From an uncultured Clostridia bacterium (GTDB taxonomy: Bacteria; Bacillota; Clostridia; Oscillospirales; Ruminococcaceae), in contig CAMVDP010000011.1 in the NCBI GenBank assembly GCA_947166275.1, positions 1-55,784 on the forward strand: DNA of 55,784 nt. Reading direction: 5' to 3'. The notes beneath the pieces were generated by a model. That model did not search any database. It was not told the origin of the DNA and saw only the letters and a program-made list of their open reading frames with translations. Below are positions 1 to 55,784 of this stretch, piece by piece; within the stretch, counting starts at the first letter, position 1, and each line of letters opens with the position of its first letter. A program made the position numbers and the translations under genes.

Positions 1-228
1 AACGCCGGAAACATCGATAACCACTATGATACCACTGATCTGACATACAAGACCGAGGTCAGCAATACTGAAAGTGCCGATGTTAAGAATGTTCGTAACG
101 AGCAGACAAATGTGAACGTTTCGGGCGGCGATACAACGAACATTTCGAATGTGTCGAATGTTGTAGCGAATGCCGGAAACATCGATAACCACTATGTTAC
201 CACTGATCTGACATACAAGACCGAGGTA
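1..228 (+). repeat. 168-bp in-frame tandem repeat
   Basis: Bases 1-60 and 169-228 are nearly identical (differences only at the third, about the 30th and the last position), giving a 168-bp period that keeps the reading frame. The array continues beyond the left edge, so the copy number is unknown. Confidence 0.85.
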
Positions 229-2001
229 GTTGATACTCCGGGCGAGTCACGGAATGAGACGGATGCCGCTGCAAATAAAACAATTGCAGAGCTTCAGAAA
301 GCCGGTGAGCTCAAAGAGATCGGACTGCTGGTCATGAATACGTTCATATCACGCGGTGCTGAATACATATCCGAGATCAGGAATAAACATATCCACAAGC
401 GCATTTCGCTCGTGCCGGTGATCGCGTCGGCGGATGAGAGCTATGCAAGCCGGCTTCTGAACAGCTCGCAGACAGCATTCGGAGTGATCTCCTACGCTGT
501 TGGGCTACTCACGGCAGAGCGAGTGCCTGACCCGCATGAACGCAGCATTTATGAAAGCGCGGTCACGCAGGTGTATCTTGAGAGACACGACCATACGACT
601 AACGATATAAAAAGCATGTTCGCGGCAATGAGCCCGGGCGAGAGAACGAAAGTCCTGACGCTCATAGTGGACCGGTTGTCCGGTGCTGAACATGAGCTGC
701 GCCCGACAGCAACGCAGACAGCGCGCAGAGGCAGTGAGCCCGGAAAGATCCCCGTTTCGGAGAGCGAGACGCGTCTGCTGAAGCTGCTTTCGGCGGACAA
801 ACAGGGCAGGATCGTGAAGCTTATACACGAAAGCGCTGCAGGAGATACGGTGTCGGCTCTGCTGAACAAGGTATACTACGGGGGCTCCGGAGCAGCCGGC
901 GGCGCTGCTGGCAAAGATACGGAAGGAACAGTGTCCGAGCGCGTTCGCAATGCGGTCTATATGCCGGAACAGCTGAAACACGCCGAGTTATCGCGGGAAA
1001 ACGCTTACAGCAGTTTTCTTATGCGGCTGATAGACCGGAACATAACAGTTCATACCGAAAACGAGTCATACTCGCGGAATATACTTGATATGCGGGAGCT
1101 TCGCGATAGCGCGCAGAACGTGGGCGCAATGGGTCCCCGTACTCATGGAGACAGCGTACAGTCCGCAGATGCCCGCCGCGGCAGCTCTCCGGAGCACGGA
1201 GCTGTGCGGCATGATACGTTAAGGACGCTGGTCGGGCGGACGGTCGCTTACGAACGGGCGCTGAAGACGCTTACCTCACGGACTGCTGCACCGGGCGCAG
1301 ATCGCGGTGATGCGGTGTACAACTACAGCTTCAACTCGGCGGTATCGGAATACGAGCTGCCGGTGACGATAATGAGAAGCGGTGCGGTTGAGGAAGGCTT
1401 AAGGACACTGCCCGGAAGCGTGCTTGAAAGAGTGATATTGCCGGGTGTGCGGTCGGGTATTTCCGTCGGACGCACATCAGCGGCAGACCCTGAAACGACA
1501 CAGCGCAGGCATCACATGACAGTGCGGCAGGATATACGCAGGCTTACTTTCGCGGAAGGCTCTGCGGCGAGTATGCCCGCAGTCAGGGAGGAGCCCGCGG
1601 CGGATACGATCCCGGGAATACCGGTGTTGAATTACCGTGAGCCCGGTCCGGCTGTGCAGCCTGCTTCACAGGTCCCCTCCAAAGCAGTGACGGAAGCTCC
1701 GCAGCCAAGCCGCGAGGAGCTTGTAAAGCAGTTCGGCAACCTTATCGAGGGCGCGGACGCGGGAATGATACCGTCGTTCGACGTCGGTACGCGCGGTGTG
1801 GGAGATGCTATGGCAGCTATCGAACAGACCGCAGAAAAGGTAGCCGTGAACAGCAGGCTTATTGATGAGATACGCGAGAAACAGCGGATTATAGAGCAGA
1901 CAACGCTCAAAGCGAGCGATATCGACGCGCTGTCGGAGCAGATGATAAGAAAGCTGCGGGATCGCATGAGACTTGACAGGTCGCGGTTCTCGGGACAGTG
2001 A
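1..2001 (+). CDS. CIS-cluster repeat protein, 5'-truncated by window
   Basis: The reading frame is open from base 1, so the gene starts outside the window; the ATG at 112 is internal. At least 666 residues are visible. The left end carries a 56-residue (168-bp) tandem repeat: the segment beginning NAGNIDNHY at base 1 recurs at base 169 with only three differences in about 60 bases. The repeats are rich in Asn, Ser, Thr and Val. The rest is charged and low in hydrophobicity, with no signal peptide or membrane segment in view, and the last 60 residues form an Arg/Lys/Glu-rich predicted helix. It lies 27 bp before the LysM baseplate gene. I do not recognise the family. A tape-measure-like, fibre or cargo role is possible from position alone. 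Confidence 0.7.
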   Translation, partial: NAGNIDNHYDTTDLTYKTEVSNTESADVKNVRNEQTNVNVSGGDTTNISNVSNVVANAGNIDNHYVTTDLTYKTEVVDTPGESRNETDAAANKTIAELQKAGELKEIGLLVMNTFISRGAEYISEIRNKHIHKRISLVPVIASADESYASRLLNSSQTAFGVISYAVGLLTAERVPDPHERSIYESAVTQVYLERHDHTTNDIKSMFAAMSPGERTKVLTLIVDRLSGAEHELRPTATQTARRGSEPGKIPVSESETRLLKLLSADKQGRIVKLIHESAAGDTVSALLNKVYYGGSGAAGGAAGKDTEGTVSERVRNAVYMPEQLKHAELSRENAYSSFLMRLIDRNITVHTENESYSRNILDMRELRDSAQNVGAMGPRTHGDSVQSADARRGSSPEHGAVRHDTLRTLVGRTVAYERALKTLTSRTAAPGADRGDAVYNYSFNSAVSEYELPVTIMRSGAVEEGLRTLPGSVLERVILPGVRSGISVGRTSAADPETTQRRHHMTVRQDIRRLTFAEGSAASMPAVREEPAADTIPGIPVLNYREPGPAVQPASQVPSKAVTEAPQPSREELVKQFGNLIEGADAGMIPSFDVGTRGVGDAMAAIEQTAEKVAVNSRLIDEIREKQRIIEQTTLKASDIDALSEQMIRKLRDRMRLDRSRFSGQ

Positions 2002-2028
2002 TGATACCGGACGGGAAGGAGAACGGAT

Positions 2029-2766
2029 ATGGGATTGGGCACAACACTTTTACAGGCTGCCATAAACATAGCGGAGAAGCTTTCGAGCGAGAAAGCGCTG
2101 ATAGTAAAAGTCAAGAACAAGAAGATCGCTGAAAAGATACCGGTGCAGTTCAATCCGTCTGAGTACAAGATCTCGGAACGCACAATGTACTCGGAGAAAA
2201 CGCGCAGAGAAAAAGACGAGCCGGTTGTGGATTTCAACGGAAAACCGCTCTCGACTCTGAGCGTTAAGCTGTACTTTGATTGTGACGAGATACCGACTAT
2301 GAGTTCTGCGACGCAGGGTGCCATAGACACGGTCATGGGCAACGAGTCCGATAAAAATATCACGAAGCTTATGGACAAGATCACCGCGCTCACGATCATT
2401 GACGGTGATTCCCACCAGCCGCCGGGAGCGATCTTCGTATGGGGCTCTCTGATGTTTGCGGGATATGTTGACAGTGTTTCCACTACATACACTATGTTTG
2501 ATAACAAGGGCAAACCGCTGCGCGCGGTCATGGATGTCACCATGAAGGGTTCCAACGGAGGTTCTTCCGAGAAGAAGAGTCCCCGTATGTCGCCGGACCG
2601 CACGAAAGCTCGTACCATGACGGAGGACAACAGCATCTGGAACATGGCGCTCAACGAGTACGGTGATGTCCGCGAATGGCGCAGGATAGCGGACGCGAAC
2701 GGGATAATGAATCCTCTCGACATACCGGTCGGGAAGGTGCTGAAGGTACCCGCGATAGAAAACTGA
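2029..2766 (+). CDS. LysM-containing CIS baseplate protein (Pvc7/gp53-like)
   Basis: This 245-aa protein is a baseplate component of contractile injection systems. The segment around residues 40-50 (PVQFNPSEYKISER) is the typical start of the CIS/phage LysM tail protein family, followed by the beta-rich domain. Residues about 200-245 form a LysM module (SIWNMALNEYGD ... GIMNPLDIPVGKVLKVP). In phage and PVC particles the homologue attaches the baseplate hub to the tube. A GGGAAGGAG-like ribosome binding site precedes the ATG. It is followed at 27 bp by the hub gene, the same order as pvc7-pvc8. Confidence 0.9.
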   Translation: MGLGTTLLQAAINIAEKLSSEKALIVKVKNKKIAEKIPVQFNPSEYKISERTMYSEKTRREKDEPVVDFNGKPLSTLSVKLYFDCDEIPTMSSATQGAIDTVMGNESDKNITKLMDKITALTIIDGDSHQPPGAIFVWGSLMFAGYVDSVSTTYTMFDNKGKPLRAVMDVTMKGSNGGSSEKKSPRMSPDRTKARTMTEDNSIWNMALNEYGDVREWRRIADANGIMNPLDIPVGKVLKVPAIEN

Positions 2767-2793
2767 TTAGCTCCGGGAGGTCGGTGAACGGAT

Positions 2794-3873
2794 ATGGCAA
2801 ACCTGATGACGGCTACCGCGAAGTTTACTTCTCTTGAAAACAAATACGGAAATTTCATGGTGCCTGCCTTAAAAATAAAGGCTAACGGCTCGGATCTTAT
2901 CTCGAAGAACGACCTCACGATCCCGCAGCTTTCGGTCACGCTTTCGCTTGAGAGCGCAGGCATGGCGGTGTTCAAGGTCGCGGACGCGTATGATGTCGAA
3001 AAGCACAGCTTTGACAAGAAAGTGAAGGGGCTGTTCAAGCTCGGCACTGTTATAGAGATCGAGCTCGGTTATCTCTCCGATACCACTGCGGTGTTCAAGG
3101 GATATGTAGCGGGGCTTGGCGCGGAGTTTGAGACTTCCCCCATGCTGGTGGTGAAGCTTATGGACGCACGGAAGCTGATGATGACCGGCGGTGTGCGTAA
3201 GCAGCTCTACGTTGACAAGAATTACTCCGATATTTTCAAGAAGGTCATGGGGCGGTACTCGAAGCTGTGCAGCATCGAGGCGGACGCTACATCGGACAAC
3301 CTGAAGGATCCCGTGTCGCAGAGCACGAACGATTACAACTTTGTACGCAACGAGCTTATCGGAAGCGGCAAGTCGGAAAGAGAATTTTTCATTCTTTACG
3401 ATAAAGCGTATTTCAGAAAGCCCTGCAAAAACAAAACCCCGATAATGACGGTGATGTTCGGCAGGGAGCTGATGCGGCTGAATACAATGGCGGATTATCT
3501 CGATACAGAGATCGAGGTCATCGGCTATGACCCGGTCAACAGCAAGAGCATTTCCTCGAAGCAGAAGGTGAAGACTTCGGAGAGCCAGGTCTCCGTGCTT
3601 ACGCCGGCGCAGAAGCAGTACTTCATTGACGCGGACGCAGACAACGAGGAAAAGGCAAAGATACGCGCGGGCGCGATAGCGGACAACATGAAGCTTAAAA
3701 GCTGCTTTGCCGAGGGCGAGCTGATAGGACTGCCGGAGATAGTTCCGGGGCGCTTCCTCAAGGTGGAGGATACGGAACAGATGGTCGATAAAAGCTACTA
3801 TCTGAACGAGGTCACGCACTATTACACCGAATCGAGCTTCCGGACTGTGTTCGAGGCTAAAGGCTGGACGTGA
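2794..3873 (+). CDS. gpD-like spike hub (VgrG N-terminal half)
   Basis: The 359-aa product resembles phage late control protein D and the gp27-like half of VgrG/Pvc8, the trimeric hub that joins the tube to the spike. Supporting features are the early segment with LTIPQLSVTLSLE, the beta-barrel segments, and the tail KSYYLNEVTHYYTESSFRT, which matches the end of the hub domain where ligand-like loops precede the OB fold. The spike domain is encoded by the next gene, 30 bp downstream, so the Pvc8/VgrG function is split over two genes. The ribosome binding site is GGGAGG with a spacing of about 8. Confidence 0.85.
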   Translation: MANLMTATAKFTSLENKYGNFMVPALKIKANGSDLISKNDLTIPQLSVTLSLESAGMAVFKVADAYDVEKHSFDKKVKGLFKLGTVIEIELGYLSDTTAVFKGYVAGLGAEFETSPMLVVKLMDARKLMMTGGVRKQLYVDKNYSDIFKKVMGRYSKLCSIEADATSDNLKDPVSQSTNDYNFVRNELIGSGKSEREFFILYDKAYFRKPCKNKTPIMTVMFGRELMRLNTMADYLDTEIEVIGYDPVNSKSISSKQKVKTSESQVSVLTPAQKQYFIDADADNEEKAKIRAGAIADNMKLKSCFAEGELIGLPEIVPGRFLKVEDTEQMVDKSYYLNEVTHYYTESSFRTVFEAKGWT

Positions 3874-3903
3874 CCGCGGCAGTAAGATAATTCGGAGGGA
3901 TAA

Positions 3904-4680
3904 ATGAGCCTGTTCGGAGAGATGACCGGATACAGCTCCGCGAATGACGCTTCGGGTGTTATAAGCGGTGTTGTGACCGGCACGGTAAAGGAAAACTATA
4001 ATAAGGACTTCCCGGGGAAAGTAAAAGTCGAGCTGTTTCTCGGGGAAAAGGGCCTCAATGTCACAGGCTGGATACCGGTGATGACTCCGTATGCGGGTAA
4101 AAAGTACGGGGAATACGCGCTGCCGGAGGTGGGCGACGAGGTGGTCGTGGCGTTCAAGATGGGCGACCGGAACTGCCCGATCGTTATCGGGAGCTTGTGG
4201 AGCGGCAAAAATCCGCAGCCGGATAAGGCTGTGACCGAGAAAAACATGGTGAAGAAGTTTGTCACCAAGGGCAAGAATGAGATCAGTATTGATGATACTG
4301 CAGATAAGGCGAAGATACAGATAAAGACCGCAAAAGGCAAGACCTTCCTGCTCGATGAGGAGAAGGACAGCATCACGCTACAGGATAAGGATAAGAAAAA
4401 CTGTATCACGATCGACTCAAAAAGCGGAGAGATAAAGATCAAAGCCGAAAAGAAAATAACGATCGACGCGGGAGGTGCCAAGGGCGTTTTCGACGGCACC
4501 GGCAAGAAGGTGGCTATATCCGGCGGTACCGTCGATCTCAAGGGCGACCAGACCTTCCATGCGAAGGGCACCTCAACGAAGATAGAGGGAACCAATGTTG
4601 AGATCAAGGCCAACGCTTCACTTAAGGAACAGTCAAGCGGTGTGACCGAGATCAAGGGCACTATGGTCAAGATCAATTAG
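3904..4680 (+). CDS. gpV/VgrG-like spike protein
   Basis: This 258-aa protein forms the membrane-piercing spike shaft. Residues about 20-100 are a gp5 OB-fold (GKVKVELFLGEKG, WIPVMTPYAGKKYGEYALPEVGDEVVVAF, CPIVIGSLW), the hallmark of VgrG, gpV and Pvc8. After it come repeating short beta strands rich in Lys, Gly, Thr and Ile (residues 120-258), as in the triple-stranded beta-helix of spike proteins. The tip would be capped by the DUF4280 protein at 18290. It follows the hub gene and precedes gp25. Confidence 0.9.
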   Translation: MSLFGEMTGYSSANDASGVISGVVTGTVKENYNKDFPGKVKVELFLGEKGLNVTGWIPVMTPYAGKKYGEYALPEVGDEVVVAFKMGDRNCPIVIGSLWSGKNPQPDKAVTEKNMVKKFVTKGKNEISIDDTADKAKIQIKTAKGKTFLLDEEKDSITLQDKDKKNCITIDSKSGEIKIKAEKKITIDAGGAKGVFDGTGKKVAISGGTVDLKGDQTFHAKGTSTKIEGTNVEIKANASLKEQSSGVTEIKGTMVKIN

Positions 4681-4703
4681 CCCGGAAAAGGAGGAGAACA
4701 CGC

Positions 4704-5120
4704 ATGTACAACAAGAGCTTTCTCGGTACGGGCTTCAAATTCCCCGTATGCGTTGACCCGAACACGGGCAAGGTGCGTACCTCCACGAACGAGGATGACA
4801 TCATGGAATCTGTGCGTATCATACTCGGCACCGCTCCGGGAGAGCGTCCTATGATGCCGGATTTCGGCTGCTCGATAAACTCGTTCGTGTTCAGCGGGCA
4901 GGACTATACGTCGCTGATGCTGATGAAGCATGAGGTAGAGAATGCGCTCGTAATGTGGGAGCCGCGTATCAAGGACATCGAGGCGAACGTTTCACCCGCG
5001 CCGGACGATGCGGGCAAGCTTGTGATAACCGTGAGCTTTGTGGTGCGCTCGACCAACAACCCGTTCAACCTTGTATATCCGTTCTACATAAACGAGGGTT
5101 ATGGTGATACCGAAAGATAA
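4704..5120 (+). CDS. gp25-like baseplate wedge protein
   Basis: This 138-aa protein is the GPW/gp25 family baseplate wedge, which nucleates sheath polymerisation in phage T4, T6SS (TssE) and PVCs (Pvc9). The family signature WEPRI (the conserved EPR of gp25/TssE) lies near residue 92, and the N-terminal segment (TNEDDIMESVRIILGTAPGE) is typical. Length is usual for the family. The ribosome binding site is AAAGGAGGAG. Confidence 0.93.
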   Translation: MYNKSFLGTGFKFPVCVDPNTGKVRTSTNEDDIMESVRIILGTAPGERPMMPDFGCSINSFVFSGQDYTSLMLMKHEVENALVMWEPRIKDIEANVSPAPDDAGKLVITVSFVVRSTNNPFNLVYPFYINEGYGDTER

Positions 5121-5152
5121 CATGACAATAACTGACCGAGGAGGTGAGAACA

Positions 5153-8116
5153 GTGGTCAAGGTCGATAACAGAAACAAGGAAGACATTGTCGCAGAAATA
5201 GCAGAGCTTGCAAAGAGCTATACTCCCGAATGGAGAATGGATCCCAAGGATCCTGATATCGGAACTGTTCTCGCGCTTGCTTATGCGGATATGCTGGCGG
5301 GTACGCTCAAAAAAGTGAACGGCACGCCGCTCAAGAACAAGATAGCTTTCTATAACATGGCTGACGCGTCGCTTCTGCCGGCATCGCCTGCGGAGGGATT
5401 CGTGAACTTCACGCTGTCGGCGGACGATGTGGGAAGCACTCCGATAGAGAAGGGCGCCGTCATGTCGTCATATACCGCGGACGGTGAGACGATGCACTTC
5501 GAGACATGTGATGACATACTCGTGTCTCCCGCACGGATAGAGAAAGTTTTCGTTGCCGATGACAGTGAGGACTTCATCGGTGAATACGAGCACTTCATGG
5601 AGGAGAAGACCGCGCTGTTCGGCTTGCCTGCCGCAAACCTGCAGAGCCATGTGATGCGGGCTTCGCACCCGTTCGCGTTCGATATCCGAAGCGAGGGCAG
5701 CATCACGATGAGGTTCCTGCGCAAGAGCGGCACTCTCGCCGGAAATGAGAGCATCAAAGCGCTCTCCGACCCGGATGCTGCGGAGATCGAATACTACGCG
5801 GGCGAGGAGAATGGTTTCGTGCGCTTTTCGGATGTGCATGAGAGCAGAGGCGATCTTGTGCTCGTAAAGGACGCAAAGCTTCCGCCTGTCGCAGCGGACG
5901 AGGAAGGCTTCAACATACGCGTGACCGTGAAGGACATGACCGCGTTCGAGAATTTCTCATTCTCACAGATCGAGGCTCTGCCTTCGGGAAAAGGCATAAT
6001 ACCTGACCTTGTCACCGACGGCAACGTTGAATATGATATCAGTGAGTTCTATCCGTTCGGCGAGCAGTTCCAGCTCTTCAACGAGGTGTACTTTGCAAGC
6101 AGCGAGGTGCTCGGAAAGCGCGGCGCGGAGATCACCATGAGCTTCGATATGAGCGTTGTTGAGGTGCCGATAGATGATCAGCCCGATGATGAGGGGATCA
6201 ATTATAAATGGGTCGCGAACAAGAAAGACTTCAAGGAAGCAAAAACTTATAAGATCGCGATAACCGGCGTTATATGGGAATACTTCAACGGTAACGGCTG
6301 GAGCAGGCTGTTCAGTGACGGCTCTTACTCCGACCTGTTCAATATCAAGCAGGGCGTTACAGCGAGCTTCAAGAGCATCACGTTCAAATGCCCCGAGGAT
6401 ATGACAGAGGCATTCGTCGGCGCACATACAGGCTGCTGTATTCGCGCAAGGCTGCTCAAAGCGGAGAACCTTTACAAGACCAGGGGCTGGTATCTCTCGC
6501 CCTTGATACGCAACATATCCTTTGAATATCACTATGAGGAATCGGGCTGCCGCATTTCCGACATAGTTTCATACAATAACATCGAAGAGCGCAGATATAC
6601 TCCCGCCGATGCCGCGGGATATGACGGCTTTGTGCCGTTCCGCTGTGCGGGCGCGGAAGACAGGACCGTGTATTTCGGTTTCTCTGCGCCGCCCGACAAC
6701 GGGCCGATGCGCATACTATGGGATATCGAGGAGGATCCGCGCTCCGCACGCCCGAAGCTGCTGTGGAAGTACCTCACTGCCGGCGGCTGGAAGCCCATGA
6801 ACATCGCAGATGAGACAGAGAGCTTCACGAAGTTCGGTCTTACCGTGTTTCTCGATAATCACGGGTTCGTGAAGCAGAGGTTATTCGGCGAGGAGCTTTA
6901 CTGGGTGGCAGTCACCGATATCGAGAACATGTACCGTATGAAACGGTGCGGGCTCCCGATAGTGAACGGGGTGTTCTTCAACTCCGTACGTGCGGTGAAT
7001 GTGGACAGCCACATTGAAGAATACTTCGCGATGAATGTGTATACCGAGAACGCGGTGTTTACGCTTTCTTCTCCGAATGTGCTCGATTTTGAGCTATATG
7101 TCAACGAGTTCACTTCGATAACCGAGAGTGAGGCAGATGAACTTGAAGCGCGGGGCAGACTTATCCGCGTGACCGGAAGCGGCGGTATGGATACCGAGAT
7201 CTGGGTGAAGTGGGACGAGGTAAGCACCTTCGCTATGCAGGATAACAGCTCCAGATGCTACATACTCGACCGCAGCAGCGGTAAGGTGACTTTCGGGAAC
7301 GGCAGAAAAGGCCGTATCCCTCCTGTGTCCGATACGGATAATATCAGAGTAACATACACTACCGGCGGCGGTGACCGCACAAATCTAGAGCCGGGCGGTA
7401 TTGCAGGGCTTGAGCGTTCCTATGGCTTCGTGTCTGGCGTGGACAATGCCAAGCGATTCTACGGCGGCTGTGATGCGGAAACGGTGTTTGACGCTATGCG
7501 CCGCAACGCGATAATGATCCGAACGCAGGGCAAGGCTGTGACGGCGCGTGACCTTGAGAGCCTTACGTTCAACGCGTCGCGCAACATACGGAAGCTGCGG
7601 TGCGTGTGCGGGAGAAACATCACCGGCGCAAGGGAGCGCGGAGCTGTCACGCTTGTCGTGCTGAAGAAGGAGTATTCCGAATTCAGCAGGATAAGAAACG
7701 ATATCATGGAATATCTTTCGGGAAGGCTCCCGGGTAGCATCGTTTCCAATGAGAGCCTGTACATTACCGAGCCGACCTCGGTGAAGATAAACGTGAGGGC
7801 GGAGATAAAGACCAAGGAACTGAACGGTATCTTTGAGCTCAAAAAGAGTGTCGAGCAGTGTCTCGCGGATTATTTCGCGTCCTTCTCCGGAGCGGACGGC
7901 GACAACGTCTGGAGACTCGGCATGATACCGAATGAGCAGCAGATTCGAAGCGCTCTGCTGAGACTCAAGAATGTCATTTACATAAGAAACCTGTATATTA
8001 CGATGTACGTTTCCGGCTCTGACGGTCTCAAGGAGATCGACAGCGACACAATAGGACAGTACAGCTATATCCTGCCGGAAAACGGCGAGCACGAGATCAC
8101 CGTAACTGTCGAATAA
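5153..8116 (+). CDS. Baseplate J-like protein 1 (Pvc11-like)
   Basis: This protein of about 987 aa belongs to the baseplate J/gp6-like family that forms the ring of the CIS baseplate. The N-terminal part (EWRMDPKDPDIGTVLALAYADML) and the C-terminal part (TARDLESLTFNASRNIRKLRCV ... EYLSGRLPGS) fit that family. The GTG at 5144 lies inside the GAGGAGGTG Shine-Dalgarno sequence; the GTG at 5153, six bases after it, is the better start. It is translated in series with the next J-like gene. Confidence 0.88.
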   Translation: MVKVDNRNKEDIVAEIAELAKSYTPEWRMDPKDPDIGTVLALAYADMLAGTLKKVNGTPLKNKIAFYNMADASLLPASPAEGFVNFTLSADDVGSTPIEKGAVMSSYTADGETMHFETCDDILVSPARIEKVFVADDSEDFIGEYEHFMEEKTALFGLPAANLQSHVMRASHPFAFDIRSEGSITMRFLRKSGTLAGNESIKALSDPDAAEIEYYAGEENGFVRFSDVHESRGDLVLVKDAKLPPVAADEEGFNIRVTVKDMTAFENFSFSQIEALPSGKGIIPDLVTDGNVEYDISEFYPFGEQFQLFNEVYFASSEVLGKRGAEITMSFDMSVVEVPIDDQPDDEGINYKWVANKKDFKEAKTYKIAITGVIWEYFNGNGWSRLFSDGSYSDLFNIKQGVTASFKSITFKCPEDMTEAFVGAHTGCCIRARLLKAENLYKTRGWYLSPLIRNISFEYHYEESGCRISDIVSYNNIEERRYTPADAAGYDGFVPFRCAGAEDRTVYFGFSAPPDNGPMRILWDIEEDPRSARPKLLWKYLTAGGWKPMNIADETESFTKFGLTVFLDNHGFVKQRLFGEELYWVAVTDIENMYRMKRCGLPIVNGVFFNSVRAVNVDSHIEEYFAMNVYTENAVFTLSSPNVLDFELYVNEFTSITESEADELEARGRLIRVTGSGGMDTEIWVKWDEVSTFAMQDNSSRCYILDRSSGKVTFGNGRKGRIPPVSDTDNIRVTYTTGGGDRTNLEPGGIAGLERSYGFVSGVDNAKRFYGGCDAETVFDAMRRNAIMIRTQGKAVTARDLESLTFNASRNIRKLRCVCGRNITGARERGAVTLVVLKKEYSEFSRIRNDIMEYLSGRLPGSIVSNESLYITEPTSVKINVRAEIKTKELNGIFELKKSVEQCLADYFASFSGADGDNVWRLGMIPNEQQIRSALLRLKNVIYIRNLYITMYVSGSDGLKEIDSDTIGQYSYILPENGEHEITVTVE

Positions 8117-8151
8117 TACGGTGTTACCGCGGGTGTGAGGAGGTGAAACGG

Positions 8152-10203
8152 TTGTTACCCGATATAAACCTTGATAACGAATATTTTGACGAGATACTCG
8201 ATAACGCACGGAACATGATAGCGAGCATCTATCCCGAATGGACGGATTTCAACTATCATGACCCGGGAATGACCATGATCGAGATGTTCGCGCTGCTCAA
8301 GGAGAGCCAGCAGTATTACATCAACAAGATAGGTTCGGCGAATATCAGAAAATACCTGAAGCTTCTCGGGCTTGAAAGACATACCAAGAAGCCGTCGGTG
8401 GCAGACGTTTCCGTCCTCTATGAGAACGACATCACAGCGGCGAAGGGTACAAAGCTCTACGCGGGTGATATCTGCTTTGAGGCGGACCGGGAGACGTATA
8501 TCTCCTCATCTTCGATAGATGTCTGCATCTGTGACTGCGGCGATGAGAAGAACGTTATCGGGAGAGAACAGTTCTATTTCGGAGGAAACCTTCATATACT
8601 CCCGTTTGAGCAGAAGGACAAGGGTGTTTTCTACATCGGGTTCGACAAGCCCCTCGCGGAAAAGAAAATACATACGATACTGTTTGATGTGATGAGCGAG
8701 GACGGTATCGACAGAAATCCGATAACCGATCCGGACAGCTTCCGACCGCTCGTGGATATCGTTATGGAATACTTCGACGGCGTGAATTGGAGACACACAA
8801 GGAACACCGACGAGACTTACGGGTTCCTTTTCTCCGGCAAGGTGAGCTTCAGCATGAGCATGCCTCACCGCAAATGTACTGTCGCGGGCCATGAGGCGTA
8901 TTATATAAGATTTTCGGTGGACGGAGGAGAATATGATGCTCTTCCGGTGATAAAGAATATTTACTTCAACCTGCTTCCCGTTACACAGAGGGATACAAAG
9001 GCGGAATACACCGACTTCCGGCCCGCAGATGAGATACGGTTGTCCACCCAGCTCGCGGTCGTTGGCGACACAAGGCTGTTCCTCAAGGGAAGCGACGGGC
9101 TTTATACACGGGTGAAGAGCTTTGAGAAGCGCATCGACCCGCAGAACGGCGAGATGATCTGCCGTATCCCCGGCGGCGCGGAAAGCAAGGGCGTACGTGC
9201 GGTGAACATGATACCCGGGTTTGCCGACAACGGCGTCATCGCCTACGGTACCGGACTTCCGTTCCAGAGCTATGACCTTGATACCGAGGAGCTCGAATAT
9301 GAGACCTTCGCGATAATGACCGAGATGCCGGATTCCGACGGGAAGTTTGTGGAATGGCGGAGAGTCAGGGATTTCTCCTCATCGGGAACGGCCGATTTTG
9401 TGTATATGCTCGATACCGAGAATGGTATCCTTACGTTCGGTGACTGCATAAACGGCATGGCGCCGGAGGGTGAGATCATCGCTATCGGCTATTCGCTCAC
9501 CCGCGGTGCGGAAGGCTGTGTCAATGAAGGCAAGATAAACGAGATAACCGGCTTCAACAAGGACGAGATATACGTTGAAAATCAACGGGCGTCCACGGGC
9601 GGCACGAATGAGGAGTCTATCGAGGATTGCTTCATTAAGGCGCAGAAGCTGCTGCAGACCACGGTCACCATCGTTACCGATGAAGACTGCGAGAGCTGTG
9701 TCAGCGCTGCACAGGGGCTTCGGATAGAAAAGGCAAAGGTCATCAGGAACGACAGCAGCGACGGCATCGTAACCGCTGTGGTGGTAAAGCCGTATTCCGC
9801 AGACGGTATGGGTGTTCCGAGCGAGCGGTATATACGAAACATTCTCGCGATCCTTGAGTCGCGCAGGATGCTCGGTACACAGTTCAGGATAGTGCGTCCG
9901 GAATATGCCGAGATATCCGTGTACGTCGATGTTACCGTGTCGCGGAACTACTCCGGTCCGAGAGAGATGATCTACAGCGCGGTCGCGGATTTCTTCGCGG
10001 CGATAAAGGACGACTTCGGAGCGGAGATCATCTACAGCCGGCTGTACGAGCTTATCGACAGCCTCGACTGCGTACTGTCGGTGAACGTGCTGACGATGCA
10101 GGCTGTAGGAAGTGACGCGGAGCGCACGCGTGAGGGCAACCTGATACTCGGGCGCAATGTCGCGGCATATCTTACGGATATAGATATTATGATCAATAAG
10201 TAG
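8152..10203 (+). CDS. Baseplate J-like protein 2 (Pvc12-like)
   Basis: A second baseplate J-like protein, about 683 aa. Its N-terminal motif (SIYPEWTDFNYHDPGMTMIEMFALLKE) is the classic start of putative baseplate assembly proteins of eCIS. The C-terminal half has the J-like core (TDEDCESCVSAAQGLRIEKAKVI). In PVC-type particles two such proteins form the wedge heterodimer. The GTG at 8143 is part of the GAGGAGGTG ribosome binding site; TTG at 8152, six bases downstream, is chosen. Confidence 0.88.
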   Translation: MLPDINLDNEYFDEILDNARNMIASIYPEWTDFNYHDPGMTMIEMFALLKESQQYYINKIGSANIRKYLKLLGLERHTKKPSVADVSVLYENDITAAKGTKLYAGDICFEADRETYISSSSIDVCICDCGDEKNVIGREQFYFGGNLHILPFEQKDKGVFYIGFDKPLAEKKIHTILFDVMSEDGIDRNPITDPDSFRPLVDIVMEYFDGVNWRHTRNTDETYGFLFSGKVSFSMSMPHRKCTVAGHEAYYIRFSVDGGEYDALPVIKNIYFNLLPVTQRDTKAEYTDFRPADEIRLSTQLAVVGDTRLFLKGSDGLYTRVKSFEKRIDPQNGEMICRIPGGAESKGVRAVNMIPGFADNGVIAYGTGLPFQSYDLDTEELEYETFAIMTEMPDSDGKFVEWRRVRDFSSSGTADFVYMLDTENGILTFGDCINGMAPEGEIIAIGYSLTRGAEGCVNEGKINEITGFNKDEIYVENQRASTGGTNEESIEDCFIKAQKLLQTTVTIVTDEDCESCVSAAQGLRIEKAKVIRNDSSDGIVTAVVVKPYSADGMGVPSERYIRNILAILESRRMLGTQFRIVRPEYAEISVYVDVTVSRNYSGPREMIYSAVADFFAAIKDDFGAEIIYSRLYELIDSLDCVLSVNVLTMQAVGSDAERTREGNLILGRNVAAYLTDIDIMINK

Positions 10204-10252
10204 TTTTCAGCGGGCGGTAAGCCTGTCAGGACGCAAGGAGATCTACGGAAAA

Positions 10253-11413
10253 ATGAGAGAAAAGCTCAAATATTTCATATTGAACAATGCCTATGAATTC
10301 GGGCGAGGGATATGTGAGAATATGGAAGTCGACGGCAGTATGCTGAGGTTTTCCTCGGAAAAGATGTCGGGCATCGGTCGCTTCATGTCGAGGGTGTTCG
10401 ATTCGGGAGACCGGGGAACGATATGGCACAGACTTCTGATCGATATGGAGAATTGTTCTGCGGACGAGCTGCACATTACGGTGTTTGCGTCCGAACAGCG
10501 CGAGTTTACATACGAGGGCGCCACATTCACGATTAGTGAGGTGTTCCGGGATAAGGGGCTGTCGATCGAGAAAAAAGCACAGATGTTCAAGCCCTTTGAA
10601 AAGCGGCGGATAAACGGTGCGAGAGACGCGCTGCTGCACGATGTGAGCGGGCGGTATCTGTGGATATATATAGAAGTTTTCGGCATAAGTGAAAAGCCCG
10701 CGATAATACGCAACATACGGCTTTACCTTCCCGCGGAGTCGTGGATAGACAGGCTCCCGCAGATATACCGCAAGAGCGACAGGGAGGAAAAGTTCCTCGA
10801 ACGCTATCTCGGTATATTCCAGACGCTTTACGAGGAGGTCGAGGATGAGATAGACCGTATATCGGATATCTTCGACCCGGAATGTACGGAGAGCGGGTTC
10901 CTTGAATGGCTCGCTGAATGGCTCGATATCTCGGACTGTTCGGTCTGGGAAGAGCAGAAGCTCCGACGGCTGCTGCTGTCCGCGGTCAGCCTTTACCGCG
11001 GCAGAGGAACACGGGAGAGCCTTTCAAAAGCTATCGAACTGTACACAGGCGAGCCGCCGTTCATCATCGAAGGCTTCTCGCTTCGTGAGCATATCGGTAC
11101 TCCGGTCTATGAACGCACGCTCGTTCCCATGTACGGCAATGACCCCTATAAGGTGTTCATTCTCGTCAGGAGCACGGTCATCAGGACAGAGAACGACAAG
11201 GACATAATAAGCCGCATCGCGCGGGAGATGATGCCGGTCACGGTGGATTTCGAACTCAAGGTGCTTGAGCCGTACATCTTCCTTGACCAGTATTCGTACC
11301 TCGGTATCAATACATTCCTCGGAAAGCCCGGAAATGCCGCGCTTGACGGAAGATCACGTATAACCTTCTCCGTTATCGGAGACAAACAAAACGATGATAA
11401 GGAGCAGATATGA
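10253..11413 (+). CDS. gpI-like phage tail protein
   Basis: The 386-aa product contains the phage tail protein I domain (residues about 165-275: LPQIYRKSDREEKFLERYLGIF, DIFDPECTESGFLEWLAEWLDI, LYRGRGTRESL), a baseplate component that contacts fibres or the outer wedge. The N-terminal 160 residues are beta-rich and not assigned. The stop codon overlaps the start of the next gene (ATGA at 11410), implying translational coupling. Confidence 0.85.
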   Translation: MREKLKYFILNNAYEFGRGICENMEVDGSMLRFSSEKMSGIGRFMSRVFDSGDRGTIWHRLLIDMENCSADELHITVFASEQREFTYEGATFTISEVFRDKGLSIEKKAQMFKPFEKRRINGARDALLHDVSGRYLWIYIEVFGISEKPAIIRNIRLYLPAESWIDRLPQIYRKSDREEKFLERYLGIFQTLYEEVEDEIDRISDIFDPECTESGFLEWLAEWLDISDCSVWEEQKLRRLLLSAVSLYRGRGTRESLSKAIELYTGEPPFIIEGFSLREHIGTPVYERTLVPMYGNDPYKVFILVRSTVIRTENDKDIISRIAREMMPVTVDFELKVLEPYIFLDQYSYLGINTFLGKPGNAALDGRSRITFSVIGDKQNDDKEQI

Positions 11414-13119
11414 AAAACACACAGCTTTATCCTTTTGAACGCAACAAGTATTTTTACGGTAAGCTGCTCAGCGTAGAGGATTTCAATTTTGAGCAGAAGT
11501 ACATGAATGACAAGCGCAGGCTCGTAAACCGTCTCGTTCACGGTATCGGCGTGGTTTGCGGACTTAATGTTGTAAGAGTGGATGATCTTACCATCTCGGT
11601 GGAGAGCGGTCTCGCATTCGACACCACAGGCCGTGAGATCGTGGTGGATATGCCTATCACCAAGAAGCTCTCGATGCTTGGCGGCTATGATACCGCGATA
11701 AGCAGCGGCAGCAACGCTTACGTTTACCTTTGCATCGAGTACAGTGAGGGCGAGAAGGGCAACTCGCACAACATAGTTCCGGACAGCGACGGTGACAATG
11801 CCAACAGGATAAAGGAAGGGTACAATCTTTACCTTACTGCCAGCGAACCCGAAGACAACATCGATCGCACGGATATGCTGTTCGAAAACGCTGTGACCGT
11901 ATTCCGCAGCGGCAGCATACATATCCGTCATGTGATGCCGCGCTTTGTGAACCCCGACTCCACATTCCCGTTCAGGGTCGAGATCGAGACGTTCTCAAAG
12001 CAGTTCGCGGCGTTCTCCTACGATATCCAGCTCGTGTGTCTCAACAACGCGTCTGACGGCAGCTCGGTGCTTAAGGTGAACTTTGATGAGACGCTGCTCG
12101 ATAAGACAGGCAAGTACACACAGACCTTCGAGCTCACATCCGCTAACGTCAGCAATACCGAGGGTACGGCGACTCCCGATCCGCTCACATTCCGTCTGGC
12201 ATTTGACAAGACTCCGGCAGAGGGAGCTGTCTCCGGCAAGTCGTCGGTGATGATTACAGACAAGGATCTGTTTGACGCGGTGGTGTATGACAGCTATGAC
12301 CACAGTATGGATACAGAGCTTCGCAACACTGTCGGACAGAGACTTTATCTTGCGAGGATAGGGCTCGTGAACTCCGTGGGCTCCTCGATAATCGATAACA
12401 TCGAGAACGTTCCTTTCGGTCAGTATGTCGCAAGCAATATGCTTCTCAACGCCATCGGACGCAGCAGGCTCGCTTCCGGCGGAGCGGCTCCGGCTTCACA
12501 GTCGGTGCAGCACGTGGAGTCTTATTCCGGCGGCAAGAGCTCCCCGGAGATCGCAAGCGGTATCTGCAGGATAAACCTCAACGCGGGCAGCCTCAAGAAC
12601 AAGGTCTTCTATTCAGACGAGATATTCCACGGGCTTGGTCTCGGAAGCGTGACCATTACCCTTGGCGCGGTAACGGAGAGCGGTACTATATATGGCAACC
12701 CGTCCGTATTCCGCGATGAGGAAGCGCCTTACGAAGTCGCGGCAAAGCTCGATAACTCGAAGGGAAGCTTTATTATCGGTGTGCTTACGAAATCAACGAT
12801 GATTCAGGACTACATCGATGTAAAGTGGACAGCGTTCCGCGATGTCGATGAGAAAGTCACGGAAAAGAGCAACATGAAGATAACTATAAAGCCGAACTCA
12901 CTTATCATCAAGCCGAGAGAGACAAAGTACCTTGAAGCGGTCTGCAGCAACATGACAAATAAAACGGTAAGGTGGGCGGTATCTCCCGCGACAGGCGGTG
13001 AGATCGATGCTAACGGTATGTATACCGCTCCAAACACTGAAGGTGTTTATGAAGTTATTGCGCAGAGTGCGGTATATCCCGAGGTAAAGGCATCTATCAT
13101 GGTCGTTGTCCGCGGGTGA
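11410..13119 (+). CDS. CIS baseplate-associated protein with C-terminal Ig-like domain
   Basis: The 569-aa protein starts with a segment conserved in many eCIS clusters (RNKYFYGKLLSVEDFNFEQKYMN ... RLVNRLVHGIGVVCGL, residues 10-55). Its function is unknown to me; I recall it as a baseplate-adjacent CIS family. The middle is beta-rich. Residues about 485-569 form an Ig/cadherin-like domain (GGEIDANGMYTAP, YEVIAQS), suggesting an exposed fibre or adhesive role. It overlaps the gpI-like gene by four bases. Confidence 0.75.
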   Translation: MKNTQLYPFERNKYFYGKLLSVEDFNFEQKYMNDKRRLVNRLVHGIGVVCGLNVVRVDDLTISVESGLAFDTTGREIVVDMPITKKLSMLGGYDTAISSGSNAYVYLCIEYSEGEKGNSHNIVPDSDGDNANRIKEGYNLYLTASEPEDNIDRTDMLFENAVTVFRSGSIHIRHVMPRFVNPDSTFPFRVEIETFSKQFAAFSYDIQLVCLNNASDGSSVLKVNFDETLLDKTGKYTQTFELTSANVSNTEGTATPDPLTFRLAFDKTPAEGAVSGKSSVMITDKDLFDAVVYDSYDHSMDTELRNTVGQRLYLARIGLVNSVGSSIIDNIENVPFGQYVASNMLLNAIGRSRLASGGAAPASQSVQHVESYSGGKSSPEIASGICRINLNAGSLKNKVFYSDEIFHGLGLGSVTITLGAVTESGTIYGNPSVFRDEEAPYEVAAKLDNSKGSFIIGVLTKSTMIQDYIDVKWTAFRDVDEKVTEKSNMKITIKPNSLIIKPRETKYLEAVCSNMTNKTVRWAVSPATGGEIDANGMYTAPNTEGVYEVIAQSAVYPEVKASIMVVVRG

Positions 13120-13165
13120 TACTATCGCGCGGCAGTAGAATTATCAGGCAAAGGAGGCGAAGCTG

Positions 13166-14017
13166 TTGATCATTTATACATACGGACATGAGTATCCTGT
13201 GACGAGCGTTCAGAAGACCAATGAGCGCTACAGCATATATATGTGTACCAATAGCAGAGATGGTTCATTATGCCGTATAATGAGCGTAAAGGACAGGTCG
13301 CTTTTCCCCGAGCTTGTGAGCTGGCTGTCCAATGTCGTAGATCCGTCGGTGTTCACGGATTATATCGAGCATTTTATATTCGATGATCAGCTTTGCATAG
13401 TTATGAAATACACACAGGGCACGACCCTCGCGGATAAGACAGATACCGAGGGGATGCCGCTGCGGGAGCGCCTTGAGCTGTGTCGTAAGATACTTGAGAG
13501 AGCGGTGCTTCTCGATATCCCGGATTATTTTCTCGACAAGTGCATGGATGTGGGGAACATAATTGTAAGTCCGGATCTTACGGTGAACTTCAACTATCCG
13601 ATCGAGGATATCATCGGGACGAGGGAGTGTGACCCGATGCGGAAGGCGGAAAAGCTGCTGCGGTTCTTCTTTGCGTATGAGCTTGAGCGCAAGGTCCCCG
13701 ATGAACTGATCAAGTTTTTTGGCGAGATGCCGGAGCTTGTAAAGTCGAACAAGATCGAGCTTTACAGCAGATACTATCTCATGATGAATACGCTTATAGA
13801 AAGCGATGCGGGCGGTGAGGAGCCGAAGTCGATATGGTTCAGGATATGGGATAAGATAAAAAAGCTGTGGGGAAAGGTGAAGAAGATCATCATGTTCCTG
13901 CTGCTCGCGGCGGCGATAACATATCTTGTATTCACGATCCAGACTTCAGGTCCGTCAACGAAATCCAAACCGAATTTTGACAGTATAGGAACTGTAACGA
14001 TAGATAAGAACAGGTGA
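13166..14017 (+). CDS. Membrane-anchored pseudokinase-like protein
   Basis: The 283-aa protein starts at TTG, eight bases after AAAGGAGG. Its layout resembles a Ser/Thr kinase: an N-lobe-like part, a hinge-like strand (LCIVMKYTQGTTLAD, residues about 75-90), a helix, then GNIIVSPDLTVNFNY (about 129-144), which sits where kinases have the Asn of the catalytic loop and DFG. HRD is absent and DFG appears as NFN, so catalysis is unlikely. A single transmembrane helix (about 241-260) is followed by a short polar tail, so the kinase-like part is probably cytoplasmic. The kinase assignment is by eye and uncertain; the membrane segment is clear. Confidence 0.5.
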   Translation: MIIYTYGHEYPVTSVQKTNERYSIYMCTNSRDGSLCRIMSVKDRSLFPELVSWLSNVVDPSVFTDYIEHFIFDDQLCIVMKYTQGTTLADKTDTEGMPLRERLELCRKILERAVLLDIPDYFLDKCMDVGNIIVSPDLTVNFNYPIEDIIGTRECDPMRKAEKLLRFFFAYELERKVPDELIKFFGEMPELVKSNKIELYSRYYLMMNTLIESDAGGEEPKSIWFRIWDKIKKLWGKVKKIIMFLLLAAAITYLVFTIQTSGPSTKSKPNFDSIGTVTIDKNR

Positions 14018-14026
14018 GAATAAACT

Positions 14027-16885
14027 ATGTTTGATTTATTTGGCGCGTTCAGGCTTTTCCTTCGTAAGGTGGAGCGGATATTCATAACGCCTGTAATGCT
14101 GTTCGTGCGAATGGTGCTTCGTAAGCTCAATCCGCAGAATATCGTGAGCAAGGTCGCTACCGATATCAAGAAGGAAGCCAAGGGGTTTACCGCTAAGCCT
14201 ACCGATGTGAGCCAGTATTTCATCATCGGTGAGAAGTTCGTCGCGAAAAAGCTTGTATACGCGATCGTGATAATTCTGATATTGCTCGCGATCCTGTTCG
14301 TAAGGTTCGGACTGCCGTGGATAGTGAGCATGTTCTTCACGAAGTCGATGTGGGTCAACAGCATTGACGCGATCGGATATACCGGTAAGGTAAAGCTCTA
14401 CGATTCCGTGAAGCTCGAAAACGTGCTTTTCGAGGGAAGGCTCGAACAAGGAAGTGTCATGGGCGAAGGCACGCTTCACAACTACAACGGCGAACTCGTT
14501 TATGTCGGTAATTTCGAGAACGGTGAATACTCCGGCTACGGTAAGCTGTACTATCCCAACGGTAACGTGGAGTATGCCGGCGGTTTCGTTTCCAACCTGT
14601 TTGACGGTGACGGTACACGTTACTATGATAAAGGCAGGACCATGTATACCGGACAGTTCAGCGGCGGCATGTACAACGGCTCCGGAAAGCTCTTCGACGA
14701 AGGGAACGGAAACCTTGTATATGACGGAAGCTTTGTGAACGGCGCGTACAACGGCACCGGCAAGGAATATTCCGCGTCGGACGGTAATCTCGTTTATAAC
14801 GGCAGCTTTGTGAACAATGAGCGTGACGGCACCGGCGAGCTTTATGACGAGACTACCGGCAAGATACTTTACAGCGGAGATTTCAAGGCGAATATGTACT
14901 CCGGCAGCGGAAAGCTGTATGAAAACGGAGCTCTTATATATGACGGGGCGTTCAATAACGATGTGTACAACGGCTATGGAACGCTCATGGACGAGACCGG
15001 CATAATCTACGCCGGCAATTTCGTAAACGGAAAGTACAACGGTACCGGCAAGCAGTACGAGAACGGTGTTCTCGTGTACAGCGGTGAGTTCACGGATTCG
15101 CTGTACAACGGCACAGGTGCGATGTACCGGGGCGGAGTGCTGTACTATACCGGCGGATTTTCGATGGGCAGGCCTATCGGTACCGGAACGTTTTATGACG
15201 AGACCGGAGCTGTGCTGTCAGACGGCACGCTGGGCAACGGTGACGTTGTGAGCGGCACTACCACGCTGTTCGATGACAACGGCGGTCTGCTGTATGTCGG
15301 CGGTATCGCGGACGGCAAATATGACGGCAAGGGTGTTCTGTATGACAGCTCCACGGGCGATGTGATGTATGAAGGTACCTTCACAGCGGGCGCATACAAC
15401 GGCTCGGGTAAGCTCTACGATAAGGGCGTGCTCGTGTATGACGGCGCTTTCAAAGGCGGCAGCTACGACGGTGTCGGTAAGCTGTATGAGAACGGTGAGC
15501 TCGTTTATGACGGCGACTTTAAGGACGGTAAACAGTCCGGCAACGGCGTTGTTTACAAGAACGGGAGCAAGGTATATGAGGGCGCTCTGACTGACGGTCA
15601 TTACAACGGCACCGGTAAGGAATACAAGAATGACAAGCTCGTTTATGAGGGTAACTTCCAGAATGATACTTACAACGGCAGCGGCAAGCTTTACAAGAAC
15701 GAGAAGCTCTACTATGAAGGCAACTTCGTGAACGGCAGACCGCAGGGTCAGGGTACATACTACGATGAGAACGGCGGTGTCGCCATGGAGGGAGATATCT
15801 CTGCCGGCGGCGGTATCGCGAACGGTACCACGAATATCTATGACAAGGACGGATATCTTATCTATTCCGGTGATGTCAAGGATGGTATCTACAACGGCTC
15901 GGGCAAGCAGTATAACGGCAGACCCGGCGTGATGATATATGAAGGTGATTTCAAGGACGGCAGATATAACGGTACCGGAAAGCTGTATAACAGTGCCGGC
16001 AAACTTATCTACTCCGGTGACTTCGCGGACGGTAAGTATTCCGGCTTCGGTCAGCAGTATGACCCGACTACCGGAAAGATGACGTTTGACGGCAGCTTCA
16101 AGGAAGGCAAACGCACCGGCAACGGTAAGAGCTATGACGCGAAAACGGGATCGCTGGTATATGACGGCGAGTTCGCGGATGACGTATATAACGGACAGGG
16201 CAAGCTGTACAGCGGCGATGTCATGATCTACAACGGCGGCTTCAAGAACGGTAAGTATTTCGGACAGGGTACGTTCTATGACGCGTCCGGCAAGATGACT
16301 GGCAACGGCTACGTCGACGCGACCGGAAAGATAACCACAGGTTTTACAACGCTGTACTCAAAAGACGGTAAGAAAGTCATCTACTCCGGAAATGTTGAGA
16401 ACGGCATATACAACGGCGCGGGCAAGCTGTACAGCTCCACCGACGGCAAGCTTATCTATGATGGCAACTTCACATCGGGTCAGTATGACGGAGCAGGTAA
16501 GCTGTATGAGAACGGCGTGCTGATATACGACGGGACCTTCTATCATAACGAATATCACGGCAACGGAAAGCTGTACGAGAATAAGGTGCTGGTATACGAC
16601 GGCGACTTCTACCGCGGCGAGTACCACGGCAACGGTAAGAAGTTTGACAGCAACGGCGCTCTTATGTACGACGGCGGCTTCTACAAGGGAAAATATGACG
16701 GACAGGGCCGTGAGTTCTATCCGGGCGGCACGCTCAAGTATGAGGGTACCTTCAAGCTCGGTGAATATGGTGCGGGCAAGACATACTCCGAGACCGGCGA
16801 GCTGATCTCGGATACAACGTCACAATCTTCCGCCGTGACTTCGGACTCTGAAGAGAACAACGAAACGGGATCTGCGCAGGAGTGA
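14027..16885 (+). CDS. Membrane-anchored MORN-repeat protein
   Basis: This 952-aa protein has one hydrophobic segment (residues about 75-104) and then roughly 30-35 MORN repeats of about 23 residues from about 130 to 930 (unit pattern LVYDGxFxNGxYNGxGKLYxxG). MORN repeats form long beta-hairpin solenoids used as scaffolds and membrane-binding rods. Three unusual units (near 15170, 15740 and 16250) break the array into blocks. The Ser/Glu-rich C-terminus is disordered. The gene follows the pseudokinase by nine bases and precedes the cap protein, so it may tether the CIS or set its position at the membrane. Confidence 0.88.
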   Translation: MFDLFGAFRLFLRKVERIFITPVMLFVRMVLRKLNPQNIVSKVATDIKKEAKGFTAKPTDVSQYFIIGEKFVAKKLVYAIVIILILLAILFVRFGLPWIVSMFFTKSMWVNSIDAIGYTGKVKLYDSVKLENVLFEGRLEQGSVMGEGTLHNYNGELVYVGNFENGEYSGYGKLYYPNGNVEYAGGFVSNLFDGDGTRYYDKGRTMYTGQFSGGMYNGSGKLFDEGNGNLVYDGSFVNGAYNGTGKEYSASDGNLVYNGSFVNNERDGTGELYDETTGKILYSGDFKANMYSGSGKLYENGALIYDGAFNNDVYNGYGTLMDETGIIYAGNFVNGKYNGTGKQYENGVLVYSGEFTDSLYNGTGAMYRGGVLYYTGGFSMGRPIGTGTFYDETGAVLSDGTLGNGDVVSGTTTLFDDNGGLLYVGGIADGKYDGKGVLYDSSTGDVMYEGTFTAGAYNGSGKLYDKGVLVYDGAFKGGSYDGVGKLYENGELVYDGDFKDGKQSGNGVVYKNGSKVYEGALTDGHYNGTGKEYKNDKLVYEGNFQNDTYNGSGKLYKNEKLYYEGNFVNGRPQGQGTYYDENGGVAMEGDISAGGGIANGTTNIYDKDGYLIYSGDVKDGIYNGSGKQYNGRPGVMIYEGDFKDGRYNGTGKLYNSAGKLIYSGDFADGKYSGFGQQYDPTTGKMTFDGSFKEGKRTGNGKSYDAKTGSLVYDGEFADDVYNGQGKLYSGDVMIYNGGFKNGKYFGQGTFYDASGKMTGNGYVDATGKITTGFTTLYSKDGKKVIYSGNVENGIYNGAGKLYSSTDGKLIYDGNFTSGQYDGAGKLYENGVLIYDGTFYHNEYHGNGKLYENKVLVYDGDFYRGEYHGNGKKFDSNGALMYDGGFYKGKYDGQGREFYPGGTLKYEGTFKLGEYGAGKTYSETGELISDTTSQSSAVTSDSEENNETGSAQE

Positions 16886-16898
16886 AAGGGTCGGTCAA

Positions 16899-17498
16899 AT
16901 GGCTAATTACAACATTATTTCAGATATAGGAGAAGCGCTCGTTAAGCTTCTCCGTGAGGGCATGGTGCCTGATCTGATCCCGAATACGGAGGGGATAGGC
17001 GTGTGTCATCCCTCCGATAAGGGGGATGTGAGCCTCGGTATCTGCCTGTATGACATGAAGAGAAACAATGACATTGACGCGACGAAAAGGATACCTGTAG
17101 GTACCGACAAGCTGCGTGCGCCGTCATTCTATCTTGACCTGTACTACATGATCACCGCGTACTCCGCGAGCGATATCAAGTTTCGTTCGCTTGAGGAAGC
17201 AAAGCTGATCGGGCGTGCGATGCAGATAATCGAGGGTAACCCGGTACTGAAGCCGGAGCTCTACGGAAAAGCTTTCTCCGGGATGAAATTCCTGCCGCGC
17301 ATCGAGATGCTTGAGCTTGATAATGAGGAGAAGCACCGCATCTGGAACATCCCCGACCAGCCGTATAAGCTGTCGGTGTTTTACAAGGTGTATCCCGTAG
17401 AGATAGAATCCGAACGTATTACAAAGATAACAAGAGTTTCCGAGACGGATTTCACTTTCGGTCAGATCAGCGATCTGAAAGCGAAAGAAGGAGAGTGA
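16899..17498 (+). CDS. DUF4255 / Pvc16-like tail cap protein
   Basis: The 199-aa protein matches the DUF4255 (Pvc16 N-terminal) family that caps the distal end of the inner tube and sheath. Visible hallmarks are the early amphipathic helix (ISDIGEALVKLLREGMVP), the central segment with PSFYLDLYYMITAYS, LGRAMQII-type helix (LIGRAMQIIEGNPVL) and the conserved end HRIWNIPDQPYKLSVFYKV. Length is normal. The next gene starts six bases after its stop. Confidence 0.88.
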   Translation: MANYNIISDIGEALVKLLREGMVPDLIPNTEGIGVCHPSDKGDVSLGICLYDMKRNNDIDATKRIPVGTDKLRAPSFYLDLYYMITAYSASDIKFRSLEEAKLIGRAMQIIEGNPVLKPELYGKAFSGMKFLPRIEMLELDNEEKHRIWNIPDQPYKLSVFYKVYPVEIESERITKITRVSETDFTFGQISDLKAKEGE

Positions 17499-17503
17499 GC
17501 TGA

Positions 17504-18274
17504 ATGGATCAATTTGGATCGCCTTCCCGCAGATTGGTGATGAAGCTTTCGATTTCGGTGCAGCTTACCGACGACCTTACCGGGCTTCCGGTAAAAGGGA
17601 GCAACGCAAGAGTGTGGATCGACGGACAGAAGCCGCCGATCGTGAAGCCTGACGGCAGATATATATTCGTGGATGTTCCCGAGGGGGAATACACTGTCAA
17701 TGCCGAGGGCGGGTTGTACTGCCGCATAGGTATACGGTGCACAGTGACTGCGGATAAGGCTGAAAATGTGACGCTTCGGATGCTTCCGAACAAGCAGTAC
17801 CCTATGCCTTCGGATTCTGTGCTTGTCGAGGGTAAGGCAGCTCCCGGCGCAGCGCTCAGAATATTTCCGGATGACCGGAGCACCGCCTACAAGCTTCTCT
17901 CCGGCGCGGAAAAAGGCAGCCGTGTAGTCGGCATCTACCACGGCGAGGGGATCAATATCGAGGGCAAGCTGCTGAAGATAATCGCGCCCGACAATAGCGG
18001 AGAGTACATTCGTATCGCTGCCGCGGAGGATGGTGACAGGTCAGAATACAGGCTTGACGGAGAGCTTGTTTCGGATTATCCGAAGATCGGCACAGTGATA
18101 GTTCCGGTGTCGGAATGCACAGCGGACGGAAACGGCGGGTTCATGCTGATGCTCAGGACCGGTACGGGCTCCGGCAGCAGTATGACCTGTGAAGTCATAG
18201 ACGGCGATAAGGTAATAACTAAAAAACTGGATATCGGCGGATCGAATTACATCAAAGCCGATTTTTCGGAATAA
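17504..18274 (+). CDS. CIS-associated beta-sandwich protein
   Basis: The 256-aa product is all-beta. The first 90 residues resemble carboxypeptidase-regulatory/prealbumin-like domains (SVQLTDDLTGLPVKG, GRYIFVDVPEGEYTVNAEGG). Proteins of this kind often follow DUF4255 genes in eCIS loci. The remainder has no recognised domain. There is no signal peptide. The start at ATG 17504 has a strong AGAAGGAGAG site that overlaps the end of the upstream gene. Its role is unknown; a collar or adaptor is possible. Confidence 0.65.
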   Translation: MDQFGSPSRRLVMKLSISVQLTDDLTGLPVKGSNARVWIDGQKPPIVKPDGRYIFVDVPEGEYTVNAEGGLYCRIGIRCTVTADKAENVTLRMLPNKQYPMPSDSVLVEGKAAPGAALRIFPDDRSTAYKLLSGAEKGSRVVGIYHGEGINIEGKLLKIIAPDNSGEYIRIAAAEDGDRSEYRLDGELVSDYPKIGTVIVPVSECTADGNGGFMLMLRTGTGSGSSMTCEVIDGDKVITKKLDIGGSNYIKADFSE

Positions 18275-18289
18275 CGGAGGATAACAAAA

Positions 18290-18676
18290 ATGGCATGCGC
18301 GGTTTGTATGGGGGCTTCGCTGATGTGTCCGTTCGGAATGGCCCCGTCGGTGCTTTCTGTACTCCCGGTGAACAGGACGATGACGAAAACACCGCTCGCC
18401 AATATCATGGACAACAAGCCCTTTGTGAATATCCTGCCGTTTGGTATGTGTTCGTCGCTCGCAAATCCTACGGTGGCATCGGCGACAGCGGCAGCGCTTG
18501 GAGTGCTTACTCCTATGCCGTGCGTCCCGGTAACGACTGCGCCGTGGGCACCGGGAAGTCCCACAGTACTTATCGGCGGTCAGCCCGCGCTCAACAATAC
18601 GAGCAAGCTGATATGCGCATGGGGCGGGGTCATACAGATCACAAACCCGGGTACGATGAATATCATGGTGCCGTAA
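18290..18676 (+). CDS. DUF4280 PAAR-like spike tip protein
   Basis: The 128-aa protein is a DUF4280/PAAR-like tip that sharpens the CIS spike. Cys-rich N-terminus (ACAVCMGASLMCPFGM), the repeated Pro/Thr/Cys loops and the conserved stretch AANPTVASATAAALG-like (here LANPTVASATAAALG) with PMPCVPVT and GQPALNNTSKLICAWGGVI are typical. It would cap the spike encoded at 3904. The ribosome binding site is CGGAGG. Confidence 0.92.
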   Translation: MACAVCMGASLMCPFGMAPSVLSVLPVNRTMTKTPLANIMDNKPFVNILPFGMCSSLANPTVASATAAALGVLTPMPCVPVTTAPWAPGSPTVLIGGQPALNNTSKLICAWGGVIQITNPGTMNIMVP

Positions 18677-18699
18677 CTTAAGGAAAGGAAACAGCGCAG

Positions 18700-19506
18700 A
18701 TGGAAAAAATGGAACAGGATAAGCATCTCGAACCGGGAATGTCGGAGATGACCGAGGCGGCGATAATCAATATTTCGACCGTTTTTTTCAGAGACAACGT
18801 CATGATAAACAAGGACGCGGGTCTTGTCTCCGTCATAAATATGCAGGTCGAGGATGTCGGAGGTGTGCTTGAAAAGCATAACGGCCAGCTGCTCTGCGTT
18901 ACGCGTGCGGGTATCTCGGCAATGTTCAGGGGAGACTGTGAGGACGCGGTAAAATGTGCGATAACGATATGCCAGGAGGCGGAGCTCGAAGAGCGCAAGA
19001 AGCTGTTTGCGGGGCTCAGCATCGGCATAGACTACGGTGTCGTATGTGTGGGAGCAGTGGGCTACAACGGCTTCGATATGCCGCTCGTGATGTCTGAAAC
19101 TATGGACACCGCGATATTCTTGAGTGATGCTGCACGAAGGTACAACTCTCGCATACTTGTGACGAGCGACATCGCAGATCGTATGCTGGGTTTTCAGAAG
19201 CTCTACAACAGCCGCAGGCTCGGGAAGATGTATCACCCTGCCAGTGACACGGCTGAAGATATCTACGATATTTATGACGGTGATCTTGCCGATACAAAAT
19301 ACAGCAAGATGAGAAGCAGACTGTTCTTTGAGACAGGAGTCGAGCTTTTCCTGAAGGGAAACTACCTTGAGGCGCGCTCTTACTTCATAGAGCTTCTCAA
19401 ATTTGACAGAAATGATGCTGCGGCGAAGCAGTATGTTTTCAGATGTGACAGCTGTCTTGCAGGTACTGCGGATGAGAACGAGAAAAAGTATATTGAGTGC
19501 TGCTGA
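18700..19506 (+). CDS. Degenerate class III cyclase-like protein with TPR-like tail
   Basis: The 268-aa product follows the fold order of class III adenylate/guanylate cyclases: STVFFRDN (about 26-33), GGVLEKHNGQLLCV (about 53-66), GISAMFRGDCEDAVKCAI, LSIGIDYGVVCVGAVG (about 105-120) and ILVTSDIADRM. The second metal-binding Asp of the GD motif is Gln, and the late Asn/Arg that position substrate are not visible (MDTAIFLSDAARRY), so it is probably inactive as a cyclase. Residues about 205-260 look like one or two TPR units. It sits between the PAAR tip and a membrane PP2C. Confidence 0.65.
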   Translation: MEKMEQDKHLEPGMSEMTEAAIINISTVFFRDNVMINKDAGLVSVINMQVEDVGGVLEKHNGQLLCVTRAGISAMFRGDCEDAVKCAITICQEAELEERKKLFAGLSIGIDYGVVCVGAVGYNGFDMPLVMSETMDTAIFLSDAARRYNSRILVTSDIADRMLGFQKLYNSRRLGKMYHPASDTAEDIYDIYDGDLADTKYSKMRSRLFFETGVELFLKGNYLEARSYFIELLKFDRNDAAAKQYVFRCDSCLAGTADENEKKYIECC

Positions 19507-19530
19507 CGATAAAGAATAAGCATTTATGGG

Positions 19531-21252
19531 GTGTTCGATTTGAAAAAAGAGAGAAAGATAAAGAGAAAGGGCAAACTTGAACGCAAGATCATCATAAGTA
19601 TGATCATCATATTTATGATTGTTATGATCTCGACCTGTGCCACGGTCTTTATTGTATTTGTCGGTGAAACGGTCGTCGAGCAGCAGGAAAAGCTTATGGA
19701 TATCGCGGCTTTTGCCCCCGATTATGTGGACAGATTTTATTCCGAGGATGAGTTGCAGAATATGTCGGAAGACGAAGTTGAGCGTGCGGGCGAAGCGATC
19801 ACCGATTATGGGGAATTTATCGACAACTGGCTGGAAAATGGTCCCGATGACCATTATTATGAAGTGAAAAAACGCTTACAGATAGGAATGGCGGAACAGA
19901 ATCTGAGCGATATATTTATCTACAAGGCCGCACGTGACGAAAAGGGCAATGTCCTGAATGACATGACCGTCGTCATTGATTTACCTGACCGCAACGGAAA
20001 CTATTATGATCTCGGTGAGAATTTCGGGCAGAGTCAGGCCTTCGAGACCGTGAAAAATGTATATGAGACCGGCAAAAGTCAGAATTATAACCGTCTCGCT
20101 ACTGTTGACAGAGAAACGTTCCTTGTCGCGTATGTTCCCCTGAAATACGCGGACGGGACAGTGTGTGCCGTCATGGGTCTTGAGGTGGACTTCACCAGAA
20201 TAATCATAACAATGATCGGCAATTACTATGTCCTTATCATAGACGCGGCTTTGAACTTCATGATATTCGGTATAGTTGCGTACCTGTTCATAAAGATAAG
20301 CGTAGTAAAGCCTGTAGGTATCATATCCTCGCACATGAACAGATTTGTTTCCAATGAGGGTACGCTTGTTTTCGAGCCGATAAGCGAGATACACACCAGG
20401 GATGAGATCGAGCAGATGGCAGACGACTATAACCTTCTCGCCCAGCGTACCATTGACTATACCAAAAACCTTGAGATAAAGACCACTGAAGAGGAAAGAC
20501 TCAAGGTCGATCTCGATGTTGCCAGCAAGATAAGAAGTGTTATATCGAGTGATATCGCATATCCTGCATTTCCCGAACGCTCGGATTTTGATCTGTGTGC
20601 GAGTCTCAGGTACACTATGTACAACAGGTGCAGCTTCTGTAACTACTTTTTCACGGATACCAACCGCCTGTTGATAGTAGTCGGTGAACCGCTCGGAAGC
20701 AACATCGCTTCCATGATATTCTCTGTGCTTTCGATGTCTTACATAAAGAGCTTCGCGAAAATGGGATTTGAGCCGTATAAGATCGCCGCGGAGACAAATA
20801 ATGAACTGTGCAGCGTCGAGAAAAAGGACGCAGGTCTCACCATCGGTGTTATACTCGCGGATATCGATCTGAAGACCGGCTCGATGAAGTATGTCAACGC
20901 GGGCATGCCGCCTATGCTCATCAAAAAACCGGGTGAGAATTTCGTTCTCGACAAGCCCGATAAGCCGTTCAGCCTCGGACAGATGCGCGGTGTTTCTTTT
21001 GAGCAGAAGACCATACAGCTGTATCAGGGAAGCACTATCGTATTCACTTCTCTCGGCGTTTCCGAGATGAGCAGTCCAAAAGGAAAAAAATACGGGTTTG
21101 ACAGGCTTGTGAGCGTTATGAACAAGATCTCGGGAAATGTGTATGACCTCGACAAGACGATAAACGAACTCGACAAAGATCTCGACGAATACAGAGACGA
21201 TGCCGCCGTTACGCTCGATACCGCGATACTCGGTTTCAGGTATTTCGGTTAA
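19531..21252 (+). CDS. Membrane sensor with degenerate PP2C (SpoIIE-like) domain
   Basis: The 573-aa protein has a transmembrane helix (about 20-44), an extracytoplasmic sensor region (about 45-225), a second helix (about 228-256), a HAMP-like linker and a C-terminal SpoIIE/PP2C fold. Compared with the intact homologue at 42764, metal motifs are lost: GGDFYD is replaced by CSFCNYFF, ADVSGKG by VGEPLGSN, and YTDG by FTSLG; only the final DDAAVTL is kept. It is probably a pseudophosphatase. The GTG at 19531 has no clear ribosome binding site; TTG at 19540 lies six bases after GGGGTG and may be the true start. Confidence 0.8.
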   Translation: MFDLKKERKIKRKGKLERKIIISMIIIFMIVMISTCATVFIVFVGETVVEQQEKLMDIAAFAPDYVDRFYSEDELQNMSEDEVERAGEAITDYGEFIDNWLENGPDDHYYEVKKRLQIGMAEQNLSDIFIYKAARDEKGNVLNDMTVVIDLPDRNGNYYDLGENFGQSQAFETVKNVYETGKSQNYNRLATVDRETFLVAYVPLKYADGTVCAVMGLEVDFTRIIITMIGNYYVLIIDAALNFMIFGIVAYLFIKISVVKPVGIISSHMNRFVSNEGTLVFEPISEIHTRDEIEQMADDYNLLAQRTIDYTKNLEIKTTEEERLKVDLDVASKIRSVISSDIAYPAFPERSDFDLCASLRYTMYNRCSFCNYFFTDTNRLLIVVGEPLGSNIASMIFSVLSMSYIKSFAKMGFEPYKIAAETNNELCSVEKKDAGLTIGVILADIDLKTGSMKYVNAGMPPMLIKKPGENFVLDKPDKPFSLGQMRGVSFEQKTIQLYQGSTIVFTSLGVSEMSSPKGKKYGFDRLVSVMNKISGNVYDLDKTINELDKDLDEYRDDAAVTLDTAILGFRYFG

Positions 21253-21262
21253 CGGAGGAGAT

Positions 21263-23485
21263 ATGGAAGTTACAAGTCTTTATGAAGCTTTTTTCGATCT
21301 GCGGGATGCTCTGAAACCATATACCAATGACCGGGAGGCTCTCAAGGATCTGTTTTCATACCTTGACCTTTGCTTCACGCTTGTTTCAGTCGCCAAGGGG
21401 TTCGGAGGCGACGGTTTCCCGAGCCGCGACGAAACAGGCTTCGCTTTCGGAATGTCTGTGTCGTCCGGAGACCTCGGTGAGATACTTACCGCCGGGCGTG
21501 ACAGCGGTGCTCGTGACAGGCTTTCCGATGAAGCCAAGGCACAGGAGGAGAGTGCGTATCTGCATATCGAGATGAGAAAGAAGCGCGCTCTCAAGAGAGA
21601 TTTCATGCCGCGGTTCGATGTCGTATGCCTTAAATTCGGGCTGAATGAGTTTGAACGGTTTGCGCTGCTGCTTGCGCTTTCGGTCGAGTATGACAGAAAG
21701 TATGAGGCAGTCTATACCTACCTACACAACAATATGTCGGATTTCTATCCGACAAAATGGCTGGCAATACGACTGTACGGATACATCTTCGGATATGACG
21801 GGAGCTATGCGGGAATGATAAACGGGACCTCTCCGCTGTGCAGATTTCTGTGTGAGCGCTCCGGAAAACGCCGTGACAGGGGTGAGAGCGCACAGAGACT
21901 GCTGCTGTCTCCGCGTGTGACTTCATACATACTCGGCACCAATGACATCGACAGGACACTCAGTGAGTACTGCCGCATCTATCAGGAGCCGAACGATAAG
22001 GATTACGTGCCGATAAGAACTGACAGCCTGCGGTTCATAACACGGACGTTTGTCGGCAAAGCTTTCAAGAAGGATATGAGATTCGCGCTCAACATTTACG
22101 GACCGTCGGGTGTCGGCAGAAGGACTGCCGCAGGGATCGCCGTAAAGTCGGTGTCGCTGAATATGCTCGATGTGGATCTGTATAAGCTGATCACTTTCGG
22201 GTATGATGATATACTGCAAAGGCTCGACGGCATATACACAGAGACCATGCTGCTCGGTGCGATACCGTGCTTCACGGTAGACGCGGAGCTCACGGAGCCG
22301 GACGGTGAAGGCGGAACAAGGCGATCACCCATAGCGGACAAGGTGAAGAGAACGGCGGAATATATCGCTTCGGTATTCGGTTTCTTCTTCTGGATAACGC
22401 CGGAAAAGAGCGATGTTTTTGCAAAAATGGATATCGGGTTCGTGAGCGTGGAGCTGCCGATGCTGACCGCAAACGAACGAAGGCAGTTCTGGGAAATGTA
22501 CATCGGTGTGCACCCCGATAACGGGGTATTCTCCAATCAGTATATACTCACGCCGTCGAATATCCGCAAGGCGGCATACACTGCTATAGATATCGCGGTG
22601 TCGGAAGACACGGATATCACGAGAGATATCGTATCACGGAGCGTGCGTATGCAGTCGGTGAACCAGCTCGGTGCCTACGCGGTGAAGATCAACGCTGTGT
22701 TCACGTGGGATGATCTCGTAGTGAGCGATGAGCAGAAGCGCAGGATGAAGATGATTTGTGACCAGGTCAAGTACCGCAGCGTCGTTAATGAGGACTGGGG
22801 TTTCCGGAGAAAGTCGCCCTATGGACGCGGACTCTGCGCACTGTTCTATGGCTCGCCAGGTACCGGAAAGACAATGGCGGTGCAGGTCATGGCGAATGAG
22901 CTCGGACTCGACCTCTATCGCATCGACCTTTCACAGCTCACAAGCAAGTACATCGGAGAAACGCAGAAGAACATCAATTCGCTGTTCAACAAAGCAAAGA
23001 ATATCAATGCGATGCTGTTTTTCGATGAGGCGGACTCGATGTTCGCAAAACGCTCGGAGGTAAAGGATGCGAATGACCGCTATGCCAATGCCGATACAGC
23101 GTTCCTGCTGCAGAAGCTTGAAGATTACGAGGGTATTACGATACTTGCAACGAACTATGTCAATAATATTGATGATGCCTTCAAACGAAGGATAAAATTC
23201 ATGATAAACTTTGTGTTCCCGACACCGGATGTGCGGCTGATGCTATGGAAGAAGATACTTCCCGAAGACGCGCGGATCGATGAGCAGATAGACTTTGAAT
23301 TCTTCGCGGAGCGCTTTGAGCTTTCGGGAAGCAATATCAAGGAGATACTGACAAATGCCGCGTATCTTGCGGCAGCAGAGGGAAAGGGAATACGCAACTG
23401 TCATATCATCGAGGCGGTGAAGCTCAACTTCTCGAAGTATGGCAAGATACTTACCGACAGCGATTTCGGCTATCTCGGTATCTGA
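21263..23485 (+). CDS. CIS AAA+ ATPase 1 (Pvc15-like)
   Basis: This 740-aa ATPase has a C-terminal katanin/FtsH-type AAA+ domain with Walker A (GSPGTGKT, about 530), Walker B (LFFDEAD, about 585) and a sensor/arginine-finger region (ILATNYVNNIDDAFKRR). About 250 residues earlier is a second P-loop-like motif with Arg in place of Lys (GPSGVGRRT, about 280), suggesting a degenerate N-terminal AAA domain. CIS clusters carry such ATPases, proposed to act in assembly or recycling. ATG 21263 follows GGAGGAG; the longer frame from 21200 overlaps the upstream gene and is rejected. Confidence 0.92.
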   Translation: MEVTSLYEAFFDLRDALKPYTNDREALKDLFSYLDLCFTLVSVAKGFGGDGFPSRDETGFAFGMSVSSGDLGEILTAGRDSGARDRLSDEAKAQEESAYLHIEMRKKRALKRDFMPRFDVVCLKFGLNEFERFALLLALSVEYDRKYEAVYTYLHNNMSDFYPTKWLAIRLYGYIFGYDGSYAGMINGTSPLCRFLCERSGKRRDRGESAQRLLLSPRVTSYILGTNDIDRTLSEYCRIYQEPNDKDYVPIRTDSLRFITRTFVGKAFKKDMRFALNIYGPSGVGRRTAAGIAVKSVSLNMLDVDLYKLITFGYDDILQRLDGIYTETMLLGAIPCFTVDAELTEPDGEGGTRRSPIADKVKRTAEYIASVFGFFFWITPEKSDVFAKMDIGFVSVELPMLTANERRQFWEMYIGVHPDNGVFSNQYILTPSNIRKAAYTAIDIAVSEDTDITRDIVSRSVRMQSVNQLGAYAVKINAVFTWDDLVVSDEQKRRMKMICDQVKYRSVVNEDWGFRRKSPYGRGLCALFYGSPGTGKTMAVQVMANELGLDLYRIDLSQLTSKYIGETQKNINSLFNKAKNINAMLFFDEADSMFAKRSEVKDANDRYANADTAFLLQKLEDYEGITILATNYVNNIDDAFKRRIKFMINFVFPTPDVRLMLWKKILPEDARIDEQIDFEFFAERFELSGSNIKEILTNAAYLAAAEGKGIRNCHIIEAVKLNFSKYGKILTDSDFGYLGI

Positions 23486-23501
23486 ACGGAGGAGTGCTGT
23501 A

Positions 23502-24005
23502 ATGGAAACAGACGCAATAAGAGAATACCTGAAAATGCTTCTGAACGTTTTCGAGGAAAACAATAAGAGCGCGGAGCTGCAGGAGACCGATGACGGTCCC
23601 GTGCTTTTGTGCTCTGTGGAGTCGCCTTTCGAGGCCGGTAAAGAGATCGGTTATCAGTTCTCGATGATGCCGCTTGAGGAGGAGCTCCTTGCCTATGAAG
23701 TGATGATGTTCGTATTCAGCGATATCGAGGCGGATAAGCTTTCCGGGCTTGCTCCGCTGATATCGGCGATCAACGACCGGGTAGCGCTCGGAAGCTTCAG
23801 AGTCTTCGAGGACGGAGGCTCGGTAATGTTTGTACAGGGCGCTGTGATCGATGAGACGCTCGATGTGAGTACTGTGACGGCAATGCTCGCAAAGACGGTC
23901 GGTATTATGGAAAACACTGTGGCGAATGCAGGTGAGTATATCCACCGCGCACTGAAAGGTGAGAGCGTCGATCTGCTGATCGGCGGGCTCGACAGGGAGG
24001 AATGA
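23502..24005 (+). CDS. YbjN-like protein 1 (secretion-chaperone fold)
   Basis: The 167-aa acidic protein resembles the YbjN/T3SS-chaperone-like fold: alpha-beta-beta-beta-alpha with the pattern LISAINDRVALGSFRVFEDGG and VIDETLDVSTV. It is a paralogue of the next gene, which has equal length and a matching central stretch (GSF ... G ... VIDE). ATG 23502 follows CGGAGGAG; the longer frame from 23439 overlaps the ATPase gene. A chaperone for a CIS protein is an inference from fold and position before the candidate cargo gene. Confidence 0.65.
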   Translation: METDAIREYLKMLLNVFEENNKSAELQETDDGPVLLCSVESPFEAGKEIGYQFSMMPLEEELLAYEVMMFVFSDIEADKLSGLAPLISAINDRVALGSFRVFEDGGSVMFVQGAVIDETLDVSTVTAMLAKTVGIMENTVANAGEYIHRALKGESVDLLIGGLDREE

Positions 24006-24008
24006 GTT

Positions 24009-24512
24009 ATGAGTGAAGCATGGGATAAGGAACTTCTTGACGAGCTCGAAGAGGTCTTCTCCGAAGCCGGGATGAATGCGTTTATTGATGAGATAAGCGG
24101 AACGAATGCTGTCGTTGTCGAGTATGACGGTTTCAATGCCGTGGAGGACTGCAATGTTTCGGTGGTGCATCCGACCGATGATGCTACTGCGGTGTCAGTG
24201 CTTATAACTGTGAGGTCCGAGCTCGGTGAGAAAGCGTCGGAGGATATTGCGGCGCTGCTGCCGTATCTTAACAAGTACCTGACTGTCGGCAGCTTCGGCA
24301 TAACCCGGGAGAACGGCTACTTCTGGTTCGGCAGTACATTCGTGATAGATGAGGATATCGATCGGACGAGACTGCTTCGAATCATTGCGGCCAATATCGA
24401 TATCTGTGTCGGGACCGCTGAAGAGGCGATAGCGCTTACAGCGCTGATGTTAAACGGCGAACAGTCTGTAACTGAACTGATGAATGAGGATACCGCGATA
24501 ATCCAGTTCTGA
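24009..24512 (+). CDS. YbjN-like protein 2
   Basis: The 167-aa protein is a diverged paralogue of the preceding gene: both share L-x-x-L-N...V-GSF-x-x-x-x-x-G and F/A-VIDEDID-type segments (here TVGSFGITRENGYFWFG, FVIDEDIDRT). It is acidic and soluble with no signal peptide. The gap to the upstream stop is three bases and to the downstream start 17 bases, so the two paralogues and the 558-aa gene are co-translated. A chaperone role is inferred, not shown. Confidence 0.65.
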   Translation: MSEAWDKELLDELEEVFSEAGMNAFIDEISGTNAVVVEYDGFNAVEDCNVSVVHPTDDATAVSVLITVRSELGEKASEDIAALLPYLNKYLTVGSFGITRENGYFWFGSTFVIDEDIDRTRLLRIIAANIDICVGTAEEAIALTALMLNGEQSVTELMNEDTAIIQF

Positions 24513-24529
24513 CCCGGAGGGCACACAAT

Positions 24530-26206
24530 ATGGCAAAAAATAAACTGAATGAGCCTGAAATGATAGAACTGCAGGATATGTCACACAGCACTGAAGCAGT
24601 TCCGGAAGAGCAGGAGAATAATTCGCCCGTTTCAGAAGCTGCGGCAGAAAGTGATGCGGCAGCCGGGGAAGTGACCGTGGTCGAAAAGAATGACGGCGGT
24701 GCCAGCAGGTCGGAGCTCCTGAAGCGTCTTCTCGTTGATAAATACAGATCCGACAAAGGTGAAAACGATAAGGGCGGCGAAAAGACAGAAAAGAAAAAGA
24801 AAAGCAAGCTTGAGACTGCGATAAGCATCGGTGAGCAGGCGGAAGCTGCCGCGGGAATGTATGACAACGATAAGGGTGTCGTCGCAAATCTGGGAACTAT
24901 CGGAGAAAAACTTGCAGATAAATGGGTGAGCAGCAAGACCGGAGAGTCCGCTGACGAAAAGAAAGATAACAAAGAGGCAAAGAAAAACCCGGACAGTGCT
25001 GTCTTGCAGGGCGTGAAAGAGCTTGCCACCGAGGTCTTGTCGGATAAGAAGTCCGAGGGCGAAAAGAAGACCAACAGTGACAAGAAGGACGAGAAACCTC
25101 TTCCGATCAAGGAGCTCGCACAGGGTGTTACCGGCGCATACACCAGTACTATGAAATCCATATCGAGTCTGTTCGCCGCGAAAAAATCAAAGAGCCGCCG
25201 CAACAAAGTGCGCGGAAGGATACAGGGCGTACAGCATATGATGAATGCCTTCGGCGGCTTGTCCGGAGGAGCGGGTGCACTGCTGAAATCCGGACAGGTG
25301 GGCAGCGGTTCCGATCTGAAGATCGCGGGTGATGTGCTTTCCGGTGCTGTCGGCGGATTCAAAGCGTTGAGCGCTGTTATGGGGCTTATCGGTGATAAGC
25401 ATGCGAGAACGCAGTCGAAAAAGATCGCCGAAGACGCTGCCGCGTTCACCAAGGACTCCAACAAATTTGCGAAGCTTGCCGAAAGCACCGAGGAAGTAAA
25501 GCGACTCAAAGAGACCAAGGGAACGGCAGACCCCGAAGAGTATGAGCGTGATCTTGCGAAAGCCAAAAAGAGCCGCAGCACCGCAAAGGCGAACAAGCTC
25601 GCCATGGCTATCGCAAGCAAGTTCAACAAGCAGAAAAGCGAGACTTCCAGCAAGGGCATCGGCGATATCGTGACCGGTACCGCACAGATGCTGTCCGGTG
25701 CTTTTTCCGCGACGGGTGTGGCAAGTAACAGCGCTTTCAAGAACTATATCGGACCGGTGATCAGCAAGGGCTCGGCGATAGCGAAGAAAATGCTTGACGC
25801 GCGGGATAAGACCAAGGCGGCGGAAGAGAAGAAGAAGGCTATCGCGCTTAAAGCGGAGACTATAAAGGAGTACCTCGAAAGCAAGCGCACTAAAATAAAG
25901 GAGCAGGCAAAACTGGCGGCAAAGTCTTCCGAACTGTCCGATAATGAGCGTGATGTGATGGCAGAGGAACTTACGGATGAGGAATCAGACAAGATAGCTC
26001 TTGCAAGACTCGGTGTGTCGATCACGGATATGTCGTCGGACAAACCCGCGACGGAGGCCGAGCTGATGAGCGGTTTCGATTATGTGATAATGCGACGGGC
26101 ACAGAACATAATGAGCTCGGAAAACAAGGACGAGCTTCTGGATGCGCTCATGCTGTCGCATGATGCCACCGCCGAGGACGTAGCGGAGGCACTGAAGGGC
26201 GAATAA
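24530..26206 (+). CDS. Lys/Ala/Gly-rich CIS cargo or scaffold candidate
   Basis: No family is recognised in this 558-aa product. Residues 1-220 are highly charged and low in complexity (runs of Lys, Glu and Asp). Two Gly/Ala-rich weakly hydrophobic stretches follow (about 230-290, GGLSGGAGALLKSGQ and DVLSGAVGGFKALSAVMGLI; and about 380-415, GIGDIVTGTAQMLSGAFSATG), each capable of amphipathic helices. The C-terminal third is helical and charged. Position directly after two chaperone-fold proteins and between two AAA+ ATPases makes it the best cargo candidate in the cluster; a tape-measure role is an alternative. Confidence 0.6.
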   Translation: MAKNKLNEPEMIELQDMSHSTEAVPEEQENNSPVSEAAAESDAAAGEVTVVEKNDGGASRSELLKRLLVDKYRSDKGENDKGGEKTEKKKKSKLETAISIGEQAEAAAGMYDNDKGVVANLGTIGEKLADKWVSSKTGESADEKKDNKEAKKNPDSAVLQGVKELATEVLSDKKSEGEKKTNSDKKDEKPLPIKELAQGVTGAYTSTMKSISSLFAAKKSKSRRNKVRGRIQGVQHMMNAFGGLSGGAGALLKSGQVGSGSDLKIAGDVLSGAVGGFKALSAVMGLIGDKHARTQSKKIAEDAAAFTKDSNKFAKLAESTEEVKRLKETKGTADPEEYERDLAKAKKSRSTAKANKLAMAIASKFNKQKSETSSKGIGDIVTGTAQMLSGAFSATGVASNSAFKNYIGPVISKGSAIAKKMLDARDKTKAAEEKKKAIALKAETIKEYLESKRTKIKEQAKLAAKSSELSDNERDVMAEELTDEESDKIALARLGVSITDMSSDKPATEAELMSGFDYVIMRRAQNIMSSENKDELLDALMLSHDATAEDVAEALKGE

Positions 26207-26209
26207 AAT

Positions 26210-28339
26210 ATGCTTTCCAATGAACACAGGACCGATAACATGAACGGCGTTCCCGGCGGCTTTGTCCGCAGGGAACGTCCGGATATATGCGCTCCTCTCG
26301 GAGTTATAGCCTGCTGTGCCGGGTACGGAAAGAGCACGTATCTTGCGCAGCTCGCGGAAGATACCCCGGGGAGCGTGCTGATATCTCTCGCAGAGTATGA
26401 TGACTGCCCGGAGCGTATCGCCGCGCTGTTTTGCGGCGCGGAGCAGGGAGCTTCCGATTATGGGAATGTCTGCCTGTTCATAGAAAAAATGTCCGCTCAC
26501 TGCGGACTTGTTCTTGTTGACAATGCCGATGTTGTGACGGAGAAAACAGCGTCGGCGTTTTTGACGTTGCTGTGTGAAGCTGCCGCAGGCGGAAAGATAC
26601 GGCTGCTTCTGGCGGGGCGGGAGATCCCCGGATATGTGCTGAAATACCTGATGAACGGCGAAGCGGCACTTTACGGGATAGATGAGATGCGCTTCACACG
26701 CGCCGAAACAGAAGTATATCTGGATCTTCTCGGAAGACCGTACACCGACACTTACGCGAATATGCTTTACACTTACACCTGTGGCTGGTGCGCGGGAGTA
26801 GCGGCTGTGGCAAAGGCTGCCGCTGACGAAGATGACATCGCGGGATGCGTCGGACGCACTCTGCTCGAACGGTATATAAAATGCGAGATACTGTCGGGAC
26901 TGGACGAGGGGCTTTCCGAATACCTCGTGCTCTCGTCGTTCATCAGCCCGCATGACGCAGAATTTTCGTCAGCGGTGTTCCGCGTTAGCGACGGTCCGGA
27001 GCGTGCGGACAGGCTCGTCACGCGTGGAGTGCTCTCGCGCGGAGAGGATGGAGCCATACTCCTTCCGGGCGTTATGAGAGATGTGCTTGCAGCGACTCTG
27101 TCTCCGGAGCGTAAACGCAGTCTTACCGATCGTGCGTCAGCGTATTTCATCAAGGAAAAGCGCTTTGCGGAGGCTATCAGGTTGTTCGATGTGAGCGGCA
27201 ACGCCGCTGCTGCAGAGCGAATACTGAAGAACTACGGTGAGCGGTTCCTTGAGAATTATGAATTTGAGCTGGTCGGCTACTGCGGCGATATCATCGCAAA
27301 AAACGGCGGCAGCAAGGACCCGGAGGTGCTCGGGATCCTTGCGCAGTATTACTACTACTGCGGTGACACCGTGCGCATGGAAGCGGCGTTCAACATGGCG
27401 GACAGTATGTTCGGTCGCGAGAACCGTTACAGCGTTTGCAGAAAACTGTACAACGGACTGATGCGATATGAGGGCAACCGTGAGCTGTATACCGCGAATG
27501 TGAAGAGCGCCTGCGAGTACCTCGAAGCAAACTCGCTGCCGCTGCCGTTCCTGCATCAGAAGGAGCTCGAAACACTCGCGGAAATAAACCGTGAGAGTGA
27601 TGACAGCGGAAAGCTGCACGTATACCGTTTCGGCATGCTGCGTTTCACTGTGGGTGACACCGAGATACAGTGCAAGAGCCGTAAGAGCCTTGAGCTGATC
27701 GCGTACATGCTTGAGCGAGGCGGAAAGCCTGTCCCGAGAGAGGATCTGCTGAATATGCTCTGGAGCGGCGATATCCCGGTGAACGCGGTCGCGATGCTGC
27801 ACAATGTTATTTACGGGCTGCGACGGGAGCTTACACCGTACGGACTTGAAAATGTGCTTATCTACAAAAACAAGTGCTATATGCTGGATATGTCGATGAT
27901 AGCGGAGGATGACAGGGATATCCTTGAGGTGTGCGATGCCGCGGACAACTGTGACAAGAAGAAGCTCGCGGCGCATGAGAACGTGCTCGAAACATACTGG
28001 GGACGATATCTCGGAGTCAGTGACAGCCGTGGTTCACAGGAGCGCAAGGAGTATTACGACCGCTGCTTCGTGAATGCTTCGCTGATGGCGGCGGAGCTGT
28101 GCAGGGAGCGCGGGGACCGTGAGCGGGAGCTGATGTTCCTCAACAACGCGTCGGAGACCGATCCGTTCTCGGAGCAGATAGTGTGCAGCTACATGATGTG
28201 CTGCTTCGCTCTCGGCAAGCCGGATAAAGCGAAGAAAAAATACGACAGCTACGCTAAGCTTATCGACGAGGAGCTTGGCATTACGCCGAGCAAGTGGCTC
28301 AAAAACGAGTTCCTGTCCGGCTTTGCGAATGATACTTGA
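26210..28339 (+). CDS. STAND NTPase - winged helix - BTAD transcription regulator
   Basis: The 709-aa protein combines an N-terminal MalT-like STAND ATPase (Walker A AGYGKST at about 36-42; Walker B-like LVLVDNAD at about 100; RLLLAGR), a helical-repeat middle, an OmpR-type winged helix (about 474-570, FGMLRFTVGDTEI ... VPREDLLNMLW ... VAMLHNVIYGLRREL) and a C-terminal BTAD domain (about 580-705). This is the layout of SARP/AfsR-like activators, with the DNA-binding part C-terminal to the ATPase. It starts three bases after the upstream stop. It is the only obvious transcription factor of the CIS and a candidate to bind the repeats before the sheath gene. Confidence 0.85.
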   Translation: MLSNEHRTDNMNGVPGGFVRRERPDICAPLGVIACCAGYGKSTYLAQLAEDTPGSVLISLAEYDDCPERIAALFCGAEQGASDYGNVCLFIEKMSAHCGLVLVDNADVVTEKTASAFLTLLCEAAAGGKIRLLLAGREIPGYVLKYLMNGEAALYGIDEMRFTRAETEVYLDLLGRPYTDTYANMLYTYTCGWCAGVAAVAKAAADEDDIAGCVGRTLLERYIKCEILSGLDEGLSEYLVLSSFISPHDAEFSSAVFRVSDGPERADRLVTRGVLSRGEDGAILLPGVMRDVLAATLSPERKRSLTDRASAYFIKEKRFAEAIRLFDVSGNAAAAERILKNYGERFLENYEFELVGYCGDIIAKNGGSKDPEVLGILAQYYYYCGDTVRMEAAFNMADSMFGRENRYSVCRKLYNGLMRYEGNRELYTANVKSACEYLEANSLPLPFLHQKELETLAEINRESDDSGKLHVYRFGMLRFTVGDTEIQCKSRKSLELIAYMLERGGKPVPREDLLNMLWSGDIPVNAVAMLHNVIYGLRRELTPYGLENVLIYKNKCYMLDMSMIAEDDRDILEVCDAADNCDKKKLAAHENVLETYWGRYLGVSDSRGSQERKEYYDRCFVNASLMAAELCRERGDRERELMFLNNASETDPFSEQIVCSYMMCCFALGKPDKAKKKYDSYAKLIDEELGITPSKWLKNEFLSGFANDT

Positions 28340-30267
28340 AGGCGGTGAAGCAGAACTTGTACGAAAAATACGCACCGGTGTTCTCGGCAATTGGTGACTA
28401 TCTCGAAGCTTTCAGGGAGCATGGATATGACAAGTCCGCTGTCGACAGGATAGCCGGACTGCTGCAGAAGACCGGCGGAACGCCGCTTGGCGAAATACTG
28501 AACGGACAGAGCGATGCGGTGAAATATACCGTTGCGCTCGGCACGCTCGTGAACTTCAGCAGGCGGGAAGCCGAAACACTAACGTCCGTGTTCGGCGTGC
28601 GCGCGGGAAGTATAACTCCCGAAGTCGTATGCGAGCTGTTCTTCGGAGTGGCCGATATCTTTCCGGTGAGCGGGAGTCTGTCGGAGTACTCGCTGCCGGA
28701 AAGGCTGTTCGACGGCGTGAGACCCGCATACAACGCAGTCATGACGCTGAAGCCGTTCGCAGCGCATTTCATCGCTGACGGAGATATCGATGATGACGCA
28801 TTCGCTCCGGAGCCGGACTGTGAGATGAGGTACATCCCGCTTTCGGAGAACATGCGCGCCGAGAGAGAGATCGCTGCTGCGGTCAGGTCGCGCGATACCG
28901 ACACACGACGCGTCATAGCTGTGTGCGGCGAAGAAGGCGCAGGCAGGAGAACTGCCGCTGTGAGGGCTCTCGAAGCTGTGGGTGCGGCGTGTGTTGAGAT
29001 ACGCGGAGAGATAAGATATGACAGCGGACGCATGAAGGAGCTCGCGACGAAGCTTATGCTGCTGGACGCTGTGCCGGCAGTGGTACAGGGCACTGACACG
29101 GAAGGCTTTGCAAAGCTTGTGAGCGGGCTTTCGGAGCAGCTTGGCACTGTCATCGCGGTGTGCGGTGAGATCGTACCAGATCTCGGAGCCGGCACGGAGA
29201 TCGTCACCGTGCGTATCGGTGATCCGACCATGGAAGAACAGTACCGTATCTGGGAGAGTGAGCTGTCAGCGTACAATGTTGACAACAGCGTTGACATTTC
29301 CGAGCTTGCGGGCGAGTTCAGCTTCACCGCAGGCGGTATCAGGAAGGCGCTTCGGTTCGCGGAGATGCTTTCGGAAGGTGATACGCTGATCATGGCGGAT
29401 ATCAAAGCCGGCTGCTGCAGATCGGTCAACTCCGATATGGGAAGCAAGGCTGTGAAGATAAACTGTGTGTTCGGCTGGGACGACATAGTGCTGCCGGAGC
29501 ACAGCAAGCGGCTTATGCGTACCGCCTGCGACCAGGTGCGTTATCGACACAAAGTGTACGATACATGGGGCTTCGCGGGCAAGATAGCCTATGGCAGGAG
29601 CGTGTCGATGATATTCACCGGCCCTCCCGGCACCGGCAAGACCATGGCTGCGCAGATAATCGCGGCGGAGCTCGGGCTTGACATATACCGCATCAGTCTT
29701 GCAAACGTTGTAAGCAAGTACATCGGTGAGACCGAGAAAAACCTCGATGATATCTTTGAAAAGGCGAAGAAAAGCAAGGTCGTGCTGTTCTTCGATGAAG
29801 CGGATGTGCTGTTTTCAAAGCGTACAGAGGTCAAGGATTCAAACGACAAATACAGCAACATGGAGTCGGCATTCCTGCTGCAGAAAATAGAGGAGTACAA
29901 CGGCATCGTTATACTTGCCACCAACCTCGTACAGAACTTTGATGAGGCGTTCAAGCGCCGTATGAAGCTTATGATAGACTTCCCGTTCCCGGACGCGGAC
30001 AGGCGGCGCGAGATGTGGAAGCGAGCGCTCCCGGAAAAGCTGCCGCTTGAGAACATCGACTTCGATTACCTGGTGAGCAGCTTCGAGCTGTCTGGCAGCA
30101 ACATCAAGAATATCGCTCTGCACAGTGCGTTCCTCGCTGCGGCGGACGGCAGCAGGGCTGTAAGCATGAAGCATGTGATCGCGGCTCTGAAAAATGAGTA
30201 TGCCAAGAGCGGTAAGGCTTTCACGAAAGCCGAGGCGGGTGAGTATTTCTACTACATCGACGGGTGA
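28336..30267 (+). CDS. CIS AAA+ ATPase 2, paralogue of the one at 21263
   Basis: The 643-aa protein has the same plan as the first ATPase: an N-terminal degenerate P-loop with Arg-Arg (GEEGAGRRT, about 198-206) and an intact C-terminal AAA+ domain (GPPGTGKT about 429, LFFDEAD about 485, ILATNLVQNFDEAFKRR). The regions NCVFGWDDIVLPE and KYIGETEKN match NAVFTWDDLVVSD and KYIGETQKN of the first. TTG 28336 overlaps the regulator's stop; TTG 28357 after AAGGCGGTG is an alternative start. The ATPase at 21263 and this one may form a heteromer or act at different steps. Confidence 0.9.
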   Translation: MKAVKQNLYEKYAPVFSAIGDYLEAFREHGYDKSAVDRIAGLLQKTGGTPLGEILNGQSDAVKYTVALGTLVNFSRREAETLTSVFGVRAGSITPEVVCELFFGVADIFPVSGSLSEYSLPERLFDGVRPAYNAVMTLKPFAAHFIADGDIDDDAFAPEPDCEMRYIPLSENMRAEREIAAAVRSRDTDTRRVIAVCGEEGAGRRTAAVRALEAVGAACVEIRGEIRYDSGRMKELATKLMLLDAVPAVVQGTDTEGFAKLVSGLSEQLGTVIAVCGEIVPDLGAGTEIVTVRIGDPTMEEQYRIWESELSAYNVDNSVDISELAGEFSFTAGGIRKALRFAEMLSEGDTLIMADIKAGCCRSVNSDMGSKAVKINCVFGWDDIVLPEHSKRLMRTACDQVRYRHKVYDTWGFAGKIAYGRSVSMIFTGPPGTGKTMAAQIIAAELGLDIYRISLANVVSKYIGETEKNLDDIFEKAKKSKVVLFFDEADVLFSKRTEVKDSNDKYSNMESAFLLQKIEEYNGIVILATNLVQNFDEAFKRRMKLMIDFPFPDADRRREMWKRALPEKLPLENIDFDYLVSSFELSGSNIKNIALHSAFLAAADGSRAVSMKHVIAALKNEYAKSGKAFTKAEAGEYFYYIDG

Positions 30268-30275
30268 GGTGCAAT

Positions 30276-31097
30276 ATGGCTGCATTCGATGATTATGATA
30301 ATTACGACAGAAAACTTGCTCTGTCAGAGGGTGTCGAGCATGTCCGGGAAAACGAGCTCAAGGACAAGAAAAAAGTCGAGGGATATGAACCGAACCCGCA
30401 GGATGAGAAATACTACGAGGTCATGGGGATAAAGAATTCCTTCGACAACGTGTCTGTCGGCTCGGACAAGTACGGGCAGATGCTTATCTCGGTGAATACG
30501 CTCAAGGAGCCGGGCAGCCCGACACTCGACAGTGACAGGAAGATCATGAAGAGCCAGCGGCGTAAGAAAAAGTTCGGTGCGTTCGGCGACTTCTACACCA
30601 ACCTGTTCTCGGACAGGCACGGTGCGTTCGCGTTCCGGGCAGACCGCAACATTTCGGATATCCGCGTCGTGAAGGAATTTGAACGAATGGCGAAGCAGCG
30701 CGTCGACCGCGAGCAGCTCGATGCCATGCCGATGCTGCGGCTGGAGGATGACAGGGCGGAGCTCGAAAAGCTGCGCGGCATGAGCGGTTCGCAGAATGAG
30801 AATTTTGAGGAGCGCCGTACGCTTGAACACAGAGTCATGAAGGAGACCGAGTATCGTGATCGGTTCATGGCGAGACTGCGTAAGGCGCGGAGGAAGACTT
30901 ACGACAAGCGTGAAGATGAAGAACTTGAGAACGATATCTTCCGCACAATGCTGTCCGCGGAGGGCGATACGGATGAAGACGGAGATGACGATACAGACGA
31001 CATCCTCGGTGATACAGATGACACCACAGATGACATTCTTGACGGTATTGATGACGAAATAGTTGACAATACAGGTGAAAGTGACGAAAAATTATAA
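30276..31097 (+). CDS. Charged CIS protein with Asp-rich tail, unknown
   Basis: The 273-aa protein has no recognised domain. It is hydrophilic, with Arg/Lys-rich middle and a strongly acidic Asp/Thr repeat tail (residues about 230-265, DDDTDDILGDTDDTTDDIL). There is no signal peptide or membrane segment. ATG 30276, seven bases after GGTGAGGTG, is preferred over GTG 30264, which lies in the ribosome binding site. The stop codon overlaps the first TTATAAT repeat of the sheath promoter region. It is last in the long upstream transcription unit. Confidence 0.7.
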   Translation: MAAFDDYDNYDRKLALSEGVEHVRENELKDKKKVEGYEPNPQDEKYYEVMGIKNSFDNVSVGSDKYGQMLISVNTLKEPGSPTLDSDRKIMKSQRRKKKFGAFGDFYTNLFSDRHGAFAFRADRNISDIRVVKEFERMAKQRVDREQLDAMPMLRLEDDRAELEKLRGMSGSQNENFEERRTLEHRVMKETEYRDRFMARLRKARRKTYDKREDEELENDIFRTMLSAEGDTDEDGDDDTDDILGDTDDTTDDILDGIDDEIVDNTGESDEKL

Positions 31098-31140
31098 TTC
31101 CGGTTATAGTTTCGGTTATAATCTTGAGTTATAATATAGA
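31092..31140 (+). promoter_or_regulatory. Sheath promoter with four tandem TTATAAT-type repeats
   Basis: Heptamers TTATAAT (31092), TTATAGT (31104), TTATAAT (31116) and TTATAAT (31129) occur with periods of 12, 12 and 13 bp; units 1 and 2 also share the following TTCCGG/TTTCGG. The last contains a perfect -10 (TATAAT 31130-31135); no good -35 is seen. Repeat 3 ends seven bases before the -10. This matches the layout of SARP-type operators (direct heptamers on one DNA face, near the -10), and a BTAD regulator is encoded at 26210. Operator function is inferred. Confidence 0.6.
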
Positions 31141-31152
31141 AGTAATCCAACC

Positions 31153-31170
31153 GTATGCGCCTGTATGCGC
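31153..31170 (+). repeat. GTATGCGC direct repeat in the sheath leader
   Basis: GTATGCGC occurs at 31153-31160 and 31163-31170 (period 10), and the second runs into the palindrome ATGCGCGCAT. It lies in the untranslated leader between the promoter region and the sheath start. Function unknown. Confidence 0.6.
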
Positions 31171-31229
31171 GCATCGATTTTTGAAAGGGGGAACGGTTTT
31201 TATCCGCAGGACGGGTAAAAGCGAACTTT

Positions 31230-32933
31230 ATGGCAGAATATTTATCTCCCGGTGTTTATGTCGAGGAGTTTGAGTCGGGCGGAAAGCCCATGGAAGGCGT
31301 CGGAACAAGTACCGCCGGCTTCGTGGGACTTGCTGAAAAGGGCCCGGTAGGCGGAGTTCCGCAGCTTGTTACGAACTTTGCGGATTTCAGAAGAAAATAC
31401 GGCGGATTCCTTTCCGAGAACGAGTTCGGTGAGTACCGCTTCCTCGCTTATGCGGTAGAGCACTTCTTCATCAATGGCGGTACACGCGCTTTCATCTCGA
31501 GAGTTGCTCCGTCCAGCGCAAAGTGCGCGACTGCAAAAGTCGGCGACCTTGAATTTACAGCAAAGAACCCCGGTCTCTGGGGCGACAGCATCGGCATCAA
31601 GATCACTCCCTCGTCCAAGGCAAAGACCCAGGCGTTCGAGTCTCTCGGTGACAAGAAGTACAGAGTAAAGAGCGGTGCAGGCTTCGCACCCGGCGATATC
31701 GTTGCGTTCAGCGACGGCGACACCGTTGAATACAATAAGGTCGAGAAGAACCAGGATAACGTCATCACTTTCGTGAACAGCTTCTCCGGCGATATCACAG
31801 ATAACAATCTCCTTCCCACAAAGGTCCTCACCACATGTGAGATCACAATGGAAGTAAGATATGACGATACTACCGAGACCTATGAGAACCTCTCGTTCAA
31901 CATCGAGTCTCCCAACTACATCGTCAAGAAGACAGCAAAGTCCGAGCTCGTAAGCATCGAGTACAAGGGCTCAAATGAGATAGGCTACCCCTTCGGCACC
32001 CTCTGCACAGAGGACGAGGCTGTGGTTACAGCTGAATTCAAGGGCGGCAGCAACGGTTCCGCATCCGACCTCTCCGCCGGCGATTTCATCGGTGAGAACA
32101 AGGGCGCAGGCAACAGGACCGGTATCCAGTCCTTCCTCGATAACGATGTGGTTTCCATCATGGCTGTTCCGGGTATCACAGACCCGAACGTACAGCTCAC
32201 ACTCGTTGCTCATTGTGAGAACCTCGCAAGCAGATTTGCTGTGCTCGATATCCCGAGAACAGCAAAGAAGGTAGACGAGATAGCTGCTCACAGAGATATC
32301 TTCTCTTCGAGCTACGCAGCTCTCTATCATCCGTGGCTCACAGTGTTCGATCCGCTTGATAAGAAGAACATAGCTATCCCGCCGTCAGGCTCTATCATGG
32401 GTATCTACGCGAGAAGCGACAATACAAGAGGCGTTCATAAGGCTCCTGCAAACGAAGTAGTAAGAGCTTGCGTAGGTCTCGATACACAGTTCAACAAGGG
32501 CGAGCAGGATATCCTCAACCCGAAGGGCGTTAACCTTATCCGTGCATTCCCGGGTCAGGGTATCAGAGTATGGGGCGCAAGAACCGTTTCGGGCGATCCG
32601 AGCTGGAAGTATGTCAACGTTCGTCGTCTGTTCATCTTCCTCGAGGAGACTATAAAGGCAAATACCAACTGGGCTGTATTCGAGCCTAACGATGAAGCGC
32701 TCTGGACAAGAGTTCACAGAACTATCAGCGTATTCCTCAATGGAATGTGGAGAAACGGCTCCCTTGCCGGAACATCGGCTGATGAAGCATTCTTCGTTAA
32801 TATCGGCAGAAGCACCATGAGCCAGGACGATATCGATAACGGTCGTCTCGTATGCGTGATAGGTGTAGCACCCGTTAAGCCTGCCGAATTTGTGATCTTC
32901 AGGATCACTCAGAAAACCGGCGATGCTGAATAA
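31230..32933 (+). CDS. Contractile tail sheath protein
   Basis: The 567-aa protein is the sheath. The N-terminus (YLSPGVYVEEFESGGKPMEGVGTSTAGFVGLAEKGP pattern; PGVYVEE at residues 7-13) and the C-terminal sheath domain (VRRLFIFLEETI, FEPNDEALWTRV, GRLVCVIGVAPVKPAEFVIF) are diagnostic. Only one sheath gene is present here, while PVCs carry three. Codon use is biased to CTC, AAG and ATC compared with the upstream CIS genes, as expected for an abundant protein. No good ribosome binding site lies within 15 bases of the ATG; GAAAGGGGG is 34 bases upstream. Confidence 0.96.
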   Translation: MAEYLSPGVYVEEFESGGKPMEGVGTSTAGFVGLAEKGPVGGVPQLVTNFADFRRKYGGFLSENEFGEYRFLAYAVEHFFINGGTRAFISRVAPSSAKCATAKVGDLEFTAKNPGLWGDSIGIKITPSSKAKTQAFESLGDKKYRVKSGAGFAPGDIVAFSDGDTVEYNKVEKNQDNVITFVNSFSGDITDNNLLPTKVLTTCEITMEVRYDDTTETYENLSFNIESPNYIVKKTAKSELVSIEYKGSNEIGYPFGTLCTEDEAVVTAEFKGGSNGSASDLSAGDFIGENKGAGNRTGIQSFLDNDVVSIMAVPGITDPNVQLTLVAHCENLASRFAVLDIPRTAKKVDEIAAHRDIFSSSYAALYHPWLTVFDPLDKKNIAIPPSGSIMGIYARSDNTRGVHKAPANEVVRACVGLDTQFNKGEQDILNPKGVNLIRAFPGQGIRVWGARTVSGDPSWKYVNVRRLFIFLEETIKANTNWAVFEPNDEALWTRVHRTISVFLNGMWRNGSLAGTSADEAFFVNIGRSTMSQDDIDNGRLVCVIGVAPVKPAEFVIFRITQKTGDAE

Positions 32934-32954
32934 TTGATTGGGGGTTAGAATAAT

Positions 32955-33377
32955 ATGATTTATCCACATACACGGTTTAGGTACAAGGTCGAGATCGACG
33001 GTATCGAGGCTGGAGGTTTCTCCGAAGCTACCGGATTCGACGCTTCCATAGATGTTGTCGAGTACAGAGAGGGCGATATGGAAACTACGCCTTCGAAGAT
33101 CCCGGGCATCAAGAGATACGGTAATATCACATTGAGACAGGGTCTCGTTGACTCCACCGCTATATACGACTGGATGATCACAGGCGTGAACGGCGCGGTA
33201 GACAGAAAGACGATCACCATTACTCTTCTCGATGAAGAGGAAGCTCCCGCAGCTTCGTGGCAGGTCATCAACGCTTGGCCTATGAGATACACTGCTCCCG
33301 ATTTCAATGCGACGGCATCTGAAGTTGCTATCGAATCCATCGAGATCGCACATGAGGGTATGACAAGAGTTTCGTAA
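32955..33377 (+). CDS. CIS inner tube protein (gp19-like)
   Basis: The 140-aa protein forms the inner tube of stacked hexamers through which cargo passes. It shows the family start RFRYKVEIDGIEAGGFSEATGFDASID and the conserved end segment ATASEVAIESIEIAHEGM. Length is standard for Pvc1/Pvc5-type tube proteins. The gene follows the sheath by 21 bases with GGGGG-type ribosome binding site and is followed by a hairpin at 33392. Confidence 0.95.
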   Translation: MIYPHTRFRYKVEIDGIEAGGFSEATGFDASIDVVEYREGDMETTPSKIPGIKRYGNITLRQGLVDSTAIYDWMITGVNGAVDRKTITITLLDEEEAPAASWQVINAWPMRYTAPDFNATASEVAIESIEIAHEGMTRVS

Positions 33378-33391
33378 ACTATATGCTGAGC

Positions 33392-33421
33392 AATAAGACC
33401 GTTCGATCGAGCGGTCTTATT
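33392..33421 (+). terminator. Intercistronic hairpin after the tube gene
   Basis: AATAAGACCG (33392-33401) pairs with CGGTCTTATT (33412-33421); the stem can extend to about 13 bp around a GATC loop. No T-run follows, so it is more likely a partial terminator or an mRNA 3'-end stabiliser that separates the level of sheath/tube from the next gene. Confidence 0.6.
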
Positions 33422-33464
33422 GTGTAAAACACCCCTTGATTATTATGGAAAAGGAGTAACAGAT

Positions 33465-33896
33465 ATGTCGAAGAAAACAAAGAGATCCGAAGCGCCCGGT
33501 GAAGAGATCGTAATAGAAGACGCTGCGGCAGAGACTCCCGAGGAAAAAGCTGAAGAGGCTACCGTTGAAGCTGTTGTTGAAGAGACACCCGCTGAAGCTG
33601 CTGCCGAGGAGAATATCGCCGTATCCGAGGAACCTGCGAATATAAACGGCGGAGAAGAAGTAAGTGCTCAGGCACCTGCTGCAGCTCCCGCTGATCCCGA
33701 TGCGAAGGAGGGCACAGTGAGCAGACCTGTGAACTTCAGGACCGGTCCTTCGTTCAACAACGCGGTCATCGCAGCTCTCAAGCCCGGAAGCAAGCTGGCG
33801 CTTGACGGTACTGTCGAGGGCGACAAGGGCACGTGGTACAAGTGTGTGTTTGACGGACGTACAGGTTATGTAAAGGCATCAGGTGTGATCGTCTGA
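33465..33896 (+). CDS. SH3b-domain protein with acidic Ala/Glu/Pro-rich arm
   Basis: The 143-aa protein has a disordered N-terminal arm rich in Ala, Glu and Pro (residues 8-80) and a C-terminal bacterial SH3 domain (about 85-143: RPVNFRTGPSFNNAVIAALKPG, GTWYKCVFDGRTGYVKASGV). SH3b domains often bind peptidoglycan or peptides. No signal peptide is present, so it is cytoplasmic unless released with the CIS. ATG 33465 follows AAAAGGAG. As last gene of the sheath-tube unit it may be a cell-wall-binding or capping component; this is inference. Confidence 0.8.
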   Translation: MSKKTKRSEAPGEEIVIEDAAAETPEEKAEEATVEAVVEETPAEAAAEENIAVSEEPANINGGEEVSAQAPAAAPADPDAKEGTVSRPVNFRTGPSFNNAVIAALKPGSKLALDGTVEGDKGTWYKCVFDGRTGYVKASGVIV

Positions 33897-33923
33897 AACA
33901 GCGAGTTTTGAATAACAGATGAA

Positions 33924-33955
33924 AATGTCCGCAGGGTATCTATCCTGCGGACATT
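33924..33955. terminator. Bidirectional terminator between convergent units
   Basis: Perfect 12-bp stem AATGTCCGCAGG / CCTGCGGACATT with an eight-base loop, followed by CTTGTTTATTATT on the + strand and TTTCATCTG on the - strand. It lies between the CIS unit (+) and the amino-acid importer unit (-). Confidence 0.8.
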
Positions 33956-33967
33956 CTTGTTTATTAT

Positions 33968-35062
33968 TCAGAAATAAGCACATACAATGTTCTTGTCACC
34001 GCTGTATTCGTAGGAATATGACGATGACCGTTTTTTTATCAGCGTGACACCGAGATGAACGTCATTATCCTCATGCTCAAACGGGTCATACATCTCGCCG
34101 ACAGATGTCACGGTAAGCTGTATCTGTTTGTCGGATTCGGCGTATTCGAGCTGGAGCTCGATATCCGGCCGGACATCATTCAGAGCTCCCAGAAACTCAT
34201 AAATTATCTCTTCGCAGATCAGCTGGATATTGTAGGTCTGCTTGAGCGTGAGTCCGTATCTTTCACAGAAATGCTTGACATTGCCGCTGAATCGCATCAG
34301 GTCAAAGTCTGAACTTGTAATATGCTCATTGATCGTTTTAAGCTTGCGTATAAATGCGATAGTTTTTTCTTTCTGAGGGTGCTCAAATATATCCTCTACC
34401 GTTCCCTGCTCATAAACACCTTGATCTGCAAAAAACAATATTCTGTCTGCTATCTCTTTCGCGAAATCCATTTCGTGAGTTACGATGATCATTGTAAGAC
34501 CCTTCATCGACAGCATGCGTATAGTTGCGAGCACCTCGCCGACCATGGTAGGATCGAGCGCGCTTGTCGGTTCGTCGAAAAGAAGTATCTCGGGATCCAT
34601 CATAAGGCAGCGTGCTATGGCGATTCGCTGCTTCTGACCGCCGGAAAGCGTATCGGGCATCGCTTTTTCTTTGCCTGAAAGTCCGACTGCGCGCAGCAGC
34701 TCGTTTGCTTTTTCCGCGGCTTCCTTTTTCGGCATTTTCAGCAGTCTGCGCGGTGCGGCACAGAGGTTTTCCATAACGTTCATGTGGGAAAACAGGTTGA
34801 AATTCTGATAGACCATTCCCATTTTCCGTCTGATAATGTCGATCTTTGCGCTCTTCGCCGTTATCTCCTCACCCATGATCGAGATGGTTCCCGAATCAGG
34901 CTTTTCAAGCATTTCAAGCGTTCGCAGGAACACGCTTTTGCCGCAGCCGGATCCGCCGAGTATAACGATCTTTTCTCCCTTTTTCACCGTGAGATCGACA
35001 TTTTTCAATACATTCAGCTTACCGAACGACTTTGACAGATTGTTTACTTCAATAACGTTCAT
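33968..35062 (-). CDS. Amino-acid ABC importer ATPase fused to anti-sigma/GHKL-like domain
   Basis: The first 245 residues are a GlnQ/GltL-type ATPase: Walker A GGSGCGKS (36-43), signature LSGGQKQR, Walker B ILLFDEPTSALD and H-loop VTHEM. Members of the family end near residue 245; this protein continues to 364. The extra 115 residues resemble the RsbW/HATPase_c fold: LICEEIIYEFLGAL where the N-box helix lies, SVGEMYDPFEHED like the DxGxPFDP loop, and a Gly-x-x-LIKK ... YEYSGDKNIV end. Some ATP-binding residues appear lost. It is last in the operon permease-binding protein-ATPase. Confidence 0.85.
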   Translation of the reverse strand: MNVIEVNNLSKSFGKLNVLKNVDLTVKKGEKIVILGGSGCGKSVFLRTLEMLEKPDSGTISIMGEEITAKSAKIDIIRRKMGMVYQNFNLFSHMNVMENLCAAPRRLLKMPKKEAAEKANELLRAVGLSGKEKAMPDTLSGGQKQRIAIARCLMMDPEILLFDEPTSALDPTMVGEVLATIRMLSMKGLTMIIVTHEMDFAKEIADRILFFADQGVYEQGTVEDIFEHPQKEKTIAFIRKLKTINEHITSSDFDLMRFSGNVKHFCERYGLTLKQTYNIQLICEEIIYEFLGALNDVRPDIELQLEYAESDKQIQLTVTSVGEMYDPFEHEDNDVHLGVTLIKKRSSSYSYEYSGDKNIVCAYF

Positions 35063-35075
35063 ATACTATTCTTCT

Positions 35076-35945
35076 TTATGATCTTCTCTTTACTTCGGAG
35101 AGTATTTCTGTATGGTATATCTCGGTTATGGTCATTCCGTCGGGATACATAGCTTCAGTTACATTGTCAAGCACCGGAGTCCAGAATACGACCTGTGCTC
35201 TTCCTGTCAGCAGCGCGATAGTTCTCGAACCCGATTCTATATTCACGGATTTTATATTAATGTGCAGACGCTTGCCTATCTCGGAAATAAGCGCGGTATT
35301 GAAGCCTGAGGGTATCCCGTCGGCGGATATGAGATCCATTGGAGGAAGATCTCCGGTAAACGCAAAGGACACAGTCTCGGCTCCGTCGTAATGCTCGTAT
35401 TCCACCGGCTCCGGCTCTTTCCCTTCAATAAATCCGTCTATATACTTTTCTTCCAGAGTTTTCATTGTTCCGTCAGATTTGATGTCCGAGATGGCCTTTG
35501 ACAGTCTTTCGCAAAGCTCGGCATCGGAATTGTTCAGCATCATCGCGAACCCTACATTGAACGGGGTCGCGGTGTCGAGCGTTGCCGCCGCGAACTCATA
35601 ATTGCGGGCCGCCATATATCTTGCGGTGCAGTCCGCTATTTTGACGGAATCAACATCGCCTCTCATCAGCGACAGCTGAAGCTCGGTCAGAGAGGAGAAT
35701 GTTTCGGCGCTTCTGTCGGCACCGGTCGTATCTTCACCGGCATCCGCTATGGTTTCATCCACGATCGGTACAGGCGATTCAAGGACACCGACATGGACAG
35801 TTTCAGCTGCTCTGACTCCGCCTGTGTTGTATGTCGTTGATAACGGATCGACGTTTTCCGGGGTTTCGGCACCGGAGCACGATGTTAACAGAAGTATTGC
35901 TGCAAGACCTGATGCCAACATTGTTTTCTTCATATAGCTCTTCAT
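35076..35945 (-). CDS. Amino-acid-binding lipoprotein of ABC importer (SBP family 3)
   Basis: The 289-aa protein has a lipoprotein signal with lipobox LLTSC (cleavage before Cys, about residue 23). The body is a family 3 solute-binding domain (MMLNNSDAELCERLSKAISDI, MKTLEEKYIDGF, GIPSGFNTALISEIGKRL). Polar amino acids are the usual ligands; specificity cannot be read. The ATG lies one base after the permease stop with AAAGGAG upstream, and the ATPase gene follows. Confidence 0.88.
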   Translation of the reverse strand: MKSYMKKTMLASGLAAILLLTSCSGAETPENVDPLSTTYNTGGVRAAETVHVGVLESPVPIVDETIADAGEDTTGADRSAETFSSLTELQLSLMRGDVDSVKIADCTARYMAARNYEFAAATLDTATPFNVGFAMMLNNSDAELCERLSKAISDIKSDGTMKTLEEKYIDGFIEGKEPEPVEYEHYDGAETVSFAFTGDLPPMDLISADGIPSGFNTALISEIGKRLHINIKSVNIESGSRTIALLTGRAQVVFWTPVLDNVTEAMYPDGMTITEIYHTEILSEVKRRS

Positions 35946-35946
35946 T

Positions 35947-36615
35947 TTATGCTCCTTTGAGTTTTTTCGTTTTCTTTTTTCCTGTAAAGCAGAATACCGC
36001 TTTTACAAGATATGCGACACCTAAATAAAGCAGCATACCAACGCATATCATTATTACCGGCTGCATTGTTCTTGATGACGCTGTATTTATCACTCTCGCG
36101 AGATCGGTTATCGTAACATAGCCGACTACGCTTGTCCACTGTATAAGATTAATGACCGTCGATTCATACACCGGCTTCGCTATATCGACTGCCTGGGGAA
36201 GCGTCACGAGGAAGAACGCCTGTGTACGCGAAAATCCGAGAGTCCTCGCCGCTTCGACCTGCCCTTTGTCCGAAGCCATAAGCGCACTTCGCATAAGCTC
36301 TGCGAAATATGCCGATGAATTCAGCGAAAAGGTGATCACCGCGATAATATCCGCGTCGATCTCAGTCCTTGCAAATACAACATAGTACATCATCATAAGG
36401 AGCATAAGGACCGGCATACCGCGCAGTACGGCTATATAGAAACCGGACACGCGTTCAAGTATCTTAAAGCGGCTCATGCGCAGTCTGCATATCCCGGCTC
36501 CGATGATCGTTCCGAAAAGAACAGACAAGCCGGATATTTTCAGCGTGACCAGCAGACCTGAAAGGACAGATCTCCACATCCCGCTTTCTATAAGGATCTC
36601 ATATATTTTATTCAT
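35947..36615 (-). CDS. Polar amino-acid ABC importer permease
   Basis: The 222-aa integral membrane protein is a HisM/GlnP-type permease. It has about five transmembrane segments and the family EAA loop region (QVEAARTLGFSRTQAFFLVTLPQAV), plus the N-terminal LLVTLKISGLSVLFGTIIG. It is the first gene of the importer operon, preceded by a 150-bp leader and a consensus promoter. Confidence 0.92.
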   Translation of the reverse strand: MNKIYEILIESGMWRSVLSGLLVTLKISGLSVLFGTIIGAGICRLRMSRFKILERVSGFYIAVLRGMPVLMLLMMMYYVVFARTEIDADIIAVITFSLNSSAYFAELMRSALMASDKGQVEAARTLGFSRTQAFFLVTLPQAVDIAKPVYESTVINLIQWTSVVGYVTITDLARVINTASSRTMQPVIMICVGMLLYLGVAYLVKAVFCFTGKKKTKKLKGA

Positions 36616-36694
36616 TCTACCAACTCTCGTTTCCGGAAATCAAACTATACCGTGTTTATACTTTTTCTTTTCAAACTCTGGGCAAATCTTCTTT

Positions 36695-36727
36695 GTTTCT
36701 TTCCATGCCGGAGGCGGGGAAAGAAAC
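36695..36727 (-). promoter_or_regulatory. Leader hairpin of the amino-acid importer operon
   Basis: GTTTCTTTCC (36695-36704) and GGAAAGAAAC (36718-36727) form a perfect 10-bp stem with a 13-base GC-rich loop, inside the roughly 150-base transcribed leader. A regulatory role (attenuation or mRNA stability) is possible; no known riboswitch class is recognised. Confidence 0.5.
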
Positions 36728-36766
36728 AGGAATGTCTATACATTGATGTGATATTAGTATTTTATT

Positions 36767-36795
36767 ATTATAACCTATTTTTCGGGGTTTGTCAA
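36767..36795 (-). promoter_or_regulatory. Promoter of the amino-acid importer operon
   Basis: On the minus strand TTGACA (36795-36790) and TATAAT (36772-36767) are separated by 17 bases, a perfect vegetative sigma consensus. It drives permease, binding protein and ATPase. The region 36616-36917 holds no gene; it contains this promoter, the leader hairpin and the hairpin at 36820. Confidence 0.85.
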
Positions 36796-36819
36796 TAATA
36801 CGGTCATCAAAGTGACGAT

Positions 36820-36850
36820 CCCCCGTCCCGCAATTAAGCGGGTCCGGGGG
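36820..36850 (-). terminator. GC-rich hairpin downstream of guaA-type gene
   Basis: CCCCCG-TCCCGC pairs with GCGGG-TCCGGGGG around an AATTAA loop with a small bulge. It lies 68 bases after the GMP synthase stop and just upstream of the importer promoter. No T-run follows, so it is a weak or factor-assisted terminator candidate. Confidence 0.5.
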
Positions 36851-36917
36851 ACATTCATTCTATAGTATCACAAACGGGAGTGACAGGTCGTAGATCACTT
36901 TGTCGGACCGGATCAAA

Positions 36918-37901
36918 TCATTCCCATTCGATCGTTGCGCTTGGCTTGGGTGTGAGGTCGTAAAGCACACGGTTTACGTTCTCGACCTCGGAGGTGATAC
37001 GTGCCGTGATATGCTGGAGAAGTGCGAAAGGAACATCCTCGACCGTCGCTGTCATCGCGTCCTTGGTATTGACGGCGCGTATGATAACAGGATACGCGAA
37101 GGTGCGCTTGCCGTCCTTTACGCCGACAGACTTGAAATCCGGAACCGCGGTGAAGTACTGCCATACCTTTCCTTCAAGTCCGTTCTTTGCGAATTCCTCA
37201 CGCAGTATCGCGTCGCTTTCGCGTACAGCTTCGAGACGGTCACGGGTTATAGCGCCGAGGCAGCGGACTCCGAGTCCGGGACCGGGGAAGGGCTGACGGA
37301 AAACCATGCTGTCGGGCAGCCCGAGAGCCTTACCGACTACACGCACCTCGTCCTTGAACAGCAGCTTGACAGGCTCGACGAGCTCGAAATCCATATCTTC
37401 GGGAAGTCCGCCGACATTATGATGAGCCTTGACACCGTCGCTTTCGAGGATATCCGGATATATGGTGCCCTGTGCAAGGAACTCGATGCCGTCCAGCTTG
37501 CGGGCTTCTTCCTCGAATACGCGTATGAACTCCGCGCCGATGATTTTACGCTTGCGCTCGGGTTCTTCAACTCCGGCAAGCTTGTCAAGAAATCTGTCAA
37601 CGGCATCTACATATACGAGGTTGGCTTTCATCTGGTCGCGGAATACCGATACGACCTGCTCGGGTTCACCTTTGCGGAGAAGTCCGTGGTTAACATGAAC
37701 GCAGACGAGCTGCTTGCCCACTGCCTTTATAAGCAGAGCTGCCACTACCGAGCTGTCGACGCCGCCGGATAGTGCGAGCAGGACTTTCTTGTCGCCGATC
37801 TGTGCGCGAAGAGCTTTTACCTGTTCGTCGATGAACGCGTTTGCGAGAGCTTCGGTGGTTATTCTTTCCATGCTTTCGGGTCTTACATTGGTGTTGTCCA
37901 T
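36918..37901 (-). CDS. guaA: GMP synthase ATP-pyrophosphatase subunit, no glutaminase domain
   Basis: The 327-aa protein converts XMP to GMP using ATP and ammonia. It has the PP-loop [16 protein letters not shown] (about 43-58) and the C-terminal dimerisation domain of GuaA ([29 protein letters not shown] segment, end KPSATIEWE). Bacterial GuaA is usually about 510 aa with an N-terminal class I glutamine amidotransferase; that domain is absent and the upstream DNA is a promoter, so it is not a truncation in view. It matches the split GuaAa/GuaAb form. A separate amidotransferase should be encoded elsewhere, or free ammonia is used. Confidence 0.92.
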
Positions 37902-37953
37902 GATGATCCTCCTTTATGCCGCCGTTGGGCGGAGTTTCAAATTTTATAAAAAT

Positions 37954-37982
37954 ATTATACCATAAATAGGGATATCTGTCAA
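37954..37982 (-). promoter_or_regulatory. Promoter of the GMP synthase gene
   Basis: Minus-strand TTGACA (37982-37977), 17-base spacer and TATAAT (37959-37954). The leader is only about 45 bases and contains a small CCGCC-loop-GGCGG hairpin (37919-37932) before AAAGGAGGA. It is too short for a purine riboswitch. Confidence 0.85.
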
Positions 37983-37985
37983 TGG

Positions 37986-39749
37986 TCAGACTGCCTGTGC
38001 GGTGTAAAGCCTGTAGTAATCGCCTTTCTTCGCTATAAGCTCGTCATGGGTGCCGCTTTCGGTGATGCCTTTGTCGGATACGTACATGATGCGGTCACAG
38101 TTGCGCACGGTGGAAAGGCGGTGAGCGATGATGAACGACGTCCTGCCCTTCAGAAGGTGGTTAAGTCCGTTTTGCAGATAACGCTCGGTCTTTGCGTCTA
38201 TCGACGATGTTGCCTCGTCGAGCACAAGTATCTTCGGGTCGGAGAGTATCGTGCGCGCAAGCGCTATCAGCTGCTTCTGACCCTGTGAGAGTCCTGCACC
38301 GCGCTCGCTCACCCGGGTGTCATAGTTGTCCGGAAGAGAGAGTATGTAATCATGTATACCGACTATGCGGCAGGCTTCATGGACCTGCTTGTCGGTGGCG
38401 GATGGGTTTCCGTACTTCAGGTTCTCCATTATGGTGCCGCTGAATATAAAGCTGTCCTGGAGCATGATGCCCATCTGGCTGCGCAGAGAGTGGAGAGTAA
38501 CCTCGGAAATGTCGCTGTCGTCTATCAGCACCTTGCCGCCTTTAAGGTCATAGAAACGCGAGATAAGGCTTACTATCGTGGTCTTGCCTGCGCCTGTGGG
38601 ACCTACGAGCGCTATGCTCTGGCCTGCTTTTATGTCGAATGACAGGTGCTCCAGCACATTCTCACCTTCGTCGTAAGCGAAGGTGACATCCTTGAAATGA
38701 ACGTCTCCTTTTATCTCGGGCATCTCCTTCGCGCCAGGTTTATCTTTTATAGTTGCAGGCTCGTCGAGCATCTCGAAAATACGCTCAAGGTAGGCTACCG
38801 TATTTATGAACGAGTTCATGAGGTTCGACAACTGCATGAGCGGCTGCCAGAAACGCCCGGAGTAGCTTCCCATGGCGAGTATGGTACCGATGGAGATGCC
38901 GGGCATGAACAGAAGTCCGATCAGGTACAGCGCGGAGAGCGTGCTGATCGACACAATATCAGTCGCGGGCCATACAAGGTTCGAGTAGCCTACCGCCTTC
39001 ATCCATTTGCTGCGATAGCTCTTCGCGAGCTTGTCGTTGATCTGCGCGTTTACATCCTCGCGCGTGAACACCTGCGATATCTGCACGCCGACTATGCTTT
39101 CGTGCAGGTAAGCGTTGAGGTTGGAGCTTTTGTTTGATACAGCCTGCCACGCCTTGCGCTGACGGTTCTTGATGAACATGATGATCGCTGCGTAGACGGG
39201 AAGTCCGCAGAGAACTACCAGCGCGAGCTGCCAGCAGACGAAGAACATGAATACCGTGATGAACAGAATGTTCAGCATTTCAAGCACGAAGTTTATGATA
39301 CCGTTGGTCATGATATCCGACACGCTGTTCACATAGTTGATGACGCGCACGAGTATCTTGCCGTGGGGGCGGCTGTCGTAGTACTCGAACGGAAGCTCCT
39401 GCATGTGGCGGAAGAGGTCGGTGCGTATATCATAGATGATATCCTGACCTACGCGAGTCATCATTTTTGAGCGCGCCTGCGCCAGCAGAACACTGGTCAC
39501 GATGCACACCAGAAGTGCCGCCGCGCAGAGCGTGAGCATAGGTATGCCCTCGGGTGTGAAGCAGTTGTCCGCCGCGTATGCTACGATAAGCGGGGACACG
39601 AGTCCCGTGACCGATGCAATGACGCTTACCAGCAGGGAGAGGAATATGCGCTTTTTGTACTTGCCGGCATAGACGAGCGCACGCTTGAAGTGCTTTATGT
39701 CAAATGGGGTATCAAGCTCCTCGTCGATATCGAATTTATTACGTGCCAT
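37986..39749 (-). CDS. ABC exporter half-transporter, catalytic partner
   Basis: The 587-aa protein has a six-helix exporter domain (residues about 20-330) and a C-terminal ATPase: Walker A GPTGAGKTT, signature LSQGQKQL, Walker B ILVLDEATSSID with the catalytic Glu, and H-loop AHRLST. It pairs with the upstream gene in a heterodimeric multidrug/lipid-type exporter. The gap between the two is 13 bases. No terminator separates its end from the guaA promoter 4 bases further in + coordinates. Confidence 0.92.
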   Translation of the reverse strand: MARNKFDIDEELDTPFDIKHFKRALVYAGKYKKRIFLSLLVSVIASVTGLVSPLIVAYAADNCFTPEGIPMLTLCAAALLVCIVTSVLLAQARSKMMTRVGQDIIYDIRTDLFRHMQELPFEYYDSRPHGKILVRVINYVNSVSDIMTNGIINFVLEMLNILFITVFMFFVCWQLALVVLCGLPVYAAIIMFIKNRQRKAWQAVSNKSSNLNAYLHESIVGVQISQVFTREDVNAQINDKLAKSYRSKWMKAVGYSNLVWPATDIVSISTLSALYLIGLLFMPGISIGTILAMGSYSGRFWQPLMQLSNLMNSFINTVAYLERIFEMLDEPATIKDKPGAKEMPEIKGDVHFKDVTFAYDEGENVLEHLSFDIKAGQSIALVGPTGAGKTTIVSLISRFYDLKGGKVLIDDSDISEVTLHSLRSQMGIMLQDSFIFSGTIMENLKYGNPSATDKQVHEACRIVGIHDYILSLPDNYDTRVSERGAGLSQGQKQLIALARTILSDPKILVLDEATSSIDAKTERYLQNGLNHLLKGRTSFIIAHRLSTVRNCDRIMYVSDKGITESGTHDELIAKKGDYYRLYTAQAV

Positions 39750-39762
39750 GTTGAGCCCCCCC

Positions 39763-41511
39763 TTACTTCTGGAGCTCGTAGACCTCGCGGTAGTAACCGT
39801 CGCGGTGTATGAGCTCGTCGTGTGTTCCCATTTCGGCTATCGTGCCGTCCTTGAGCACGATTATCTTGTCCGCGTTTCGCGCGGTGGTAACTCGTTGTGC
39901 TATCATTATCTTTGTGCAGGGATAGTCGAGCTCTTTAAGCGCGTTCTGTATGTTGCGCTCGGTCTCAAGATCCACTGCCGAGGTCGTATCGTCGAGTATC
40001 AGTATCGAAGGCTTGACGGCAAGCGCACGGGCAAGCGATATCCTCTGCTTCTGACCGCCGGATAGCCCGACTCCGCGCTCACCTATGATGGTGTCATACC
40101 CGTCGGGAGTGTGAGTGATGAAGCTGTCGGCATCGGCGGCTTTAGCATATCTTTCCACATCCTCCTCGGGCATATCCGGATCACCGAAGGAGATGTTGCC
40201 TTCGATCGTGTCGGAGTACAGCAGCACATCCTGTGTAGCTATGCCTATCCCGCTGCGGAGCTGTTTCAGCTTCATATTGCGCACGTTATGCCCGTCTACG
40301 AGCACCTCACCCGAGCTGACATCGTAGATGCGCGGGATAAGGTTAACAAGCGATGTCTTGCCGCTTCCTGTCGCGCCCATTATTGCCACTGTCTCACCGG
40401 GCTCCACGGTAAAGCTTATATCATGCAGCACATCGGCGCTGCCGTAACCGAACGACACGTTCCTGAATTCTATCCTGCCTTCGAGACGGCCGGGTACGTC
40501 CTCGGCATCCTCGCGGTCAACGATGAACGGTCTGCCGTAGTACAGCTCGATAAGCTTGTTTGCCGAGGCGGTAAATCTCTGGTAGTCGTTCACGATATTA
40601 CCGAGGGTGCGCATGGGGTTCGAAAGCGTCCAGATGAGCCCCGAGAATGCCGCGTATTCTCCGAATGTCAGTCTGCCCCAGGCTACGAACAGACCACCGA
40701 ACAGCAGGCATACCACGCTCAGACTCTGTGCCGTTATCTCCAGCGCGGGGAAGAACTTCAGCCATGTGAATGCGGCTTTCTTGTTGGCTTCGTTATATGC
40801 TTTATTGCAGACATCGAACTTTACGATCTCTGTCTCTTCGTTCGCAAATGCCTTGACCACGCGGTTCCCGGATATGTTTTCCTCTGCGCGGGTGTTCATA
40901 GCCGAGAGTTTCTCGCGCAGCTCGACATAGAACGGTCCGACCACGTTGCGGAAGCTTTTGGTGACAATGAGTATGAAAGGCGTGAGCGCCATCATGCACA
41001 GTGCCATGAGCCAGTCCATGGTGAAGAAGTATATCATCGTTACCGTGTACAGCAGGATACATTCAAGCGTAGTCTTGATTATCCATGCTATCGAATGGCG
41101 CACCATCTCAAGGTCGCCGGTCACGACGGTCATCACATCGCCGGTGCGGTGGCGGTCATAGAATGCCGCGTCCTGTTTTTCGATGTTATCGAACAGCACC
41201 TTCCTCACACGGTAGATGATACCCTGTGACGCGTGCTCGTAGCCCATATTGGCGCTGTACTGGATGACACAGCGAAGCAGGGTGAAGCCTATCATCGCCA
41301 CGATAAGCATTATCAGCCCGTCGGCACCGGTACGCAGGTTCTCGGCGGCTTCCTCGCCGACTATGTACGTATCGGTGATAGTGCGAATGATACTCGGTTC
41401 GATGAGTCTCATGACCTGGCATATCACGGTCATCAGCAGCGCGACGCAGTATATTGCACGGTCGCCTTTCATATTTTTCCAGAGCCATTTGAAAAGAAAC
41501 ATAATAAACAC
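39763..41511 (-). CDS. ABC exporter half-transporter with degenerate catalytic site
   Basis: The 582-aa protein has a six-helix exporter domain and an ATPase with Walker A GATGSGKTS and signature LSGGQKQR, but Walker B ends ILILDDTTSAVD: Asp replaces the catalytic Glu, and the H-loop reads AQRVTT with Gln for His. In heterodimeric exporters (TM287/288, BmrCD, LmrCD types) one subunit normally shows just these changes, which supports pairing with the downstream gene. The substrate is unknown. Confidence 0.92.
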   Translation of the reverse strand: MFIMFLFKWLWKNMKGDRAIYCVALLMTVICQVMRLIEPSIIRTITDTYIVGEEAAENLRTGADGLIMLIVAMIGFTLLRCVIQYSANMGYEHASQGIIYRVRKVLFDNIEKQDAAFYDRHRTGDVMTVVTGDLEMVRHSIAWIIKTTLECILLYTVTMIYFFTMDWLMALCMMALTPFILIVTKSFRNVVGPFYVELREKLSAMNTRAEENISGNRVVKAFANEETEIVKFDVCNKAYNEANKKAAFTWLKFFPALEITAQSLSVVCLLFGGLFVAWGRLTFGEYAAFSGLIWTLSNPMRTLGNIVNDYQRFTASANKLIELYYGRPFIVDREDAEDVPGRLEGRIEFRNVSFGYGSADVLHDISFTVEPGETVAIMGATGSGKTSLVNLIPRIYDVSSGEVLVDGHNVRNMKLKQLRSGIGIATQDVLLYSDTIEGNISFGDPDMPEEDVERYAKAADADSFITHTPDGYDTIIGERGVGLSGGQKQRISLARALAVKPSILILDDTTSAVDLETERNIQNALKELDYPCTKIMIAQRVTTARNADKIIVLKDGTIAEMGTHDELIHRDGYYREVYELQK

Positions 41512-41549
41512 CCGTAAAACACTTATGTAAACGTTTAACTTGAGACTGA

Positions 41550-41578
41550 ATTATAACACATTTTATTTTGAAAATCAA
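41550..41578 (-). promoter_or_regulatory. Promoter of the ABC exporter operon
   Basis: Minus-strand TTGATT (41578-41573), 17 bases, TATAAT (41555-41550); the exporter start is about 40 bases downstream. Confidence 0.8.
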
Positions 41579-41638
41579 GGGGTTTGAGCAAAAAAATCTC
41601 ATAATTTTCACAATGCCGGAGGGCGGGGCCGGACAAAC

Positions 41639-41672
41639 AAAAAAGAGACCCTCGTATTGACCGAAGGTCTCT
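41639..41672 (-). terminator. Rho-independent terminator of the Fic operon
   Basis: On the minus strand AGAGACC pairs with GGTCTCT around a 14-base loop, followed by TTTTTTG. It lies just after the Fic stop codon. Confidence 0.85.
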
Positions 41673-41683
41673 GTATGCTGCTG

Positions 41684-42367
41684 TCAGTGTATGCTTTTCC
41701 ACAGAGCCATCTGCGGGCTTCGCGAGCCGAGGAAGAATGCGATCGACTGCGCCTGTTTCTCATGGGGCAGGGGTGTGCAGATCCTGCGGAACATGGCATT
41801 GAGCTTGCGGTAATCTGTGGCGAATGCGTCAGCGCTGGCGTGTACCATTTCCTCCGGAGTCACATCGGAGAAATCGACATGCACGCCGCTCACAGAGCCG
41901 AGGTATTCGATGAACAGTCTCTGTGTTCTTCCGTTGCCCTCCCGGAACGGATGAAGCACATTTATTTCGCTCAAATAATAAGCAAGCCGGTCCGGTACTG
42001 TATCCGGGTCGGCGGTGACAAGCATATTCTCTTCTGCGAGTTTTCCGAAAAGCTCCGCTGCATAGGTCTCAATGAACATGGCGCGGCAGAATACGTTTCC
42101 CTTTGAGATATCGACGCTCCGGCAGCTTCCCGCCCACGGATAGATGTCCGAGAACATTCTCCTGTGTATGCGTTTCAGATGTGCGAGGTCGAACTTTCCC
42201 TTTATAGGTTCTTCCTTCAGTCGGAGCAGCCACATGGCGGTGATCTCACGCTCCGCAGTCTTGAGGGCGGCTTCGTCCTTTATGCCGAGCTTGTTTTTCA
42301 GTACGCCGTTTTCCGGGTAGCAGTATTTCGGGTCGCTTTCGTAATCGTAATTATAGCTTTCGAGCAT
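41684..42367 (-). CDS. Fic-domain toxin (VbhT-like AMPylase)
   Basis: The 227-aa protein has the complete Fic motif HPFREGNGRTQR (about residues 138-149), with catalytic His and the Arg/Asn/Gly anion hole, and the preceding helix HLKRIHRRMFSDIYPWAG. Fic enzymes transfer AMP to Ser/Thr/Tyr of target proteins. Its start overlaps the stop of the upstream antitoxin gene by one base (TAATG). No secretion signal is visible, so an intracellular toxin-antitoxin role is likely. Targets are unknown. Confidence 0.93.
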   Translation of the reverse strand: MLESYNYDYESDPKYCYPENGVLKNKLGIKDEAALKTAEREITAMWLLRLKEEPIKGKFDLAHLKRIHRRMFSDIYPWAGSCRSVDISKGNVFCRAMFIETYAAELFGKLAEENMLVTADPDTVPDRLAYYLSEINVLHPFREGNGRTQRLFIEYLGSVSGVHVDFSDVTPEEMVHASADAFATDYRKLNAMFRRICTPLPHEKQAQSIAFFLGSRSPQMALWKSIH

Positions 42368-42540
42368 TATTTCTCACTTAATGCGGAATGTTTGTTGATA
42401 AGCTCTGACATTATCCTGTTGAACTCCTCATGTTTGTTGAGGTATTTCAGCATTCTGCTCTTATCTGCTTCTGTAAGCTTCATACCCTCGATCGCCATGG
42501 AACCGTTGACCTCGGCGATGAGGTGCTCATTTATGCTCAT
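42367..42540 (-). CDS. VbhA-like antitoxin of Fic toxin
   Basis: The 57-aa protein carries the class I Fic inhibition motif [S/T]xxxE[G/N] as SMAIEG in the first helix (NGSMAIEGM), whose Glu blocks the ATP site of Fic. The rest is a three-helix bundle typical of VbhA. ATG 42540 follows AAAGGGTG; the GTG at 42549 is inside that site. It is translationally coupled to the toxin. Confidence 0.88.
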   Translation of the reverse strand: MSINEHLIAEVNGSMAIEGMKLTEADKSRMLKYLNKHEEFNRIMSELINKHSALSEK

Positions 42541-42578
42541 TGTTATCACCCTTTGACATGATATATTATTACAGATAT

Positions 42579-42607
42579 ATTATATCACAACATATTGTAT
42601 TTGTCAA
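42579..42607 (-). promoter_or_regulatory. Promoter of the Fic toxin-antitoxin operon
   Basis: Minus-strand TTGACA (42607-42602), 17 bases, TATAAT (42584-42579), a perfect consensus, divergent from the promoter at 42642. Confidence 0.85.
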
Positions 42608-42641
42608 CAGTATTTGGAATAAAGCTATGTACAGGTTTTAC

Positions 42642-42670
42642 TTGACAATCATGGAGATTATTGGTATAAT
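42642..42670 (+). promoter_or_regulatory. Promoter of the PP2C phosphatase gene
   Basis: TTGACA (42642-42647), 17 bases, TATAAT (42665-42670), a perfect consensus. The leader to the start codon is about 87 bases with no recognised element. Confidence 0.85.
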
Positions 42671-42763
42671 TTATTATATATAGTTATAATTGTCGAAGTT
42701 TTTGAGCGCATATTCTTCTTGGCTTGATCCTATTCATTTCATCAGAAAGGCAGGAGTTATATA

Positions 42764-44770
42764 ATGGAACAGGGAAAAAGGCAGTCTATACGCAAACGGA
42801 TCCTTTTCATGGTGGTCATGATCTCTGCTATGTCTCTTGTTGTGACAAGTCTTTTCGGCATTATCAGTATGATCCAGATACAGCATGAGGCAAAATCAGC
42901 GCTCTCTCAGCAGGCGAAGGACAACCTTGCGGCATTGCTTTCAAGTAAAGCCAGACAGGCTGATCTGAGAATGAATAAATTCGTTGAGATAGTGTCGGAA
43001 ACGGCTTACGGGATAAATGACATAATCTCGCATCCCGATGAATATTCACCGCGTCCCGTGGAGCCCGTGAACCCTCTCAATGCCGGAAAGCTTGTGATGC
43101 AGCCAGCCGTTCGCTCTGAAGATATGAAATGGGAGGACGTAAAGCCGCAGTTCGAGCTTCTCGCTAATATGGAAACGAAGCTGTACCCCGTGATAACTAA
43201 CAACCGCAGGGTCATAACCACAGTATACTACGCGTTAGAGAACGGCCTTATGATGTGCTACGATGACCAGTCCGACAATAAGGGCGGTCCGGGTCTCGGC
43301 GTGTATGACTTCACGCAGTCGTTGTGGTATAAACTCGGCAAGGAGAAGCAGGAGATAACATTCACCAATGTGTACAATGATAACTTCGGACGCGGTATAA
43401 CGATAACCTGCGTGGCGCCTCTGTATGAGAAGGATGGTTCATTCTGCGGAGTCCTCGGAATAGATCTGCTGATAAACGATCTGTACTCCGAGATCCTGGA
43501 TATTGACCTCGGTACAGGCGCGTCGATGTTCATTCTCGGCGCGAACGGAAACGTGATAAGCCTTGATCCTAAAATGATCAGTGAAGGTACAGATGCTGCC
43601 GGCTACAACCTTTCGGATACAGATAAGGAGCGGATGAGCTCGTTCTCGGACGGTATAACCGTGCGCAACGACATGTACTACGCGTTCAATACGATCGAAA
43701 GCGTCGGCTGGAAAATGTGTGCGAGAGTGCCGCAGTCCAACGTGCTCGAATTCGCAAATACCATAGGTCAGAATATAGTATCCTCTATCATCATGTTCAT
43801 CGTATTCTTCCTGATAATCCTGCTGAGCGTAGTAATTCTCGCGTATGAGTTCTCGGGTAAGCTTACAAAGCCGATCACCGACCTCACGGAAGATGTCAGA
43901 AAGATAAGCGGTGACCTTGATTACCGCTCCTCCGTCAACAGCAATGATGAGATAGGCGACCTTGCACGCCAGTTCAATGAAATGGCGGAATCGCTGAAGG
44001 AGCGTATCGAAGAGCTTACTTCCATAACAGCCGAGAAGGAGCGTCTCAGAGCCGAACTCGATATTGCCGCAAAGATACAGGAAAGCACTCTGCCGAAGGA
44101 CTTCCCGGACAGCTCGGATTTCGGTATTTATGCTACCATGACTCCTGCCAAGGAGGTCGGCGGCGACTTCTACGACTTCTTCACTATCGACAGCGACCAC
44201 TTCGCGCTCGTTATGGCAGATGTTTCAGGCAAGGGTATACCCGCTGCGCTTTTCATGACCATCGCCAAGTCAACTATCCATAACAGCGTTATGAACGGCG
44301 GAAACACGGGAAGCATTATGACACGCGTGAACGAGATCCTTAATGTGAACAACAACTCGGGATTCTTCGTTACCGTGTGGCTCGGTATCATTACGATATC
44401 CACTGGCGAGCTCCAGTTCTCGAGTGCGGGTCACGAATATCCCGCGATACGCCACGCGAACGGAAAGTACGAGCTTTATGTCACCGATAACCTGCCTGCT
44501 CTTGCGGTACAGGAGGATATACAGTATGACTACCAGTCTATAATGCTTGAACCCGGTTCGAGCATATTCCTGTACACCGACGGCGTTCCCGACGCAAAGG
44601 GCGAAAACGGTGAACGTTTCGGCACAGCGCGTATGCTTGAGGTGCTCAATTCCGTGGCGAGCGGCAATATGAAGCGCGAGATCTCGATGTTAAGATCGAA
44701 GATATCCGAGTTTACGGGCGATTCCGAGCCCTTCGACGATATCACGATGCTGGGCTTCTCACGCGGCTGA
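42764..44770 (+). CDS. Cache-HAMP-PP2C (SpoIIE/RsbU-type) membrane phosphatase
   Basis: The 668-aa protein has a membrane helix (about 14-37), a large extracytoplasmic Cache-type sensor (40-325), a second helix (about 332-356), HAMP (about 360-412), a short coiled coil and a PP2C phosphatase. All metal motifs are intact: GGDFYDFF (about 465), MADVSGKGIPAALFM (about 484), SAGHEYP, LYTDGVPDA and FDDITML. Such proteins dephosphorylate anti-anti-sigma factors in partner-switching pathways. No anti-sigma partner is adjacent; the ATPase at 33968 carries the only GHKL-like anti-sigma fold seen here. Confidence 0.92.
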   Translation: MEQGKRQSIRKRILFMVVMISAMSLVVTSLFGIISMIQIQHEAKSALSQQAKDNLAALLSSKARQADLRMNKFVEIVSETAYGINDIISHPDEYSPRPVEPVNPLNAGKLVMQPAVRSEDMKWEDVKPQFELLANMETKLYPVITNNRRVITTVYYALENGLMMCYDDQSDNKGGPGLGVYDFTQSLWYKLGKEKQEITFTNVYNDNFGRGITITCVAPLYEKDGSFCGVLGIDLLINDLYSEILDIDLGTGASMFILGANGNVISLDPKMISEGTDAAGYNLSDTDKERMSSFSDGITVRNDMYYAFNTIESVGWKMCARVPQSNVLEFANTIGQNIVSSIIMFIVFFLIILLSVVILAYEFSGKLTKPITDLTEDVRKISGDLDYRSSVNSNDEIGDLARQFNEMAESLKERIEELTSITAEKERLRAELDIAAKIQESTLPKDFPDSSDFGIYATMTPAKEVGGDFYDFFTIDSDHFALVMADVSGKGIPAALFMTIAKSTIHNSVMNGGNTGSIMTRVNEILNVNNNSGFFVTVWLGIITISTGELQFSSAGHEYPAIRHANGKYELYVTDNLPALAVQEDIQYDYQSIMLEPGSSIFLYTDGVPDAKGENGERFGTARMLEVLNSVASGNMKREISMLRSKISEFTGDSEPFDDITMLGFSRG

Positions 44771-44782
44771 TACAATGCAGAT

Positions 44783-44825
44783 AAAAACGCCCCGTGGCAG
44801 TCACACACTGCCGTGGGGCGTTTTT
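44783..44825. terminator. Bidirectional terminator between convergent genes
   Basis: AAAAACGCCCC...TGGCAG pairs with CTGCC...GGGGCGTTTTT, with A- and T-runs on both sides, so it can stop transcription from both directions. It overlaps the last codons of the minus-strand phosphoesterase gene. Confidence 0.88.
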
Positions 44826-45502
44826 CTGTGCTTCGGGGAGCCTGTCCTTGGCTTTTTGCGCAGGGGCTTGAGCATCTCCGTGCGTCGTATTCTTGTGAGC
44901 TTGCTTTCGTCTATCTCAAGTATGTACTTCTCATAGCCGTTCACTATCGATGTCCCGCTGGGGTGAGCTATTATGCGCTTGAACCGGCTGCCGTAGTTCG
45001 CGTGCACGTGACCGTGCAGCATATACGTCGGCCGGCACCGGTACAGAAGCTTGTTGAAGCATTCAAATCCCGTATGCGGCAGATCGCTCATATCGCCGTA
45101 TCCCTTTACCGGGGCGTGCGTCACGAATATGTCGATGCCGGATGCGGCAAAGATGCGCCCGAGTCCGCGCATGACGCGCATACGCATCTGGCGCTCGGTG
45201 TACATGTACGGGCCTTCCTTGTATTTCATTGAGCCGCCGAGTCCGAATATGCGAAGACCGCGGTATCTGAACAGCTTCCCGTCTATACACTCGCAGCCGC
45301 CCGGCGGGTCGGTAACATACTTATAATCATGGTTTCCGGGGATGTACAGTATCGGCACCTTGACCATTGTCGCGAGGAACTCAAGATAATCGGATGAGAG
45401 ATCACCGCAGGATATTATCAGGTCAATGCCCTCAAGCTTTTCGGGAGAGTAGTGATCCCACAGCGACTTCGATTCCACATCAGCGATAACGAGTATCTTC
45501 AT
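44801..45502 (-). CDS. Calcineurin-like metallophosphoesterase
   Basis: The 233-aa enzyme has all metal motifs: ADVE (Asp8), SCGDLSSD (about 30-37), GNHD (about 55-58), THAP and GHVH. The tail is Lys/Arg-rich. It could hydrolyse a nucleotide, cyclic nucleotide or phosphodiester. It starts three bases after the stop of the BMP-like gene, third in the operon that begins with the deaminase, so a nucleotide substrate is a reasonable inference. Confidence 0.88.
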   Translation of the reverse strand: MKILVIADVESKSLWDHYSPEKLEGIDLIISCGDLSSDYLEFLATMVKVPILYIPGNHDYKYVTDPPGGCECIDGKLFRYRGLRIFGLGGSMKYKEGPYMYTERQMRMRVMRGLGRIFAASGIDIFVTHAPVKGYGDMSDLPHTGFECFNKLLYRCRPTYMLHGHVHANYGSRFKRIIAHPSGTSIVNGYEKYILEIDESKLTRIRRTEMLKPLRKKPRTGSPKHRKTPHGSV

Positions 45503-45505
45503 GCG

Positions 45506-47431
45506 TTATTCCTCGCCGTTAAGCGGCATTATGCCGTCTATGTTATCGTTGAGCCAGTCCATTGACACTATCTGCTCCACCGTCATCTTTTCCAGCGAGC
45601 CGGAAATGTGGCTGTTTTTCGTGGGAGCGATCTCCTGTATGGTGACGTTCTGTGAATGAAGCTCTCCGGAGAACGGGTCCAGGCCGCCGTTTATTATCGC
45701 GTTCTTCATAAATGACAGCATTTTCTTCGTCTGGTACGGCAGCTCCTGCGTACGGATATCCACAACGCCCGTTGACAGACCGAACCAGTAGTTTGCTGCC
45801 GAGTGAAGCTTTATCACCTCATTCAGATCCCATGCGCCCGATATCACGGACTGGACTATCTGGGCGTAGTATTTGCCCCAGTTGAAGTACGGTGTCCCTA
45901 TGAATACATCTTTGCCGTCCTGTATGCGGAATACGCCGGGTGTGCGGGTTATACCCGGGACCGTGGAGTACTCGAAGTCCGCGAACATCTTCACGCCTTC
46001 ACGCTTCCAATCCTCACTCAGGTCGGTATCCTCGTCACCGATGTATTTCAGCTTTATCCGGCATGCGGGGTCTATCAGCGATACGCCGATAGCGAACGCG
46101 TTGAGGTCTGCTACGCTCATGCTGCCGGAGCTTCGCGCTATGTAGCCTATCGCGTGCTCGCCGCAGCCTGCGTCACCGTCGGTGAGCATAATATCCGCTG
46201 CGAGGATACCCATAAGGAATGCTGCTTCATACAGCTTGCCATGGTAGCAGCGCACGCTCGGGTGCGACTGGCCCACCGAACAGTTGAGAAAGCGTATGTC
46301 GGTATTATGTACCGCAGCTTTAAGGGTATCGGGCATCATTGACGGGGACACTGTGAAGATGATCTCGTTTTTATCCGCGACTGCGCGTTCAAGTGCATCG
46401 TTTATGCTGCCGTCCTCACTTTCGCTGGTGTAGCTGTTGGTGACGACTTCTTCGCCTGTGATCTTATCTACGTAGAAGCGTCCGAGCTCGTGGCTTCCTA
46501 TCCAGCGGGACTTCTCCGAGTCCGCGTCATATATGAAGCCTACCCGCAGCGGTGAAGCAGGGCTGTAGTTCTTTGCGCCTGTGAACAGGTGCATGATCCC
46601 CTGGCTTTTTTCGCTTTCCGGGGCGTTGTTGATGAACGTTATGCTGTCAAAGTTTCCCGCGGTGATAAGCTCGTTGCGGGCAAGCTTGATGTTCTTGATG
46701 ATCTGCTCATCGGTGTCCTCGGACAGTGTTTTCATCGGGAATATCGAAATGTACACGAGGAACGAGTCACTCAAGGTGAGTATGTTCTTGCCCTTGAATA
46801 CGGTGTTATACAGCTTTACGAACGTGAAGAATGCTGCCTTCAGATCGACGCAGACCTCCTCCGGCCATTCGTTTTTCAGATCCTGACCGAGTATTTTCGC
46901 GAGACTTGCGTACTCACCGGGTTCTGTGAAGATGATGAAATTGTTTCTTGTCACTGCGAAGAAATCAAGGTATTCATAGTATACCTTGACCTCCTTGGTG
47001 TCGTTCTTTTTCGGGAGTATGCGGATAACGTCGGCATATATGAACGGACTGCCGCCGTACTTTGATACAGAAACGCGCTTGTTCCCCTCCTGTACGTAGT
47101 ACCAGTTCATGTACTCGTAGCACTTTATCGACTCGCGTATACCGTCATTGATGTACGAATCATACAGCGCCGCCCATTTTGCGGCGAATTCGGAGTTTTC
47201 TTCGATTATCGGCATGAAGTTATTTGCGAACGCGTTGTTCCTGCCAAGCTCTTTGTTGCCGCGTATGCGTATCAGCGGCAGCTCCATGAGCCCGACGCGT
47301 ACTTCTCCTGCGGAGTGTTTTATTTCCTCAAGATTGTCGAGCACCGGCAGGTACGGTGACACGCCGTTGCGTATCGCGGTCCGGACGGCTTCATCGCCCA
47401 GTTTTTTTGCTTCCTTGTAATCAGATCTCAT
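45506..47431 (-). CDS. Cytoplasmic ParB-like / BMP (nucleoside-binding) fusion protein
   Basis: The 641-aa protein has no signal peptide. Residues about 105-140 (WYYVQEGNKRVSVSKYGGSP) resemble the ParB/sulfiredoxin nucleotide-binding motif. From about 280 to 600 there is a BMP/PnrA-type periplasmic-binding fold (LRVGFIYDADSEKSRW, MGILAADIM, RSSGSMSVADLNAFAIG, GAWDLNEVIKLHSAANYWFGLSTGVVDI), a family that binds nucleosides in PnrA and TmpC. A binding domain kept in the cytoplasm suggests a sensor, not a transporter part. It overlaps the deaminase stop by four bases (ATGA). Confidence 0.75.
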   Translation of the reverse strand: MRSDYKEAKKLGDEAVRTAIRNGVSPYLPVLDNLEEIKHSAGEVRVGLMELPLIRIRGNKELGRNNAFANNFMPIIEENSEFAAKWAALYDSYINDGIRESIKCYEYMNWYYVQEGNKRVSVSKYGGSPFIYADVIRILPKKNDTKEVKVYYEYLDFFAVTRNNFIIFTEPGEYASLAKILGQDLKNEWPEEVCVDLKAAFFTFVKLYNTVFKGKNILTLSDSFLVYISIFPMKTLSEDTDEQIIKNIKLARNELITAGNFDSITFINNAPESEKSQGIMHLFTGAKNYSPASPLRVGFIYDADSEKSRWIGSHELGRFYVDKITGEEVVTNSYTSESEDGSINDALERAVADKNEIIFTVSPSMMPDTLKAAVHNTDIRFLNCSVGQSHPSVRCYHGKLYEAAFLMGILAADIMLTDGDAGCGEHAIGYIARSSGSMSVADLNAFAIGVSLIDPACRIKLKYIGDEDTDLSEDWKREGVKMFADFEYSTVPGITRTPGVFRIQDGKDVFIGTPYFNWGKYYAQIVQSVISGAWDLNEVIKLHSAANYWFGLSTGVVDIRTQELPYQTKKMLSFMKNAIINGGLDPFSGELHSQNVTIQEIAPTKNSHISGSLEKMTVEQIVSMDWLNDNIDGIMPLNGEE

Positions 47432-49272
47432 TGGATATCCTCTTTTTTGTCATCTTCCGAAATGTCACGCATAAGGCATTCAAGCTCGTCTTTGATAGCG
47501 ATCCTTTGTGTGAACAGGTATGTGTATGCCCTTCCGACCACGCCGTAGAACAGGTGCAGAGAGGGACGGGCGTCATTTTTGCCTATTCTGATTATGTGAG
47601 ACATCGCGATATCGGTATACGGGTCGATATAGTAGATGTCTCTGATGCCGAGCTGGTACGCTTTTTTCGAGCAGAGCACGCAGGAGCTTGCCGAGGTGAA
47701 GAGCTTTCCGCCCTTTATACCCTCGCCGCCGTACTTCGATATCTGCAGGAACGCGTTCTCTTCAGCGTGGAGCGAGCGTGTATGCACCTGATTCTTCTCG
47801 CCCGTGACCTTGGAATAGATGTCCTTGAAGCAGTAGCTGCACATGCGTCCGTTGAGGCATTCTCTGCTTGTTTTCAGCTTGCTGTATCTGTTGTTGAGCT
47901 CCGCCATGAAGTTCTCGTCCTCCCATTCATATTCGCTGAACGAGTCGGTATCGCTGTGGCTGAAATAATCCGTAACAAAGCGGAGATTGCAGGGCGGCTG
48001 ACCGTCGGCGGTACTGTTCCAGCCGATAGCCTTGATGCTGTAATTCTCGTCGGTGATGACTGCGCCCACCTGTCTTGACAGACACCCGGAGCTGAGCTTT
48101 GCGTTGTACGCAGCCTGCATGCAGCGCTCAACGCTTGTGGGTGTGAACAGACCGGGGTGCATTATCAGGCTCACATACTTTACCGCGAGCTTCTTCAAGG
48201 TGACCTTTGTCGCGTCGTTTTTCACGTTATCGCCGGGGTTGTACAGATAGATGTCAGCTATCTGGCAGCACGCACCGATATTCTGGTTGGTGAATATTGC
48301 GGTGCCTTTGGCTTTTTTCGGATACTCTATCTCATCCATATCATTTATCTGCTCGTTGTTGTTGAACTCCATAAGGCGCTTTCTGCGGTCATGGTCGTCC
48401 GTATGTACGGCAACGAGGAAGAACGCGGAATACCTGTCCTGGAAATATGTGGCTTCGTAAGGATTGCGTATCGCGTCGAGGCAGATAAGAGTGGGTGCGC
48501 CCTGTTTGTTGTTCACGTGACGGACAGCCTTGATGAACTCGTTTGCGCGCCTTGCAAGAGCGAACATGTGGCGGCCTGTGAACTCATCGCTGTACTCTAT
48601 GCTGCCATGGTGGCGCAGACGGTTGCCGAAGCGCTGGAGAGAGTAAGTGAACGAGTTGGCGAAGTGTGTTTCTGTGTTTTCTCCTTTGCCCGTAGTGTAA
48701 TCGTATGTGATGCTCTTCATGGTATTACGGAACATTGACTGTATTTCGCCGATACTGTCGAGTATCTCGTTTTCAAGGCTCGCGTAGCTGTCGATATCAT
48801 CAGCGCTGCCGGAATAGCGTATAAGTGATCCGGTGTTGTCGTCGATACAACTGAGGATCTTTTGGTGCAGATCTGTGTACAGAGCTCTGATATTGCTGTT
48901 GCTGCGTTCGAGCTTATCTTTTATGTCTTTTGCTGTCTTTTCGTCAAGCATCTCCTCGAACAGAGCGAACAGCTTGTCGTAATCCGCTTCAAGAAGGAAC
49001 GAGAATATAATATCGGTCATGCTTATGCGCTTGAAAGGCTTCCAGTGCTTCTTCGCGTATTCGTAGCTTATGCGGTATTTACGGTCACCGGAGCCGATAT
49101 CACCGGTGTAATGCGGTTCGGGAATGCCGAGATCGGTGAAGTTCCCATGCGCCAGGATCTTTGACAGCTCAGTGCATCCCGAGCCTGTCCTTCCGGTCAG
49201 ACCTATGATGATGAATTTCTCTCTTTCATCGTATATAGTGTTTATAGCTTTTGCGGAACGTATTTCGCTCAT
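47428..49272 (-). CDS. P-loop kinase-like / dCMP deaminase fusion (anti-phage dCTP deaminase-like)
   Basis: The 614-aa protein begins with a P-loop domain (IGLTGRTGSGCTELS, about 23-37) and ends with a zinc cytidine/dCMP deaminase domain: HAEENAFL (catalytic His-Ala-Glu) and SSCVLCSKKAYQLGI (zinc Cys pair), after an extra CLNGRMCSYC cluster. This two-domain plan is that of DcdV/AvcD, which deaminates dC nucleotides in phage defence; ordinary dCMP deaminases are about 150 aa. The Walker A Lys is replaced by Cys. ATG 49272 follows GGGAGTG; the ATG at 49287 would leave no site. First gene of a three-gene operon. Confidence 0.82.
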   Translation of the reverse strand: MSEIRSAKAINTIYDEREKFIIIGLTGRTGSGCTELSKILAHGNFTDLGIPEPHYTGDIGSGDRKYRISYEYAKKHWKPFKRISMTDIIFSFLLEADYDKLFALFEEMLDEKTAKDIKDKLERSNSNIRALYTDLHQKILSCIDDNTGSLIRYSGSADDIDSYASLENEILDSIGEIQSMFRNTMKSITYDYTTGKGENTETHFANSFTYSLQRFGNRLRHHGSIEYSDEFTGRHMFALARRANEFIKAVRHVNNKQGAPTLICLDAIRNPYEATYFQDRYSAFFLVAVHTDDHDRRKRLMEFNNNEQINDMDEIEYPKKAKGTAIFTNQNIGACCQIADIYLYNPGDNVKNDATKVTLKKLAVKYVSLIMHPGLFTPTSVERCMQAAYNAKLSSGCLSRQVGAVITDENYSIKAIGWNSTADGQPPCNLRFVTDYFSHSDTDSFSEYEWEDENFMAELNNRYSKLKTSRECLNGRMCSYCFKDIYSKVTGEKNQVHTRSLHAEENAFLQISKYGGEGIKGGKLFTSASSCVLCSKKAYQLGIRDIYYIDPYTDIAMSHIIRIGKNDARPSLHLFYGVVGRAYTYLFTQRIAIKDELECLMRDISEDDKKEDIQ

Positions 49273-49304
49273 TGTGTTCACTCCCATACAGAATAATATT
49301 CTAT

Positions 49305-49333
49305 ATTATATCATATTGCCGCCGTTTTTTCAA
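49305..49333 (-). promoter_or_regulatory. Promoter of the deaminase operon
   Basis: Minus-strand TTGAAA (49333-49328), 17 bases, TATAAT (49310-49305). Only about 33 bases separate the -10 from the start codon, and the -35 lies inside the end of the broken kinase gene. Confidence 0.8.
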
Positions 49334-52161
49334 GTGCCGCACGGAAAAAAGCCACTGTGGGACACTGGTTTACGAACGTCCGGATCATTCCCGCTTCAAG
49401 AGCAAGCCTGCGGTCTTCGTCGAAAGCGTTCGCCGTTACCGCGACTATCGGGATATTTGCTTTCTTTTCATCATCAAGCGCTCTTTTCTGCCGCGTTGCC
49501 TCGTATCCCGAAGTCTCATTCTCTGTTTCGGCTCGGTCATAAGTTGTGATGATAAATGTCGGTCTGTCACCGTTCACTGACCCGGAAATACGCTTGACTG
49601 CTTCAAAGCCTGTCATATTCGGTAAAGCGCTGTCTATGAAGCATGTATCGAAGCCGTCACCGCTGTCCTGCGCGTCTTTAACGCGAGACACCGCTTCACT
49701 TCCGTTATTTGCCCATTCGGGACGTATACCGAGCTTTTTCAGCATTTCGCAGACTGAATGACAGGTATCATCATTCCCGTCAACGACAAGTATGTGCTGT
49801 TCGGGCAGCGGTTCTGTTGCAGTCGCTGAAGGATTTACTCTGCAAGGTATGGTCATCACGAATTCGGTGCCTGTCCGGGTTCGCTGTTGACCGTGATCGT
49901 ACCGTTCATCAGATCAACGATGTTTTTTGTTATCGCCATTCCGAGACCTGTTCCCTGAATACCGCTCACTGTGCTGCTTCTCTCACGCGTGAACGCTTCA
50001 AAGATCGTCTCGCGGAACTCCTTGCTCATGCCGATACCATTGTCCTTTATCCTGAACTCAAAAGATGTCATTCCATCTTCGGTCAGAGGTGTCTCCGTTA
50101 TCCTAAAATCAACACTTCCGCCGTCGGGAGTATATTTCACAGAGTACGAGAGAACGTTCATCAGTACACGGTCAAGGCGAAGTCCGTCGGTTATTATATC
50201 TTCGCTGACTACATCGTGCAGCTCTGCCGTCATTTTCAGTTTCTTTGCTTCGGCGCTGTCCTGCATTACCGTCCACACGCCATGGATAAGCTCCGGCAGA
50301 TGCACTTCCGTTTCATTGAGTGTCATCTTGCCGCTCTCGATACGGCTCATTTCAAGAACGTCATTGATGATCGAGAGAAGCTGTTTGCTTGATACGGTTA
50401 TCTTGTCAAGGTAATCCTGAACCTGCTCCTTGTTGTCGATATGCCGTACAGCAAGGTCGGTAAATCCGATGATAGCGTTCATCGGTGTGCGTATATCATG
50501 CGACATGTTGTTAAGGGACCTTGTTTTTGCCTTGTGTGCGTGTTCTGCATCGGAAAGAGCCGCGTCAAGCTTGCTTTGCATCTTTACACGTTCGTTAAGC
50601 TCGCGCTTTATGCGTGCTGATCTGCGGATCAACAGCAATACGATCATAAGAGCAATAAACAGGATGACCGCTATAATAAGCACCAGATTATCCCGGAGAA
50701 AATCTATCAGAGCGAACCGGCCTTCCGTCCGTGAATAATTCAGCAGCGCGGAATCGACCGATGTAGCGGGAACAAGCCCGGAGGTTTTGTTCAGAATGTG
50801 ATAAAGCTCGCTGTCGGAGCGCCTTACAGCAAATGAAAAGTCAATCGCGTTTCCGGTAGGCACAATAGCAAGCTTATATCGTTTGCGGACAGTCTCGGTA
50901 GAAGCGACCTGATAGCTGCTCAGAAGCAGACAATCAGCATTTCCGACAGATACCGACTTGAAACCATTCTCGGGATCATCGTTGAAAACGACCTTCCAAT
51001 CGGGGAAATTGTCTTTCAGGAATATCTCGTAATTGATATTTCCGGTGTCAACGACGGCAGTAAGCTCATGCTTCGAAAGTATTCCGTTAACCTTGATCTA
51101 TTGCTCATCGTAAGGACTTAAAGATACCGGGAAAATGCAGTCGACATCGCCGTTTTGCAAAGCATCCAAAGCTGCTTTTACGGTAGGGTACGGCACAGCG
51201 GAATATTCAAATCCGGCGTTGAAAGCAGCGGTAGAAGCAAGCTCCAGAAAGTCCTTCAAAGCTCCGGTAAGTTCTCCGGTCCCGGAGTCTGTTCCGCAGA
51301 AGGGCATATAGTTGTCGCGGTAGCCTATGCGTATCGTGCCATGCTTTGCGAGCCAGTCAGCCTCTTCTCTGTCAATGTAAGTATTTACACCGACCTGACT
51401 TATGTATTTGTCATACATTGACTGGTTATACGCCCTGTCCGCGCCCTGTATCTTATACAGAGCGCTGTTCAGGTCTTCGAGCAGATCGGGGCATTTGTTG
51501 CTGACCGCGAAATAAAAGTCGGACTGACCGATCTTGAATGCCGGGACATATTCTCCCGGTTTGCCGAAGGAGTCGAGTGTCACAAGCGCGTCAAGCTCTC
51601 CACGCAGAAGCATTTCGACTGATTCGTTTTCATCGCAGGTAAGGTCTATGATATCCGAGCTTATCCCGTTTTTCTCCTGCCATTCAAGATAAAGACCCTT
51701 CTGAAAGCTGTTGCTGTTTATTCCGACTTTTTTCCGTCAAAATATGATGTGTTACCTGCGTGAAAGTCCGGGTTGTCCGCGCTGACGAAAACATAATATG
51801 ATTCCGCGCCCATGGGAAGATCGGGAAACAGCATCTGCGACGAACGCTCCTCGGTATAGAAAATGTCGCTCATCAGGTCGATCTCGCCCGACTTTAGCAT
51901 TTCAAACAGTTCAAACCAGCTGCCTTCAACATATTCGTATTCCAAGTCAACGTATGTGGCGATTTTCTGCTGATACTCATACGCATATCCCGAGCGCCGA
52001 CCGTTATTGTCAATACGGCAGAACGACGAATCATACCAGCCGACACGGACGGTCTTGCGCGAGGTGTTCTCTGCCGCCGCACTTACAGGTATGATACTGG
52101 TCATTATCAGCGTAAGACATATCATCGCGGTCAGTGCTTTCATAGTTTTCTTTAATGTCAT
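49311..52161 (-). pseudogene. Broken hybrid histidine kinase (SBP-SBP-TM-HisKA-HATPase-REC)
   Basis: One ancestral gene of about 950 codons is cut in three places. It starts at ATG 52161 with a signal peptide and a first family 3 solute-binding domain. A one-base loss in the A-run at 51728-51733 shifts the frame (stop at 51718); the second binding domain continues in the other frame to an in-frame TAG at 51100-51098. Reading on in the same frame gives the rest of that domain, a membrane helix, HisKA (SHDIRTPMN) and HATPase (NGIGM, GTGLGM). A second one-base loss near 49870 (stop at 49856) separates the receiver domain, which keeps the phospho-Asp (FIDSALPNM) but lacks the late Lys. Sequencing error could explain the indels but not easily all three lesions. 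Confidence 0.88.
49359..49392. repeat. 34-bp segment shared with the right end of the window, copy 1
   Basis: Identical at 32 of 34 positions to 55714-55747, in the same orientation. Here it encodes GMIRTFVNQCP at the end of the receiver domain, where a Lys-Pro motif is expected. Confidence 0.8.
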
Positions 52162-52219
52162 TATATCCACTCTCCGAAAATGAAGATTTCTTTTAAACCT
52201 TAAGCTGTCATATGTTGTC

Positions 52220-52248
52220 ATTATACCATGTTCTGACATAAATTGCAA
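52220..52248 (-). promoter_or_regulatory. Promoter of the broken histidine kinase gene
   Basis: Minus-strand TTGCAA (52248-52243), 17 bases, TATAAT (52225-52220). GGAGAGTGGATATA precedes the ATG at 52161, so the expression signals survive. Confidence 0.7.
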
Positions 52249-52312
52249 TGATGATCGGGTGAAGTGTGCAGGAAACGGTGTGCCATTATATACTGCGAAA
52301 CTCTTAAAACAC

Positions 52313-52341
52313 TTGATATTTTCTCCGAAGTGTAGTAAAAT
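52313..52341 (+). promoter_or_regulatory. Promoter of the GH16 gene
   Basis: TTGATA (52313-52318), 17 bases, TAAAAT (52336-52341), followed by a 78-base leader and AAGGAGG before the start. Confidence 0.65.
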
Positions 52342-52419
52342 AATATAAAGACCGTGTAAGAACTATGTGGCATTCAGAGCTATGAATACTTATGAATACA
52401 GCGAGGTAAGGAGGCAGAC

Positions 52420-53217
52420 ATGAATAATCTGATAGCGATCGTGGCAGCGATACTTGGGCTGATACTTAACACTGCGCTCCCGGTAAACGATACGTCCGGC
52501 GATATCATATTCAACGGTAGGAAATACTCACTCGCGTATTCCGATGACTTCGACTTTTTCGACAGCGATAAATGGGCGTACTGCCCGGAACAGGAGCGTC
52601 AGGATGCCGGCGGTGCATGGCGGGATTGCTGCACAACAGTCAGCGGCGGGAATCTGGTAATCTCCTGTGGCATTGACGGTAACGGGACTCCCATAAGCGG
52701 AGGCATACGCTCCACCGGGGACTATGAGAGGACATTCGGGCTTTATCACATTCGTTTCAAGGCGGAAAATGCCGACGGACTCTGGTACGCGTTCTGGCTC
52801 CTTACCGACAAAATGAGCGACTCCACTGTCGGAAACGGGGCGTCCGACGGCGCGGAGCTCGACATCATCGAGCTTGTCCCCCACACACAGGAGTTGTGCA
52901 TGAGCGTACACTGGGACGGTTACGGCGCGGGACTGAAAAGCGTATGCGAGCTTACTCATGTGGACGACAGCTTCTACGACGAATATCACGACCTCTGGTA
53001 TCTATGGGACCCAAACGGCTATCATCTTTATATCGACGGGAAATGCTATTTCGATTTCCCGGGGGAAAAATACGGCGACGGTACCTGTGCTGTACCGTGT
53101 GACCTTATAATATCCGCAGAATTCGGTACATGGGGCGGTGACATAGACAGAAATCAGCTGCCCTCACATCTTTACGTAGACTTTGTGAGGGTGTATGAGG
53201 AATACGTGAACCCATGA
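52420..53217 (+). CDS. Secreted glycoside hydrolase family 16 beta-glucanase
   Basis: The 265-aa enzyme has a signal peptide (hydrophobic residues about 4-20) and a GH16 jelly-roll. The catalytic motif ExDxxE appears as ELDIIE (about residues 146-151), with the nucleophile and acid/base Glu residues. YERTFGLYHIRFKAENADGLWYAFWL and the end SHLYVDFVRVYEE are typical. Likely substrates are lichenan, laminarin or another beta-1,3/1,4-glucan. It lacks dockerin, carbohydrate-binding and anchor domains. Confidence 0.93.
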   Translation: MNNLIAIVAAILGLILNTALPVNDTSGDIIFNGRKYSLAYSDDFDFFDSDKWAYCPEQERQDAGGAWRDCCTTVSGGNLVISCGIDGNGTPISGGIRSTGDYERTFGLYHIRFKAENADGLWYAFWLLTDKMSDSTVGNGASDGAELDIIELVPHTQELCMSVHWDGYGAGLKSVCELTHVDDSFYDEYHDLWYLWDPNGYHLYIDGKCYFDFPGEKYGDGTCAVPCDLIISAEFGTWGGDIDRNQLPSHLYVDFVRVYEEYVNP

Positions 53218-53249
53218 GCAGTTCCTTTCACCGGTCGATGTTATTCAAC

Positions 53250-53289
53250 AAAAAACAGCAGACTCGTTTCGTCGGGTCTGCTGTTTTTT
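53250..53289. terminator. Terminator after the GH16 gene
   Basis: AAAAAACAGCAGAC pairs with GTCTGCTGTTTTTT around a 12-base loop; the flanking A and T runs make it functional in both directions. Confidence 0.88.
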
Positions 53290-53381
53290 ATGCGCGCAGA
53301 AACTGTCTTGCTCAACACGGCAGCTATTGTAGTTCTTTGGAAAGGGTTCTCCCATTCTCGAGCGCGGAGCGACCTTATTTC

Positions 53382-53510
53382 ACTTTTGTATCTTTGTCTG
53401 GAGTATGTCGAGAAGCTCGCCGAATTCAGCAATTTAAACATATCGGCTTGGACCCTTATGCAGAGCGGGGGAGAGGTGATTTGCAAAAACCGGGGATCTT
53501 GTGCTGAAAA
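53382..53510. repeat. 129-bp dispersed direct repeat, left copy
   Basis: Ungapped match to 55390-55518 with about 18 differences (about 86% identity counted by eye). It ends one base before the stop codon of the BspA-like gene. It carries no gene I can defend; the + frame is open across it in both copies (shared LEYVE and TLMQSG). The rest of 53290-53381 shows nothing recognisable. Confidence 0.85.
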
Positions 53511-55118
53511 TTATCCAAGGCTTGTCTCAACGCTGTCGGAAGTATCTGTTGTACCATATTTATCAGTAACAACACATCTCCAAGTTCTTACAGCGGATTC
53601 TGACATCTTCACTGTAAGGGTAGCTTTTGTAGCACTCTTTATATTAACCCACTTGCCAGAAGTAGTATTAAGATACTGCCACTGATACTTGAGATCGCTA
53701 CCAGTTGCTTCAACAGAAAGCTTTACTTTTTTTCCGGAAGCAGCCTTAACTGATGTGGGCTGTTTTGTGATACTTGTAAACTTGCAATTTGTATAAAGGG
53801 TTCCTTTAAAATATTTTGTAATATTTTTCCATTCTTTCTCTGTTCCAGAGAAATAAATATTTTTAATTTTATTCCAATCAAAGGAATCATTTATTTGAAT
53901 ATCTTTATTTTTGATTATTAATGTTTCAATACCAGTATCACAGAATGCTCCAATCCCTACATATTTAACATTCCTACCTAATGTAACATTTTTAAGCTTA
54001 GTGCAACGAACAAAAGCATGATCACCTATAGTTGTTACACTATCAGGAATAACTATACTTTCAAGATTGGTACATTCAAGAAAAGCACATTCTCTAATAG
54101 TTTTAACTCTATCACCTAATGTAACTTTCTTGAGATTCGTGCAATCAAGGAAAGCACTGCCACCTATTGTTTTTGCATTAATAATAGCACTTTCTAAAGA
54201 AGTACATCCAATAAATGCATAATTACCTATCTTTGTTACTTTATCAGGTATTACTATGCTTTTAAGAGCAGTACATTTATTAAATGCACTAGGCCCAATA
54301 CTTTTGAGGTTTTTACCTAATGTAACATTTTTAAGCTTAGTGCAATTTTCAAAACAATCACTACCAATTGTTGTTATACTGTCAGGTATAACAATGTTTT
54401 CAAGATTGGTATTAGCGAAAGCCATATCACCTATAGTCTCAACCCCTTCACTGAAGCTAACCTTTTTAAGATTTGTGCAATTATGAAAAGCCTCTTGATC
54501 TATAGTTTTTAATGTTTTAGGGAAAGATATTTCTGTTATATCTTTCCTTCCAAGGAAAGTATCACTAATAGCTGTAGTACCCTCTGCTATATTTTTGGGT
54601 GCTTTTTTATTATTTGGATAATACTCAAGTTTCTTTTCTTCACCATTAATAGAATAAAGAACACCCGAAATACTTTGAAAATATTTATTATCTTTATTAA
54701 CATAAATAGACTGCAAATTATTACAGTCCATAAAAATTTGACGATTAGTTATAAGCATTTTATCATCTTCATTTAATCCTACATATTTACCAATCTTATC
54801 AATAGTTTTCGGAATAGTGATACTAATAATATTACTATTGCGGAAAGATCCTGACCATATCATAGTAACATTACGATTATCAATTTTTTCAGGAATAATA
54901 ACATTTGATTCATTACCTGTATAATTTACAATAACAATTTCAGAACCATATAATACGTATTCATAATTTTTATAATTATGAATATCATATTCATTAAAGC
55001 AAATATGCCAAATTTTATTAGATTTATCTTCAGCAGCAGAAGATACTACTGCCATTGAGAATATAGATGCTATTACCAGCATCATACAAAGTATTGCTTT
55101 TATAAAATTCTTTTTCAT
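53511..55118 (-). CDS. BspA-type leucine-rich-repeat secreted protein with Ig-like domain
   Basis: The 535-aa protein has a clear signal peptide (MKKNFIKAIL start, cleavage near VSSAA-ED). Residues about 65-430 are LRR_5/BspA repeats (LKNVTLG, IGSDCFENCT, SIVIPD patterns), and about 445-535 an Ig-like domain (KQPTSVKAASGKKVKLSVEATG, YQWQYLN, WRCVVTD). Such proteins are surface or secreted adhesins in gut Clostridia. No sortase motif or membrane anchor is present. ATG 55118 follows AAAGGAGGAATC. The repeat part is far more AT-rich than all neighbours. The gene is framed by two 129-bp direct repeats. Confidence 0.92.
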   Translation of the reverse strand: MKKNFIKAILCMMLVIASIFSMAVVSSAAEDKSNKIWHICFNEYDIHNYKNYEYVLYGSEIVIVNYTGNESNVIIPEKIDNRNVTMIWSGSFRNSNIISITIPKTIDKIGKYVGLNEDDKMLITNRQIFMDCNNLQSIYVNKDNKYFQSISGVLYSINGEEKKLEYYPNNKKAPKNIAEGTTAISDTFLGRKDITEISFPKTLKTIDQEAFHNCTNLKKVSFSEGVETIGDMAFANTNLENIVIPDSITTIGSDCFENCTKLKNVTLGKNLKSIGPSAFNKCTALKSIVIPDKVTKIGNYAFIGCTSLESAIINAKTIGGSAFLDCTNLKKVTLGDRVKTIRECAFLECTNLESIVIPDSVTTIGDHAFVRCTKLKNVTLGRNVKYVGIGAFCDTGIETLIIKNKDIQINDSFDWNKIKNIYFSGTEKEWKNITKYFKGTLYTNCKFTSITKQPTSVKAASGKKVKLSVEATGSDLKYQWQYLNTTSGKWVNIKSATKATLTVKMSESAVRTWRCVVTDKYGTTDTSDSVETSLG

Positions 55119-55174
55119 TTTGATTCCTCCTTTGGAATTGTTTGTTGTTTCATTAATGTTATTAATCAAGGTAA

Positions 55175-55203
55175 ATTATAACACAAACCAACAAAACAAT
55201 CAA
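55175..55203 (-). promoter_or_regulatory. Promoter of the BspA-like gene
   Basis: Minus-strand TTGATT (55203-55198), 17 bases, TATAAT (55180-55175); leader about 55 bases. The 55170-55614 stretch has no defended gene; it holds this promoter, a hairpin, the right 129-bp repeat and a terminator. Confidence 0.8.
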
Positions 55204-55332
55204 GCTTTTTCTTTGAATTTATGTATATTTTTACAATTCGTACACATCATGGACTGCGTTCCGGACAAGGTTTCGGAAAACAGAACGGTGTCAATTAACA
55301 TATGAGCGGGATCGTTATTTCGAAAATGTCAA

Positions 55333-55390
55333 CAGCCTGTGCTGTGACAGAAAGTTGTGCTTTGCCGCTGCACAGGCTGATTTTTCTTTA
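55333..55390 (+). terminator. Terminator-like hairpin before the right repeat
   Basis: CAGCCTGTG (55333-55341) pairs with CACAGGCTG (55371-55379) around a long 29-base loop, followed by ATTTTTCTTTA. It sits just before the repeat copy; a terminator also lies upstream of the left copy. Confidence 0.5.
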
Positions 55391-55518
55391 CCTTTGTATC
55401 TTGCTCTGGAGTATGTCGAGGAGCTCACCGAAATTAGCAAATTAAACGTACCGGCTCAAACCCTTATGCAGAGCGGGGCAGAGGCGATCTGCAAAGCCCG
55501 GGGATCTTGTGCTGAAAA
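55390..55518. repeat. 129-bp dispersed direct repeat, right copy
   Basis: Same orientation as 53382-53510, offset exactly 2008 bp without gaps. Similarity stops abruptly at GCTGAAAA in both copies. Confidence 0.85.
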
Positions 55519-55557
55519 GCGTGTTTTGGGGGAGAAACAGACCGCTACATAGAAACG

Positions 55558-55586
55558 AAAAACCGCCCACAATGTGAGCGGTTTTC
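55558..55586. terminator. Terminator of the right-end minus-strand gene
   Basis: AAAAACCGCCCAC pairs with GTGAGCGGTTTT (one C-A mismatch, loop AAT), with A and T runs on both sides. It lies 28 bases after the stop codon of the partial gene. Confidence 0.75.
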
Positions 55587-55614
55587 TGCATTCGCAAAAG
55601 GCAATACTACGCAG

Positions 55615-55784
55615 TCAATGCGGTTCATCGTTTTTGATACCGGGTGTTCCGACAACTTTCTGCATCTGCTCGATAAATACCTCATACGTTTTGTAATTAT
55701 TTAACTCACATGAGGGACACGGGTTTACGAACGTCTGGATCATTCCCAGCTTATACGGGCATTTTTCACACGGTTTGATGAGTT
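55615..55784 (-). CDS. Small CxxC protein, partial (N-terminus outside window)
   Basis: The last 55 codons of a minus-strand gene are visible, ending at TGA 55617-55615. The product has two Cys pairs (PCEKCPYKLG and NPCPSCE) spaced 17 residues apart, a probable zinc ribbon, followed by YKTYEVFIEQMQKVVG. I do not recognise a family. A terminator follows at 55558. The segment encoding GMIQTFVNPCP is nearly identical in DNA to the 3' end of the broken kinase. Confidence 0.65.
   Translation of the reverse strand, partial: LIKPCEKCPYKLGMIQTFVNPCPSCELNNYKTYEVFIEQMQKVVGTPGIKNDEPH
55714..55747. repeat. 34-bp segment shared with the broken kinase, copy 2
   Basis: Matches 49359-49392 at 32 of 34 positions in the same orientation; here it encodes GMIQTFVNPCP between the two Cys pairs of a small protein. 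Confidence 0.8.

Follow-up and report, generated by a model that had tools for sequence, protein, structure and literature searches.

Gene content of the cluster

The window analysed here is a stretch of 55,784 nucleotides from contig CAMVDP010000011.1 (assembly GCA_947166275.1) of an uncultured Clostridia bacterium of the Ruminococcaceae. Within it, positions 1..33896 hold 26 open reading frames that, judged by their gene content, are predicted to encode a phage-tail-like contractile injection system (CIS). Family profile searches placed sheath, tube, hub/spike, gp25, J wedges, cap and AAA+ genes together in this one cluster, and confirmed the original prediction of a near-complete CIS gene set interleaved with kinase-like, cyclase-like and PP2C-like proteins. 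The features are as follows, with profile matches in brackets.

1..2001, +, large protein, 3' part; reading frame open at the contig start, upstream of the hub block
2029..2766, +, Cis7/Pvc7-type protein, weak LysM (PF19266, 2.7e-30)
2794..3873, +, hub, VgrG/gp27-like (NF033848, 1e-8, under cut-off; position)
3904..4680, +, spike, Phage_base_V (PF04717, 4.7e-20)
4704..5120, +, gp25-like baseplate protein, Cis9 (PF04965, 1e-21)
5144..8116, +, baseplate J-like wedge 1 (TIGR02243, 3.9e-37, and PF04865, 4.2e-4, both under cut-off)
8143..10203, +, baseplate J-like wedge 2 (PF04865, 9.1e-9; phrog_6, 8.4e-19)
10253..11413, +, short Cis12-family/gpI wedge protein (PF09684, 5.3e-8; NF053768, 7.2e-46, under cut-off)
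11410..13119, +, Cis13-family protein, "orf570" (N-terminal part against the CIS13 family; Ig-like C end weak)
13166..14017, +, predicted transmembrane (TM) pseudokinase; kinase fold followed by a single C-terminal TM and a short tail in which IG[T][VL] is conserved
14027..16885, +, MORN protein, N-terminal TM by hydropathy (PF02493, 9.3e-38)
16899..17498, +, cap/terminator, Pvc16_N (PF14065, 2.9e-23)
17504..18274, +, carboxypeptidase-regulatory-like (Ig-type) protein, operon-conserved (PF13620, 5.7e-5, under cut-off)
18290..18676, +, PAAR-like DUF4280 spike tip (PF14107, 6.7e-36)
18700..19506, +, predicted pseudo class III cyclase, soluble form, C-terminal TPR-like helices (TPR_2, 0.033)
19531..21252, +, membrane protein combining a pseudo-PP2C (SpoIIE) domain with Cache-like and HAMP-like regions (PF07228, 5.8e-23)
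21200..23485, +, WHD-AAA+ ATPase (PF22977, 7.1e-23; PF00004, 9.6e-30)
23439..24005, +, YbjN-like protein a, weak (PF10722, 0.0056, under cut-off)
24009..24512, +, YbjN-like protein b, weak (PF10722, 0.0028, under cut-off)
24530..26206, +, 558 aa protein
26210..28339, +, SARP/BTAD-type regulator (PF03704, 1.5e-7)
28336..30267, +, second AAA+ ATPase (PF00004, 5.4e-30)
30264..31097, +, 277 aa protein
31230..32933, +, sheath (PF04984, 5.1e-21; PF17482, 3.2e-17)
32955..33377, +, inner tube (PF06841, 2.4e-42)
33420..33896, +, SH3_3 protein, operon end (PF08239, 2.7e-8)

The 558 aa and 277 aa proteins, like the protein at 1..2001, whose counterpart in the relative G113 has 2018 aa, matched no family in Pfam, NCBIfam and PHROG profile searches; to call the 558 aa protein a cargo candidate is a guess only. 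The NF053768 match of the short wedge protein spans positions 431-572 of the 715 in that profile. Across the 26 frames there were zero Pfam matches to capsid, portal or terminase genes, and zero to the TssJLM trans-envelope complex or TssK, which places the cluster outside the canonical T6SS (i-iii). No lysis or capsid family exceeded its own cut-off in these frames (Cwp6_N only weakly, 0.061), and none was annotated as a receptor-binding tail fibre, the Cis13-family protein with its weak Ig-like end being present.

The Cis13-family protein and the membrane pseudokinase

The product of orf570 matches NF053767 at 4.3e-25 over residues 8-154, its N-terminal part only and under the family cut-off, and the same profile is matched by all 13 members of the orf570 family. 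As a candidate Cis19 crown it was rejected: a single-sequence PDB search gave no match, the best PDB profile was All3314/Cis19 at 0.0016, and the name Cis13 is preferred because the NCBIfam CIS13 match is far stronger. Cis13 and Cis19 may share an N-terminal domain. By hydropathy, on which all TM predictions here rest, the window's Cis13 protein lacks any TM-like segment, in contrast to Cis13 of the tCIS, which is marked by a C-terminal TM. Clostridial Cis13 proteins as a group have no consistent TM, 9 of 80 loci having one borderline hydrophobic stretch at scattered positions.

Directly adjoining this gene, downstream of both the Cis12- and the Cis13-family genes, lies the gene at 13166..14017, and the soluble part of its product has a protein kinase fold according to profile searches and models. 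The HRD and DFG aspartates are kept in none of 59 members (columns 126 and 142) of an alignment, A4, of the window and 58 of 69 listed references, where the NI motif and the predicted strands set the register in place of a superposition. Asp occurs at the nearby columns 143, 124 and 128 in 4, 11 and 19 members, respectively, and Lys stands at a possible beta-3 position in 30 of the 59. With this fold and this loss, the protein qualifies by alignment as a putative pseudokinase. A Pfam single-sequence search recognises neither it nor the window's cyclase-like protein, and Pkinase is touched by only two of the 59 kinase-like members (best 0.039). A phage origin was rejected, with no match among 50,697 phage records, as was a link to defence systems, the weak PADLOC matches (PD-T4-6, 7e-4; PycC, 1.6e-4) being read as generic kinase/cyclase similarity.

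The arrangement recurs in a sample of 80 of 478 confirmed relatives, 76 with at least 900 b and 59 with at least 9 kb downstream, which were retrieved with an alignment of Cis13 alone, the pseudokinase being no part of the selection. By profile search a pseudokinase follows Cis13 in 76 of the 76 loci with room, the profile having been trained on 58 of those same pseudokinases, and each of the 76 has a TM-like segment. With the window's pseudokinase as the only query and a threshold of E<=1e-5, 68 of the 80 loci gave a match. In the window the MORN gene directly follows the pseudokinase gene, and its repeats would lie outside the cell. In two loci (L095, L098) there is one continuous pseudokinase-TM-MORN protein, which is without the IG tail; the tail is also absent from two unfused pseudokinases (L115, L135).

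It could be argued that the cluster makes an ordinary released eCIS, with cytosolic particles freed by lysis, and that the role of the membrane pseudo-enzymes is confined to regulating expression or lysis, perhaps via the SARP regulator. The CIS core is indeed of eCIS type, and the cluster encodes a BTAD regulator, a domain listed for the eCIS shell (PMC8213781). However, a pure regulator would need neither adjacency to Cis13 in all 76 loci nor fusion to MORN, and the 26 frames contain no lysis family above cut-off and no annotated tail fibre. We regard this explanation as unlikely.

Dead signalling folds, their distribution and selection

The product of 18700..19506 has a class III cyclase fold, by profile searches and models, and both metal aspartates are kept together in none of 82 cyclase-like sequences (the first in 3, the second in 4, with a few sequences occurring in more than one set). 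The reference for this count was C37, a paralogue in the same genome which keeps the canonical cyclase motifs in a similar TM layout. The window's protein is a soluble form. In 11 of 13 family clusters the pseudo-cyclase is a receptor of about 900 aa, and 48 of 66 pseudo-cyclases of the fetched loci have TM segments. In the cyclase alignment, A5, made of shorter forms only (the window plus 31 of the 61 references), Guanylate_cyc was touched by one of 32 members, at 0.0013.

In the PP2C-like protein, whose HAMP and sCache matches are under cut-off, the four motif aspartates, which we take to be the catalytic motif positions, are all kept in none of 22 sequences (window and 21 loci, two of them cut short), L106 keeping three. 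Besides the window and a control, the alignment contained 21 of the 28 matches in the loci, with L101, L103, L108 and L109 (minus strand), L093, L107 and L136 left out. The control SpoIIE gene, at window positions 42764-44770, has all four. Intact SpoIIE genes occur nearby, namely this one and that of G018. The motif loss is graded across relatives, the residues replacing the aspartates are themselves conserved within the window's branch, and the gene is confined to that branch and a few other loci, unlike the kinase- and cyclase-like genes, which spread over the clade.

Kinase-like, cyclase-like and MORN genes occur together in 13 of 15 sheath-selected clusters. Within the same sheath clade, G138 has none of the three, G157 has MORN only, and G575 has pseudo-cyclase and MORN without the pseudokinase, as does G314 outside the sheath tree. 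The pseudo-cyclase was not found within about 10 kb in four loci (L070, L100, L121, L128). Among cultured carriers, Anaeromicropila populeti (L099), Bacilliculturomica massiliensis (L086) and Flavonifractor sp. An92 (L112) have pseudokinase, MORN and pseudo-cyclase genes, and in Cuneatibacter sp. NSJ-177 (L121) pseudokinase and MORN were detected. Absence of the module from G252 is not firm because its contig ends about 2 kb past the Cis13-like gene; G595 is an 8.4 kb contig. Across an order sample of 245 genomes the pseudokinase was found at E<=1e-6 in 10, all within the 12 with a CIS marker, with weaker matches (1.2e-4 to 8.5e-4) in 10 of the 245 outside CIS genomes. Across a phylum sample of 299 it was found at E<=1e-10 in 4, all within the 9 with a CIS marker, and matches near 1e-5 outside CIS genomes came from 2. 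The cyclase profile was matched in 11 of the 245 genomes without a CIS marker, mostly over positions ~20-167 only (exceptions, one each: 108-167, 14-194 and 21-128), and these matches are read from their extent as ordinary cyclases.

Of the original prediction, the three folds, the loss of their catalytic residues and the link to CIS were upheld. Constant co-occurrence of the three genes, which it put forward as a check, did not hold: the PP2C-like gene is limited in range, and in two CIS of the same phylum (G614, G525) none of the three pseudo-enzymes was detected. The proposed role as nucleotide sensor is likewise unsupported, given the metal Asp count.

The pseudo-enzymes might instead be decaying passengers of a signalling operon with no CIS role, an idea in line with the intact SpoIIE genes and the graded loss in the PP2C-like gene. 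Against it, dN/dS is 0.035-0.157 across the three pseudo-enzymes (window and four relatives; in the PP2C-like gene the comparison covered roughly the final 45% of codons), well below 1 and to be taken qualitatively only because dS is saturated; the replaced residues are conserved in the window's branch, and the module is retained in largely fixed order across relatives. This idea is very improbable and was already disfavoured.

Proposed docking at the producer's own membrane

Membrane attachment of a CIS has precedents. According to the Anabaena tCIS study (PMC8894136, Weiss 2022), Cis13 attaches to the baseplate by its N-terminus and anchors the particle by a C-terminal TM, and 9 of 14 particles floated free when Cis13 lacked the TM. 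The clostridial cluster shares Cis12- and Cis13-family proteins with that system, where anchoring has been demonstrated, whereas here it is proposed from genes; a Cis13 with its own TM is replaced by a TM-less Cis13, then a separate TM pseudokinase and a TM MORN protein. The words kinase, cyclase and phosphatase are absent from the main text of that paper (PMC8894136).

A haloarchaeal CIS, that of Halogeometricum, is also membrane-bound, with a proposed anchor of six predicted TM helices, a difference from the present case, and the closest relatives of haloarchaeal Cis11 are from Bacillota, as given in PMC11566945. In our sheath tree, which omits G061, G031 and G314 and has several long branches of unsure placement, the clade lies beside Haloferax/Paenibacillus (fork 87/85). 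The haloarchaeon there is Haloferax larsenii, whose sheath has 53.9% identity over residues 280-566, top among the 20 listed of 121 matching plasmid records; module genes were not detected in the H. larsenii region examined. Paenibacillus-type Bacillota CIS (G614, G525, L168) share the Cis13-family gene and CIS core, but pseudokinase, pseudo-cyclase and MORN were undetected in the stretches examined, and Cis12 is longer there, at 711 aa in G614 and 727 aa in G525 versus 386 aa in the window. The kinase and PP2C folds beside a contractile machine recall the T6SS threonine phosphorylation pathway PpkA/PppA/Fha, which uses an active Ser/Thr kinase and PP2C. Here the catalytic residues are missing by alignment, and Pfam found no FHA domain in the 26 frames.

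A CIS accompanied by catalytically dead membrane signalling folds suggests that the syringe sits at the membrane of the cell that makes it, where dead-enzyme receptors hold or trigger it, and we lean slightly towards this module docking the clostridial CIS to the cytoplasmic membrane of its producer. The Cis13 protein would cap the baseplate and bind the cytosolic pseudokinase domain, while the pseudokinase TM and its strongly conserved external IG[T][VL] tail would pair with the MORN ectodomain as anchor; both are candidate contacts that the model predicts. A membrane pseudo-cyclase would sense an outside cue, a role that in the window may fall to the Cache/HAMP-like pseudo-PP2C and the free pseudo-cyclase-TPR protein. 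The sensor would signal to anchor or baseplate by changing conformation rather than through a second messenger, permitting docking or firing, so that the pseudo-enzymes would control CIS assembly or firing.

Docking is favoured by the TM-less Cis13 followed by a TM pseudokinase in every locus with room (Cis13 of Anabaena has its own TM), by the two pseudokinase-TM-MORN fusions, and by the restriction of above-threshold pseudokinases to CIS-marker genomes in both samples. The first two, with the Cis13 assignment itself, are new evidence for the membrane link of the original prediction. Further arguments are the catalytic loss accompanied by low dN/dS, the motifs kept by C37 in a similar TM layout, the lack of lysis or capsid families above cut-off, and a sheath clade adjoining Haloferax/Paenibacillus, given a membrane-bound haloarchaeal CIS. 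It is weakened by relatives in the same sheath clade that lack module parts (G575, G138, G157), by G314 outside the sheath tree, by the loci lacking a nearby pseudo-cyclase or, though unfused, the tail, and by the partial, sub-cut-off Cis13 match in the window.

A variant of this docking model, differing mainly in the outcome of firing, is a Streptomyces-like cytoplasmic CIS for programmed death, in which stress leads the membrane module to recruit particles that fire at the producer's own membrane. Just downstream of the baseplate genes, the pseudokinase shares the place and predicted bitopic topology of CisA (PMC12237407), and PMC8894136 describes tCIS firing only upon cell lysis or ghost-cell formation. 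Yet the conserved domain of CisA is described as resembling periplasmic substrate-binding domains (PMC12237407), whereas a kinase fold occupies the soluble part here, with MORN and pseudo-cyclase partners. We consider the programmed-death outcome possible but rather doubtful.

More broadly, and tentatively, the docking model could describe a widespread, undescribed CIS class of gut and rumen Clostridia, built at the membrane and gated allosterically by an all-dead-enzyme receptor complex, with a pseudokinase/MORN baseplate clamp and a membrane pseudo-cyclase trigger (plus a pseudo-PP2C in one branch). If true, an extracellular signal would lead directly to mechanical firing without second messenger or phosphorylation, and a nanomachine would have recruited pseudo-enzymes as its mechanical sensors, the C37 paralogue showing what was lost. 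For monoderm bacteria of gut and rumen, this cluster offers a tightly gene-linked candidate answer to how a CIS is held at, and triggered from, the producer membrane, a question still open outside the Gram-negative T6SS. In human gut metagenomes, CIS have been reported predominantly from Bacteroidota (PMC12210884).

A widespread injection system with an apparently undescribed module

The window opens contig C11 of a source assembly of 49 contigs and 1.88 Mb. Its bases 1-33896 hold a run of genes on one strand that codes for a contractile injection system (CIS), and family and profile matches confirm the list of CIS parts drawn up in the original prediction. Among the ORFs of this cluster, no lysis family rises over its cut-off. 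The CIS core belongs to an already known kind, and the window's CIS is one example of a widespread cluster type. A close sheath is present in 15 of 197 same-family genomes, the window's own included (E<=1e-10). Searching 84,980 species genomes with orf570, encoded after gpI, matched 545 stretches, of which 478 were confirmed. Among the 80 listed of these loci, the majority are titled Clostridia (Ruminiclostridium, Ruminococcus, Lachnospiraceae, Acetatifactor, Flavonifractor), two Muribaculaceae/Bacteroidales, and a few merely "bacterium".

Beside the Cis13-family gene lies a module of pseudo-enzyme and MORN genes, which in the window is joined by a pseudo-PP2C gene:

11410..13119 (+), orf570, Cis13-family protein
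13166..14017, pseudokinase
14027..16885, MORN protein
18700..19506, pseudo-cyclase
19531..21252, pseudo-PP2C

Within the open-licence PMC literature, preprints being outside this scope, no description of such a module with a CIS was found, and to that extent it is undescribed. The closest functional parallel is the threonine phosphorylation pathway of the T6SS, which differs in that its kinase and phosphatase are both active. Clostridial CIS as such are already known, since an excerpt of an eCIS survey (PMC8213781) lists a Ruminiclostridium toxin, and excerpts of other papers describe further membrane-linked forms, namely tCIS, CisA, T6SSiv and archaeal CIS.

Co-occurrence and history of the module

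The Cis13-family protein, pseudokinase, pseudo-cyclase and MORN protein occur together in 13 of the 15 clusters selected by sheath; the exceptions are genome G138, with the Cis13 protein alone, and G157, with the Cis13 protein and MORN. The order sample comprises 245 genomes, 12 of which have the CIS marker PF19266; all 10 genomes with the pseudokinase (E<=1e-6) and all 10 with cyclase-profile matches extending into the TPR end fall within these 12. Reading individual loci of single genomes revealed a pseudo-cyclase in G272 too. In G314, no pseudokinase was seen in the stretch from the Cis13 gene to the pseudo-cyclase gene, and G252 carries another CIS with no module visible, on a contig that ends soon after. 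In the phylum sample the marker is present in 9 of 299 genomes, and the four with a pseudokinase (E<=1e-10) all lie within the nine. From the same phylum, G614 and G525 carry a CIS without the module, and G575 has the pseudo-cyclase and MORN with the pseudokinase absent. The pseudo-cyclase is found in 55 of 59 loci with at least 9 kb downstream. Both profiles were trained on CIS loci; free homologues elsewhere should still have shown, and outside CIS genomes the cyclase matches are without the TPR end and the pseudokinase matches are weak and short. In the window's own genome, a paralogue on contig C37, beyond the CIS cluster, also matched.

The sheath tree unites the clostridial clusters of this type, G138, G157 and G575 among them, in one clade (100/99, 18 rows), which adjoins a Haloferax/Paenibacillus-type group (99/96) through a joining fork of 87/85. 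The module was not detected in the outer Haloferax/Paenibacillus-type rows. The simplest history would be a single gain at or near the clade base, then partial losses, with the pseudo-PP2C more restricted.

Module-bearing CIS clusters are also carried by genomes listed at only 0.7-1.0 Mb, with 88-97% completeness; for genomes so reduced, such a cluster is a large investment:

L032-L033, genome G087
L028, genome G102
L038-L039, genome G160
L040-L041, genome G068
L036-L037, genome G174

Between their MORN and cap genes, these clusters encode two extra proteins, one of 695-698 aa and the other of 898-1039 aa; the G102 pair has no Pfam match.

A putative membrane anchor

The N-terminal 150 residues place orf570 in the Cis13 family, with 13 of 13 aligned members matching, the window protein itself below the curated cut-off. 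The pseudokinase gene directly follows the Cis13-family gene in all 76 loci with room, at a gap of at most 150 bases in 75. Every one of the 76 pseudokinases has a TM-like segment beyond residue 150, and in 72 the tail carries the motif IG[x][VLEM]; no residues other than its Ile and Gly are invariant in a 59-row alignment. Positive residues ahead of the TM predict a kinase domain inside and a tail outside. The next gene usually encodes a MORN protein; 79 of 82 members have an N-terminal TM, and by the same rule their repeats are predicted outside. L095 and L098 each encode a single continuous pseudokinase-MORN protein from which the tail is absent. The fusion argues that the two make up a single transmembrane unit, and it suggests a normal coupling role for the tail. 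In L115 and L135 the tail is absent and the pseudokinase unfused.

An excerpt of the Anabaena study (PMC8894136) reports that Cis13 is attached to the baseplate by its N-terminus and to the thylakoid membrane by its C-terminal TM, 9 of 14 particles being freed without that TM. The clostridial Cis13 protein, in contrast, is without a TM, and a TM pseudokinase is encoded just after it, with the position and predicted topology of the Streptomyces CisA protein. The pseudokinase is therefore proposed as a membrane adaptor of the baseplate, of which MORN would be the outside half. By this analogy, the CIS is fairly likely to be membrane-anchored through the module.

G138 encodes a Cis13-family protein lengthened to 1193 aa (L052, 4764-8345, -), possibly an alternative anchor; no pseudokinase, pseudo-cyclase or MORN was detected in its cluster.

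Sensor parts and neighbouring genes

TM-like segments occur in 48 of 66 pseudo-cyclases from fetched loci, and all 12 of at least 750 aa have four or five. Of the 13 family clusters possessing a pseudo-cyclase, 11 have one of roughly 870-960 aa. The single long form scanned, from L129 and identical to the G018 protein, has a HAMP domain and an ectodomain that the scan did not recognise; by resemblance, pseudo-cyclase ectodomains may be propeller or Cache folds. The window's branch has a soluble pseudo-cyclase, and the adjoining pseudo-PP2C gene supplies a membrane Cache/HAMP-like part; both occur in 15 loci. Downstream of the pseudo-cyclase, CIS-linked genes in L083 (18246-21344, 1032 aa) and L086 (18675-21722, 1015 aa) encode proteins in which an MFS transporter is joined to NHL-like and sCache domains. 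Because these membrane sensor parts vary, the sensor half seems to have been shuffled and the degenerate cyclase-TPR half retained.

The gate would be the membrane pseudo-cyclase, or the pseudo-PP2C with a free pseudo-cyclase. That the pseudo-enzymes gate firing, not assembly or expression, is a tentative reading of the sequences, and anchoring is the better supported part. The C37 paralogue (L143, 11262-14207, 981 aa) has a TM layout like that of the CIS receptors together with canonical class III cyclase motifs, and likely represents the kind of ancestor from which they came. It lies near the end of a 14.6 kb contig on which no CIS genes were recognised.

Several neighbouring genes were also observed. 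The cut first ORF (1-2001) encodes, by eye, repeats of GNIDNHY...TDLTYKTEV, and its G113 homologue has 2018 aa. An ABC transporter ATPase (33968-35062, -) ends in a HATPase_c_2-like stretch (Pfam 3.9e-4, below cut-off). A transporter-like protein of G018 has a tail that looks comparable by eye, and G018 also carries an intact SpoIIE gene close to its CIS. Four adjoining ORFs (49311-52248, -) probably represent a broken gene: by eye they resemble fragments of a single protein combining a substrate-binding domain, a hybrid histidine kinase and a receiver. Another signalling-type neighbour is the COR-domain protein annotated among CIS genes on a Pseudanabaena plasmid (L171, 18983-21580).
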